Assembly: GCA_007449985.2 (NCBI GenBank)
Contig: VIIQ02000120.1
Span: 62,001-126,000 of the forward strand
Length of the DNA: 64,000 bases
Reading direction: 5' to 3'
Origin: Desmodesmus armatus
Lineage: Eukaryota > Chlorophyta > Chlorophyceae > Sphaeropleales > Scenedesmaceae
The translations under genes were made by a program, and so were the position numbers. The notes under the pieces were generated by a model that was not told the origin of the DNA, ran no database searches, and worked only from the letters and a program-made list of their open reading frames with translations. Below are positions 1 to 64,000 of the stretch, piece by piece (position 1 is the stretch's first letter; every line of letters begins with the position of its first letter).

Positions 1-785
1 TCAGCAGGGCCCTGAACCACACACTTTAGCTCAAGGTGTTGCAAACCTGTTGGGACACTCGACAGCAGCCCAGCCTCTACTGCAGACGACAGCACCAGCT
101 CTGTAAGGCAGGCAGGGAAGGCCATACCAGGGACAGTGCTTGGGCCAACTGTGATGCTACCCTCAATGTCTAGGTGCAGCTCTTGCAGGTTTGTGAGGCC
201 ACCCAGCTGCTGAAGGTTGTCAACAGACAGCCTCTGCACATCCAAGTGCGTCAGCTGCTGCATGCGGGGCAATGTTGCACTTGACAACGTGAGTTGATTG
301 GTTTCACACCATACAAAGTGCTGTAGGTGCACCAAAGTCGACAGACAGTCGAGCACAGGTGCATCCATGACATCGCCCACCACATACTTGCACACCTCCA
401 GGCGAGTCAGCTTGGTGCAGGCATGAATCACGCCTGGGTAGTCATTTACAGCTGCTGGGCCCAGCTGCAAGCCGAACGGGGTGTAGTCACCATCCAGAAA
501 CAGCTCCAGCAGATTGGTGCAGCTGCGGGGCAGCTGCAGCAGTGCTTTCGGGAAGTAGGTGAACCCTAGGTACGTCAGCTGCTGTCCAAACTGGTCCAGC
601 CATGTCGACCAAGAGTCTACCCGTTCCGTCCCGAAGTGATGCAGATGCACCTCTTGTGTAGCTGCCATTGCTGCTGCATGCAGCCTCTTGTTCAAGAGAC
701 AGCAGCTGGTGAGGCGGGTCTTGAGCGGCACATGCTGCATGACAAGCTTCAGAACTTCGTCAGGAAGGGAGAGGAGACACGACAT
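1..785 (-). CDS. F-box/LRR protein, 5' part (runs off window)
   Basis: The minus strand is open from an ATG at 785 to the window edge, about 261 codons, with no stop. The protein opens with MSCLLSLPDEVLKLVMQHV, an F-box helix that normally binds SKP1 in SCF ubiquitin ligases. Leucine-rich repeats follow (for example LTRLEVCKYVV, LQHLELKCVV), the usual substrate-binding part. The start and the first 40 residues align with the three F-box paralogs at 15605-25008, which fixes the ATG. Those paralogs suggest roughly 470-490 codons in exon 1 and a short coiled-coil exon 2, so about half of this gene is missing to the left. It is separated from its relatives by the Cys-rich gene on the other strand. 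Function beyond F-box/LRR and the substrate are unknown. Confidence 0.85.
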   Translation of the reverse strand, partial: MSCLLSLPDEVLKLVMQHVPLKTRLTSCCLLNKRLHAAAMAATQEVHLHHFGTERVDSWSTWLDQFGQQLTYLGFTYFPKALLQLPRSCTNLLELFLDGDYTPFGLQLGPAAVNDYPGVIHACTKLTRLEVCKYVVGDVMDAPVLDCLSTLVHLQHFVWCETNQLTLSSATLPRMQQLTHLDVQRLSVDNLQQLGGLTNLQELHLDIEGSITVGPSTVPGMAFPACLTELVLSSAVEAGLLSSVPTGLQHLELKCVVQGPA

Positions 786-825
786 GATTCTGGACGGCAA
801 GGTGGTAAGATCAGATCAGTAACTC

Positions 826-1074
826 AGCGTTTTGAAACCGTTACACCCTGTTTCCTTGTGTCAGGGGTGGAGTTGCTCCCCCGGGGGACCCTGCTTTTCA
901 CAGCAAGTGCTCCTTGCTCCCCCCCCCCCTCTCTTTCAGCACGTTCTCCCTGCAAAGTGGCCGGATCGCAGTTGCCCCCCCCCCCCCCGAGCTGCCTCCA
1001 GGCTGATTCCGCTCCTTGCTCACCCCCCCCCCCCCTCAAAGAAACAGGGTGTACCGGTTTCGAAAAAAAACGCT
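826..1074. mobile_element. MITE-like element with ~35-bp terminal inverted repeats and poly-C interior
   Basis: The left end (826-857) reads AGCGTTTTGAAACCGTTACA then CCCTGTTTCC. The right end (1038-1074) is its reverse complement apart from a longer T run and a few changes. The 250-bp interior has no ORF and carries three C runs of 11-14 bases, two preceded by GCTCCTTGCTC. It lies 40 bp upstream of the F-box start codon at 785, so it may sit in that promoter or 5' UTR. No clear target-site duplication was found; AACTC occurs near both ends. Confidence 0.7.
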
Positions 1075-1252
1075 ACCCCAACTCGACTGCAACTAGCTCC
1101 ACAGCGGTGTGTGGCTGACAGGGACAGAGGTAGTGGCCAAGTGGCTGTTTTGATCATTGAAAAACCAATCCAAACCAAGCGACGGAATTGGTCTTAGGTA
1201 GTAAGGTTGGTGCTCCGCCAGAGATCCAAGTGAACTGCATGCCAGCCATGGC

Positions 1253-1520
1253 ACTGGCCACATGCAGCAGCACAGCAGCAGCTGATGCCAAGTTGGACTG
1301 CAGCACCAGGCCACCTACAACAGCGGCCACATGCAACATCGCAGCAGCAGCAGATGCCAAGTTGGACTGCAGCACCAGGCCACCTGCAACAGCGGCCACA
1401 TGCAACATCACAGCAGCAGCAGATGCCAAGTTGGACTGCAGCACCAGGCCACCTGCAACAGCGGCCACATGCAACAGCACAGCAGCAGCTGATGCCAAGT
1501 TGGACTGCAGCACCAGGCTC
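1253..1520. repeat. 69-bp minisatellite, about four copies
   Basis: A unit of about 69 bp containing GATGCCAAGTTGGACTGCAG and CAACAGCGGCCACATGCAAC repeats nearly four times with a few substitutions. Because 69 is divisible by three it leaves long shadow ORFs on both strands, with no sign of a real gene. Confidence 0.85.
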
Positions 1521-2622
1521 AGGTCCTGAAGGGGCATGTGCTGGTGCATGTGTTGTCACAACACACAGTGTGGTGGCAGCGCAGCACATATTCATGCTGC
1601 CCCACTGTACCCTTTGACAAGCAGCTTGCGGCTGCACTAATATCGTGTAGCCCAGGATGCCATGCCTTGAAGGGCATGCTGACTTGATAATACGTCAAGT
1701 TTAACCCTCCTTCCACTTATAAACACCGACAGTCTTTTTTGTGTGTTTTGTGGAAAAAAGTAATGAAACAAAAGGCAAGGGTTGCAGGAAGATCAGCAAA
1801 ATGTGGGAGTGTGCCACAACCTGAAACAGATATGGCACACAGGAACTGAAACACCACCTGCAGGTGTTCCTGCTGGCACACCACCATTGTGTTGCTGGGT
1901 TGTGGGTTGAGCCCAGCAGCTGCGCCAGAATTAGCACCTTCAGGGTGGGCAGTACCAGTGCACTTGAGTGCAGGTCAGGTGTTCACAGGCCAGGCATCAG
2001 CCTCACTGAGTCAGCATGTGAGCCCCCTTGTGGCACGTGCCACAGCCCAGCCACAGACAGTCTGTAGAAGCCCCAGCCTGAATCTGGGAGCATTACATGC
2101 AGAAACATCGCCGCAGACTGCAGCAGTTGGGCCTGTGCCAATTGGGTGCCCATATGGGCGCCCAATGCATAAGCATCCAGCCAAGGATCCAGCCCATTGG
2201 GTGAACAAAGTTACCTGCCAGATCCAGCGTGTTCGTACGAACAGAAACGTCGAGGAAGCGTTCACGGACACTCAAAACACCAAAAACGCAGCGGATAACT
2301 CCGCCTGCTGCAGGCAGCTTAGTGGCGAAGAAGGGCTGAACATCCACACCACGCAATTGCAGAGGCGTGGCGTGTATGACTGTTTTTCAGCCGGAATCAG
2401 GCATCTTTGAAGTCTCCTTTGCGGACTGCGAATGTAACCCTGAATTGTCACATGAACATGACACGTCGCTGCTTGCTGCACCTCTAGAGGGCTGCCAAGG
2501 CTGCAACCACCATATTTTGACACTCACACCTGCTGATTTCCATTCCTGACAACAAACTACAACATCTTTCCATCCCGACAAGGACTAAGAACATCGGCTG
2601 CTTGAAGATTTCCACCACCAAA
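1521..2622. other. Intergenic region, no gene seen
   Basis: This stretch lies between the minisatellite and the start of the Cys-rich gene. Only short ORFs without recognisable domains are present. It should contain the promoter and 5' UTR of the downstream gene, but I see no firm TATA box or other motif. Confidence 0.4.
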
Positions 2623-5600
2623 ATGGGCTTGAAGTCGCCTTATAGACTCCTTTACTTGACCGTCCTGCTTTTGTGCTGGCTCCAAGCAGCCAGCGTTTCG
2701 GCAAGGTCACTATCGGTGCCAGGTCAGGTAAGGGATGTGCCAGGTGCTCGTTCGTAGCATGCAATGTCTTTTACGAGTGCAAATGGAGGTGTCGAGATGT
2801 TTTTTGTGTCTGCTGACGCAGGTCCTGAAGATCTGCTATTTTCATGCCACAACGAACTCCCTCTCGGTTGTGACGATGTCGGCACTGGAGTGGCAGGTGA
2901 TATGATTATTTGAAGGCGGGCGTGAGAGTCTTGCAGCCCAAGCCATAACAGCAGCTGCTGCCATCTCTGTTGGCGATCATGTATTTTGCTGTACGGCCAC
3001 ATGCTCGAAGTTTCCTGGGCGTCCGCATGCTGCTTGGTGAAGCATAAGGTATAAAGCAGCTTGAAAACCGACGGCAGACGAGGTGATGGGGCGAGTCCCC
3101 CCGTTGACAAACAAAGTAGGGGACCGCAGTGTTGCATGTGTCAGGCATCCCTGACAGTCATCCAAAAGCGTTGGTGGCTGCTCTCTGCTGCTTTTGCAGG
3201 CTGGGTACTCCAAGTCTCCCTGGGACTGCTGCCACCCTGCTGACAGCTCACAAAGTCCATGTGGAGGCTCCAGGTCATGCAAGCACATGCACATGACGCC
3301 ATCCTGCCAGTGCATCGACGGATACATGTACAACCCCGCCACACACGCCTGCGAGGGTGAGTCACAGTGCCGCTGAGGTCAAGAAAGTAGGCAGTGCATT
3401 GCAAGCTGAACAAGAGAAGTAGGCAGTCACGCAACATGCACCAGCTTGAATATGAGGGGGCATGTTTTCTGTTTGGTAGGAGGGGTGACTATGCTTGACT
3501 TGTGCTTGGTCATGTTGAGCCTTCCTAGTATAGTGCGCTCACACCTCACACCACACCGTCCTTGCTGCCAGGGATGGGCTGATGCACCTTGTGCTGTCCT
3601 GCCAACCCCCTGCAGGCACAGATGCCGTGCCCACAACACCTGCCCGCTCCATCAAGCAAGCCAACCCCACCTGCCCTCCCGGCTGTGCTCCTAGCGGCTG
3701 TGTGCTTGACTCCACCATCGGGGGCTACAAGTGCATCTTTTGCCTCGGCTCCCTGCTGCTCAACACCGCCAAGGGCACTTGCGACTGTCCGACCGGCAAG
3801 TATGGCGGCGACGCCACGTGTGCTGACTGTTGGAAGGCCCACTACTGCCCTGGAGGGACATACACGGGCCCCGGCACTCCCCCCATGATAGCGTGCCCGT
3901 CCAACATGACCACTACAGGGCGCCGTTCAAGCAGCATCAGGGCATGCGGTGAGCAAACTGCAGCACAAGGCAGGCCTGTAGCACAAATGAGCACAGCACA
4001 GCCCAGTGCGATGCAACACAAGTCACGTGCATGGTGTTGCACAACACAGTGCAACACAGCACAGCCCAACGCAGTACGAACACGTGGTGGACCCAGCTCT
4101 GGTGCTGCTGCAATGCATACGCCGTGCGGTTGCGCATTATGCTGACGCCATGCATAGTGCAGGCCCACCACACTATGTTACTCACTCACATCAGCAGTGT
4201 TGCTCAGCAGTGTCAGGTTTCATGAGGTAGTTGAATGGCCCGTTCGACGGTGTGGCACACGGTGTGCACCTGACAGCAGATGCATGCAACATCATAGATA
4301 ACGCCAATGCAGCATGTCAAGCTCTGGCCATGTGGTGTTTGCTGACGGCCATGCCTGCCTGCTTGCCTGGCTGCTGTTGCTGCTGCTGGTTTGGTTGCTG
4401 TAATGTCGCGTCGGGCCCAGTCAACGCTGCCGGCACCTCCTACACAGTGGACGACGCTGGCAACATTGTGGTCACGGCCTGCCCCCAAGACACCTACGGC
4501 CCCGGAATGAAGAAGCAGCGAGCATGTGTGCCCTGTCCCCCAGGTTACACAACTAGGGGGGCAACCGGCCAGATCACTGCCGCTGCATGCGGTGAGTGGC
4601 AAAACCAAGAACGGCATCGCTGCCACATCCACAAAGGATCAGCAAACCAACAGGTTGCCAATATCGTGAGAGTCATGGTCAAGTGCATTTGCCTCTGTTG
4701 ATGACAGAATAGGTGAAGGGGACTGTGTGACAGCTCAATGCATGTGCTAATTAGCGTATGCCAACTTGAAGTGGTCTTCACTTGTTTGTCCCTGATGCTG
4801 CTGCTGCTGCTGCCCCTGCTGCCATGTTTGCTTTCCTTCTCAGTGGTGCCTGAGGGTTACTACGTCAAGGGTCCTGGCCAGGTAGCCCTTGTCCAAAGGG
4901 GGAGTACAAGTCCGGCTTTGGCGAGGCTGCATCATGCACCAAGTGTGCTGCTGGCGCCACCACACAGGTGGTTGCTTCAACCCACAAGGACAACTGCACC
5001 ATCCTGCTGCGCTCGTACTATGCTGACTCCATGGATGGCCCTGCTATCAACAGCACCAGGAGGTGCCCGCAGAGCTTTGTGTGTCCAAGGGGCGAGGCGA
5101 CAGCTGCGTTTGACCCAACCAACCCCACAGCCGCCAGCGGCACTACTGTCTTGCGGTGCCCCGACGGCACCTACACGGAGAACACTGGTGCCTCGTCAAG
5201 CAGCGCCTGCAGTGAGTTGCAAACTCTGCTGTTGTGCTGGGAGGTGGGGTGGGGACATGATAGGTTGCATGCATCAATCACATGCACTCCCCAAGACGGT
5301 CCGCTCAGCCTGCATGCGGGGTAGCTCCCAAGCGCGACGAACATGCTGCTGACGACTTGCTCACGGCCGCCGTGATCAGTGATCACACAGCTGTGTGTGG
5401 TGGCTAGCCTAGCCCTGGCATCATTTGGCTTCTTGTTGCCCTCCCTGCCCGGTGCTGCAGTGACCCCGCCCGGCTTCAAGACCATCGATGGCGTCACCTC
5501 TGCCTGTGGAGAGGGCGAGTACAGGGCAGAGTGGAAGCCACCCGCTGCTGCCAGTGTTTGTGAGGTGTGTGGCGACGGCATCAACTCCACTGCTGCTGAG

Positions 5601-8600
5601 CAGCTAGCCCTGTATGACCCTTCCACTGGAGATGTCAGCACCGTGGCCGTGCGCGCAAGTGCTGCAAGCTGTTGTGAGTCGCGATGCCTGCTGCCGCACG
5701 GACACATCCTCATGGCTGGCGCTAGCCATGGCTAGCGCTTCAGCATGCCTGTGAATGCGAACAGATCAGGCTCATCTTGCTGGCATGCCAGTATTTACCA
5801 GTAGACAATGTGGGGAGCTTCACAGCTGCATGCCATGATTGGGACAGCAATGCAACATGCGATTGATTGGCACATGCCCAACACGCCAAAAATCATGGCA
5901 TGCACATGCACGTTGATGGTTGCCATACACATATCATTGTTGCTGAGCAGCTCCACTTGTGCGTGAGACAGTGTGGCAGTGGCTCGTGATGTTGGTCAAC
6001 TCTATGTCAACGTCTAACTAGTTGGTGTTTTTTGCTGGCTCCTCCCCCCTGCAGACGTCAAGGCTGGGCAAGGCATGTACTTCAGTGCTGCCACCAACAC
6101 CTACTACGCAGTCAACTGCGACAGCAACAGCTACGGTGTGTCAGACTTGACCTACGGCCTGGCAGCACATCCCTGCCGTGACTGTCCTGCTGGCATGCAG
6201 ACCAGCGCCGACCTGCCCAACAGTGCTTCCTACTTTGTGTCCCATGGTGGGGGTGTCCAAGGGTTCACCAGCCCAATGGCTTGCGTCACTCAGGCCGGCT
6301 ACGGGTATGACGGGCGTGTTGCCAACCGGTGCCCCGCTGGCTTCTTCAATGCCGCCGGCAACTACAACACCTGCCAGCAATGCCAGACGGGCTTGTCTAC
6401 CCCCAACAACGCTAGCAAGCAGGTGTCTGAAGCCGACTGTACCCTGGCTGTGGGTTACGGCTTCCACGACAACACCATCGTGCCATGTCCCCTTGGTGAG
6501 TGCCACTCAGTGGCACTGAGTTTCTTCCCAACGCACTAGTGTTGTGGCTGCAGCATGCTGCTAGCAGCCCACAGTGGCAGACAGTTTGACCCATTGCACT
6601 GCCTGCTGCAGCTGGTAGAGAGTGCAGTACTGAATGTTGCAAAGATGGTTGCAACGGTCTTGTCACATGTTAGGGGCTGACAGCAGGCGTTGCTGCAACA
6701 TGCGCATGGTGCATGGCTAGTTGCCCATCTGTGTCGATCGAGTGTTGCTGTGCGCACATCACATCACGTGGCAGCAGCTGCCCTGTACTGCCGGCAATGT
6801 GCTGTAGGTGCGCTATCTTTGGTCACAACTGAAACATGCCGGCCGATTTGCTGCTCTCTACTTACTGCTGCCATGCAGGCACATACAGGGACGCACTCGC
6901 TGCCAGCACCACCAGCCCCTGCCTGTCCTGCCCTGCCCACGTCACAACCTCCCAAGCTGGCGGAGTTAGCACCGACGACTGCAATACGTGCGCTGTCGGG
7001 TATGGCGGACAGGCCTGTGCCACGGTCTGTGGAGGCGACACCGCCACCTTTGGCCCCGCTGCACGTGCACTTCACGCTGATTGTGAAGGTTGTCCTGTCA
7101 CCAAGCCTGGCTACTTCTTCGACTACAATGGAGTCAACCAGCCATTCGCCCCTGCGACGGTGTCTCGCCTCACTGCCGCATCGCTTGGCGACTGCCTTGC
7201 TGAATTTGCTCAGATTGAAGACAATGCCTGGTTCCTTGGCGGCGCAGTGGCAATGACTACCACAGCTGCAGCCACCTTTGAGGACTGTGTGGACGGCTGC
7301 AAGGCGGACGCCAACTGCATGTACCTCACCTTCAACTACGCCAATTCTCAGTGCCACAAGAAGTTGGCAGCAGAAACCTCAGGGTGAGTGCTAGCTGCTT
7401 TGACTTGATACCTCTATGGTGTGACAGCTTGCCGTCCTTGCATGGACAGCACTACAGACAGTCAGTGTCAAGGAAAAAATCACACACGATGGCTTGCAGC
7501 AACATCACCCGTAGCCAGACTGCAGGTGCCGTTGACGTCTGAGCACAGTACGGTTGCATTAATGCACCAACACTGTGCATGCCCCGTGCATGATCTAGGT
7601 TGTGGTATGGCCGGATCAAGCTCTTGCGTGGTGTGGTGTCATGTGCTGTTGCGGCAACACCGGCTCTGTCGTACCAACCAACCTGCAGGGGGGACGTCCT
7701 GGCCTTCAAAGCACTGTTGGCTGCTGACACCACCTTTGCCAAGACCAACCATATTGCTGCAGCCAACGGGCTCGCCTCCGGCGCCTACACTTTCTGGTGG
7801 CAGTCTGCAGCAGGCATCGGCGCATCCACCACACCTGTCGTCACAGCCAGCTTCCAGGCCTGCCTGACTGCTTGCGATGTCAGCCCCACTTGCGCTGCTG
7901 TTGCCATAACTGGGGTCACAACCAGCAAGGCACCGATCCAGTCGTGCAACCTTATCAAGGGCGACACCACTGTTGCAACCTTCAGGCGCAGTCTGACAAA
8001 GGTCAACACAAGCCGCTTGGTGCTGCCGGCAAACCCTGCTGGTGAGTTCTGAAGCTCAGTGACTAGCAGCGCCCCAGTTGCTCCACAAACATGCCTTGAG
8101 ACGTAGTTGTTGGTAGAGCGGGTTGATTGCACCCTCTTGTAGGCTGCTTTTGACATTTGCTTCTTCATCGGCTTTACCATCATGTACCAACAAGCCCTTA
8201 TCATGGCATGATGCTACCGGCAACAACCCCGCGAATAATTCTGAGCTCACAGTATTGTTTCGGTGTGGACATTGGTGCAGATGTGGCTTTAAGCGCCAAC
8301 GCTTGCGGGCCCTATGGTGGCCAGAGACCAGCCTTCCGTAAGTGGCTACATACTTTGCTGATTGATAGTATAGCAACTTACTTCTGCGGTCACACAACCT
8401 TTGAAAGCGCTTTGAGTGGCCAAAATAAGGGTGGTGTTGAAGCAACAGCATCTGCGTCTGATGGATTGCATGCTTGACACTGCACTGCAGCAAGCTGCTG
8501 CAATTCATCATTACGGTGTAATGACCCGAAGCTGTGATTACTGTCACAACCGTCTTGGATGCTTTAGCGGCTTGTGCAGTTGTGGAGCACAGCATGCATG

Positions 8601-8937
8601 TAATACCTTGGTGTGCGTGTCTTTCAGGTTGTTCCTCCTACACAATCGATACAATTGCCGGGGGCGGCCAAACTCGAGTCAACGACTACTCAGTTGGCGT
8701 GCCGGCTAAGTCAGCAAAGCTTGTCAACCTTGGGGGTATCCATGTTGACCAAGAGACAGGCGATCTGTACATGACGGCCCCATACGACAGAACCGTGTCC
8801 AGGCTGGAAGCTGCCACCGGACTCATAAGGTTGATTGGAGGCGTTTTTGAACCAGGCAACCCACCTGCTGGTAAGTCATGACCATCAGTGAGCAGACGGT
8901 GGAGCTGCCACCACGGTGATTTGGCTGTGGCGTGAAC

Positions 8938-8982
<45 letters not shown>

Positions 8983-11765
8983 CCCCCCCCACTGCCTGTC
9001 GGAGGAACACAAGGGGGTGGAAGCTACATGCTGGCAATTGCTCTTATGATTTGCCGACCAAACATGGCGTACTGCATACAATATGCCGAGATGTAGCCTT
9101 GCAATACTACTACTACTACTACTTTTCTGGGGGAAGGGCCTTGCCAACCCCGTCGCAGCACACTATGCAATGCCCAGCGAGCCAGTCTAGGCTCATGCGA
9201 CATCCTTCTCTTCGTAGCCCAGTGTGTCAAGTCAGGTGTGTTGTGATAGCAACACGACTTGACCACCCTACTACGGGAGCAGTTTAGAGTCATACTCAGG
9301 ACTAGGAATACAATCAATACTTTGACAGTTGCGCATCAGCACTTGGCTCACTCTAGCAAAGTGTGTTTGTCTTTGCGTGTTGTTGCTTCTGTCACGACAG
9401 GCGACTGGAGTGTGTACAACCCAGTTCCAGGCACTCATCCAGCCTATACAACACGCATGTACCAGCCAATAGGGGTTCACTACCGAAATGGCGAGGTGTT
9501 TGTGGTTGAGGAGGGCAACCATATTGTGAGTTCAACCTTGACATGTTTGGAATTTAGGGTAGAGGCCCTAAACCCCTGAACCTGGAGGGTGTCTTGTGAG
9601 CCGTTCCATCTCGCTCTGTCACACACACTATCTGGGGAGTATGTTACATGGACATTTTCGCCAAACAACAATGGCATTGCCCACCAGGATCGAGCCAGGT
9701 GAACCTCATAAGTTGTCTCCCCTGCGGTGGTTTGCACCACCTACACCGGGTTGACCAAAGAAGGCAGAACCACCAGAATTGCAGCAAGTGCCAGCCATGC
9801 TAGGAACCTATTGTGTGCAGAGATGAGGGCAGGCAACTATACCAGTGTGGACACAAGAAACAGAACAAAGTCAGTCAAATACCCATAGTAAGGCCAAGCA
9901 AGCGTGCTCTGCGCACTTTTATTTTGTACAAAGTGTGTGCCAGGGCCGACTGTTCGGCATGTTGAAACACAGTAGCAACACAATCTTGGTCACCCAACTG
10001 GACTGAAGCCGGGTCAGCAAAGGCTGGGCAGGCGGTGCGCAGATCATCATACACGGGACATTCAAGAATGAAGTGCTTTAGATCTTCAACATTGTTGCTG
10101 GTGCCAGTACGGGCCAGCACAGCAGCGCGGTTGGCCAGCGAAGCGTCCTGACCAGAGCACAAACGACAGATGCGATCCGCCCTTGGGACAGACTCCCTAC
10201 GCTTGCGACCCTGCTCAATTTCAAGATGTGCAGAGCCAACACGCAACTGCGCCAGGTTTTGTGCCAAGTTGAAAGACAAGCACAACTTCATATGCGGCAC
10301 CGTTTGATGCAATCATTGCAGTCGGACTGGTTTCTGCAAACAGCATGTGTCAGCAGATGGGACTGGCATAAAAGGTAGCCTCCAACATCCATGTGATTTC
10401 TTTGCCAAAAGAAGTGCGCGGCTGTCGCATGTCCTATTTCTTGCAGCTGCATTGATTGCTGCTTTATGTGTGCTGCACACTGTTGCGTTGATGGTCGCAG
10501 GTCAGAAAGATCAACCTGGCGACCAAGATGCTGCATGAGGTCGCTGGTAACAAAAATGGAGTTGAGGTTGAAGGCTCAATAGCCACCAACTTTGCTATCG
10601 GTGTGCCGGGCTGGGACATGGCATTCGACGAAGCTGTAAGTGGAGGTAGTTCTGGTAGATACCCATGCTCATTGTTGCTCCAGGCTGTGATGATTTGTTT
10701 GGGTTTGGGCTGCCCAACCCCAAACAGCAAAAGCAAAGTAATAACCCAATCAGGACATCGCATGTGTAGTTATGCTTGCAAGCTTGGACTTCAATATATG
10801 GACATGCCATTTGCATGTTGTGGCGCCTTGCGCAATGTAGACTCCACGCCTACCCAGAGATGTGTTGTTGTTGTGGTTGTGTGCAGGGGAACATGTTCGT
10901 CACTGGTTGGGAGCGTTCAATATATCAGCTGAATGCAACTACGCAAACTATGACAACCGCCTTCACTGGGAACGCCATGTGTCCAGCATCTGCTGTGGCG
11001 TGCACAAACGTGCCGGGTGGGTTTGGCCCCTTCAGCAGGAGCACATGTGGCGACTTCGCTTTCAGTGACCGGGACAGAAACATCAAGATGTACAAGCATG
11101 CGACTAAATCGTTTGACAACGTGTACAGCGTGACACACACAATGGGTGCCAAATTGATGTGGGACCTGAACGGTTATGATGTGTGGGTGGGCGACACCAA
11201 CAGGTGAATGAAGTATTGCAACTTGTGTGAAAGCACCAGCAAGACCTCAGCAAAAACATGGAGGGCAACTTGTGACGGTTACACATGGCATGCATGCATG
11301 CTGCACGCATACCTCAAATGATGTTGCCCACACGTAGGCAGCAACCAGCTTGCTACTGGGATTCTCTGCATACTATAGTATCAATGTTGTATTGTATAGT
11401 GCAGTACCCTGACACTAGGCCCGCCCTCACCAACTGCACAGATGCAGCTGGTGCCATAGAAGGGATGCAGCCCCTACAACATAGGTATCACCCATCATAT
11501 CAGTATCATTGAATGGCTGCTGCTGTACTGCATTGATAGGATTGCACGGCTGCAAGATGGCCAGCTGGTGACCATTGCGGGCCAACAGCTGAACGCATCC
11601 TCCACTGGGGATGGTGGTCCCGCAACAGCAGCCACCCTGAGGACAACTTGGGCCATGACTCAAGATGCCGCTGGCAGTGTCTATTTTGTAGATGCCATTA
11701 CGTACCCAAACGACATGATCATCCGCAAGTTGACATGCATGGGCGTCACGGCTGTAGCACCCTAG
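2623..11765 (+). CDS. Secreted Cys-rich GCC2/GCC3-PAN-NHL protein (15 exons)
   Basis: Coding exons: 2623-2727, 3200-3356, 3616-3948, 4421-4591, 4844-5211, 5461-5673, 6055-6495, 6879-7383, 7689-8041, 8281-8337, 8628-8870, 9401-9525, 10501-10635, 10887-11203, 11540-11765. All junctions are GT-AG and phases agree, giving 1249 residues if one missing base in exon 5 (C run 4886-4888) is allowed for. Residues 1-27 form a signal peptide (LLYLTVLLLCWLQAASVSA). Residues 36-660 are Cys-rich modules of the C-P-x-G-x-Y type (CPTGKYGGDATCADC, CPKGEYKSG), like GCC2/GCC3 or ephrin-receptor-like repeats. Residues ~665-880 hold paired-Cys segments like PAN/apple domains (FEDCVDGCKADANCMYL). Residues ~903-1245 resemble NHL propeller blades (IDTIAGGG, IVRKINLATK). 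There is no C-terminal membrane helix, so it is probably secreted, perhaps to the cell wall or matrix. The ligand is unknown. Confidence 0.82.
8939..8990. repeat. C homopolymer of about 50 bases
   Basis: About 39 C, one T and ten C in a row, in intron 11 of the Cys-rich gene. This is one of the longest homopolymers in the window and its length is probably unreliable. Confidence 0.9.
9230..9325 (-). mobile_element. SINE-like repeat, reverse copy (tRNA-related head)
   Basis: On the minus strand this reads TCCTGAGTATGA, then TGCTCCCGTAGTAGGGTGGT and CAAGTC. About 50 bp match the plus-strand copy near 47530-47580. The TAGTAGxGTGG motif fits a pol III A box. The two copies diverge after it, so the right end of this one is not defined. 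It lies in intron 11 of the Cys-rich gene. Confidence 0.5.
9634..10312 (-). mobile_element. 5'-truncated LINE fragment in intron 12 of the Cys-rich gene
   Basis: The minus strand encodes about 140 residues (9875-10300) closely matching the C-terminus of the LINE ORF2 at 49499-52945: shared EIEQGRKRR, VPRAD, a Cys-Cys/His/Cys zinc knuckle (CRLCSGQD, LKHFILECPVYDD) and a terminal RRARLLGL. The 3' UTR continues left to the GGGGAG at 9634. The first 220 bp of that UTR recur at 59985-60207 without visible differences. The rest of ORF2 and all of ORF1 are absent, as expected for incomplete reverse transcription. It is antisense to its host gene. Confidence 0.88.
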
Positions 11766-14700
11766 GCCGACGACCACCTAACCCGGCTACCCACCCCTCG
11801 CCAGACGCCTCACCTAGGGGAGGGCAAACCGCAACTAGGGTGCCAACAACCTGCTAATCCTGGCTACACTTGGACATGCCCTTTTTCCTGACCGGGCCAG
11901 ACATGATGGCATACTCTTTGCCATGTGCAACAGACACAATGCTGACTAGTGGGGCTTGAGCTTGGCTTGTTGCATCGGCCTCTTGGAAAGAATGGCATCG
12001 TGGCCCACATAGTGCCAGCACACTGCGTTCCTCAGGCTCTAATGTGGAAGATGGTGATGTCACGTAGTTGCAGGTGATCGGCGCATACCCCTTGCGTGCT
12101 TGCAAGCGGAGGCTGCTTCGCGTGAGGTAGTTGTGTGCACCTTGTCAGAGGCTGCATGGGTGGGTCGTCCCCTCCTCTTCCTTGCTACCTAGATGATGCA
12201 TGATGCACATGGCATCGGTGCCAGGTCCTATTATGCTGCCACCATTGAGCTTGGAGCCTTGTCACAAGGTCGCGTTACTTGTATGTGCCTTGCGGCGACA
12301 TGTTGCACTCGCTGAGTGGCCCGTGTCCTTTGTGGGGCGTCAGTGAGGGGCAGAGGATTTGGGTGCTTTGCCTTTGCCAAGTGTTACCCGTTGTGATGAG
12401 GACCCTTGGTGTGTTGCGGCTCTTTCTCGGTGTGGACTGTGCTGACTTTCTACAGAGCATTTCTGCCAGATATTATGGACGAGGCTTTAGTCAAGCCATT
12501 GATGTCTGCTATGTGTGTGCTTCTCAGTGCGCAACTTGCCTGCCGCACGCTGTGTTCTGTTATGTGTTGGTCAGTCTGCTGGTTGAGGGGAGAAGTGCTA
12601 CCCTAGTGGTGAAGGTTGTTCTTCCCCTTGTCAGCCGTGCCGCCATGACTCCTGTGCAGCTTGTTTGAGGCCTTGGTTCGTTGGTGTTTGGCAATCCAAA
12701 GAATTCTCGGTCCGGCCTCAGTTTGGTCAGGGTCAGCTTGGCTCGGCCCAGGATGCAGTTTGCTGCATTAAACATCCATCTCTCACCCCATGCATACCAC
12801 GTGAGTGTCATTAACAACACTCATTCTCAATCCCTTTCACCACATGCTATGTTGTTGGTTGCTTGATCGTCTAGTACTACCCTAGAGTAGCATCCTCTGA
12901 AGCTACTGGATTGAATCCGATGTCTTGCTGCTCAGCAGCCCTTCACGCCTCACCCATGCACCTACAAGCAGCCGTTCACGCCTCACCCATGGGCCTGCTG
13001 ATCTTGACCATGTGGGACAAAACCGGTGTTTGCAGAGCATGTCATTTTTGCAGAACATGTCATTTTTGTAGAGCATGTCATGTATATGGCATGCAAGGCG
13101 AAGCTCTTGCTAGTGGTATGCTTGCGTTTTTTTCTAGTTGGGCTGCGCGGCTGGTCTATGGGCAACGTTCGTGCTGCTTGCAAGCAGCTTGGTTGTAGGT
13201 TCACCCGTTGAGGCTCACATGTCGGTCTGGTTTGATGCCACCCCACACTGAACGCATGGCTTATTCTGATGTCTGATGGCAGAGTTGCGCACTTGTTACA
13301 CTCCCTTCAGATCTTGGCCTTTCATATGCCAGCACGATGTACCGCTTAGAGCCTCCATGGTTTGTGACTCATCAAGGATTGTGGCAAGTTTTTCACCCTT
13401 CCCACCAGCCTGAAGCTAATGGGCAAGCCACAAATGTGGTCTACGGCATACATGCATGTGTCGCTGTTTGGGGGCTGACACCTGTGACCGTGGGTGGACA
13501 GCCTTACAGCGAGTGATGGGTAGACTGCGAGTGGCAGGGCTGTGCACCAGCAGCGCATGCCCTTCTGATAGACTACTGCACACACGGCACCTGCTCAGGA
13601 GCCCACCTTGGGGTTCGGCGGAGCAGTGCCCTTGCATGCCAGGCTTTACCTGGCCCTGTGGAGGATTGTGGCATTTCCAGCATTTGCTCAGGAGCCCAAC
13701 CTGGGGTTCTGCTGAGCAGTTGCAATTGCATAGTAGGACCAGGCAGTACACCACTTGTGCCAGCCTGGCACTGTTGTGTTGATGTACGGCAGGATGTCCT
13801 ATGCTGCTGCCTAGTATGGAAATGGACTAGTACTTGGCTATGGTGGCAGTATTTATGCATAGGCAGACCCTGCGGTTGCTGCACCAGCAGAAGTTGTAAA
13901 GTACCTGCGGTGGAGGGTATGGCTGCATTGCAGTGGACCTTGTGGACTTGATTGTATGGTGCTGCATGCATGTTTAGCGTTGTTGTTTGATTATGTTGTG
14001 TTGGTATGCCCATGTCGCAGGCCCATATGTGACTTGTGGCGACGTGGCTCTAGAAAGTTCGAGGACAGCAGTACTGCTACTAGTTGTTTGCGTTCTCGGT
14101 GCAGTGGTTTGCCTCGTACGGTGGTGATGGTCAAGGGGCGAGGCTTTCAAAGCTCAGAGCCTGATGTGCTACATGCAATCACCCTCCGTGTTCAGTATCA
14201 TCTAGCATCACTTCCATGATCAGCGTCCATAGTGCCATCACAAGTCATAACACAGCACAGCACACAGCAGTACCAGCTGCCAGACTAGTTCCCAGGCTGG
14301 TTGCTGGGCGGTTCCTGCACAAGGTACTAGCCTGGTTCCTTCTATATACACCTTAGGAAGCACCCTAGCCCAGGATCCTGGCTCCTAGGGCTGGGAAAGG
14401 CAGCAAATGTCCAGGAACTAGCCAAGTTTCAGCCATTCCCAGGCTAAGAAAGGAAGCAGTGTGTTGGTAGGGATGCATGCAATCAGGCATGGCAACAAAT
14501 ACTAGCTTGATACCCACACAACACTCCCGTCAATGCTGTGTCTGTAGCCTGCTGCAATGCTTGGCTTGATTTGAGCTGCACCCATACCAGCAGCCCTTTC
14601 AACGCAACAGTGCCACCCCTACTCCCCAGCCACTCAGGATTTGTGAGCATCGTCTGTGCAGCTAGCCACTGCTAGCCACCAAGGGTGAATTCAAGGACGA

Positions 14701-15526
14701 ACAAGCCCTGCTGGCCACATGCCCCAGAACGCGGTTATCAGTGACAAGGGCACAGCCACCGCCACCAAACCTGCCCCTCACTTCACTCATCCACTTGAGA
14801 CCACCGCCTTGCATGTGCATGCAGACACTGGCTTGATTGGTGATGCCCTGCCTGCCCACGCCTTCAACCATATTTGTGCATTGTATCGAGAAGATAGATG
14901 TGGAAGGGCTTCACATCTGCACAATGAGCCTGACTTGTAGCAGCGAAGCCGAGCGGGCGATGTGAATGTGGTATCGTCTGATGACACTTTCTCTTGCATA
15001 AGAGATGTGTAAGTTGTACACCTCATAGCAATGCACATAGCAGCTACCAGCAAGCAAGCGACGAGCCCAACCCAATAGTACACTGAATCTCGCTTGCACA
15101 GGCAACACCACACAATGGGACTCACATAACGGGTACATCAACACAGTGTGACTCGCACCATGCCGGTGCAGTGAAACAGCTATCGGGTGGTTGCACCCCG
15201 CCCAATCCCACCCCCGCTGATAGCACGGCGCCCGTTCCAGCATGACAGCATGGTGCTCTGCAAAACACGCCCCCATCACTTGGCTAAGGGCGACGTTGAC
15301 TAAACACACATGCAGTGCAGCAGAGAAGTGCTGTATGGGGTTAGGATGACATGCGCAGGCACGCCGTGCAAGCGAACGGTCCTCCTCCGTTCCTATCAAA
15401 GTGTTGCTAATGCACAGCAAACCACTCACAAACATCCACAGGTGCAACACACGCTCCACTTATGGCCATATGGCATGCATGCTGCAGCCACACTGGACCA
15501 GCCCCAGCCAGTCACGACAGTGAATT
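11766..15526. other. Intergenic region without a recognised gene
   Basis: No ORF here has a recognisable domain or plausible exon structure. It should include the 3' UTR of the Cys-rich gene; no TGTAA was found near its stop. Small local repeats are visible: AGCATGTCATTTTTG-like units of about 18 bp three times at 13035-13085, and two copies of GCTCAGGAGCCCA about 105 bp apart at 13588 and 13690, each followed by a GGGGTTCxGCxGAGCAGT block. Confidence 0.45.
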
Positions 15527-15531
15527 TTACA
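15527..15531 (-). promoter_or_regulatory. TGTAA poly(A) signal
   Basis: TGTAA on the minus strand lies 74 bases beyond the stop codon of the F-box gene at 15605. TGTAA is the usual polyadenylation signal in Chlamydomonas and its relatives. Confidence 0.55.
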
Positions 15532-15604
15532 TGACTTCACCTTCACCCGCCCCTCCCCCAAACAGGCGATACATTCGCTGCCTGTGTGGCACCTATGCCC
15601 ATGC

Positions 15605-17864
15605 TTACGGCAGCTGGCGCTGCAGCAGCTGCTGCAGCACACCCTCCAAGCTAGCAATGCGCGCACTCTGCTGCGCTGCAAGCTGCTGCTGGGCCAACAG
15701 CTGCTGCTGTTGGGTGGCAATCAGCTGCTGCTGTGCCACTATGTGTTGCTGCTGCTGTGTGACAACCGCGTGAAGCTCAGCCACCTGCTGTGCTGCTGCT
15801 GCTTTGTGCTCTGTCAGCACCTGCAGAGCCAGGGTGTGCAGGGCTGTAAGCTTCCCCAGCTCGCTGTCAGAATCACAATTGGTATCTGCAGCTGGGTCGG
15901 CTTCTTCAATGCAATGCTGCAGCAGCTTCAGCCACACATCAGGGACAGAGCCAGCCTGTAGCCACAAGGTGAAAAGCAAGCAGGAGAGGGGATCAGGAAG
16001 GTCAGCAACACAGCGGATGTATAAGGAAGGGCGTGCATAGGCAGCTGCACAGTCTTCAACATAGCCCGTAGGCAACATGTGATAACAGCAAATGGTGAGG
16101 AGGTCGCGGCAAAGCAAACCCCTCCTCCCCACCGTGCGTCCCCGGGTGTGACAGCATGCAGAGTGTATGTGAGGGTCCCTGCAGCAGCTGTTGTCTTGTG
16201 CCTTCAAGGCTAGACACACCAACATGGTCATCGAATGGACATACATAATGCATTTCAGTACAAGTACGGCAGTGTCTGACTTGCCTGGTTGTCATCATGT
16301 AAAGACCCCCCTCTCACCACCACTACACACACAGACACACATTGTCTTTTACACACTCTCCCCTCCACCTTCTGCCCGCCACAATTCCCTAACTCACATG
16401 TGTGGAGTCTAGCTCGAGGTTGTAGTCAGAGTAGCCGCCAGCCCAGAAGGCTGTGAGTGCTGTGAGGCTGGTGAGAGGCCGCAGGGCCCTGGCTATCTCC
16501 TCCTCATGTCCCAGGTTGTAGTCTTGAAAGAACCGAAGGTATCGCAGCTGTGTGACAGCTGCCAGGCCCCTCAGGGACTCCTCAATATCAGCAAATTCCT
16601 CAGGGAAGCAGTACACCACATGCAAGTGGGTCAAGGCCGTGAGCTTGTGCAGCTCAGACACATGCGGCCCATGCTGCATGCCTATGGGCCCAAGCTCACA
16701 CAGGTTGGGGCAGCAGCTGACCAGGGAAGACACATCTGCTGCACCCCATGCAGAGGGTTGGAACACTTCTGGAAACCCGGTATCAGTTTCACTGCGCAAG
16801 CTAGTGAGGTGGGGCAGCTTGCGACCGGCAGGAAACACATACCGCCATACACATTTGAGGCGAGCAACATCAATATCCAGACACACCAGGTGACTGCTGG
16901 CCGTAAGTGCTGAGTATGCAGGACCCGGAGGGGGCCAGTGCAGCTGATCAAGCAGGTCTATCTGCAGCTCAGTTAAGTGCTGCAGCCGAGCAATGCAAGA
17001 CAGAAATGAGCCAGGCCCGTCAACGGGCCCCTCCACCAAACAACCGTGATACGATAGTGTCAAATGCCGCAAGCCTGTCGGGGCTACTGACAGTATCTCT
17101 GCCTCTACTCGTGCTGATAAAACAAGGTGTGTGAGGGATCCAGGGAGGGTGAAGCCAGGCACGCTGTTGGGGCCAACTGTAATGCCATCAGCGGCAAACA
17201 GATTGAGCTCCTTCAAACTGGTGAGGGCAGCCACTTGCAGCAGGCTCTCAAGCGACAGGCTCTCCACATGCAAGTGTGTCAGGTGCTTGAAAGCAGGCAG
17301 CCTGCCACACAATAGAGTAGCCGGCTTTTGGAAACCCGGCTGTTTCAAATGCAAATGCTGTAAGCCCACCAAGGTGGACAAATTGTCAACTATTGCACTA
17401 CCAGCCCTTGGACCATCGATGATGTTGCACCTAGCTTCTAGCTTCGTCAGCTTGGTACAGCCCTGGATCACACCTGGGGCACCGTCTGTTGCTTGATCCA
17501 GCTGCACGCTTCCCTCATATCCATCAAGCACCAGCTCCAGCAGGTTGGGGCAGGGTAGATCGTGCAGTGGGTTGCGGAAACGTCGCATCTGCAGGGATGT
17601 GAGGTGCTGTCCATAGGGCACCAACCACTCCAATGCCGACTGCATCAATTCAGGGGAGTCGACAACAACCTTGTTGCGTGGAGACACCTCATCAACCTCC
17701 CAACGGGCTACGCTCATGCATAGCACAAGCTCCTGCGTTGCTGCCACTGCTGCTGCTTGCATCCTTCTGTTTGCCAAGCAGCAGCTGCCCAGACGGTCCT
17801 GAAGGGGTACGTGTTGCATCACAAGCTTGAGTACCTCATCTGGCAATGCGCACAGACGGGACAT
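15605..17864 (-). CDS. F-box/LRR protein with Gln-rich coiled-coil exon (copy 1)
   Basis: Exon 1 is 17864-16398 (489 codons) and exon 2 is 15955-15605 (116 codons plus stop). The intron starts GTGAGT, ends CTACAG, and phase 0 is kept. The protein is about 605 residues. Residues 3-30 are an F-box (LCALPDEVLKLVMQHVPLQD), expected to bind SKP1. Residues ~60-470 are irregular leucine-rich repeats (LTHLHVESLSLESLL, LTSLRSE) that should recognise the target. Exon 2 begins AGSVPDVWLKLLQHC and becomes a Gln-rich coiled coil (QQQQHIVAQQQLIATQQQQ), probably for self-association. The frame is intact, making this the best-preserved copy. A TGTAA signal follows at 15527. The substrate is unknown. Confidence 0.85.
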
Positions 17865-19568
17865 GGTGCCAGTGCGAAAGGTGATCGGTGATCAGACAAG
17901 ATCAGGTCAGGAATCTTTGACACTTTGACTGTTCGCAATTTGGCGCTGCTAAGTGTCCGTACCTTAGTAGTGAGTAAGGCTTGCTACAGCCTGCAGGTTG
18001 AAATTCATCAGCTGCAGCTGCACAGTTGCAGCTGAACATGTATCTCTGAGATACACGTGCTGGTGTTGAGCGAGTGAAGGGAAGCATTTTGAAATGGGTC
18101 TGTCAGCGCATGTTGGAGCTTGGCAGACGTGGCCCTTCCATTGCGCCAGCCTGGCGCCGCCATGCCTACACTGGGTTTTTCTGCTGCCACATGTGCACTC
18201 CTGCCATCCATGCAAATCCGATTTGCAGCGTGCAGAAGAGGGGTGGGCCGGATTGTTTCCATAAGAAGAAAGCCGATTCCGCTGAGCAGACAATGGCAGT
18301 TAGACCCATAGGCCTAGCCCCAGCACACATGCCCCAATGCCCAGGCACCGACACAATTGGCGCACGCATCACGTGTTACGTCGTTGGCATAGTAAGTGCA
18401 TGCATGACACAAAACGGTAAAACACAACAAACCTGCATGCCCCCAACGCAGGGCCAAGTGACCAATCACAGCCCTCAGCTGGGGCAGAAAGTTGAGACTG
18501 TACATCGGTGCATAAGCAGACTTGTCGGAATCAAACTCCCATGCAGACTCTCAAGCCATGTTGGTCTTGCAGTGCACACAAGCTTCATGTTTCCACCACC
18601 ACACAACACATGTGCTGTAATTGTACATCCGTGCATAAGGGGACTCAAGGAAGCATGCATGATGAAAGGGCATCTTGCAGCCGACAACGAATGCACCGGA
18701 CAACACATAACCAGACGCATCACAAAATTGTGCTTCATGCAAAAAAAGGCTACCACGACGGATCAGCAGGTGTGAGGCAAACTTAGCCTCCTTGCATCTG
18801 CTGCTGAACTGTACATGGTGGTATGACGAGCCGCAAGGACAGCCAAGTAGCCCACACCAGGGGAGCTTCCTGCGTCCCTTTGCACAAATAAGGCGATGCA
18901 AGTGTTTTCAGCCCCATCCACCACATCAGATGAACACAAAGACACTGCATCACCCCTTGCATGCCCACATATGGGCCTTATGGCAGAACGTTCTGCCCCA
19001 CAATCTGTTGCACCTGCACAAACAAACAGTCACCGTCCGTAACATACGCAACTTGAAACACAACAACAAACAACAAGAGCACACACCTCCTTGTGTACTT
19101 GCCATAGTAACATCCACTGCGCTTGTAGGAACGCTGTTCACATGCCTGTTGCTGCGGCGTAACACCATTACTTAGTAAGCTTACCCAACAGCAACCGACT
19201 TGGTACAGAAGAAAACATGCGCATCAGCGTTCCTGCAGCACAAAGTATGTCACTCTCAATGACCCAAACATCAAAGGTCCATACATGCCATTCGGCACGC
19301 AGCACTGCGCTGCAAGACACCGACACCACACAAGCGCACTGGCAAAAGGAGGGCGAGCAACCAAAGAACCACTACCAGCACACTCTCCACACAAACTGCG
19401 GCGCTAAAAGACTTCGCGGCACGCCTACCGTCAATCACAGCATGGTGTATGCACACTGCCTCTGACAGCCTGGCCTGATGCACAAGGCACGCACACACAG
19501 CACCACAGCCTTGCAGGACTATGTGTCATGCACTTAGCGACATGATCGCGCAACTGCAGTATGGTTGT
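17865..19568. other. Intergenic region between F-box copies 1 and 2
   Basis: No gene is seen. The part next to 17864 should hold the promoter of copy 1. Two short direct repeats TGTACATCxGTGCATAAG occur at about 18498 and 18625. The small ORFs present have no recognisable similarity. Confidence 0.4.
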
Positions 19569-20009
19569 CAATGCACCCGGTCCGGCCATATCTGCTGCAG
19601 CTCTATGCACAGCTGCTGCAATCGACCCCACCTACGACACCTGGATCACAAATTGACCCGATGCAAGAGGTCCAGCACAGTACATGCGAAAGTACGAGTG
19701 TGCAGTCAATGCAACCAGTCCAGCAGCATCTTCTGCAGCTCTGCGCGCAGGTTGCTGAAACCAGTGCCCCTACCCCAGCTATCACACCTGGTCGCACATT
19801 GACCCCATGCATGAGGTCCAGCACAGAACCTGCAAGACTGTGCATATGCATCTGTGGATGCAACCAGGTCAGATATTGGCCCCATGCATGAGGTCCAGCA
19901 CAATACCTGCATGAGTAAGCGTGTGCAGTTGTACATGCAACCGGGTCAGACATTGGCCCCATGCATAAGGTCCAGCACACAACACATGCATGAGTAAGCG
20001 TGTGCAGTG
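19569..20009. repeat. Degenerate tandem repeats just past the stop of F-box copy 2
   Basis: About five diverged units of 75-80 bp with a CATGCATGAGGTCCAGCAC core lie directly downstream (to the left) of the stop codon at 20010. Two of them, near 19577 and 19722, also contain a mutated copy of the last ~40 bp of the terminal exon (CAGCAGCATCTTCTGCAGCT against CAGCCGCATCTGCTGCAGCT at 20028). A related unit lies at 22985-23060 behind F-box copy 3. Confidence 0.7.
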
Positions 20010-21951
20010 TCAATGTAGCCCGTCCAGCCGCATCTGCTGCAGCTCTGCGCGCAGCTCCTGCAGCTCACCATGCATGCCAGCTGCTAGCTCCGCAACACCG
20101 TGCTGCTGTGCTGACAGGCGATCCTGCAAGCCAGTGATCTGGTGCTGCTGGGCGGACACCTGCTGCCGTAGCTCAGCTGTCAGGGCCCGCTGCTCAGCCA
20201 GTTGATGCGCAAGGCTGCGCAGGGCTGTTGGCTGGCAGTTGGGGTCTGCAGCACAGCGCTCCAGGAGCTGCAACCACACAGCAATACCGTCCTCCTCCTG
20301 CAGCACATGAAGACATAGGAGGGGGCGTCACAAAAACGGCTTTGAGCAGGTTTTGGGCATCCACAACCGTTGCATGTCATATTTGGCGGCACTCAATACC
20401 AAGTGAGCTTAGTGTCAGCTTCTGGGAAACATCCTGTGTGTGGGTGTGTTATGTGGGGTGTCAAGCTTAGCCTGAACCATGTGAAAGTGACGTGACAGTA
20501 ACAGTGATGGCTTGACTCACCTGCAACAGTTTCACTTTGTTGTAGCGCCGCTGCACCTCTGGCACCTCATCGGAGCAGAAGCTTACACGAAGACACGTCA
20601 GGGCCGTGAGGCTCGTGAGGGGCAAGAAGGAAGCCAGTCGCATACGGTGGTCCATCATCTCAATGTCAAGGCTTTTCAGCTGTGTGACAGCTGCCAGGCC
20701 TTTCAGAGACCCCTCCACAGCTTCCATGTCAGGCACATCATAGTACATGCCCAAGTGATTCAAACTAGTGAGCTTGCGCAGCTCAGACACATGCGACCCA
20801 TGTTGCAGGGTGATGTCCTCCACCTTGAGCAGGTTAGGGCAGCAGGCGATTAGGCGAGGCACGTCTGCTGCACCCCAGGGGCACGGCACAGTTTCTTCCG
20901 ACGGGTACATGAATCCCAATTTTGTGAGGTGCAGCAACTTGCACGTGTTAGGGAACACATGCGGCCAGACCCCTGCCAGCATAGAATCGTGAGGCAAGAC
21001 AAGTGACACCAAGCTGCTGCTTGCCGTGAGAGCCGAGTACGCAGGGCTTGCAGGAGGCCATTCAGTCACAAGCAGTACAAGTTCAGTCAAGTGCTGAAGC
21101 CGCGCCATGTAGGATAACATGGACTCTGGCCCATCAGTGGGACCCTCAACCCAACAATGGATGCCCAAATTCTTCAACCCTGCTGGGACCAGTGACAGAA
21201 GTCCAACCTCAGCCTCAGAGTGCACCTCAAGTTTTGACAGAGATGCAGGGAGCACAAGCCCAGGCACACTGCTAGGGCCAACTGAAGGGTCGTTTAAGTG
21301 ATCCATTGCACGCAAGTGCAGTACCTGCAGGTTGGTGAGGCCACCCAGTTGCGCAAGGTTCTCCCTGGAAAGTCGTTCAACCCTTAGATAGGTGAGCTGT
21401 GTCAAGGCAGGCAGTGTTGCTCGACATAAGCCTTCCACAGTGCCGCGTGCCGCAAACCGACGTGCAGGCCTCACTACCAAGTGTTGCAGATGCACCAGTT
21501 TCGACAGGCCATCAACCACACCGGCAGATGGGGCAGTCACGTCGCAATCCTGTAGCTCCAAGCGAGTTAGCTTGCAGCTGGCCTGAACCACACCTTGCTG
21601 GCTTCCTGCTGCTGACCCCAGCTGCACATCGCAGTTAGACAGCTGCAGATCCAGCAGGTTGGCGCAAGGCAGTGGCTGCTGCAGTGGCTTGGGGAAGTTG
21701 CTGAGGCTCAGGCGAGTCAGGTAATGACCGTAGTATTGCAGCCACATCAAGGCACAGTCTTGATACTCATCTTGGACTTCAGCCGGCACGTTTTGCCAGT
21801 CTCCAAGCACCAGCTCCTCAACTGCTACTGCTGCTGCATGCATCCTTCTGTTCACCAAGCAGCAGCTGGTCAGCCTGTCTTTGACGGGTAAATGCAGCAT
21901 CACGAGCTTCAGCACCTCATCAGGCAGGGACGAGACGAGATCAGCCATCAC
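20010..21951 (-). CDS. F-box/LRR protein with coiled-coil exon (copy 2)
   Basis: Exon 1 is 21951-20521 (477 codons) and exon 2 is 20297-20010 (95 codons plus stop). The intron has GTGAGT and CTGCAG borders and phase 0. The protein is about 572 residues. It starts MMADLVSSLPDEVLKLVMLH, so the F-box may begin at either Met. LRRs follow (LTELVLLVTEWPP, LTSLTALTCLRV). Exon 2 opens EEDGIAVWLQLLERCAADPN and forms a Gln/Leu-rich coiled coil (LRQQVSAQQHQITGLQDRLS). The VWLxLLxxC motif at the start of exon 2 is shared with copy 1, so the coiled-coil exon is an ancestral part of the family. No lesion is visible. Likely an SCF substrate receptor of unknown target. Confidence 0.85.
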
Positions 21952-22264
21952 ACGTGCACTGACGGAAAGCAGCAGTACTGCTGCTGCTGTAGCTGTAGGG
22001 TTTGATTATACTGATGAGACGGAAATAGCAATGGACCGTTCTCCCGAATCAAGATGTTTTGCAAGGTCCAGCGACTGAAGACGACAGGGCGGTATTGAAA
22101 CTCAGATCGTGTTGTGTCACTGGCAGTGACTCGCCCAAATCTCGCAAGTACGCTGACATCCCGACGCCTTCGCCTAAAGTAAAGAATTATTTCCTGCACT
22201 CGACTGTCCCTGTTCCTTAGAGAGAACCCCTGTACAGCAGTTCCGGTACAAAGGCCCTTAGGGC

Positions 22265-22284
22265 ACCCTGCATATATGCAGGGT
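22265..22284. repeat. 20-bp perfect palindrome
   Basis: ACCCTGCATATATGCAGGGT is identical to its reverse complement. A second hairpin-capable stretch, AGTGCTCTTTGCAGAGCACT, follows at about 22300. The pair lies in the spacer between F-box copies 2 and 3. Confidence 0.75.
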
Positions 22285-22298
22285 AGTATTTACTACCA

Positions 22299-22335
22299 GT
22301 GCTCTTTGCAGAGCACTGCTCCCAACGCAAACCAA
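22299..22335 (+). pseudogene. Relic copy of the RHL1 5' end
   Basis: GCTCTTTGCAGAGCACTGCT then CCCAACGCAAACCA aligns with GCTCATTGCAGAGCATGGCT then CCCAAGGCAAAGCA at 25421-25455, where the ATG of RHL1 lies. The start codon is lost here. The spacing to the neighbouring F-box ATG is similar at both sites (about 360 and 415 bp), so the F-box duplication appears to have carried the head of RHL1 along. Confidence 0.55.
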
Positions 22336-23139
22336 ACTCCCAGGGCCTTACACCATCTACACCCCACAGATGCATGCGAGCGTCCACCATCATTATCACG
22401 CCATCTCTCAAAGCCTGGCAAGTACCATCAGCCAGCTGAGCGGCAGCCGAGTGTGACATGCCCGAGAAACAACCCTCAGTTGCGTTGATGCCGAAGTGTG
22501 CCAGCAGCATGGCTGACACTGCTGACCGGCAGATGTGTTCAACACATGTTGGCATGATACCCTGACCAGCATTGTATGCATATACAACCAACTCCATACA
22601 ATTACAAATACAAAGTACACCAGCCAAACACAGCCGTGGTCTCTGCCAGAGACTCTCTGGCACCCATTGCAACCATGGCACCATGCACCCGCTGCCAACA
22701 CCAGCACATGCACACTGCAGCACCGCATGTGCCTAAAACAGTCAAACTACGATGTAGTGGCCCCAGCAAGCGCCTCGACAGGACGCCCTGTGGTGTTGCA
22801 TCACGGCTCGAGCCCCTAACCAAGCTGACAACACACGTTGGTCACAAAGAATATAGCACCGCATACGGCACGCTGCACATCACGCGCTGTGCAGGCTGCC
22901 AGTAGAAGGCAACTGAGGCCTGCGCAACCTCAAGGCACTATATGTCATAACATGCACCCAAAATGCAGCTGCACAACTGGGTCAGTAATCAACCTTATGC
23001 ATGAGGTCCAGCACAGCACCTGCAGGATTGTGCGAGTGCAGCTTTCAACGCAGCCGGCGCTGCCGCAGCTGTTGCAACTCTGCGCGCAACCCCTGTTGCT
23101 GACCCTACAGGCCCGACCCTTGCTCCGCACTTCATGCTG
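22336..23139. other. Spacer between F-box copies 2 and 3
   Basis: No gene is seen. It holds the decayed continuation of the copy-3 coiled-coil exon next to 23139 and one GCATGAGGTCCAGCAC unit near 23005 of the type found behind copy 2. Confidence 0.4.
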
Positions 23140-25008
23140 CTATCCTGACAGCCGATGCTGCAAGCCAGTGGTCTGCTGCTGCTCTGACACCTGCTGCTGT
23201 AGCGCAGCTGTACACGCCCTTTCCTCAGCCGGCTGTTGTGCCAGGCTGCGCAAGGCTGAGGGGCTGGCACCCTGGTTCTGCAGCACAGCGCTCCAGCAGC
23301 TGCTGCCACACATTAGGGGCGGGGCCTGCCTGCAGCACATCGGGGGAATACGTCACAACAGCAGCAGTAAGCGGGGTGTGAGGCTGTCACTGGCTGTTGG
23401 ATATCACATGTTGCAGCACCTGACCAAGCGAGTGACCATTCCCGCATCTTTCAAACAGGCAAAGCTACACGTGCAGGTGTAGCTAGCGAGCCACGGGCTC
23501 ATGAGGGTGCCATATGGCCTGTAACCTGTTGTACCCCGGTCTCTGATTAAAAATGAGGACAAGCAAAATGAACCACCAACCCAGGCTTGCATGGATCATA
23601 AGCTGACTTACCTGCCGGAACTCCAGCTCATCTGCGGGCGACCATCCATCCTCACGATTGTAGTGTATGCCCAGATGAGTCAGGGATGTGACGTGCGTGA
23701 GGGGCACCATGGCAGCAAATGTCAGATACTGCTCCATAGTAACAGTCAGGTCGCGCAGCTGTGTGACAGCTGCCAGGCCCTTCAGAGACTGCTCCGCCGC
23801 TGGAATGTCCTCAGGATCAAAAGACACCGCCAAGCTAGTCAAACAAGTGAGCTTGCGCAGCTCAGACACATGCGGCCCATGCAGCAGGGTTATGTCCTGG
23901 ACCTTGCGCAAGTTGGGGCAGCAGCTGACAAGACGGGACACGTCCGCTGACGCCCAGGGCGCTAACACGGTCTCAGGATCAAAAGCAACAAAATGCAAGC
24001 ACGTGAAGTGCAGCAGCGTGCGGGAAGCAGGGAACACATGGGGCCAAACCCCTTCAGGCATGCAATCCTGAGGCACAAGCAGCGACGCCAAGCTGCTGCT
24101 AGCCGTAAGAGCTGAGTATGCAGGGCCAGCAGGCGGCAAAGCTATTGAGTACAGCTCAAGCTTCGTCAACTGCTCTAGCCGAGCTACACAAGCCAGTAGT
24201 GAGCCAGGCCCCTCAGCAGGACCCTCAACCTCCTCAGGCAGACTCAAGACCTTAAGCCCTGCTGGGAGCAAGGACAGCAACCCAGCCTCCACACTTGTCT
24301 GCATCAGCACAAGCTTTGTGAGAGATGCAGGGAACACCAAGCCGGGATTCTGCTGGGGCCCAGTGCAAGCTGATCCTCCGTGGCATGCAGGTGAAGCTCC
24401 TGCAGGTTGGTGAGGCCACCCAACTGTGCGAGGTTTTGTCGAAAAAGCCTCTTCACCAAGAGATACGTGAGCTGTGACAAGGCAGGCAGCGTGGCTAGAG
24501 ATAAACCTGCAACAGCATATAGATTGACAGGCCAGACATCCAAGTGCTGCAGATGCACCAGGCTTTCCAGGCTATCAACCACACCGCTTGATGGGGCAAA
24601 GACGTTGCACCCCCGTTCCAATACCAAACGAGTCAGCTTGGTGCAGCCCTGAAACATACCAAGCTGGCCTCCTGCTGCTGGCCGAAGATCCACATCGCTA
24701 GCCAGCGAAAGGTCCAGGAGGTTCGGGCAAGGCAGGAGCTGCTTCAGTGGCTTGGGAAACCTGCTGAGTCTCAGGCGAGTCAAGTGATGACCGTAGTGGT
24801 GCAGCCAGCTGAAGACACAGTCCTGGAAGTCAGGAAATGTGGCAGAGATGTTCCGCCAGTCGCCAAGCACCAGGTCCTCGAATGCTACAGCTGCGGCATG
24901 CAGCGTCTTGTTCACTAGGCAGCAGCTGGTTAGCCTGTCCTTGAGGGGCACATGCTGCATCACGAGCTTGAGGACCCCATCAGGAAGGGAGGAAAGGAGA
25001 TCAGCCAT
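23140..25008 (-). CDS. F-box/LRR protein (copy 3), two apparent frameshifts and an early stop
   Basis: Exon 1 is 25008-23612 and exon 2 is 23329-23140, with GTAAGT and CTGCAG intron borders. It starts MADLLSSLPDGVLKLVMQHV, an F-box, followed by LRRs like copies 1 and 2. The frame breaks at 24344-24346 (one C missing on the coding strand; with it the protein reads SRIPGLVFPASL) and at 23260-23263 (one C too many; without it, GCQPSALRSLAQQ). With both corrected, exon 1 is exactly 466 codons and exon 2 62 codons. Both sites are short homopolymers, so assembly error is more likely than decay. Exon 2 still ends about 33 residues earlier than in copy 2, where CAG has become TAG. That is either a real truncation or a first step to a pseudogene. 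Confidence 0.75.
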
Positions 25009-25434
25009 CACTATTAAGTGGAAACAAGAGCAGCAAAGTATGATCGGCCTGATCAGGTGACAGAGTTGGAAGGAAATGTGCCAAATCGTAAGAGTTGTCA
25101 AACGTGATGAACGTGCAGCGCCCTTCGTGATGGTTGACGGCAAGGCGGTTTTGAACTCAGATCGTGTCGTGCTTTTCAAAATCTTTCAACAGGCCCCAAC
25201 CTGCAAGTACATTTACAACCGTGTGCTTGAGTCGCTCTAGCCTGCACTCGAGCGTTGAAACCAGCCACAGTGAGAAGTGGGCCCCACCTACACTGACAAT
25301 TGATCAGCTGAACACACCACCAGTGTTCCGGCACTCCTTTCCTGTCTCGACCGTGAAACGATACCCACACAGTAGCACAGCAGGAAACAACCTGCCAGCA
25401 GTATCAATAGTACACAGGGCGCTCATTGCAGAGC
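25009..25434. promoter_or_regulatory. Divergent promoter region between F-box copy 3 and RHL1
   Basis: The two start codons are 426 bp apart on opposite strands, so both promoters and 5' UTRs must share this stretch. The part near 25140-25165 (GGCGGTTTTGAACTCAGATC) recurs upstream of F-box copy 2 at about 22090. I see no certain TATA box. The ATG at 25426 is in frame with the RHL1 start at 25435 and would add three residues. Confidence 0.5.
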
Positions 25435-28400
25435 ATGGCTCCCAAGGCAAAGCAGAAGGAGGTGCAACGCAGTGAGGAGGAGCAAGCAGCATTCGATGAG
25501 CACGAGCAGATACTGCAGAAAGCCCTGGATGCAGGGGTAAGTCTGCTGAGAGTAAAATTTGATAGTCAAATGGCAGAGTACTGCCAACAGCAGGCATGGG
25601 ACATCACACAGGCTTAAAACATCGACCCTACAGCAAAGCAGTGCAACCGTGCTTCCATTGACAGTAGCCTCCCCTAGACAACAGCGGACAGGGGGACAGA
25701 TTGCTGCCAACCTTGTGCAGCTGTGCAGAATATCAGCCAGCCTCCCAGGTTGTCAGGTGTTTTGCCAACAGCAGTGTTTGAGCGTGGGTGTTGCAGCATG
25801 GTTGAACAAGCACAGTCAGATGCTTTCGTTGTCGTGGAGGCAAGACGGATGCACCAGCCTGTGCATGTCGCTGCAGCTGCAGCTGCAGCTGCTTCTTCTA
25901 CAAGCAGCAGCTGCTGGTGAAGTAAACTTGTGTGGTGCGCATGTGCTGCTCCATGCCTGCCATCATGCTGTTCTGCTGTTGTTGTGCCTGCTGCCGCAGG
26001 TGTTGAGCAGCAAGGCTCTGCCATCAGCCCAGCAGCTGCCCCTGTGCCACGGTAAGCCGGGGGGAGCGGTTGAGCAGGGTGGGAGACGAGGGGTTTGAAA
26101 GGGCGGCGGGGGGAGAAAGCACCAGGGTTGCACTTGGGGTGGGGAAAGGGTGCAGCAGCTTGTGGTGCTGTTGGGGTCTTTCTGTGTGTGTGTGTGGGGG
26201 GGGGGGGGCAGGAGCAGGGGGAGAACCCAGCTCACCTCCTGTCTGACTTGCAACATGCTGCATAACCACAAGAGCAAGGGGTTGTATGTGGGCCACAACC
26301 AGCTGCTGCATCTGTGCTGTAAGGAAAGGGAGGGCTGGGCAGATTGAAGTGATAAGGCTGCAGGGGAGCAAGTTGTTGGGGCTGCAGGGGAGCGGGTTAC
26401 AAGCAGAAGCAGGTTTGTTAGGTTGCTGACACTGATAGCAGCAGCCACAGCAGCATTAGTGGCTGTGGGGTGTGGGCTGGCAGGGGCAGAGGCGGTGTGG
26501 GGGCTGTCTCTAGTCTCACTTCAGTCACTCCAGCAGCACCGGCAGTTGAGTGTGGCGATTTTGCAGGAGGGTCCCCAGTCAGTATGCTTGCAGCAAGGCT
26601 GGTGCTGTACAGGCCTTGCAACCAGCACATGGATACAATCAAAGAGCTTCAAAGAGCATTGCGGTGCTGATAAGGACGTGTGGGGACAACCCGTAGTTGG
26701 CTTTGGGGTGTGACTTGTCTGACAGTGCTGTTGATTGTCTATGTGTGTCTGTCTGTGCCCCTGTCTGTGTGATTCCTGTGCAGCGCTGTTGCGTGCTGAT
26801 GGGAAGGACATCATCAAAAAGAGCTCAGTCAGGAAGAACAGGTGGGGGTTGGGGTTGGGGTGTCCGGAGGCTGGTGGAGTGGGGAGTCCCGGGTGTGTGT
26901 TGGGGGGGGGGGGTAAATGAGGGGGAGTGGTGGGGATTGCGCCAGCAAGAGGTACATGTGAGAGAAGGGATAGAGGATGTGGGGACTTAGGGGCGGGTAT
27001 GCTCAGACATGGAAACAGTGCCTTCTGGTGAGGGGGGGGGCATCATTGCGTGTACTGGGCGCGGTGTATGACCTCTTTACCATGGCATGGATGAAGCACG
27101 GCGCTGTGCAAGCACTGCTGCAAGCATACACCCATGATGCCACGCGGCCACGGCACGTGGCCGCGTGGCATCATCAACATGCCCCCCCCCCCTCCTCACC
27201 CTACAGCGTACCTTGACTCAAGATGTGAATTGCACCACCAGCACTGTGCTAGTGCGTCATTGCTGCTGCTGCTGCTGCTGCTGCTGCTACTGCTGTGCAG
27301 GTACCTGATGTTGTTCAGCTTCAAGATGGCCCCTGCAGCTGCTGGACCCATGGTGAGCAGACTGTGTGGTATCTCATAGGGGTTGCTGGGATTGCATGAA
27401 TTGCTTTGGGTGAAGGACCAGCACACATGCATGCATCTGGAGTGAACGACAGCTGCAGTACAAGTGAGGTCTCGGCAGGGCGTAGCGCACCTCTGCAAAC
27501 ACCTTCCTATCGTCCATTCAACCTGCGCATTGGTTTGTGGTCAAGGCTGTTGCAGGGCAGACTGAAAAGTTGCACGGCAAGCACAGGGTTTACAATCTGG
27601 TGTTCAGGATTATACCCTAATCCTGTGCCGCCACCGGGCGACTAGGCAATGCCGCCAGCAGCTTGGCTCGCTCTCCCCAGTAATGTGCAGGCTCCCATCC
27701 ACACCACCCGACCATCTTCTGGCCCTTCTCCACCCCATCCCCTCACCCCTCCACCCCTCCACCCCATCCCCTCCACCCCATCCCATTCCCATTCTCCACC
27801 CCATCCCATTCCATTTCCACCCCTCCACCCCATCCCATTCCACCCCATCCCATTCCCATTCTCCACCCCATCCCATTCCCATTCTCCACCCCATCCCCTC
27901 CACCCCTCCACCCCTCCACCCCATCCCATCCCATTCTCCACCCCATCCCCTCCACCCCTCCACCCCTCCACCCCATCCCCTCCACCCCTCCACCCCATCC
28001 CCTCTCACCCCTCCACCACAAACACATCTCATCTCACCACCTCATGTCCCATCACCACCCCCAACCACGCACACACCCTCCCCACAACCACAGGGTACCC
28101 TGGCCCAGCTGGACAGCCCCAACCCTGTGTTCTACCTGAACTTCCCAACGGGCCGGCTGAAGTTCAGTGGGACGCTGCTGTTCCCTGCCAACAAGTACAT
28201 GGTGCTGCGGCTGGGTGGGGGGCCGGGCGGGGCGGCACTGGCAGAAGACGTGTTTGAAAACATCGTGAGTGGGAAAGGCTAGTGGTGGTGATGGGAGGGG
28301 TGGGCCTGGGGCCCGGGTGTCTGGGTTAGGGGGGAGGGGTGGCTTACCGTGTCTGAAAGGTTTGTGAGTGGGGCAGCCTAGTCATGGTGATGGAGTGGCG

Positions 28401-31400
28401 TGCCCAGGTGCAAGTGAGTGTGTGTGTGGGGGGGGGGGGTCAGTTTTGAGGCAGTGACTGACAATTGGCTCCTTGACAAGATTGGGTGTTTGTTGCTGTT
28501 GGGCTTCCAATCCGTGCGTTTGACACTGCTTTTTCTTTTATCTGCCGGCTGTGTCTGCTGCTGCTGTGTTGGGGTCTACCGCAGATTGTGTTTGGCAGTC
28601 CTGTGTGGGTGGGCAAGCCTGAGGACACCCAGAAGAGAAGCCCCCCCCCCTGCCTGCTGAGCTGGAGGGTGTGGTGCTGCATGACGGGCCACCTGACTAC
28701 AGCTATGGGGCAGGTGAGACAAGAGATCCCATTGATGTGTGGGAATGTTGATGTGAAAGATGCTCTTGTGGGTGTGTGGTTGTGCACAGGCGCCCACACT
28801 CAACACCAATCCAAAATCATTAAGATTTTCTGTTTTTTTTGTGTGGTTGTGCATACTGAGGGTGTGGTGCTGCACGAGGGCCCACCTGACTACAGCTATG
28901 GGGCAGGTGGGCATGCTGCGCTGTGCTGTGCTGTGCTGTGCGTGTGGGGGGGGGGGATATTTTGTTGTGGGTGTAACAGAGGGTGTTGTGCTACATGACG
29001 GGCCACCAGACTACAGCTATAGAGCAGGTGAGCCATAAGCAAGAGGTGCATGTGTGAAATCGTTGGCTTGAGTGTGTGCGTGTGTGCAGGTGTACATACC
29101 ATGAACCCAAACCAGTAGCATTTTCTGTGTTTGTTTTGTGAAGAGTGCGTGGTTGTGAAAACTGAGGGTGAGGTGCTGCTTGATGCGCCACCTGACTACA
29201 GCCAGGGGTTGTGTAATGTTTGAATACATTGAGTGGAATTCTTTTGCTTCAGGAGTTGCACCATTTTGGATGTCCGAGTTGTGGGGTTGTGCTCGAATGG
29301 CTGTGTATGCGGTGGTGCTGGAAGAGTTATGCTGCCTGAGAAAGGGGTTGCAGCATGATTGGACCCCAGAGCGCAGCACGAAGCAGGCGGGGCAATGCAC
29401 TGGGCTCTTCACTTGTGCTCCTCGACATGTCATGAGCCGTCCTCATAGGACGCGAGGCTAATGGAGGAAATTCTATCGCGTAACTACACCAAGGGGGTGT
29501 GTAGGTAGATTTAATTCAATTTTGATTTTAACATGCAGAGGTGCACAGCTGTAGCGCCCAGTGTGTTGCCCCACCTGCCTCATGCTGCGCTCTGGGGCCG
29601 CTTCAGGCGGATGCCCCCATTGTGGTGTGCTGTGCTGTGCTGTGCTGTGGGATAGCTGTGCATGCAGTGTGATGCAAGGCGAATACCATGTGCCTTGATG
29701 TCTCCTGTGGTACCGTGTGCTGTGTTATGCTGTGCTGTGTTGTTTCAGGTGCTAAGCCTGAACAGGAGGCAGCAGCAGGGGGCACCCCAGGCCCCTCACA
29801 AGCAGCAGCAGCAGCAGGTGTTGATGATGGTGGTGATGTTGACATGCTGGACCTCACACAGGTGGGTGGCACAGCGGGGGGGGGGGGGTATAAGGCAGAA
29901 ATAGCATACACTGACATATCATACAGCAGCATAGCATACATCAACATAGCTAGGGGTCGGGCTGTCACAGCTTGGGCCCTTTCTATTCTCTGGGTGCATA
30001 CTTCACAGTGACCCCCACCCCCCACATCATACACCCACCCCTCAAACTTTGACCCCAAGAGGTTGCCCCTCAGTGACAGCCAGGGTCCGAGGTTCTAAGA
30101 CACATAAACAACACTTTGTTGCTGACCCCCCCATCCCACCCACACGCCTTCTCATTCCTGTGCTCATCCCCCGCATCAGGCCACGCAAGTCACCCCTGCG
30201 GGTGACAGTCAGGTGCCCCCGGGTCTGAGATCCGCCGCTCATCACGCGCAGCAGCAACCAAGCGGCGGAGCTACAAGGACGATATGGACGGTGATGGTGA
30301 GTACCCTTTGACAAAAACTTGTGACAGGGCTTGTTACAGGGCTTTGGGGTAGAGGTGCTGGTTGTCTTGTAACATGGCCCTCCAACCTGCCAACCAAGCA
30401 GCGTAGCTACAAGGACGACTTGGATGGTGACGGTGAGAACACCTCGGTGCCACCTTGTTTCAGTGCTTATTTTGGGGGATAATGGGGAAGCTTTTGATCC
30501 CAAACATGGCCTCATCTCAACTTGGTCTGGAACATGATGGCGATGGTGATGCTGAGGGCAGCAGCGGGCAGCACAAACATAAAGCGACCTCAGCCCTGCC
30601 TCCCCCCCCCCCTCACACCCATGTGTTGGTGCCGTGCCCCCTTGCCACTTGCACCAACAGGCGGCCTGAATGATCATGAGGTTGATGGAGAGGGAGGCAG
30701 CAGTGGAAAGTGCGGCAGATGCACTCACAGCCCTTGTACGGGCCCCCAAACTCCACCCAACCCCCCACCCTAACCCCATCAATGTCCTGCTTCCATCTCT
30801 CCATTCACTAACAGGCGGGCTGGAAGATGATGGCGATGGTGATGGTGAGGGAGGCAGCAGCGGGCAGCGCAGCAGAAAGCGGCGGCGGCGCCGCAGCAGC
30901 AGCGATGGCAGCAATGGCTCCGGTGACGACAGCAGCAGCAGCAGTGGCGGCAGCAGCGGTGACGACGGCGAGGAGGCAGCGGCGAGCAGCCGGGGTGCTT
31001 CTCGCCCTGCTTCTGCTGCTGCTGCTGCTGCTGCTGGGGGTGCTGGTAGTAAGGGTGGCAGGGTTGGTGGCAGGGCAACATCGCAGCAGGTTGTACTGCC
31101 GAGGCAGCCTGGCTATGTTCCTGCTGCTACTGGGGCCTTTGGCCGGCCCAAATCAGCAGCAGCAGCAGCAGCAGGAGGGGCGGCGGCTGCAGCGGCAGCG
31201 AATGGGGAGCCGGGTGCTGACAAGACCGACACCAAGCCAGTCGTCGTCAAGTGAGTAATGGGTGAAGTGGACAGGGGGGGGGGGGGGGCGAGGGGTGGGG
31301 GGTGTCGACAGAGAGACTGCATGCGTGCACATGCATGCTGGCTAGCAGTCATCCGACAAGGATAGTCAAACAATGACGCTAGTACGGAAACCCAGTGTGT

Positions 31401-32072
31401 GTGTGTGTGTTGGGGGGGGGGGGGATATGACGGGTGGAGGAATGGCAAGGAGGGGGTGGTGGGTGGGTGGGAGGGGTGGTGGCGCCATGGCAGTCAAAGA
31501 GACAGGTATGTGTGTGGCTGAAGGAAGGAGAGATGGGGGCTGCAGCAGTAGCAGTGGCAGCAAACAGGCAGCAGGGTGTTGGCAGGACTGAGAGCAAGCC
31601 AGTCGCTGTCAAGTGAGTACAGGAAGTGGCACCACGTCACCAGGGACGATATGACTATGATATGGCTGACTATGAGTTGGGTGTATGTGCTCCTTGTTGA
31701 TGCGTAGCCCCTGTTGCTGCTCCTGATTACTCTGCGGGCACGCCAGCCACCAAGTTTTGACTGTGTTGGAGAGGGGCAGGAGCTTGACAGTGACATGAGC
31801 AGTTGGCTTGCAGGTTTGACCGTTTTAACCTTTTTGACCCAGGTTCGATGTTTGACCCAGGTTTGACCTGGGTCTGGTGAGTAGTGCTGGTGTGGACCAA
31901 GGGACAGTCAACATACTGTTGCATGCCAATGCCGTTGCCCCTCACTTCTTTTGCCCCTCATTGCTGCTGCAGGAAAGCCCCAGCCACTATCAAACCCCAG
32001 CAGAAGCCGCCAGCAGCACCAAAACCACGGCCGAAGAAAGCAGCAGCATCGGACGATGACAAGGACTTTGAG

Positions 32073-32104
<32 letters not shown>

Positions 32105-32126
32105 TGGTGGGGGCAGTGACAGCGAG

Positions 32127-32157
<31 letters not shown>

Positions 32158-32571
32158 GGCGTGGCAGGCAGGCGCGGGCAGCAGCGGCCAAGAAGCGGAG
32201 CTATGCAGAGCTGGAGGGGAGTGATGATGGTGGTGGGGGCAGTCAGCCATCAAGTGAGTGAGCTGAATGCAGGGTGCTGACTCAAGTGTGCTGAGCTGGG
32301 GGGGGGGGGGGATGATGTGCGGTGGTGGGTGGTGTGGTGGGTGGGTGGGTGGGTGGGGGCAGTCAACCATTAAGTGAGTGAGCCGAATGCAGGGTGCTCA
32401 CCTGGAGGGGTTTTCCTGCTGCACTGCAAATGTGCCCATGCAACCTTCCGTCCTCCTTGCAAACCTGCTGCACCCCCCCCCCCCCCACTGCTTGCCTACT
32501 AGGATAGTATCCTTTCCCTTCCACCCTCAATCCCACTGCTCTGCGCTCTGCCTGCTGCACCCCACTGGGTA

Positions 32572-32602
<31 letters not shown>

Positions 32603-33389
32603 GCGCAGGGTCTGACAGTGAGGACAATGCACCCATTGTAAAGCGCTGCTGTTACCCCCCCTCCCCCCGCCGCCGCCTACTAGTTTCACTGATACGCCCC
32701 TTCCCTGCTAACGCCGTTGCTCTGCGCTTGCCTGCTGCACCCCCACTGCTCTGCGCTCTACCTGTTGCTCAAAAAACCGCTGCTCTGCGCTCTGCCCCCC
32801 CCCCCCCACGCTGCTGTTGATATTTCCTCCACCCCTGCAGGCTCTGACAGTGAGGACACTGCACCTACTGTAAAGCGCTGCTATCCCCCCCCCCCCCCCC
32901 CGGCCGCCTACTACCTGCTGGACCCCCACTGCTCTGCGCTCTACCTGTTGCTCAACCCTGCTGCTCTGCGCTTTACCTGTTGCTCAACCCTGCTGCTCTG
33001 CGCTCTACCTGTTGCTCAACCCTGCTGCTCTGCGCCCCCCCCCCTCCCACGTCAATGTCACCCGCCTTCCCTGCTTAACCCCACTGCTCTGCCTGCTGCC
33101 TGCTGCACCCCACTGCTGCTGTGACTCTCTTCACTCCCGCAGGCTCTGACAGTGAAGATGATGCTCCCATTGCAAAGCGCAGCAAGCCAGCAGCAGCTGC
33201 AGCAGCAGCAACAGCAAGGGGCGGCCCCAAGCAGGCGAAGGCACCCCCCAGCAGCAGCAAGCAGAAGCCCCCAGCTGCGAAAAAGCAGCGCGCTCCTGCT
33301 GCTGCTGCTGATAGCGATGACGTAATGATGATCAGCAGTGACTCGGATGGCGAGCCGCCAGCAGCAGCACGCAAACGGCCAGCCGCCGC

Positions 33390-33435
<46 letters not shown>

Positions 33436-34136
33436 AAGAAGCAGGCTGGGAGGAAGGCAAAGGCTGTCAGTGAAGAGGAGGAGGACGTGAGTAAATAGCA
33501 GGTGGCAGGTTTGTGTGGGTGTAGGCTCGGCTGTGATGCACGTGGCTGCTGCACAGCCCAAAACGTCAACCGTACAGTACAGAACAGCACAGTATACTAT
33601 GGTAAAGTATAGTACGAAACAACACGGTATTGTTTGGAATTACCGTGATATGGTGAGTGACGGAGACGGATACCACAGATGCCACAGCCGAGGCAGCCAA
33701 ACTGTGCGACCCCCCCTCCTACTGAAGCTTGCTGAATCCCCCCCCCCCCCCCCCCCGCCCTTTCTGTTCCTGTAGGTCATCTGCCTAGACAGTGACATCG
33801 AGGGATTGCAATCACCTTGCTCATTCCCCCCCCCCCCGCCCCCGCCTTTCTGTCCCTGCAGGTCATCTGCCTAGACAGTGACATCGAGGGTGGCGGCAGC
33901 CCAGCAGCCCCTAAACCCCGCAGTAGGGCCACGCCCGGCCGCCGAGCAGCAGCAGCAGCAGCAGCAGCGCGGTATAAGGAGGTTGATGAGTCATCAGCAG
34001 GGGAGGGTGAGAGTGATGGGGCAGCATCAGAGGGGGAGGAGGAGGAGGAGGAGGAGTCAGGGGGTGGAGGCAGCAGTGGTGGGGAAGGCAGTGGGGAGGG
34101 GACTCGGATTATGATGCTGACGATGACGATGACTGA
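25435..34136 (+). CDS. RHL1: RHL1-type DNA-binding subunit of topoisomerase VI (12 exons)
   Basis: Coding exons: 25435-25536, 26000-26051, 26784-26841, 27301-27352, 28094-28264, 28585-28713, 29749-29861, 30180-30296, 30815-31250, 31973-32253, 33143-33486, 33862-34136. Phases agree if one base is restored in each of three homopolymers (C run 28641-28650, C run 30216-30220, G run 34098-34101), giving 710 residues. Residues ~60-185 match the conserved RHL1 core: VRKNRYLMLFSF, LDSPNPVFYLNFPTGRLKFS, GTLLFPANKYMVLRL, EDVFENIIVFGSPVWVG. In plants RHL1 works with BIN4 in the nuclear topoisomerase VI complex needed for endoreduplication. The C-terminal 480 residues are low-complexity: basic patches (RKRRRRRSSS), poly-Ala from CAG/GCT repeats, acidic SDSE/SDSD motifs and a DSDYDADDDDD end. 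That tail is longer than I would expect in plant RHL1. Assignment is from motif memory only. Confidence 0.82.
27714..28020. repeat. C-rich satellite (CACCCCTCC / CCATTCCCATT units)
   Basis: About 300 bp of intron 4 of RHL1 is built from short interchangeable units such as CCACCCCTCC and CCCCATCCCATTC. Long shadow ORFs on both strands (His/Pro/Ser on plus, Gly/Trp on minus) are artefacts of this composition. It ends about 70 bp before the exon 5 acceptor. Confidence 0.9.
28857..29215 (+). repeat. Three echoes of the 3' end of RHL1 exon 6
   Basis: The last ~50 bp of exon 6 (GAGGGTGTGGTGCTGCATGA through CTATGGGGCAG and GTGAG) recur at about 28857, 28979 and 29162 with increasing divergence. The first two keep the GTGGG/GTGAG splice donor; the last has lost it. 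G runs lie between copies. Confidence 0.85.
30395..30720 (+). repeat. Echoes of RHL1 exon 8 end and exon 9 start
   Basis: AGCTACAAGGACGA, GGATGGTGACGGTGAG at 30404-30436 copies the end of exon 8 with its donor. Segments at about 30530-30585 and 30660-30705 (CTGGAACATGATGGCGATGG; GGCCTGAATGATCATGAGG) copy the start of exon 9, the second with its CAACAG acceptor. Confidence 0.75.
31560..31620 (+). repeat. Echo of the 3' end of RHL1 exon 9
   Basis: GCAAGCCAGTCGCTGTCAAG followed by TGAGTA copies the end of exon 9 at 31233-31256 (CAAGCCAGTCGTCGTCAAG, GTGAGT donor). Confidence 0.75.
32604..32885 (+). repeat. Two echoes of the 5' end of RHL1 exon 11
   Basis: GTCTGACAGTGAGGACAATG (32609) and CTCTGACAGTGAGGACACTG (32842), each after a CAG acceptor and followed by a GTAAAGCGCTGCT segment, copy the start of exon 11 at 33143 (CTCTGACAGTGAAGATGATG). 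C runs precede each copy. A CTGCTCTGCGCTCTACCTG repeat fills the spacer up to 33030. Confidence 0.85.
33766..33806 (+). repeat. Echo of the 5' end of RHL1 exon 12
   Basis: GTCATCTGCCTAGACAGTGA then CATCGAGGG after a CTGTAG acceptor is identical to the first 29 bases of exon 12 at 33862. The upstream C-rich acceptor tract is copied as well. Confidence 0.9.
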
Positions 34137-34995
34137 AGCCCTTTCTGAGAGCAGCAGCAGTAGAAGTGGTGATGGTGATGCCTGATTTGCCTGGTTCTGC
34201 AGCAGGGCTTTCAGGTCCTTTCTTTGCTACACAGAGCTGCACATTCACCTGCTTGATTTTCATGGGCATGCATCCCAGTCTGCTCAGCCATGGCTGTGGC
34301 ACAGCCATCGGCCGTTTTCAAAGGGATGCCTGCAGATTCTGCAGCAGCAGCAGAAGCAGCAGGTGACAAAGGTGTTGCGAGAATGCCTGGCCCTGCATAC
34401 TGCATGGCATCTGCATGGCCACAGTGGGCATAGCACGCCCTGGCTTGCACAGCAAGTTGTGGTCGGTTCAGACAGACTGTTGCGGACGTCGTCCTTTCAG
34501 TCATGCATACTGGTCCTCAGACTACGCTGCTGGCGTGTGCCGGTGTGGGTGAGGGTGACAGGCCACTGCTGTCTGCTGCTGGTTGTAGATGATCAGCATC
34601 ATGAGCATGTGCAGTAACCTTGGACGGGGGTGAGGCCACCGCAGCAGATGCCAGAGCGCTGAAGAGAATTACGCAAATATGAGATAGTAAACTCTCACAG
34701 GAACAGACATGTGCTGCGTCCAGCACTTTGTGACCGGTCCGACATGCATCCATATGGTGACAGTACTTTCTTTCTAACACTGACATTCACTCTTTGCAAC
34801 ATGTATGCGTACGTAAGTCCAGTTGTACTGTTGACAGCTGCGCTGGCAGCACATCAGTCACCGTAAGTACCGAACTGCCAGCCTCGAGGGTGACGTCAAG
34901 CCGTAGCGACACCCAGGGCTTCCTAGGCGCATCTGCGTCCTCCAAATTGTATCAATTCGTCATCTACATCACAACCATCCCTCCAGTGGCACAGA
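34137..34995. other. Intergenic region between RHL1 and MSL
   Basis: The two genes run in the same direction, 859 bp apart. The 3' UTR of RHL1 and promoter of MSL must lie here. I see neither a TGTAA signal nor a clear TATA box, and no further gene. Confidence 0.45.
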
Positions 34996-37900
34996 ATGCA
35001 GCCCAACGGGGGTCAGCCCCCAATTTCATCTGCACCAGCAGCTGATCACGCTGGAACAGCTGCGCCTGGTCACCAGCCGACCGCACCGCAGGCCGCGGGG
35101 ATTGCGCAAGTGACAACAGCAGCATCTGGGGCCTACAGCAGCGGCAGCAAGGCTCCGGGGGCACCAGCAGTCCCTAGCCTCCCGCTGCAGAATGTGACTA
35201 ACCAGCAGCAGGGCAGCACTGGGGGGTATGGAGGCATGCCGCCCCCACCACCTCGCAGGATGTCGGACGGGGGCAGTGGAGGAGGTGAGGAGGGAAGCAG
35301 GGGGTCAGCGGGGGTGCTTGGGGGGGGGGGGCACTGGGTATGTGTCCAGTGCCGGAGGGTGGTGGGGGGGTGGGTGGGTGGGGGGTGGGTGGGTGGGTGG
35401 GTGGGTGGGGGGTTTGATGGGGGGGGGGGGGGGAGTGTTCCTGCATGGCATCCAATACCATACAGGAACCCCGTCTCCTCTGTTGCATTGTGGGCCCTTG
35501 TTTCCGAAGTCGGACGCGGGCAGTGCAGCAGGTGAGCGGGTGAGCAGGGGGGGGGGGGGGGGGGGTCCTCAGTGTCCAGTGCAGGACGGGGTGGGTGGGT
35601 GTGTGGTGTGTGTGTGTGGGGGGGGGGGGGGAGGAGGGGGGGTGAACAACACTTGCTCCTGCATGGCATCTGCTTTCTCAGAATTGAACAACAAGGGTCC
35701 ACAATGCAGTGCAGGGGGTGAGGAGGCGAGCAGGGAAGTTGCAAAGGGGGTTTGGAACACTCTGTTAGCGTCCAGTTTGAAGGGGGATACTTGTTTCTGC
35801 GTGGCATCTGCTGTGTCGACTTTGAACAAGCAATTGTCAACGATGCAACTTGGTTCTGCAAGCAACTTTGTTGGTCAACATCGATTAATAAGAGTCAACG
35901 TTGCAGCTCAACTCCCACCCTAACCCCACCCCCACCCAATCCAGCAACCCTGCAACTGCTGCTGCTTCTGCTGCCTAAAGTGCACATGTATTCCCTCAAA
36001 CAATGCACCTACTGCTCAAGTGCCACCCTAATCCCATCCCCGTCCAACCGATCACCCTGCAACTGTTGCTGCTGCTGCTGCTGCTGCTGTCGCTGTCAAT
36101 GCACAGGTGTTGCAACAGACAAGGTGGCTGCTCCTCCACCCCAGCTGCCCCGGCTGAACGTGGTCAGTCCTCGTGACCTTGACAGGACCTCACAGCAGCA
36201 GCAGGTGACAGCCACACCCCGCAGTGTGTTCACATTTGCAACAGCGGACCTGTCAGATGAGGACGAAGGGGACAATGATGAAGACGAGGGACAGAGTGGT
36301 AAGCAGTTGGCCAAAGTACAAGTCATGTCCTTTGTGTGTGTGGGGGGGGGGGGGTCCTGGTTGAGGGGGGGGGGGGGGGCGGATGGCTGGTGGCTGCCAC
36401 GCCCCGCAGTGTGTTCACAATCGCAACAGCGGACCTGTCAGATGAGGATGAAGGCGGGGATGACAAAGACGAGGGGCAGGCAGGTGGGTGGTATGTCAAT
36501 TTCTGATTGCATTTGTGTGTGGGGGGAGTGGGGTGGGGGGAGGGATTGTGTGGTTGTGGGGCGGGGGGGCGCCCCGCAGTGTGTTCACATTTGCAACAGC
36601 GGACCTGTCAGATGAGGATGAAGGGGACAATGACGAAGACGAGGGGCAGAGTGGTAAGTATTTGGCCAAAGTACAAGTTGCATCCTGGTGGGGCGGCAGT
36701 CGGGTGGTGGCTGCCACGCCCCGCAGTGTGCTGTAATTTGCCACAGCAGAGCTGTCAGGAGAAAGGGGGGGATGATGATGATGGGCAGAGTGGTGGGTGA
36801 AACCTGCACACGACTTATGTCCCGCCCCTCCCCCCTCAGCAGTGATTGGCAAAATTGCACGCTCACACTGTGTTGACCACCCCGCCCGACACCAAACACC
36901 CGCCACCCCCACCCTCACCCCCCCCCCCCCCGGCCCCTTCCCTTCTAACCCCCATCTACTGAATCAACAGGGTTTGGCAAGCGGCGCATCCAGCGATAGC
37001 AGAAGATTATTGCAGCACAGAATGCCGCCCTGGCAGCCCACCAGGCCCTAATGGCGTCAGAAGGAAAACTACATGCACGCACACACTGTGTTGACCACCC
37101 CTCCCGGACACCTATCACCCCCCCCCTCCCCTTCTCCTCTACCACACTTTCCTACATCCATAGGCTTTGGCAAGCGTCGCATCAAGCGCACCCTCACCCG
37201 CCTGCAGCGGCAGCAGAAGATCATAGCAGCACAGAACGCCGCCCTGGCAGCACACCAGGCTCTCATGGCTGCAGAAGGAAAACCGCATGCACGCAGACAC
37301 TGTGTTGACCACCCCTCCCCGACACCTAACACCCCCCCACACACACACACACACACAAACACACACCCTCACCCCCCCCCCTTTTGGGTCCACCCTCTGA
37401 ATCAACAGGCTTTGGCAAGCGCCGGATCAAGCGCACCCTCACCCGCCTGCAGCGGCAACAGAAGATCATTGCAGCACAAAACGCGGCCCTGGCAGCCCAC
37501 CAGGCCCTCATGGCTGCAGAGGGAACCCCCTATGCAAGCCCACAGGGCAGCCCAAGAGCCGGCGATGCAGCAGCAGCAGCAGCAGCAAGCTCAGGCGGCG
37601 GCGCTGTTGGTGTAACTAGTGACACACAGCAGCAGCAGCGGCCGAGCTCCAGTGGCAGCAATGGCCAGCCTGGCAGCAGTACGCCGCCCTCGGCGCAAGC
37701 AAACTCCAGCGGCGGCGGCGGTTTCGGCGGGAAAGATGTGGAGATGGTGCCGCCGGGGGCTGGCGGGGGTGTTTTTGGCGGGAACATGAAGAGCCCCAGA
37801 ATGTGTTTGCTGCTGCTGCGCTGGCAGCGACGGCTGCTGCCAAGACTGCTGCTGTTGTGAAGGACCCTAGGAAGCAGCAGCAGGAGCTGGATGCAGAACT

Positions 37901-40900
37901 GGCAGTGCTGCAGGAACTCATGGTGGGTACTACCTTGGGGGTGGGGGGGGGGGGGGGCGCCCGTGGTGTGTGAGAGGAATGGGTTGGGGGAGGGGGGGGG
38001 GGCTGACCCTTCTGCACAGCTGCAGGCTGAACTGGCAATGCTGTAAGAACGCATGGTGGGTGCTACCTTTGGGGGGGGGGGGAGGAGAAAGAGAGGGACA
38101 TGGTGTGTGAGAGGGAGGGGTGGGGGGGGGAGGGGGGTGATCCTTCTGCACAGCTGGAGGCTGAACTAGCAGCACTGCAGGAGCTCATGGTGGGTACTGC
38201 CTGGTGGGGTGATGATGCGGGGTGGGGGGGGGGGGGGCTTGACTCTACACATGCAGGGGGACAGTGTGCAGGGTGGCGATATCTACATGCGCACGCCTGC
38301 TTTGACAAATGCATGTGCTTGCTGCAGGAACTTGACCACATAAATGTGGCTGCCCATTGCACCACATCAGGGGAAGGCTGTGTGTCGAACCGTGGCATCT
38401 GGGGTGTTTCTTTCACTGCAGACGTCACGCTGTGAAAAGAAACACCCCAGATGCCGTGCTTCAACACACAGCCTTCCCCTGATGCGGTGCAAGGGGCACT
38501 GCAGCAATCCAATGGCATCACGTGGACACATGACACCACGTTCCATTGGCTGCTCCGCTATGCGCCCTCATGCTTGCAGGACTGCCCTCCAGTCGACCTG
38601 TTGATACAGACGTCAGGGGAGACTGTGAGCAGAACGTGGTTGCTGAATGTCAAATTGCCCACCTGTATAACCAACATTGCGCTGCCCCCCCCCCCCCCTC
38701 CGCGCGCGCCCACCACCACTCCACTTGTGCAGGGGGACAGTGTGCAGGGCGCTGACAGCCACAAGCGCATGCCCTGGTTTATAATACACAACTCACTCAT
38801 TGCTTCAAAAGACCCATGATTTACTCTCTGCTTTAGTGCTGCACCTGCAGGGCGACAGTGTGCAGTGTGCTGACATCTACAAGCCCATGCCCTGGTTTGA
38901 ACAAGAGTGAGATGAAGCTGTACAAACACCACGAGTGTGTTAACGATTCCCTCCCCCACGCATGCCCTGGTTTGACAAACGCATGTAATTCACCTGTACA
39001 AACACCAGTGCACTGTCCGACACCCCCCCCCCTCCACCCCCCACCCACCCCCCTTGTTTACAGGGTGACAGTGTGCAGGGTGCAGACATCTACAAGCGCA
39101 TGCCCTGGTTTGACAAGAGTGAGATGAAGCTGTACACAGCAGGATTCATCCTCGTCCTGATCTTCATGCCTATCGTGTTTGCTGGCCTGGCGGCAGCCAG
39201 CAACAACATGCAGCTGCCACAGATCTACAGGTGGGTATCCGTTTTCTTAGTTTTTCTTTATTTAATTACTTTTTATTGTTATTTTCTTATTTTTTCTTCT
39301 TATTTGTTCCTACTTTTAATTATTATTTTCTAATTTTTTTTTAATATTTGGAGGAAGGTTCACCTCATGTTGTGCAGTAGAGTGCTGGCGGCGCACACAT
39401 GTCCTGCTGGTCGTCATGATACCTATCCAATGCAACTACTGTGTTTGGTTATTCTGATTGACAAGGCGGCTGCTCACCAACCTTCGTAGGTGGGAGGGTG
39501 GAAGGACATGTGTCCTGTGTGGAGACAGTAGCTGCTCTATCCTGGTTACTCCAATGAGTTGTAAGAGGTATTTGTCTCGTATGAGATGGGTGTCCAGGCT
39601 GTCTGGTACCACTGCTGCCATTGCATGTGCACGATCCAGCCTGTATGTGTGAGAGCCAGGTGGATTGATGTACAACGCGGTAGTTGTACAACTCCGTCGT
39701 ATCAGAACTACCAAGTTGTACAACTACCGAGTTGGAAATCAATCCACCTGGCACTCACACACACAGGCTGGATCGTCCATCAATATGCAGAGAGGCAGCC
39801 TACGCTCACTGCCTGCATGCGTGACACAGGCACTCAGACCCCCACAACAACTATGTGTCTGTGTGCGTGTGTGTGTGGGGGGGGGCATGTGTGCGCGTAC
39901 GGCGGTGCCCGCGTATGTTAGAACGTTACTGTGTGTTGACACTTGTGATACGAAGAAGACATGTATGCGATCGTAACACACTCTACATCACCCTGCAAGA
40001 GTGATTGCTCAAAGAAAGGCCCTGTCGTTGATGGCGCAGGAGAGTGCATGTGTGTTACTGCCCGACAATCTGAGGCTCCCGCTTGCCTGCCCACCTTGTT
40101 CTACCCTGCCAGGGTGTTGCTCTACTTCGGCGGCTGGCCCTTCATCTGGTTTGTGGTCAACGTGTTTGTGTGGGTGCTCATGATACAGAGTGAGAGATAC
40201 TACTACAAGTGAGTGACTAGGGGGTGAACATATGCTTCTCACACTTCCTGAGCACTACGTGACAGGCGTAATGGGGGCCTACACAACGCATGTGACATGC
40301 TAGGCTGATCATCAGCCTCAGGTTGATGCAGCTGGCCAAGTACATCAGGACAGTGAAGCAAGACTGAGCCTATCAAATTGTCCGAGAGGCTTGTGAGGGA
40401 CCACTTGAGACCAGGAATGCAGGCACGCACATCTACTCATGTGGGCAACCCACACCCAACCACCAACCCACACAACCCACACTTTGCGCTCCCCCGCCTC
40501 CCTCCCAGGCAAGCCCTTTGCTACCACGGCAAGCTGAGGCGTGCCATTACATTCCTGCTGTGGATGGCGGTGGTGAGCTGGGTAACTGTGCTGCATGGGG
40601 GGAGAATCCGTAGGGAGCTTTTGGGGTAAACCCTCAGGGGTGGGGGAGGGGGTAGGGGGGGGGGGAGACAACAGAGTTTACCCCTGGACATTGGGCGGGG
40701 GGGGGGGGGGGGGGTGGCAGGGGATCAGTGGGGAGGGGGTATGGGTAGGGCAGAAGGCAGCAGGGTTGCTTGTCTGTGCTCCCTCAGACTCCTGCTGTAA
40801 ATGGCGGTGGTGAGCCAGCAAGTGTTCTGCATGGGGGGCGGGAAGCATGGGGGATGAGGGGTGGAGTGATTTGGGGCATGTGGTGGTGGTGGGGGGGGGG

Positions 40901-41071
40901 GGGGGGGGCACAAAGAACTTACTTGGAATTGAATTGCTTGCTGAGTGGTGCTGTTGACATGCCTCTGGTGGTAGTCCCAGTCACTGCTGAATATGCTGAA
41001 CGGGATTGCTTACATTCAGTGTCATGGCACTTTATGCAGTCACTGACCCTGCACTGTGGGACTGCTCACAC

Positions 41072-41140
<69 letters not shown>

Positions 41141-44100
41141 CCCCAGCTGCTGATTTGGTTCCATGCCTGTGCCTGGATCATTCCATGTGATGACAAACCT
41201 GGATCAAAGTGCAGATACAACCTGGTGAGTCAACCACAGTCCTTGGTAGCCTTGGTTGAATTGATGCCTTGTATGGCCTTACTATTCTGGCAGTCTAGGT
41301 TATTTTGACCCACGCTGCTCTCCACCTGGCCTGCACTAGCCGGCACCCCCCTTGGTATACTTAGCATCTACCCTTACTCATAGTAGTACGTAGCCCCCTA
41401 GCTAGTCCACAACACCAAAACACAATCGCTCTGTTTCACCAACTTTGTGTTGACCATACATCCAATGTGTGGACAATACCCGACGACCATTGTTACTGTT
41501 GCTGTTGCTGTTACTCTTATATATGGGTCAGGCTGAACATGGGTGCACCCCATAGGGAGCCAACGAGGCTCATGGGGCAACCGCATCATAGAACGCATCT
41601 GAATAGACATTGTAGTACTCATCATTTACCAATACCACTACCAATATTGCAGGGGGTTTAACCCTCTTCCCGGTATTTGACACCCCCCCCCCCCCCCCCC
41701 CGTGCAGGTCCACAATAGCAGTCAGCTGGCTCAGACACCACACTCATAACTAGCCTAGATGGATATTGACCCACGATGCTGTCCACTTGGCCTAATACAC
41801 AATACAGTAGCGCAAAGCGGCCTGGTTCATCACAATTCAAACCTGTGACACACAGTGTGGCTTGAAAATGCACGGTCATTTGTGTTGCAACAGATGTTTC
41901 TCACACACACACCCATGCAGGTCCACAACAGCAGTCAGTTGCCTCAGACAGTGTGGAGGATCAGCCTCTGTGGCTTCCTATTCTCCATCGCTCTGTTTGC
42001 AACAACACTGCTGGGGCGCATGCTGGGACGACACTTCTACAACACGGCACACTTCAACAAGGTGGGTGTGCCACTGCACACTTCAACAAGGTGTCTGTGT
42101 GTGGGGGGGGGGTTGGGGAGCGTGGAAGGGGGGGGGGGGGGTGGGAGTGGCATTTGGACAAGCCACTTGGCATGGGAGTCAGGGCTGCCAGCACATGTGT
42201 GAGAGCAGGGGCCATTTCACCCACGTATTGAAACACAAGCTTTTGCAGCATGCACATAGCGTCATGGTTGGGACACTGCTGGGGCGCATGCTGGGGCGAC
42301 ACTTCTAATACAGGGCACACTTCAACAAGGTGGGGCCAGGCTGGGGGACAATCTCTTACTATGTAGTGCTGTTGTTTCCTTTTTGTCCTGTGCCACTTTG
42401 CCATGGCCACCCAGCAGCTCTCAGCGCAATATTCGTCTCGTTTTGCATCATTACAACCATCTCCATCGCCAACTTTGCTGCTGCTGCTGCTGCTCAGGTT
42501 GCGAGTGTGTTGTGGAAGCAGTACTGGTTGGTTCAGCTGTCACAGCCACGGTCCAAGCTGGCAGGACAGGACGCACTACTGAAGGATGATGGAGGCTCAC
42601 ACGGTGAGATCAGGAGCAGAGGGGCAAGGTTGTGGTGTGTGGGGGAGGAGGAGGAGGGGGGGGGGCATGTCCACTGCAGCTGGCCAATTTGCTTGGATCA
42701 CTCAAGTGAGACTTCTAAGAGTGTGGTATGAGGCCCACTCCCGTGGTGAGCCAGAGGGGAGCAGGGGAGGCGTGGGTGCGCTTACGCTTGGTGTCTGTAC
42801 TTTGCAATACATCGGTTTGGGCATGTACGGCCTGGACACAATGTGTGACTGAAAGCCCTGGAGTCAGTGGTGTAGTGTCCTGACACATGCTGGTGCTGCT
42901 GCTGCTGCTGCTGCTGCTGTAGGTCACAAGCTGCGTCAAAGGAAGAGCCACAAGGTGGAGCCAGAGGAGACAGGCAAGACAGGTCAGTGGAAATGTCAGA
43001 TCTGGGCGGAGGGGAGTGATACAGTCGGATTACCCCTGGGCGGTACTTTCCACAGTGCAACATGTGCCATGTGGTATGAAGGCACAGGCACTTGCTGCCG
43101 CAACTGCTGCTGCTGCTGCTGCCACCACCATTGCTGTCTTTTCCTTTGAAATAGAAAAACCAAACCCAGCAATGCTGCTGCTGCCGTCACCGTGACTGCC
43201 GCTGTTCTCACTGCTGGCGTGGGTCCTGAGGTGGCTGGCGAGCTCTGAGGAACAGGAAGATGACAACCAGCTGATGCCTCCAATGCTCCAAATCATCACT
43301 CATGTCATCGTCACTGCTGCTGCCGCTGCTGCTCCTGCTGCTACACAGGCTGGCGTGCCCTTAAGACCAAGAAGTCAGATGACCAGCTGCTGCCCACCCA
43401 CACAGCAGCAGGCAAGGACCTGATGAGGGGCAGCCCACCCCCTGTTGACATTGCGGCAGCATCAGACGACCAGGACTACAACTGGCAACAGGTACGGGGC
43501 TCAGGCCTGATGGTGTTGACAGCGGGTTAGGACTGGGGCATGTCACTGGCTAGGGCTCAGGGGTTTGGGTTTTCTGTCAGGGCCTCAAAGTTTTGCACAG
43601 GTCGAGCCTCGTGCAGCTGCTGGCAGCAGGGTTGGGATAAGCTTTGCGTGTCAGGGGCACGCTACCGCCTGTTGACATTGCGGCAGCATCAGACGACCAG
43701 CACTACAACTGGCAACAGGTACGGGGCTCAGGCCTGATGGTGTTGACAGCGGGTTAGGACTGGGGCATGTCACTGGCTAGGGCTCAGGGGTTTGGGTTTT
43801 CTGTCAGGGCCTCAAAGTTTTGCACAGGTCGAGCCTCGTGCAGCTGCTGGCAGCAGGGTTGGGATAAGCTTTGCGTGTCAGGGGCAGGCTACCGCCTGTT
43901 GACATTGCGGCAGCATCAGACGACCAGGACTACAACTGGCAACAGGTACGGGGCACAGGCCTGATGGTGTTGACAGCGGGTTAGGACTGGGGCATGTCAC
44001 TGGCTAGGGCTCAGGGGTTTGGGTTTTCTGTCAGGGCCTCAAAGTTTTGCACAGGTCGAGCCTCGTGCAGCTGCTGGCAGCAGGGTTGGGATAAGCTTTG

Positions 44101-47100
44101 CGTGTCAGGGGCAGGCTACCGCCTGTTGACATTGCGGCAGCATCAGACGACCAGGACTACAACTGGCAACAGGTACGGGGCTCAGGCCTGATGGTGTTGA
44201 CAGCGGGTTAGGACTGGGGCATGTCACTGGCTAGGGCTCAGGGGTTTGGGTTTTCTGTCAGGGCCTCAAAGTTTTGCACAGGTCGAGCCTCGTGCAGCTG
44301 CTGGCAGCAGGGTTGGGATAAGCTTTGCGTGTCAGGGGCAGGCTACCGCCTGTTGACATTGCGGCAGCATCAGACGACCAGGACTACAACTGGCAACAGG
44401 TACGGGGCTCAGGCCTGATGGTGTTGACAGCGGGTTAGGACTGGGGCATGTCACTGGCTAGGGCTCAGGGGTTTGGGTTTTCTGTCAGGGCCTCAAAGTT
44501 TTGCACAGGTCGAGCCTCGTGCAGCTGCTGGCAGCAGGGTTGGGATAAGCTTTGCGTGTCAGGGGCACGCTACCGCCTGTTGACATTGCGGCAGCATCAG
44601 ACGACCAGCACTACAACTGGCAACAGGTGCGTTGGTGCGGTTGGAAACATGGAGTCAATTGACACAAATGTCACTTTGTAGTTTTGTTTGTTTGGAGTTC
44701 CTTTGTCCCGCATGCAAGGTCAGGGTGACGCCAACCGCCGGCGCAGTGGTGGCAGCCCCCCCCCCCACCCCCACCCCCCACCCCCCACCCACCCACCCGC
44801 GCAAGCCCCGACGTATCTTATGTGGCTGCTAAAGCGTGATGTTTGATGCTTGTTACGCTCCTCCTTGTGCCGCCTGCAGGGTCAGGGTGACGTCATCCGT
44901 CGTCGCAACGGGCGGCAGCCGGAGCGGCCACCCCACCCCCCTTCCCTCACCCAATCACACCCAAAACATGACGTATGTTGCTTTGTTGGTTTTCCTTGTG
45001 CCGCATATTCAGGGTGATGTCATCTGGCATTGCTGCTGACATGATGGCATGCATGCTCCAGTTATTGGTGACTCCTAAGGCACATCAGATGTGTTTGGTG
45101 TTGCTTGTGCCACAGGGTCAGGGTGACGTCATTCGCAGGCGCAGTGGCGGCAGCGGGAGCGGCCAACCCCCACTTAAACTGGAAGCTGTTGCTGAGGGCT
45201 TTGAGGGCGGAGGTGTGGGCAGCGGCAGCTTCAGGTCTCTGTCCCTCAGCCAGGGCATGGGCCCTGATGCAACCAGCACACAGACACAGGTCTACCAGAG
45301 CAGGTGGGTGGTGGGGACGCCTGGGGGCCACTTTGGCACGAAAGCCTGGAGGGTGGGAGGGGGGGGGACAGGCAGCGGCAGCGGCCAACCCCTACCAAAG
45401 CTTGAGGCAGTGGCTGAAGGCTTTGAGGGCGGAGGTGTGGGCAGCGGCAGCTTCAGGTCCCTGTCACTGAGCCAGGGCATGGGGCCTGACAAGCTCGGCA
45501 CACAAACGCTGGTCTACCAGAGCAGGTGGGTGGTTGGGAGGCCTGAAAATTTTGGGGCCCACTTTAGCTGAAAGCTTGGGGGGTGGGGGGGGGGGGGGGA
45601 GCGGCCGCCCCCCACTCATAAGCTTGAGGCCGGCCCTGTCTGAGGGCTGTGAGGGTGTGGGTGTGGGTGGGGCCAGCTTCAGGTCCCTGTCCGTCAGCCA
45701 GGGCATGGGGCCTGATGCAGCTGCCACACAAACACAGGTGTACCAGAGCAGGTGGGTCGTGGCAGCATTGGCTGGATGTGTCTGCAACACACACCCATCG
45801 CCCCCCAGCATGCCCCCTTTAGGGCTGCAGTAGCTGCACAAGCATGCACTCTGCCATGTTACATGATAGGTGCTTCCATGTGTGATGGTATGAGTGTCTT
45901 TGTGTGTCTTTGTGTGAGGTGTCAGCTCCAGGTCACTGTCATCTTGCCTATGCCCCCCCCCCCACCGCAGGTCCCGTCTGCTCCACAAGCTGCACCGCCA
46001 GCAGGCGCCTTACCCTCAAACCCCTTTCCTCCTTCCTGCGCGACTTCGTAAGAGGCATCCGTTGCAAGCCCCGGGCCCAACTCATATCATCTCTGACCCC
46101 CCCCCCCCCCCGTCGCCATCAAAAAAACATGCAATCACAGGATGTCCCGCCTGCGCCACAAGTTGCACCGCCAGCAGGCCCCCTACTCCAGCGACCCCAG
46201 CAACCCTGGGGCCGCCGCTAGCGGAGGCAGCTGGTTCCCAACCTGGCGCTGGAAGAGCACGGGTTCAAATCTTGCCGAGGGCACCCCCTACGACTTTGGG
46301 GCAGAGGCAGAGAAGGCCCTGGAGCAGGTGCGTGCTGAACGTGCCTAAACCTCTTACTATAGACTTACTATAGAAGCTGTAAACCCTGAACGTAAACCCC
46401 AAACCCCAAGCCACTCACATCAGTTTCTCTCTCGCTTCTGGACCAGCACACTCATCTCTCACAGCCCAGCCTGGGCTCGGCGGCAGAGAACGCCACTGTG
46501 CTTCTTGAAGAAGAAGGGGTTACAGGGCGACACACGCAGCTACGCTGCAACGACACCCAGCATCGGAAGGGAACCAAAGTCATTTGCAGGACCTACAAGG
46601 CCGCTGTGCTCCTGGAAGATCTGCCACTGTTCAGAGCCTGAGGGACATCACGTGCCGCTGGTCGCGGTTGCATGCACTGTGAAAGGTGCTGTTTCTGTAG
46701 ACAGCGCCCGTGCTACTTGTTGGTGACGTGTTTGGAACCACAGCTGTGGCTACGCCCCGTAGGCTGCACAGCAACTGCACGGCATAGCCTAAGCAGTGGT
46801 TGTACGCCCCAGGTAAAAGCAACTTCATTTCCTTGCACTTGTGCTGTTCTCTTGCACAGGCTGCTGATGTGAGGCATGCTGCTCAGGAGAGTGATGAGGT
46901 GCCGGCTTGAATGCGGCGAGGCAGTGCATTTGTCAACCCGATTGCACGCAATTCTCATAACGCTGCTGCTGCTGCTGCTGCTGCTACTACTGCTGCTGCT
47001 GCTGCCTGCTACTGCTGCTGCTGCTGCTTGCCGTTGATCAGGCTGCTGATGTGAGGCATGCTGCTCAGGAGAGTGATGAGGTGCCGGCGGACCCCCTGCT

Positions 47101-50100
47101 GGACGCTGGGGTGCTCAGGGCACTCAACGTCAAGCTGGACGGCAAACTGGTGAGGCAGAAGGGGGGGTGGAGGGCTGTGCTGGGGGGGGGCAGAGGGGTG
47201 AGAGGGAAGGGGGGAGGTGAGGTTGTACATGGCTTGTGCAGTGCATGTGAGGGGGGTTGTCTCCACATGGGGTCTTCACCCCGGCCATTGATCCCACTGC
47301 CATGCTGGACGCCGGGGTGCTCAGGGCGCTCAACGTAAAGCTGGACGGCAAACTGGTGAGAGGGAGGAGAACGGGGAGGCATGTGTGTATGTTTGGGGGG
47401 GGGGGGTGCTGCGCCCACACACCGACAGCATGGACGCTGCTGAGATTTGTTACCGCCAGCTGTATTACAGGGCATGCACACGCAGATCCAAGCAACAACA
47501 GTGCCACTTGACAGTGTCGGTGTGTTTGTCCTGAGTATGACCCTGCACTGCTCCCGTAGTAGAGTGGTCAAGTCACGTTCATCAGATAGGTCTTGGGTTC
47601 GATCCATGTCTGCTGCAAGGGTGCGGCAGCACCACAGTGCGTCCGGGAACAGCTGCCGCTTGAACCGGGTGGTGCTAGGCACACCATGGGAAAAAATGCT
47701 ACTGGAATTGACGGCTGGCTTGCTGGGTGATCTCGATCGCCCTCACACCTGACCTGAGAAACTGGGGTACTACAGGCCCTTCAGGGCACCCTCATGAGCC
47801 CCTGGCTCGCTGGCAAGTGCCGAGGTTGGGACTCTGTCCCCAATTACCAATACCAATACCAATATTGCAGGGGGTTACCGTACTGTACTGTACTGTACTG
47901 TACTGTAGCCGCAATACCCTAGCATTGAGCAGAGCGCTGCACGCGTGTGCACATAAGTTTGCCTGTTTGCACCTGCGTCAGTCAACACAGAACTCACGTA
48001 GGATGGTCCCACCACATGCCTGCTCTGTGTGTCATGTCGTGCTGCAGCTTGATGCATCCCGCTTCAGCTCCGTCGAGTGGCCGCGCATCAGGGAGGGCAT
48101 TGCCATTCAGACGTATGAAGTGCTGCTGGAGAGGTGAGGTACCGTACCTCACCTCAAACCCGGGTTTTGGGATGTGGAGCGGTTGGGGTTTCTATGCGGG
48201 GCTTCAAACTCGCGGCTTTCTGACACCGCTTGACATCATCGGGTGTCAGGTCGATGTTCGGCCATGCGATGATTCGGGCAAGTGGCAGTGCAGTTGTTGT
48301 TTGGACCTTGATGGGATATTGAAGCTGACTATGCCACACTGTCTGCAACAGTGGCACGTATGCAGGTCATGCTGCAGCCTCAACCATCGTGGTCATGGCA
48401 TGACGTAAATGGCAGTAACCGGAAACAATGTTGCTCAGTGCAACTGTTAAAGCCCATCTGCATCTTGAATTTTGCTTCTGGTCTTGCTAGGTACCGTGGC
48501 TTCAAGGACGAGGAAGACAGGCAGCTCAGGCTGTTGGGCAAGCCCTAATCATAACATCAGAGCCCACCGCCCCCCCCCCCCCAACCTCCATGCCCCCCGT
48601 TGTATCCCCCGCCCCCTCCCAAGCTAGTGTGGCCATAAAGCGGCGTCTCCAACAGCTCAGTAAGTTGATATGTATGCTGTCACCATGCTGTTTGACATGT
48701 CAAACAAATTGTCACACTTACTACATCTGCAGGTACCGTGGCTCCAAGGACGAGGAAGACAGGCAGTTGAAGGCAGCCAGGCGGTTGGGCAAGGCCCTGT
48801 TCCAACACATCAAGGCCGACAACACCCGCAACTACCTCACACGCGAGGACTTCAGCCCCTTCTTTGCGGGGCTGAGGAACGAGGAGGCGGAGGCGGACGC
48901 AGCATTTTTCTTCTTCGACAAGGTGCGTGCCGGCTTGACGTTGCTGTAAGGCAATGCTTGTCGGAGGATGATGCTTTTGTCCCTGACCCTCAGCCGCCAA
49001 GCAAGTAAACTGTTGGGTGAGGGCCTCAAGGTTGAGAGTCTTATGGTTGCGTGCATGTATGGCCCTACCAACACGCATGCTTGTGTTATCAGTGAGGAGG
49101 CAGAGGCGGGCGCGGCATTCTTCTTTCTTGACAATGTTCGTGCCGACCGATGCCATTGCCTGTGAGACAGGGCTTGGTGGTGGTGGGGGGGGGGGGCATC
49201 TCCGTCAACTTGGCGCCAACATATTAATGGGGAAGAAAATGTTACACGCAGACACATTCGCCACACATCAATGGCATTGCCTGCCAGGGTTGAACCGGTT
49301 GAAACACTAAGGTGGGGAAAAACCCCGATCCCCGTCAGTGGTTTGCACCACCTACACCAGATAGTAGCCTGATTCAAAGCAAGACAGCAAAGGAGACTTC
49401 ATTGACATCCTGAGGCAACACGACAACCTTGTACAGAAGTGGGAAGCAAACAGCTAGGATCCAGCATGCAGCAGCACCAAGAAATACCCCTTGTCAGGTC
49501 AGATGCCCAAAGTCAGCCCAAGAAGGCGCGCCCGGCGCACTTTCATCTTGTACAGAGTGTATGCCAACGCAGACTGCTCTCCATGTTGAAACACTGATCG
49601 CACACATTCAGGGTCGTCCAGTACCACAGCATCAGACAGGGGGAAGGCCGGGCAAGCGGCGCGCAAATCATCGTAAACAGGGCACTCCAACAGGAAGTGC
49701 TTCAAGTCTTCCACATTACGACTAGTTCTTGTCCTTGCCAGTACAGCTTGGCGGTGGGCCAGGGTAGCATCCTCTCCACAACACACTCGACACAGGCGGT
49801 CAGCACGGGGCACAGAGACCCTTCGCTTACGTCCCTGTTCTATTTCAAGGTGGGCTGAACCAATACGCAACTGGGCAAGGTTACGCGCTACATCAAAGGG
49901 CAGGCACAACTTGATATGCGGAGGCGCATCGTCCCTTGAGAAGGGATTGAAGCCAGGATCTAGCGGGTAGACCCATGCATGATGTGTAAGCTTGTGAATG
50001 CCGATAGAAGGGGCGGAACGCGGGTCACCTTGGGTGAGACCTCGCCACCGGGCCCTGAATAGGGCAGCCAGCGCGGCCTGCACTGCAGACTCCTCCCACC

Positions 50101-53100
50101 TCTGTTGCATCACCCAGTCAAGCGACTGCTGCCGCCAGTCACCAGCAAGCAACTGCAACGAGCACATAGTTTGCAGGAAACAAGAGGACCAACACTCCCG
50201 ACAACCTGCAAGTGCAAGCGCTACATCCTCACGCCACACACACCCCGCCAGGGATCTCGGCTGATCGTCACGAGCATCAGACAACTTTGTCCACCATCGC
50301 GCAGCCAGCACCACCCAGTGATACATAATGGGTCGACGATGCATGTCCCTGTACACGACATCAGTGGCAATGCCTTTGATAGACCCAGTCGTGATGCGCA
50401 AGAACGATGTGTGTACCTTCTCGGCCTGGGTATCGTAAGGCGTGTTCTGCAGGCGCTTAGCAAATATCGCGGGTCCCCATATGTGAGATGCATACGAAAG
50501 GACTGGCTCAACAAGTATATCGAACATTCTGCACTTGATGTCAAACTGAGTCAAACAGGAGCGGCGACAACGGGTCAGCATGGCATGCATTGCCTTGCTG
50601 CCAGACACCGCCAGAGCATCAGAGGCGCCCAGAAGCCCACGGGTCTCATGCACGCGCACACCCAAATAGACGTACTCACTTTGCCGCGCAATCTCGCGCC
50701 CTCGATACACAAGACGGAACCCTGCCGGCACCTTCATGCCCCGCTGGCGGAAACAAACGGCACAAGTCTTGTGCGGGGCAAGATTCACCTCCATCCCAAA
50801 CAGGTGGCAGAACACACTCAACACATCAACAAGCTCCTGCAATTCGCCCTGCTCAAAGCTCAGGAGACCAACGTCATCAGCATACATGACATCTGGCACA
50901 TGCAGCCCACTAAGCACCGGCCCTGCCCCTGGCAGCTTATGCCTGAACATGTAATGCAAGAGCTCTATGAACAAGCCAAACAAGAGAGGGCTAAGCTCGC
51001 TACCCTGCTTGGTGCCAGAGGCTGTGGTGAAAACCTCACCCAGCTCACCATTAACGGCCACCTGACAGCAAACACGGTCATACATGGAGATCAGCATGTC
51101 CATGAAGGGACCATGCACTCCCAATTCGCGACACCGCTCAAGCAAGAGGTCTCGCCTCACCGTATCAAAAGCCTTCTTAAAATCAACAAACACCACATAC
51201 AAACGCCGCCGCTGATGCCGGGCCACACTGATGAGGTGGTTGAGCGTGAAGAGTGCATCAAGTGTACCATACCCAGGCCTGAAACCACACTGAGTAGGGG
51301 CACGAAGAGAGAGCAGGGATGCCAGCCGCTCAAAACGCTGATTCATGAGACGCTCCAACAGGCGAGAGAATACATGCGACACAGAAATCCCTCTGTACTG
51401 GTCCCTTACCGCCAAGGCAGCAGGGCTAAGGGACTTCGGCACCGGAACCAACTTGCTGGTGCGCATAACCTCTGGTACACATGCACATGAGAGCATGGCC
51501 TGCAACAACCACTGCGCACACTCGACCACAACAGGGGAAGCAGGCGCTGCGTCGCCCCCAGAGCCACCCTCTCGGACAGGAGCACATGCCAGCCTCAACA
51601 GCTCACCCGTCAGACCCTGTGAATCAGGGGCTTTGCCTGTCGGCAGAGCCATACACTGTTGTACCTCAGCATATGAGACAGGCTCATTGAGCGCAGCCAT
51701 GGCAGCTGGGGCACCCCTAGGGGCTGCCGCATACAACTGGTGTTTGAGAGCCACCTCCTCTGCGCCCAAGGACTGAGGCTCAGGTACCCTCCCCAGAAGA
51801 TCCCGAAAGTACCCTGTCCAAGCTGCCACATCTGTCAGCGGTGTTTGCGGGGGCTGTCCACCAAAAAAGGCCCTCCAGTAATCCTTCTGGGTGTGGCCAA
51901 AATATGTTTCCAACATATCAACCTGGACCCGCATCTCATGCTCCCTCTTTTTGCGCTTACAGCAGCGCTTGTACTCACGGCGCGCAGCCTCAAGGGCCTG
52001 CCGTGCAGCCGGGCAGCCATTGTGAGCCCCATAGACCATCCCTCGGCTCTCGTGCCATGCACCCCATGCCACATCCAACTCCCGCGACAGGCGCCGACAC
52101 TCTGCATCATACCAGGGCTGGTCCCTTCCCGTAGGCTGCACGCCCCGGTCTTGGACGCTCCTGTCCCCCCCAGCACACAACATAAGCTGTTCTGTAAATT
52201 GCTGGAGAGCATCCTCAACAGGGACATCACCAGACTGCCAAGCTTGCAGCATGGTATGAAAAAAGCCCTCGCGCCGCAAGAGAGCACCAGTGTACCCTGA
52301 GCCAGGAGTCGGACGATACACCCGGCCCCTCCTCCCCCTGCGCGGAACCTCATAACAACGCCTTGGCAAATCAGTGATTGACACATACAGGCCACAGTGA
52401 TCTTTGGAGGCAGACGGCTTGAACGGCAGCACCCGAAAAGACTCCACCAAGCCATACAGGGAGGTGGAAGCGCACGCCAAGTCTACCACACTAGCGCCAA
52501 CAGAACCAGCAGACAGTGGGTTAGATACACAAGTGAACTCACCATCCTGATCCCCCGGCGCCCTACCATTGAGCACAACAGAAGACACAGCAAACAAACC
52601 CCCAAGGAACTCCACCGCTCGCGACCGGTTGGGTACCGACAGGTCCATAGAGCTCCTTTGAGGAGGGACACAGCGCAGGTGATGTATTGTGGGCAACACA
52701 GAGGGGTCACTGAGGCCGGGGGGTACTGCCATATTGCTCGGGACGTCACAACTGAGGGTGCCCAGGCGGACATTTAGATCACCCAGCACCAGATGCTTGT
52801 CCCCCCTGGCCTCAGCCTCACGCAACCCAGCAAACAAAGCAGCCAAGGGGTCAGGGTCAACCACCCCTGAAGCATACACCGCTGAACCGGGGGGCTGAAG
52901 TAACACACTGCGACTGTGAACCGGAACGCCGGCACCACCAACCACACGATCCCCGCTGCAGGGTCACTCGCAACACGAAGCCCAGCCCCCAGACTGATAG
53001 GGGAATCCCTTCTGACATACACTGTCACGCCCCCATGGGGCCTGCCACGGGCAGGCCGTGGCCTAACACAGTGATAGACATCATACCCAGGCAAGAGGCC

Positions 53101-54641
53101 CTCTACATCACCCACCGTGTCACTCGTCAACATAGTCTCAACAAACCCGTACACATCACAGTCAAGGTGCTGCTCCACCGCACTAGGAATTCTAGCTGCT
53201 GCCATACCCCCCACATTCTGCACTAGAAGCTGGATATCAGTGGCCTGTGCATCAGGGCTGGTCAATACGCGTCTGCATCCAGGCCCGCAAACTCATCCCC
53301 CGCCGCTGCTGCTGATGCCGCTGCACCTGCGCCCCTAGGGGAGCGGGGCTCCCGTGCCAGCTGCACCCGCTCCCAGTACGAGCGCCCGCTAGGGCCCCGC
53401 ACCTCCTTTTCCAGAACAGCCCCTGACCAGCGCACCCTGACACCCCGGGCCTTCAAATCCTTGGCTGTGGGCGTCATGGCCCGCCGCTGTGCTTTCTCCT
53501 CCTCATTGAGCAGCTTCTCCACATACACCGGCTGGCGCTGGTAGGCGAGGCTCGTGCGGGTGCGGCCACCCAGCACTGTGAACTCAAGCTCCTTGCTCCT
53601 CAGCAGGATCTTGTACAGAGCCATGGGCCGCCGGCCAGAGGCCCCACCAGGGGGCTGGTCCCCTGGCCTACCACCTCCAGCCGCTGCTGCTGCTGCCCCG
53701 CTCCCCCTGTGCTGCTCGCCAGCTGCACTGTGTTGTGCCCTGCCGCCGCTGCTGCCAACCCCTGCCCCGGAGCCCGCCCCGCCTGAGCTGCCGCCCGGAC
53801 CCTTCGGAGCATAGACAACTGCCACAGACAGGATGCTGCCCTTGCTGATGGTGCCAGCAGCAGCAAGGGCCTCACCCACCCGGTCGGGGTGCCAGCCAGC
53901 TGGCGCCCAAGCGCCGACAGCACCCTGGGCAGCTTGCTGAGTACGCAGCCGCTGCTGGTCCTCCTGAAGCTCCTTGATGGTGCGCTGCAGGGCTTTCACA
54001 TCCCGCTTGAGTTGCGCCTGCTGCATAAAGGCCTGCGCACCCTTGTCTGCGGCGTCCTGCAGCTGCTGGGCAGAGTCGCCGCTGTGGAGGCCGGCCTTCT
54101 GCAGGTAACCCAGGGCTGTCTTGGCGTCGTTACGCACCCCGCGCACTGCCACCCCCAGCTGCTCTGTTGTGGCACCCAGCTGCTCCACCTGGGTGACAAG
54201 CCCAGCCACCGCGGCTGCATCAGCGGGCGTGCTGCCCCCACTGCTTCGCTGCGCTACCGCCCGCTCAAGCCGCTGCAGTCGCTGCTGCAGACCCCTAGTG
54301 TCTTCCTGAAGAGCCAGGGTGTCCCCTGTCACTATCGCACACATCGTAATGTTGCGCTGGATAAGGCCGCTCATCAGCAAGCTGACAGCTGACGTCTCCT
54401 GCAGATACTGCTGCACTGTAGGGTCCTGACCCTGGGGACCCTCCTGCACCTGGCGGCCAAGCTGCTCCAAAGCCTTGAATCGCTCCTGCAGCTGCTGCAA
54501 TAGCTGAGCCGGGGAGGCGGAGCTGTCCAAGGGGAGTAGAGGCTGCGTAGGGTCTGTGGGAGGGGACCCTTCCTCTTGCTGCTGCTGCTCCGGCGGCACC
54601 TCCTGCTGCTCCTGCTGCTGCTGGGCTGCGTTGCTTGGTTG

Positions 54642-54678
<37 letters not shown>

Positions 54679-57595
54679 GACTGCTGCGGTGGGAGCTGTG
54701 GTTGCTGCTGATCCTGCTGCTGCGTGCGGGCAGTGTGTGATTGCTGCTGGTGCGACTTAGATCCGCCCCGAGGCTGCCCCTGTCGCTGCTGCTGCTGCTG
54801 CTGCTCGAGAGGGTTCATCAGAACTGCCATCCTGGCGGCCTTGCCAGCGGCAGCCCTGGCCTGGGACCCAGTACTGCTGGCTGAGCCTGGGGGCCGCTGT
54901 CCTGGCAGGGTTTGCTGCTGCTGCTGCTGCTGTCCTGCCCTGCCCTGGTCCTGAGAGCGCTGCAGCTGGACGTCAGATGTCTGCTGAGCGCCCGCACCAG
55001 CCGCAGATTGGCTGGCTTTGGCAGCCCGGGCCCGTGTGGTCACAGGGTGAACTGCTGCAGCTGCAGGGTGGGTCCCTGCGTTCGCTCCCTCTGCACCATG
55101 CCTGCTGCTGTCGCCGTTTTTGAGGCCCTTTGGAGCTGTGCTGCCCCGTGGCTGTGCCGCCGAGCCCTCACCGGGCTGCTTTGTCGGACTACGTGGCACC
55201 ATCATTGATGATGGCCGTTACGAGGCTTGTAGGTCAGCCAGACCCGCCCAGCTGCCCAGAGCCCACGCTAAGCCCTTTAATAACTATACTAAACTGTTCT
55301 AGGCTAAATGCTAGCCAAGCTGTCGCTGCCAGTTCGGTTCACAGTTCAAGTGCTGTAGACGAGACACGAGAACGAAACGAAACGAAAACGAAACCTAATT
55401 GTCATCATAGTTATCCCTAAGGGATGCATAAAGGGACTACTTCAATGATCATAGTTATCCCTAAGGGATGCATAAAGGGACTACTTCAATGATGCGCACT
55501 GTGGGTGTTGCACAACCTGTGCCATCAAACGACAACTCACTGGCTCAATTAATGACAAACAACGGCATTGCCCACCAAATTAATGACAAACAACGGCATT
55601 GCCCACCAAGATCAAGCCGTATCAATGCTGCTTTTGTCCCTGACGCTCAGCCCTCAGCCCTCAGCCCTCAGCCCTCAGCCCTCAGCCCTCAGCGCTCAGC
55701 CCTCAGTATCCTTTGTGTTGGGTAGCCCAGGGTGTGTGTCTCGCAGTTGCGTGGGGTTGTTTGTTTCCCGGGAAGGCTTCCCCTAGGCTTGGTGTTCACA
55801 GCCGTACCAACATGTATGCGTGTGCTGTCAATGAGGAACGCAGCATTCGTCTTCTATAGGATGGGGTTGTGTGGTTGGTGCCTGATCGTCCATGAAGTTG
55901 TGATTTAGGAGTGACCCCTCAGGGCCTGGTTCTACGTTTGTTGCTCAGGAAGTTCCTCATAGTGTACCCGCTTCAAATGTGTATGTTTGCAGGAGAACAA
56001 TGCCCTGATTGGTCAGCACGAGATGGTGAACAAGGTGGTGGAGGTGGTGCAGGAGCGGCAGGACATGGCGTCCAGCCTCAGGGTGAGAACAGCCCGCGGG
56101 GGGGGGGGGGGGGGGGGCAGGGAGGGAGGGGGGGAGGGGCGGGGTCAATGATATCATTATGCTGTATGCTGGGTTGGGGATGTTGTGCAGGAGGGACAGG
56201 ATATGGCATCAAGCCTCAGGGTGCGAAGGATGAAGGGGCCTGGGGGGAGCGAAAGGGGGAGGGGGGACAGAGCAATGTATTGTATGAAGGCTTGAAGCAG
56301 GGAGGAGGAGGCATGGGGGCATGGCATCCAGCCTCAGGGTGAGAAGAGGCGGGGGGGGGGAGCATGGGATGAAGGGGCGGGGTTGACATAGTATGCACCC
56401 TGTTCTATGCTGGCTTGGAATAGGGGCGGAGGCATGGGGCTGGACATGGCATCCAGCCTCAGGGTCAGAGGATCTCTGGAGGCGGGGGGGGGGGGAGAAG
56501 GGGGTCACAGAGTACTTTGCTGTATGCCAGTTTGAAACAGGGGAAGGAGGCATGGGGGCAGGACATGGCGTCCAGCCTCAAGGTGGAAAGAAGGGAGGGG
56601 GGGAGCGGAGCGCGGGGAGGGGGGGGGGGCTCACAGCGTATGCTGGCTTGAAACAAGGAGGAGGATGCATGGAAGCAGGACATTGTATCTGCCGTCAGGG
56701 TTGGGAAAGACGGGGGGTGTCAACGTTTTCACAGTGTATGCTTGACTGACATGGGCGACTGGGATTGGACACCACAAGTGACACCAGTTGCAGCGGCAGG
56801 ACATGGCATATAGAGTGTAGAGAGTACCGTTTGCGGTGAAATATCTACTTGTAACACCCTCCCCCCCCCCCCAAATATAGCCTCAAAGGGTGAAGAAGGG
56901 CAGGATGCTAGCTTGAAATGGGGGCACAGCTGCCAGGCACTGTCAGCATCGCGCCCAGGCACTTCACCAACATCATCTGATAACCGTCGCGAGTCAGGCG
57001 ACGCCCCAACAAGCTGTAACAAGGCGCCGTGTGCGCGTTGCTTTCCTTGTCGACGATTGTCGCGCGCAGCTGTCGGTTGCTCCCCCACACGACTGAGACA
57101 CGGCTCTTGCACGACGCATGCAACCGACCCAAATTGCTTTCCCCCAGCGTCAGTCACCGTCTTCCTGACAGACTTCAGTACGGTCACTTCCCTCCCTTCT
57201 TGCCTCCCTCTATCCCCCCCCCCCCCACCCCCTCACAGGACACCAACAACATTGTTGCAACCTTGGAGGCTGGCATCGGCATGGCCATCAACATCATGTT
57301 CCTGCTCCTGTACCTGGCAGTGTGGAAGATTGACGTGTGAGTGAGCGGTATCTGCGGTGGAAGCATATGCCCGGCTAGCTTGCAAACGCATGATGGTGTT
57401 GTGGGGTTGGTGTTCAGAGTTTGATTTACTTGCAGCATGCAGGGATGGGAGTAGGCGCATTTTTGGTCGACAGGGGCTGTCAGCACTGCTGGCAGGGACT
57501 TGCAGTCAAGTGTTCATGATTGCGCACGGCAGCTGCCGCATGGCACACTGCAGTGGATTCCTGTTGTGGCTACATCCAATTAGTGACGCTTGCAC

Positions 57596-57651
<56 letters not shown>

Positions 57652-60294
57652 CACTGCTGCTGCTGCAGTGCAAAGGGCTTCAGCACCGTGACCGCCTCCC
57701 TCATGTTCTTCTCATTCATGTTCAGCAACTCCGCAAAGTGAGTGGTCAACGAATAGCCAACAGCAATGTTTTTGACGTCCATTTGCCTATCCTGGGTGAT
57801 GTTGTTTCGGACTCTGTCTTCAGCTGCGTTTGATGCCGATGGTTTGGCGGGATATTGTGGATGTGCTAGACTAACCCCGCGGCAAGCGCCCCGAAGCAAA
57901 ACACCGCAATTTTCATGGCGTATGCAGGAACGTGTTCGAGGCGACGCTGTTCCTGCTCGGCGCGCACGCCTACGACGTCGGCGACATGCTAGACATCGAG
58001 GGCACCATGTACCGCGTCAGCAAGATCACGCTGCTCTATACGGTGAGGAAGCATGACCTCGCGAACACAACGTCAGCCTTGCCGTCTTGCACCAATGTAT
58101 CTTTGACTATGCAGCGAATATGCCAGCACTGTTCGTGCCTGACAAGGCGAGCTGCTTTGCGCAGAATAACTTTGAGAAGCAAGCACTGCTTGGGGGTCCA
58201 CCGCAAACCTAAGACCCCGGGGGGGGTGACGCCAAAGTTTTGGAAACCCCTCCCCCCCCCCCTCTTGATTTTACGCTGTTCGGACAAAAATCTCCACCCC
58301 CCCTCCTCCCCGTTTTAGGCTGATCATTGGTACTGCTGTCTCCCTTGCTGGCGAGCTGCTGGACCCCTCCCCCCCCCCCCCCCCTTCCGTTTTAGGCTGT
58401 TTTCGCAACTTAACCCTCCCCCCCTATCCCGTTTAGGCTTGGCGTCACCCCCCCCCCCCCCCCGGGGTCTTAGGTTTGCGGTGGGCCCCTTGTATAACTG
58501 ACTCAAGGGCGGGGCTTGCCTTTCCACTGTTCAGCCAACTGCCAGCGTCCGTTCCTGCATACATACTCTCCCGTAAAGTTTGCGCCTACTGCTGCTGCTG
58601 CTGCTGCTGCGTTCACACCCACTGCTGCCGCTGCTGCCGCAGACCCTGATCAAGAACAGTGGAGAGATCAGCCTGTACCCCAACTCCAAGCTGCTGCTGG
58701 CGCCCCTCATCAACCTGTCGAGGGGCAACTGCCTGCAGTCTGACAAGGTAGTCATCCATGTGGACACGGGAGAGGCGGGAGACACAATGTTTGAGGCACT
58801 GCAGGTGCGTGTTGGTATAACAATTTCGTGTGTTGTTTGGGGGCGGCAAGGGGGGGGGGGGAGTGTCCGAACGCAGGGTGATTTGCTTGGTGATTAGCTT
58901 TGACATCCATGTTGACAAGGGGAGGCGGGAGACACAATGTTTGAGGCACTGCAGGTGCGTGTTGGTATAACAATTTCGTGTGTTGTTTGGGGGCGGCAAG
59001 GGGGGGGGGGGGGAGTGTCCGAACGCAGGGAAGAGTTGGTGATTTGCTTTGACATCCATGTAGATACAGGAGACACCATGTTTGAGGCACTGCAGGTGCG
59101 TGGTTGTGTGCAAGGGGGGTGTGATGGGGGGAGATGGGGGGCTCGAGGGGGGGGGGGGGCTGGAAAGTTTGCCTGGACGGGTCGTTCAGTGGGTGCATTG
59201 CGTATGGGTGGGTTGATGGGTGAACAGATGGGTCCCAGTGGTGTTTTCTGTAGCCATGCAGGATGTGTGTGCTGGTAGAGGGGTAGAGGGGAAGTGTATT
59301 CCGTCAACACCATGTTTGAGGCTCTGCAGGTTCGTTTCGACACATGCTCGTGTTGCTTGGGGACCCGGACCAAGGACCACGTAGTGATCAGCACACATCT
59401 GCTGCAACAGATTACTCCCATGATTGCGGGAGACCACTTGCAACAGCTGTTGCGATGCATGCTATGGTTTTGTTCGTGTAGGGGGGGGGGGTGGACCCCT
59501 ACCGGCTGGCCACACACGCAACAGCCGAGTAAACCCGACTGCCGGGAGCCCGAGGCAAAGCCTCACACCGATGAGAGACGCCTGAATATGCAATGGATGG
59601 GCCCCTGCTGCTGCGTGTGTCCCATGGCATGCCCACACGCCACACATGACTTTTGCATGTGCCGCTAGATCAAGTGAAACCAGCACGTGCTAGTTTGAAA
59701 TGTTGCCATGCCGTGCTGTGCCGTGCTGTGCTGTACATTGCAGGCGGCCATGCAGGAGCACTTTGAGGAGCATGAGAGGCACTTCAACTCAGTCCCTGTC
59801 GTGCGCTTCACTGGCATAGTAAGTGTGACAAGTGGCCTGGCTTCTGAGGCTGTTTTGAAGCATGTACTCGCTAAGGGGGTGTTCACCCCCTAACTGCCCT
59901 GGGCTAATGCTTCAAAATTGCTCTTGACGCTTGAAGTTGCAGGGTACAAACTGCTGTAGTTTGCAGTCAGTTTGCTGTGTTTTGGGGGAGTATGTTACAT
60001 GGACATTTTCGCCAAACAACAATGGCATTGCCCACCAGGATCGAGCCAGGTGAACCTCATAAGTTGTCTCCCCTGCGGTGGTTTGCACCACCTACACCGG
60101 GTTGACCAAAGAAGGCAGAACCACCAGAATTGCAGCAAGTGCCAGCCATGCTAGGAACCTATTGTGTGCAGAGATGAGGGCAGGCAACTATACCAGTGTG
60201 GACACAAGTTTTGCTAGATGTGACGACAAGTTGGCCATCTGATTCAAGTGGGTTTGGTGTATGCTGCCAACAGTGGCGGTACCTCTAGGTGACA

Positions 60295-60390
<96 letters not shown>

Positions 60391-61060
60391 TGTGCCTGAA
60401 TCCCCCAGATCAACCCCTTCAAGGCTGAGCTGACTGTCAACTGGACATACAACTTTGGGCCCTCAGAGGTACGAAGGTGTTGAGAATACAGCGCAGTCAC
60501 AGTACAGTCAAGGTATCGGAAGACAAAAAGTGACGTCTTCAGCTCAACACGTTGGCATAACACACTCAGCTATGTTTAGAAATGCTCTCGTTTCATGTGC
60601 CCCCACCCTTCCTCCTGCCCCACAAACACATCCAGTCATTGCACAATACGCACAACTGTCTATTTACACGCTTGACCATCCTGCTGATGCAACACACATG
60701 CATGTCGTGACTGTCTGTGTGCCCCCTGCCCCCGCCCCCGCAAACCTCTCACAGACCGGTCGTGCCAAAAAGGTGAAGAGCGCCCTGCTGCGTGTCGTCC
60801 AGGACACGCTCGGCCAACTCCCCGAGATGCTTGGAAGCGGCCAGGCTCGCATCAACAGCAGTGCAGCACTGCCAACGCTGGCAGGGGCTGCCAGTGGACA
60901 GCAGCAGGGGGGTAACCGCGAGCAAGAGATGCTGATGATGACCGCAGCAATGGGCACACTGGCTGCTACTGATTTCAACAGCAACGACGCGGGGGGTATG
61001 GCCACCACCGTTACAGATACAGCGGCAGGGACTGGGGGGGATGGGGTGTTCCTGGCCTGA
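34996..61060 (+). CDS. MscS-like (MSL) mechanosensitive channel, 24 exons over 26 kb
   Basis: Coding exons: 34996-35284, 36119-36298, 37409-37922, 39064-39230, 40113-40208, 40509-40572, 41147-41224, 41921-42061, 42498-42603, 42923-42982, 43349-43491, 45116-45303, 46141-46327, 47042-47149, 48048-48133, 48733-48922, 55993-56082, 57239-57336, 57669-57737, 57928-58042, 58643-58804, 59744-59818, 60409-60468, 60755-61060. All are GT-AG and in phase if one base is restored in exon 3 (37764-37776), giving 1190 residues. Six membrane helices appear (residues ~349-371, 385-408, 427-450, 474-494, 906-926, 932-960). The C-terminal MscS domain shows VFEATLFLLGAHAYDVGD, DIEGTMYRVSKITLL and YPNSKLLLAPLINLSRG. 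Between helices 4 and 5 a helix-rich linker ends in an EF-hand-like stretch (FFFFDK, ENNALIGQHEMVN) and QDMASSLRDTNNIVATLE, the layout of plant MSL4-MSL10. It should open under membrane tension. The N-terminus is long, disordered and acidic. Confidence 0.85.
35495..35540 (+). repeat. Echo of the 3' end of MSL exon 1
   Basis: GTCGGACGCGGGCAGTGCAG then CAGGTGAG matches the end of exon 1 with its donor at 35262-35288 (GTCGGACGGGGGCAGTGGAG, GAGGTGAG). A long G run follows both. Confidence 0.65.
36395..36800 (+). repeat. Three echoes of the 3' half of MSL exon 2
   Basis: CCCCGCAGTGTGTTCAC and AACAGCGGACCTGTCAGATG recur at 36401, 36571 and, more decayed, 36716. The second carries the whole acidic end (GACGAGGGGCAGAGTGGTAA) with its donor. 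The period is about 145-170 bp, and runs of 9-13 G separate copies. If spliced in, these would lengthen an acidic LSDEDEG segment, but their phases do not obviously allow it. Confidence 0.88.
36965..37300 (+). repeat. Two echoes of the 5' half of MSL exon 3
   Basis: Copies of the exon 3 start (GGCTTTGGCAAGCG, CAGAAGATCATxGCAGCACA) lie at 36970 and 37166, each behind a CAG or TAG acceptor. The first contains an in-frame stop (AGCGATAGCAG). The second is almost identical to the true exon at 37409 for about 115 bp. Both are followed by the same CACTGTGTTGACCACCCCTC intron segment. Confidence 0.9.
38015..38195 (+). repeat. Two echoes of the 3' end of MSL exon 3
   Basis: Segments at about 38022 and 38150 copy the end of exon 3 (GCAGAACTGGCAGTGCTGCA, GGAACTCATG, GTGGGTAC donor). 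The second reads LEAELAALQELM and has a CTGCACAG acceptor, so it could be a genuine in-frame cassette exon of 36 bases. The first has a stop. Confidence 0.8.
38255..38990 (+). repeat. Four echoes of the 5' end of MSL exon 4
   Basis: GGGGACAGTGTGCAGGG-like starts occur at about 38258, 38730 and 38848, followed by GACATCTACAAGCGCATGCC-like sequence; a shorter CGCATGCCCTGGTTTGACAA copy lies at 38957. Each of the first three has a CAG acceptor. The true exon starts at 39064. Confidence 0.85.
39630..39776. repeat. ~147-bp foldback (inverted repeat) in MSL intron 4
   Basis: The left arm ACGATCCAGCCTGT, GTGTGAGAGCCAGGTGGATT, GTAGTTGTACAACT is matched by the right arm AGTTGTACAACTAC, AATCCACCTGGCACTCACAC, CAGGCTGGATCGT. 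The arms are about 65 bp with few mismatches around a loop of roughly 18 bases. It could be a small foldback transposon or a microRNA-like hairpin. Confidence 0.8.
40785..40835 (+). repeat. Echo of the 3' end of MSL exon 6
   Basis: CTCCTGCTGTAAATGGCGGT and GGTGAGC copy TTCCTGCTGTGGATGGCGGT, GGTGAGC at 40552-40578, with TGG changed to TAA. A CTGCATGGGGGG tail follows in both. Confidence 0.75.
41071..41139. repeat. (CTG)23 array upstream of the MSL exon 7 acceptor
   Basis: An almost pure CTG run ends seven bases before the 3' splice site at 41146, so it occupies the usual place of the polypyrimidine tract. Confidence 0.95.
41700..42335 (+). repeat. Echoes of MSL exon 8 on both sides of the exon
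   Basis: GCAGGTCCACAATAGCAGTC at 41704 copies the exon start at 41918 with its acceptor. CTGCTGGGGCGCATGCTGGG at 42279, followed by ACACTTC and CACTTCAACAAGGTGGG, copies the exon end at 42009-42066 with its donor, but TAC has become TAA. Confidence 0.85.
43492..44626 (+). repeat. Five tandem copies of a 227-bp unit carrying the end of MSL exon 11
   Basis: The unit begins at the exon 11 donor (GTACGGGG) and ends with a copy of the exon end (CTGTTGACATTGCGGCAGCA, CAACTGGCAACAG). Boundaries fall at 43491, 43718, 43945, 44172, 44399 and 44626. The copies differ at only a few bases: units 1 and 5 share ACGCTACC and CAGCACTAC, units 2-4 have AGGCTACC and CAGGACTAC. This high identity marks a recent expansion. 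Confidence 0.97.
44710..45025 (+). repeat. Echoes of the 5' end of MSL exon 12
   Basis: GGTCAGGGTGACGCCAACCG at 44719, GGTCAGGGTGACGTCATCCG at 44880 and AGGGTGATGTCATCTGG at 45011 copy the exon start at 45116 (GGTCAGGGTGACGTCATTCG). Confidence 0.88.
45355..45765 (+). repeat. Two long echoes of the 3' part of MSL exon 12
   Basis: About 155 bp of exon 12 recur at 45371-45525 and 45595-45752, both ending CTACCAGAGCAGGTGGGT or TACCAGAGCAGGTGGGTC with an intact donor. The first translates LEAVAEGFEGGGVGSGSFRS as in the true exon. Neither has an obvious acceptor, so skipping is likely. Confidence 0.88.
45960..46025 (+). repeat. Echo of the 5' end of MSL exon 13
   Basis: CCGCAGGTCCCGTCTGCTCC then ACAAGCTGCACCGCCAGCAG copies the exon 13 start at 46141 (GATGTCCCGCCTGCGCCACA, AGTTGCACCGCCAGCAG). 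Confidence 0.8.
46855..47365 (+). repeat. Echoes of MSL exon 14 before and after the exon
   Basis: GGCTGCTGATGTGAGGCATG and the following 35 bases at 46860-46910 repeat the exon start at 47041. ATGCTGGACGCCGGGGTGCT through GGACGGCAAACTGGTGAG at 47301-47361 repeats the exon end and donor. Confidence 0.92.
47510..47830 (+). mobile_element. SINE-like repeat with tRNA-like A and B boxes
   Basis: TGCTCCCGTAGTAGAGTGGT then CAAGTC contains TAGTAGAGTGG, a good pol III A box. GGGTTCGATCC 40 bases later is close to a B box. There is no matching acceptor stem, so this is not a tRNA gene. The first 50 bp recur inverted near 9260-9320. The far part (CACCCTCATGAGCCC, TGGCTCGCTGGC) recurs inverted near 23485-23515. 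A (GTACT)n microsatellite follows at 47878-47907. It lies in intron 14 of MSL. Confidence 0.55.
48485..48550 (+). repeat. Echo of the 5' end of MSL exon 16
   Basis: GGTACCGTGGCTTCAAGGAC, GAGGAAGACAGGCAG and GTTGGGCAAG after a CTAG acceptor copy the exon start at 48732; an internal stretch is missing and a stop follows. Confidence 0.88.
48965..49160 (+). repeat. Echo of the 3' end of MSL exon 16, left of the LINE
   Basis: GTGAGGAGGCAGAGGCGGGC, GCGGCATTCTTCTTTCTTGA and GTTCGTGCCG at 49093-49146 copy the exon end GAGGAGGCGGAGGCGGACGC, with the donor changed. GCTTTTGTCCCTGACCCTCA at 48972 precedes it and is met again right of the LINE. Confidence 0.82.
49223..49229. repeat. Target-site duplication ATTAATG, left copy
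   Basis: ATTAATG lies directly before the 3' end of the LINE and again at 55548-55554, directly after its 5' end. Confidence 0.65.
49499..53265 (-). CDS. LINE ORF2: AP endonuclease plus reverse transcriptase (one apparent frameshift)
   Basis: The coding frame runs 53265 to about 52894 and continues one base over to 49499, about 1255 residues. A missing C in the run complementary to 52889-52894 explains the break; restoring it gives AVCYFSPPGSAVYASG. The endonuclease shows LLVQNVGG, VYGFVETML, GGVTVYVRRD, VLGDLNVRLG and SKDHCGLYV. The reverse transcriptase shows YRGISV, TQCGFRPGYGTLDA, VVFVDFKKAFDTV, GTKQGSELSPLLFG and the catalytic VMYADDVGLL. The C-terminus has a zinc knuckle (CRVCCGED, LKHFLLECPVYDD). 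The frame overlaps the ORF1 stop (TATTGACC), and no ATG precedes the first endonuclease motif. It therefore probably starts by reinitiation, a non-AUG codon or ribosomal frameshifting. It performs target-primed reverse transcription in the nucleus. Confidence 0.9.
53262..55205 (-). CDS. LINE ORF1: Gln-rich coiled-coil protein
   Basis: A single open frame of 647 codons starts MMVPRSPTKQPGEG at 55205. The first 250 residues are low complexity, with long Gln runs from CAG repeats mixed with Arg/Ala. Residues ~225-430 are heptad-rich (LLQQLQERFKALEQLGRQV, LKRDVKALQRTIKELQEDQ), predicting a long coiled coil. The last 150 residues are Gly/Ala-rich and then basic (MALYKILLRSKELEF, RVRWSGAVLEKEVRG). 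LINE ORF1 proteins usually trimerise by a coiled coil and bind element RNA. I see no RRM or CCHC zinc finger, so the RNA-binding part may be the basic C-terminus. It ends 1 base into ORF2. Confidence 0.8.
55404..55491. repeat. 44-bp tandem repeat in the LINE 5' UTR
   Basis: ATCATAGTTATCCCTAAGGG and the next 24 bases occur twice in direct succession. Tandem 5' monomers of this kind carry promoter activity in some other LINEs; here that is inference only. Confidence 0.75.
55548..55862 (+). repeat. LINE target site with tandem repeats and second echo of MSL exon 16
   Basis: A 31-bp unit AATTAATGACAAACAACGGC plus ATTGCCCACCA occurs twice (55547-55608); its first ATTAATG is the right target-site copy. 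GCTTTTGTCCCTGACGCTCA (55629) and then (CCCTCAG)8 follow. CCGTACCAACATGTATGCGT and TCAATGAGGAACGCAGCATT at 55802-55850 match the exon 16 echo left of the LINE (49063-49115). Confidence 0.75.
56185..56815 (+). repeat. About five echoes of the 3' end of MSL exon 17
   Basis: GGACATGGCGTCCAGCCTCA, GGGTGAG from the exon end at 56061-56087 recurs at about 56197, 56319, 56438, 56561 and 56680, with a weak remnant at 56800. The period is about 120 bp and similarity falls from left to right. Each unit has a G-rich tract and a GCTTGAAxxxGGxGGAGGxATG segment. Confidence 0.92.
57600..57668. repeat. CTG array directly at the MSL exon 19 acceptor
   Basis: (CTG)17, CACTG and further CTG units run up to the CAG at 57666-57668, leaving no separate polypyrimidine tract. 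Confidence 0.93.
58192..58490. mobile_element. MITE-like element with ~40-bp terminal inverted repeats
   Basis: The left end GGGGTCCACCGCAAACCTAA, GACCCCGGGGGGGGTGACGC is the reverse complement of the right end GCGTCACCCCC...GGGGTC, TTAGGTTTGCGGTGGGCCCC. The interior has three CCGTTTTAGGCT-like segments (58312, 58389, 58428) and long C runs. It has no ORF. It lies in intron 20 of MSL. Flanking target duplication is at most two or three bases (CTT/TTG). Confidence 0.85.
58905..59335 (+). repeat. Three echoes of the 3' end of MSL exon 21
   Basis: GAGACACAATGTTTGAGGCA then CTGCAGGTGCGT from 58780-58810 recurs at 58930 (followed by the same 50-bp intron start), at 59070 and, more decayed, at 59309. 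All but the last keep the GTGCGT donor. Runs of 9-13 G separate them. Confidence 0.93.
59985..60207 (-). mobile_element. Very short 5'-truncated LINE copy (3' UTR only)
   Basis: These 223 bp appear identical to 9634-9856, the 3' UTR of the LINE fragment in the Cys-rich gene. A 6-bp repeat GTTTTG flanks it (59979-59984 and 60208-60213), as expected for a target-site duplication. It lies in intron 22 of MSL. Confidence 0.85.
60296..60388. repeat. (CTG)31 array upstream of the MSL exon 23 acceptor
   Basis: Thirty-one uninterrupted CTG units end 20 bases before the 3' splice site at 60408. This is the longest trinucleotide array in the window. Confidence 0.97.
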
Positions 61061-64000
61061 TGTGGGGGAGGGTTTAGGAATGGTTGAGGGCTGGGATGGC
61101 GGTTTTGAGTGAGGAGTGGTTTGTCAGGAGTCCAACGGCCGTTGGCACCTTCTCTACGTATGTTTTGGTGTATGTTGTAGACGTCGATTGTGAGTAGTGT
61201 GTGTTGCACAGGAGTAAGTTTGAGTAGAGTCTGTTGCAGTAGAGTATGAGTAGAGTTTTGTGAAGTAGCATGGTGCAACTAGAGTATGCCTTTTGTTTTT
61301 GTGCTTTTTTGTGCTTGTTTAGGGCTTGTCGAATGGGCTGGTAGAATGGTTAGCCCAACAGATGTGTGGTGCATCAGCTACAGCCAGGGCTTGGCTGTCA
61401 CCTATTGCTTGGTTCAAAGTTTGTTGTTGCAGTGCCCCGGCACAGCTGCTGTCCACACTTGACAGGTGGCTTGATAGGCGTGTTTGTTAGCACTTGACAC
61501 CAATGCATGATCACACGTCACTCCTTCTGTTGTAGGGCTTTCCAAAAGCGTTGGTGGAATTGGGCCTTGGCGGCTAGCAGGACAACTTGTCTCATCGAAA
61601 GGGTTGTACTGCACATCGGAGTTGGGAGGGGTAACTTCCTTTCACATGGTAGAACAGCAACGCCAGTGTGGCCCTTCTGTGGCCAGTTCTGATCCTGCCA
61701 GTGGTGAGGTTTTCCTTTTTTGTGGTGTGGGAGGTTGGCAGTGGGGGCGTGGGATCAGGGCCTGGTATTGCTTGAGGGGCTGACACTGACAGTATCTGAG
61801 ATAGTGGTTGTCACCTGTCTGCATGCTTTGAATGCTGCACCCCTTGCACGGGCGCCAGGCTTCCGAATGCTCCCTCCTGGAGATTCTGGGGTGAAGGGAG
61901 TTTGTGCGAACGTGTATGATCTGCTTTGGGCTTGGGTGGGTGTGTGTGCCACAAAAGTTGTGGTTTGTTTCTTGGCTTATTGTTTCTCTCTTCGTGTGGG
62001 GCTGCGATTTGTGTGGGGTTGCGGTTTGTGTTTCTTGTCATTCGGCAGTGGCGGCCTATTGCCAGTGATGTTGCTGAGCAGGGGGATTCAGGCTTGCAGC
62101 TGAGGCCGAGCCCCTGTGTTGTAGGGTCTGTGCGAACCCGCAGGACATATGTGCGATGTACTGGTTGTGCTATGCCTTGTGTCAGTGACCGTTGCCGCAA
62201 CCCCCATGCATAGGCTTTGTCAAGCTGCCACAGTATGAAACCTTGATCTTGATCTTGACACAGCATCCATTAGGATATGAGTTGCTGTTGCCACAGCAGT
62301 ACATCCACACCGGCTTCTGTTGATGTGCTGCTGTGTGTGCTGGGGGCTATCGAGGTGGAAGCAATCTGGGTGCTGACTAGCTCAGATTCGCTAGGCGAGA
62401 CCAGCCAGTATGTGCGCAAGGGTTGACACAGGCCGAAGGTAATTGGCCTAGGCGGTGCGACACCATTTTGGCAGATAGGTATTGATGGCTGTATTTTGCA
62501 GGCCCCTCAGGCGGCGCTGCTTGTGAGAGTCTGTTCAACATACCCGGGGTTGACATGCCAAGCAGAAGCTGTGGTGGCAGGCAGGGGTAGTGGAGCGTTG
62601 TGTCAAGGGAGTGTGTTGACTCAATCGGTTGCAGATTGTCTGTTCTCCATTGTTGTTGTGACCTTTGCGCTTATTGCATGTGAAGAAGGTAGAAGGGAGG
62701 GGAGGCGAGCAGGAAGGGAGGGTGTCTGGGTTGGCACTCCCCACCCCCCCCCAACATGTTGTGCCACCAGTCGTGTGAGTGAGTGATACTGCCAGTGCAG
62801 CACGGAGTCTGCCACTGCAGTGGGTTGCACCCGTAGGTCAGGATGGGATGGTTGAGGTTCCGGACTAGGGGGCGAAAAAAGTGTGGTAGAGTTGGCACTG
62901 ATGACAGAGACAGAGACCCAGTTCCCCACGAGTTGCAGACGCTCGGCGATCAATTCGCCAGTGGGTGAGTCACCCGGTTGAGACACTTGATGCCTGAACC
63001 AGCAGAAATGATTCCCTCGGCAACAGCTGTGCACTGTGGCGGTTGTTGGTGATGATTGAGGCACTTTCAATGTGCCTGCAAAGGTCAGGACATGTGTCTG
63101 TTCAGTTCGCACTCACAAAGGGGTTGCACTGTCACGCTGGCAGACCCCTTAGTACACTAAGCCCCAACCCTTCACAGCTGGGCACCCAGCGAGTGAAAGG
63201 GCGTGTGAAGCCTCCTGAGGGGTAGTTGTGGAGGCCATCATTGATGGCAGTGCCTGTGAAGAGTGTTTTGCTGTGGGGGCCGAGCGTGCCACCCCCACCA
63301 TGGGCTGGCTGGAGAAAGTACATTTCTATGCATAGGCGACTGTCCTTGGGTTGTTTGAGAAGGGCGGCAACGCACGGTCCTGCTGCATCTATGGCGTTGC
63401 GCACTTTGTGCCAAGTATGTTTGCATTGCATGCGCCCAGGATGTTGTTGTAAAGGTTCGTACAGGGTGGTGGTATTGCACTTGAGGAAGAGAATTTTCAA
63501 TGAGCTGTATAGTGTAGCATGCGACTCCTGCATGCTGTCAGCGGGTTGTGGGTACTCAGCTGAGCCGAGTGAAAGCCACTGACATGTTCAGGCAGAGACT
63601 CTGCGGCAGGCATTGAGCAGCACACCCCCCTGGGCAGTTGCAAAGTGTTGCAGGCAGATGCAGAGAGTTGACTTGCTGGGCTACCATGCCATCAGTACGG
63701 GACATGTGGTGCTGTGCTGTGCTGTGCTGTGACTGCGTGATATCCTTGAAGAAGGGTTGTGGGACAGTGGGGAGGTGACAGTGGGTGCTGGTAACTCTGG
63801 ATAGATGGGCATGCAGTCAACATGCTGTCTGACTTGATCTTTGTACTACAAGTCATAGTATCAAGTTATAGTGTGGCGCCCCATACCACCCGTCTCCCTT
63901 AACCGACGCTCTCTCAAGGTTGATGTGCGCCATCATATGCGCATGCAAGACAGTCACTATCCGCACAAGCACTGCTCACGGTGGGACCATCCTGAGGTGT
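61061..64000. other. Region downstream of MSL, no gene recognised
   Basis: It should begin with the MSL 3' UTR. No TGTAA lies within 1 kb of the stop; one occurs near 63446. ORFs are short and without recognisable domains. A (TGTGC)n run lies at about 63708-63732. Confidence 0.4.

Follow-up and report, generated by a model that had tools for sequence, protein, structure and literature searches.

Copies of exon ends in the neighbouring introns of Desmodesmus armatus genes, and their possible origin in break repair across splice borders

Introduction

In a 64-kb stretch of Desmodesmus armatus DNA (hereafter the window), the introns of two adjacent genes hold copies of the ends of their own flanking exons. 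How do such copies, which we call exon echoes, come to lie at splice borders? Tandem exon duplication, as known from animal genes, yields duplicates of whole exons. Three further processes invite comparison: new introns are described as able to arise by tandem genomic duplication (PMC3443670); introner elements are reported chiefly from lineages that evolve fast, green algae among them (PMC9860276); and helq-1 mutant worms are described as gaining tandem duplications, from about 100 bp to 10 kb long, when failed strand-annealing intermediates are end-joined (PMC8654963). Among the titles and opening lines of abstracts that literature searches listed, none describes border echoes.

Results

Two neighbouring genes with copied exon ends

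The first gene, putatively RHL1-like and called RHL1 here, lies on the plus strand at 28585..34136. Seven exons, placed by gene finder and by reading, were used (28585-28713, 29749-29861, 30180-30296, 30815-31250, 31973-32254, 33143-33486 and 33862-34136); Pfam gave no match for a 68-amino-acid piece of its product. The 3' end of exon 28585-28713 recurs on the same strand at 28858-28906, 28979-29027 and 29164-29208, with identities of 0.94, 0.90 and 0.87. Further plus-strand echoes copy the 3' end of exon 30180-30296 (30391-30430), the 5' end (30524-30599, 30661-30719) and 3' end (31542-31612) of exon 30815-31250, and the 5' ends of exons 33143-33486 (32611-32649, 32841-32886) and 33862-34136 (33776-33804, identical at 29 of 29 bp).

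The second gene, MSL, is also on the plus strand. Its hand-placed exons 1-8 (34996-35284, 36107-36298, 37409-37768, 37828-37922, 39064-39230, 40113-40208, 40509-40572 and 41147-41224) and 9-17 (41921-42061, 42498-42603, 42923-42982, 43349-43491, 45116-45303, 46141-46327, 47042-47149, 48048-48133 and 48733-48922) chain in phase over 34996..48922 into 850 codons without a stop. Pfam assigned no family to this 850-amino-acid product, and a protein homologue search with residues 310-850 returned none among 7992 scored candidates. Four C-terminal plus-strand exons (57239-57336, 57669-57737, 57928-58042 and 58643-58804) splice to 147 amino acids matching PF00924 (MS_channel_2nd, E 2.4e-9), and they probably belong to the same gene as exons 1-17.

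All MSL echoes listed here are on the plus strand. The 3' part of exon 36107-36298 is copied to the exon end at 36386-36479 and 36572-36653, and short of the end at 36706-36781, a copy with one stop and one frameshift. Exon 37409-37768 has its 5' part copied from the exon start at 37164-37299, which is intact and has 11 of its 16 differences at third positions, and from position 36 at 36985-37085, which contains a stop. The 3' end of exon 37828-37922 recurs at 38018-38055 and 38152-38189; to judge from its letters the latter, open, in frame and bordered by AG and GT, could serve as the cassette exon that the initial annotation had suggested at 38150-38185, but its sister copy 38018-38055 has a stop. 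Echoes of 5' ends precede exons 39064-39230 (38257-38308, 38733-38780 and 38851-38924, with an interior piece at 38959-39000) and 46141-46327 (45971-46013). Copies of both ends, 5' before 3', accompany exons 41921-42061 (41708-41737; 42273-42329, at 0.93 identity, with an internal stop and lacking intron homology), 45116-45303 (44718-44774 and 44880-44934; 45371-45525, which is intact, and 45588-45751) and 48733-48922 (48491-48574; 49094-49134). The 3' end of exon 43349-43491 is represented by five echoes (43653..44626) in a 227-bp tandem array, 98% alike. Upstream of exon 47042-47149, the echo 46860-46906 matches the 5' end at 47 of 47 bp beside an unrelated upstream intron; the intact 3'-end echo 47300-47355 covers exon positions 53-108, the upstream one 1-47. 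Such complementarity of upstream and downstream echoes, also seen at locus L016 (1306-1485), looks striking, though few exons have both kinds. Finally, 3' ends recur after exon 55994-56082, whose start was set by eye (56172-56220, 56438-56463 and 56557-56580, and more by eye), and after exon 58643-58804 (58904-58954, 59062-59095). Introns of the echo region also contain other repeats, for example at 47525-47850.

Echoes are frequent, local and on the same strand

Matches scoring at least 20 in an adjoining intron were found for 18 of the 29 hand-placed exons, and in 17 of the 29 (12 of 22 in MSL, 5 of 7 in RHL1) the exon's own end was copied, in line with an initial count of at least 17; the other match, of exon 31973-32254, involves only a CAG-rich interior. 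By comparison, 0.9% of 455 pairings of exons with distant introns reached this score, the target being the 500 bp after a distant exon and hence shorter than many real introns. With a low-complexity filter, self-comparison of the window found pairs separated by less than 2.5 kb on the same strand 64 times and in inverted orientation 3 times, and shuffled sequence gave one near pair across 25 chunks.

A wider sample comprised the window and 20 other loci of 10 kb, with 611 predicted splice borders. Exons outside MSL and RHL1 were called by a self-trained gene finder, which also calls many echoes exons; L010 and L014 were excluded by judgement as repetitive coding loci, as was L022 for the pair-ratio and G/C-run counts. 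Near copies were present at 137 of the 611 borders (22.4%), as against 0.2% of 1843 comparisons with swapped introns and 1.6% for inverted copies, and in keeping to the same strand and the adjoining intron they resemble tandem exon duplications. Near pairs of at least 85% identity comprised 22 touching exons and 3 noncoding, a ratio expected to be 1 to 1.05, or 1 to 0.60 inside genes, if tandem duplications struck at random. The border duplications are confirmed as a real observation. Tandem duplication of exons, in part or whole, is of a known kind; what is unusual is how abundant the copies are at borders specifically and how they diverge.

Direction and extent of the copies depend on exon length

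Copies of 3' ends had been said to lie downstream of the exon and those of 5' ends upstream, which holds for exons between 180 and 300 bp long. Their downstream echoes copy the 3' end in 29 cases, the 5' end in 1 and the interior in 5, and their upstream echoes the 5' end in 10, the 3' end in none, the full exon in 2 and the interior in 5. Forty of these 52 echoes are one-ended, 10 are interior and 2 are full; whole copies with both splice sites, typical of tandem exon duplication, occur mainly for short exons. When exons of every length are counted there are exceptions: 5'-end copies lie downstream in 10 cases and 3'-end copies upstream in 16, for the most part next to exons shorter than 130 bp. 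The splice site is usually included, as initially noted: among 111 border-reaching echoes, GT is retained in 86% of the donor type and AG in 81% of the acceptor type. A fall in similarity with distance, also proposed, was not significant (falling in 33 of 55 groups, failing in 19, tied in 3; p=0.07).

Echo density differs between loci

Echoes occur at 0 of 29 borders in the first 16 kb of the window and at 36 of 57 between 32 and 48 kb, and the rate is strongly heterogeneous over 24 stretches (p ~1e-22), which bears out the view that the process is locus-dependent. The rate correlates with G/C runs in introns (rho 0.59, p=0.002); G runs precede 15 of 50 3' echoes (10.0 expected, p=0.027) and C runs follow 10 of 30 5' echoes (6.0 expected, p=0.04), both marginal enrichments. 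Echoes are more frequent on shorter contigs (rho -0.49, p=0.03, 20 loci), which could hint at assembly trouble. Growth of introns by echoes, another earlier suggestion, is unsupported, the median length being 227 bp with echoes and 296 bp without (p=0.09).

Many echoes diverge as coding sequence does

Codon counts were made on 107 of the 137 echoes, with those more than 700 bp away or short of the border omitted. No stop or frameshift was present in 68 of 102 echoes, which differ from their exons mainly at third codon positions; their pN/pS of 0.19, compared with about 0.46 for a dead copy, was reached in 0 of 300 neutral simulations, which use assumed substitution patterns, the measured one deriving from only 9 noncoding pairs (716 sites). 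The 34 echoes with a stop or frameshift are near-neutral (pN/pS 0.39; 26 of 300 such simulations). In MSL alone, with its checked hand-built frame, the values are 0.20 for intact and 0.43 for broken echoes; overall pN/pS is 0.25, or 0.29 with L010 and L014 included. Changes private to the most similar echo fall at third positions in 58 of 105 cases (p=3e-6), and in 23 of 42 for window exons only (p=0.003). The strongest coding signal belongs to partial, intact echoes not predicted as exons (pN/pS 0.12, 0.08-0.17). A usable complementary splice site is found in 5 of 15 of these versus 18 of 25 broken partial echoes, so their own use as exons hardly explains them.

Intron homology is often lost at the splice site

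Among well-preserved echoes (exon identity at least 0.85), 47 of 73 retain homology between the flanking introns, as plain tandem duplication predicts, and 26 of 73 have none detectable, against the 0.0-0.4 expected from in-place duplication with equal decay under the same assumed substitution patterns. In a wider set, homology was detectable in 54 of 92 echoes and not in 38. Roughly one echo in three loses homology at the splice site, and some of these, like 46860-46906, are 100% identical to the exon. The initial account of tandem duplication followed by decay stands in part: borders are duplicated locally at the DNA level in some loci and the broken third evolves almost neutrally, but neither the echoes lacking intron homology nor the coding-type divergence of the intact majority fits it. 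A second haplotype or paralogue of one MSL stretch was not found, some other partner searches were swamped by repeats, and the sole outside match for L012 was 52 bp at 87% on contig C74; a diverged partner is thus hypothetical. As a template it would need a synonymous divergence of 0.2-0.3, very high for alleles.

Discussion

The explanation that we tentatively favour is that echoes are border duplications left by DNA break repair, some of them templated on a diverged functional copy. After a break in an exon, one end would invade a template, and its extension would complete the exon, cross the splice site and carry on within the intron, in many cases as far as a run of G or C. If the extended end then failed to anneal with the other end, plain joining would leave a second exon end, its splice site and some intron. 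Joints would survive only where one complete in-frame exon remained, a constraint that would place 3'-end copies downstream and 5'-end copies upstream. With a sister copy as template, exon and intron alike would be repeated exactly in tandem; a diverged homologue, pairing in its exons but not in its introns, would give coding-type differences and unrelated introns, annealing failing at the border because those introns lack homology. Echoes that are identical to the exon beside unrelated introns (46860-46906) are not the default product of a diverged template and count against it. Both the repair route and the diverged template are our inference. The helq-1 duplications, as described (PMC8654963), are similar in starting at about 100 bp and in joining end to end a stretch synthesised past the break; echoes differ from them in being natural, focused on borders and mostly diverged, most of them too far for exact placement of the junction. 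Some also appear to be templated on a diverged copy, and no repair defect is known here.

More doubtful is the further idea that each intron-unrelated echo preserves the trace of an exchange attempted between functional versions of a gene, two in number, that had diverged from each other. Their exons would still recombine and their introns could not, so that repair overrunning the splice site would not be resolved and would leave a displaced exon end behind.

A serious rival, possible if somewhat unlikely, is that segments were duplicated in place and many copies were kept for a while as cassette or mutually exclusive exons. Coding selection would then produce the third-position bias and preserve the exon part over the intron, with splice-site loss and decay following later. 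Gene-finder exons do overlap 68 of 107 echoes, whole intact copies have a pN/pS of 0.18, short whole exons form arrays (63 bp at L016, 105 bp at L012), and 38152-38189 is open between its splice motifs. As in tandem exon duplication, local same-strand copies lie in a neighbouring intron and some are open and spliceable; unlike it, echoes of long exons are mostly partial, one-sided, and start or end inside the exon. This rival is also at odds with the coding signal peaking in partial, uncalled echoes that seldom have the complementary splice site, with 43 of 47 alignment gaps being frameshifts, and with an exon-echo spacing without frame preference (38/31/38 modulo 3).

Plain in-place duplication with neutral decay throughout, the exon merely held still by selection, is improbable. 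It accounts for the full-unit arrays at 43426-44628 and L008, for the 47 echoes with retained intron homology and for the near-neutral broken third; it conflicts with the 26 that lack such homology, the rejection of neutrality by intact echoes and the third-position bias of private changes. It is rejected as sole cause, short of an intron turnover many times that of synonymous sites together with a preference of mutation itself for third positions.

Quite improbable, too, is a chimeric assembly built from two haplotypes or strains that had diverged, in which contigs switch partner within introns and leave overlapping exon ends. Such switching would explain coding-type divergence beside unrelated introns, and the excess on shorter contigs agrees with it. 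Judged by their letters, however, copies with their own stops and frameshifts (34 of 102) do not look like assembly errors; 28 matches scoring at least 20 surround the unbroken 850-codon frame between 36 and 49.2 kb, multi-copy arrays are ordered, echo-free and echo-rich genes share one contig, and no uncollapsed second copy of the MSL stretch or of L012 appeared.

Very unlikely are footprints of a mobile intron family, or of intron birth through tandem duplication of AGGT-containing exon segments. Tandem genomic duplication is described as an accepted route to new introns (PMC3443670), and there, as here, the duplicated segment contains a splice-site motif; that model puts the copied upstream exon end directly before the downstream exon, whereas in the alignments of uncalled echoes 3'-end copies run into further intron, mostly with GT, and echoes enlarge or rebuild existing introns and do not form the splice borders of a new one. 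With introner elements (PMC9860276) they share intron content shaped by duplication, but those of the MSL stretch and L012 match their own locus. In 899 comparisons between loci no pair of echo-side introns scored above 16, and exon ends match other loci's introns in 0.2%, so no dispersed family is seen.

Whatever their origin, gene finders will call echo copies exons. Should the break-repair explanation be true, splice borders would be duplication hot spots because they are edges of homology; a single testable process would connect gene conversion with the divergence of introns and the supply of raw material for exon birth, and recombination history would be readable from a single genome. If the exchange idea also holds, introns would restrict gene conversion as barriers and at the same time keep a record of it, and past recombination between haplotypes or species could be mapped from the echoes. 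Even if the copies were instead kept as alternative exons, with about one-fifth of predicted splice borders having a spare copy nearby, this alga would be a good natural system for exon birth.

Sample and gene models

The analysis covered the window, which is part of contig C116 and was compared with itself, and 20 further 10-kb loci picked at fixed coordinates in the same assembly (115.8 Mb, 831 contigs). A small gene finder was trained on all 264 kb, and splice borders were then tested. The donor (CAG/GTGAGT) and acceptor (TGCAG/G) that it learned are both sensible. Of 15 hand-read exons of MSL (34996..48922, plus strand), its calls overlapped 12 on the correct strand, put one on the wrong strand and left out two; by this benchmark it is useful but imperfect. 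Many echoes, as we call extra copies of an exon end in the adjoining intron, were themselves called as exons. The hand model of MSL joins 17 exons in consistent phase into a stop-free frame of 850 codons. Pfam named a mechanosensitive channel solely for the MSL exons at 57-59 kb (57239..58804), and we infer that these and the 17-exon part form one gene. In the RHL1-like gene (28585..34136, plus strand) a C run at 28645-28654 lies inside an exon whose peptide, by reading, seems out of frame there; the run is perhaps a homopolymer error of the assembly.

Several other elements were seen in the window. An MSL intron holds a repeat of about 320 bp (47525-47850). Scoring the best 40 of 974 candidates yielded some 40 copies spread over contigs, with identities of 78-99%; another contig, C612, carries three of these at intervals of about 3.46 kb. 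A 97-bp sequence (46507-46603) recurs across many contigs, often clustered, with identities near 98% among the best 40 of 300 candidates; no Rfam family scored above threshold in the window. Two long inverted repeats, hairpin-like by eye, lie inside MSL introns at 38371-38482 and 39650-39775. In the stretch that separates MSL exon 17 from the channel exons, long minus-strand open frames (49499-55217) read like what we take to be a non-LTR retroelement. A further minus-strand cluster of long single-exon frames (16389-25185) resembles genes for F-box and leucine-rich proteins.

Exon ends are copied in adjoining introns

Echoes are present far beyond chance. Matches scoring at least 20 were found in the adjoining intron for 18 of 29 hand-placed exons, whereas only 0.9% of 455 comparisons with the 500 bp after a distant exon reached that score. 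An exon-end copy was present in 17 of the 29, which bears out the initial annotation in its count of at least 17 such exons. In the 21 sequences together, 137 of the 611 predicted borders had a same-strand copy in the intron next to them within 1.5 kb (window, 47/141; other loci, 90/470), a 22% rate that includes borders of echoes called as exons and so overstates independent events. In controls the rate was 0.2% of 1843 when introns were exchanged among loci, and 1.6% for copies in inverted orientation. The rate in the intron across the exon was 16%, to which short exons copied whole contribute much; for exons of at least 200 bp, copies numbered 28/170 on the near side versus 11/167 on the far side. 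That the splice site is usually included also held, since among 111 border-reaching echoes GT was kept in 86% of donor and AG in 81% of acceptor copies. Echo spacing, for spacings up to 700 bp, had a median of 230 bp (middle half, 186-272 bp).

The further claim, that 3' ends are copied downstream and 5' ends upstream, stood for predicted exons of 180-300 bp: downstream echoes comprised 29 copies of the 3' end and one of the 5' end, while upstream the numbers were 0 and 10, respectively. It did not stand over all exon lengths, where 5' ends lay downstream in 10 cases and 3' ends upstream in 16, mostly for exons shorter than 130 bp. Local duplication together with the need for one complete exon would force this rule, so no special element is needed. 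For one exon (L016:1306-1485, in one of the further loci), roughly the first 90 bp is copied four times upstream and roughly the last 90 bp four times downstream, and the two sets meet at nearly one point of the exon; its second half has an additional 81% copy about 15 kb off on the same contig.

Echo rate depends on locus

The process had been proposed to be locus-dependent, and the rates agree: 0/29 at 0-16 kb of the window versus 36/57 at 32-48 kb, extremes of 0/39 (L011) and 13/19 (L016) among the loci, and heterogeneity between stretches at p ~1e-22. Echo rate rose with how densely the introns are populated by G or C runs (rho 0.59, p=0.002), and it was higher on shorter contigs (rho -0.49, p=0.03, n=20 loci). 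In the introns of the window and the 20 loci the runs are roughly mirrored, with G runs of at least 7 crowding the 5' half (19, 18, 14, 14, 11, 6, 8, 7, 5 and 1 by intron decile) and C runs of at least 7 the 3' half (0, 3, 2, 3, 5, 8, 9, 7, 8 and 19). Exons are nearly free of them, predicted internal exons having one run of at least 7 in 53 kb. Compared with random positions in the intron concerned, echo junctions are somewhat more likely to lie next to a run (p=0.027 and 0.04).

Intact echoes diverge as coding sequence

After two repetitive loci were dropped, codons could be counted in 102 echoes. For a dead copy next to an exon under constraint, a pN/pS of about 0.44-0.50 is expected. The 34 echoes broken by a stop or frameshift gave 0.39 (0.29-0.50), and the 68 intact ones 0.19 (0.14-0.24); in the latter, third positions held 63% of the differences. 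Neutral simulations, run without stops for both classes, reached the observed value in 26/300 cases for broken echoes and 0/300 for intact ones. Because exons called in a wrong frame would tend to end up among the broken echoes, the neutrality of that class is best supported by MSL, where in a checked frame pN/pS was 0.20 for 17 intact echoes and 0.43 for 12 broken ones, synonymous divergence being similar in both. A third-position bias was also seen among the changes found solely in the most similar echo (58/105).

Origin of the echoes

Echoes are not simply random tandem duplication, which at the observed sizes predicts noncoding and viable exon-touching pairs at 1.05:1 (0.60:1 inside genes), whereas we counted 3 versus 22 at identities of at least 85% (5 versus 32 at 80%, 1 versus 14 at 90% and 1 versus 4 at 95%). 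These counts are uncorrected for selection on the exon copy, which by itself should produce some of the excess. One of the three noncoding pairs consists of two echoes of a single exon (38733-38780 and 38851-38924).

Nor are they simply decay in place. If exon end and intron are duplicated as a unit, both introns should be as alike as age allows. Among 73 echoes with exon identity of at least 0.85 and at least 80 bp of comparable intron, 47 retained intron homology, as tandem duplication followed by decay, the process first suggested, would have it. The other 26 had none, where an equal-decay simulation expects 0.0 to 0.4 depending on the assumed indel rate, and for them the suggestion fails. 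In these 26 the similarity ends at or near the splice site, as at 42273-42329 and 47300-47355 (both identity 0.93) and at 46860-46906 (identical over 47 bp).

The main rival reading takes many of the copies for alternative exons, present or former. Counting against it, the coding-type signal was strongest (pN/pS 0.12) in 15 echoes that were partial, intact and left uncalled by the gene finder, and a plausible complementary splice site accompanied only 5 of these 15 versus 18 of 25 broken partial ones.

Tandem exon duplication is a known phenomenon. Tandem duplication is also a route of intron gain (PMC3443670), and failed strand-annealing repair in worm helq-1 mutants leaves tandem duplications of ~100 bp to 10 kb (PMC8654963). 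In literature surveyed by title and opening of the abstract, we found no description of pervasive border echoes or of their mode of divergence.

For about two thirds of the well-preserved echoes, duplication off a like template suffices as an explanation. The remainder look like two functional versions of a gene compared, with synonymous exon changes, kept splice sites and unrelated introns, and from these features together we infer a diverged template for repair. The divergence required of it is high; a search for a second copy of the MSL stretch found none, and one for locus L012 gave a single outside match of 52 bp. Because of this resemblance we favour break repair that would run out of the exon into the intron and be closed by end joining, its template sometimes being a diverged homologue.
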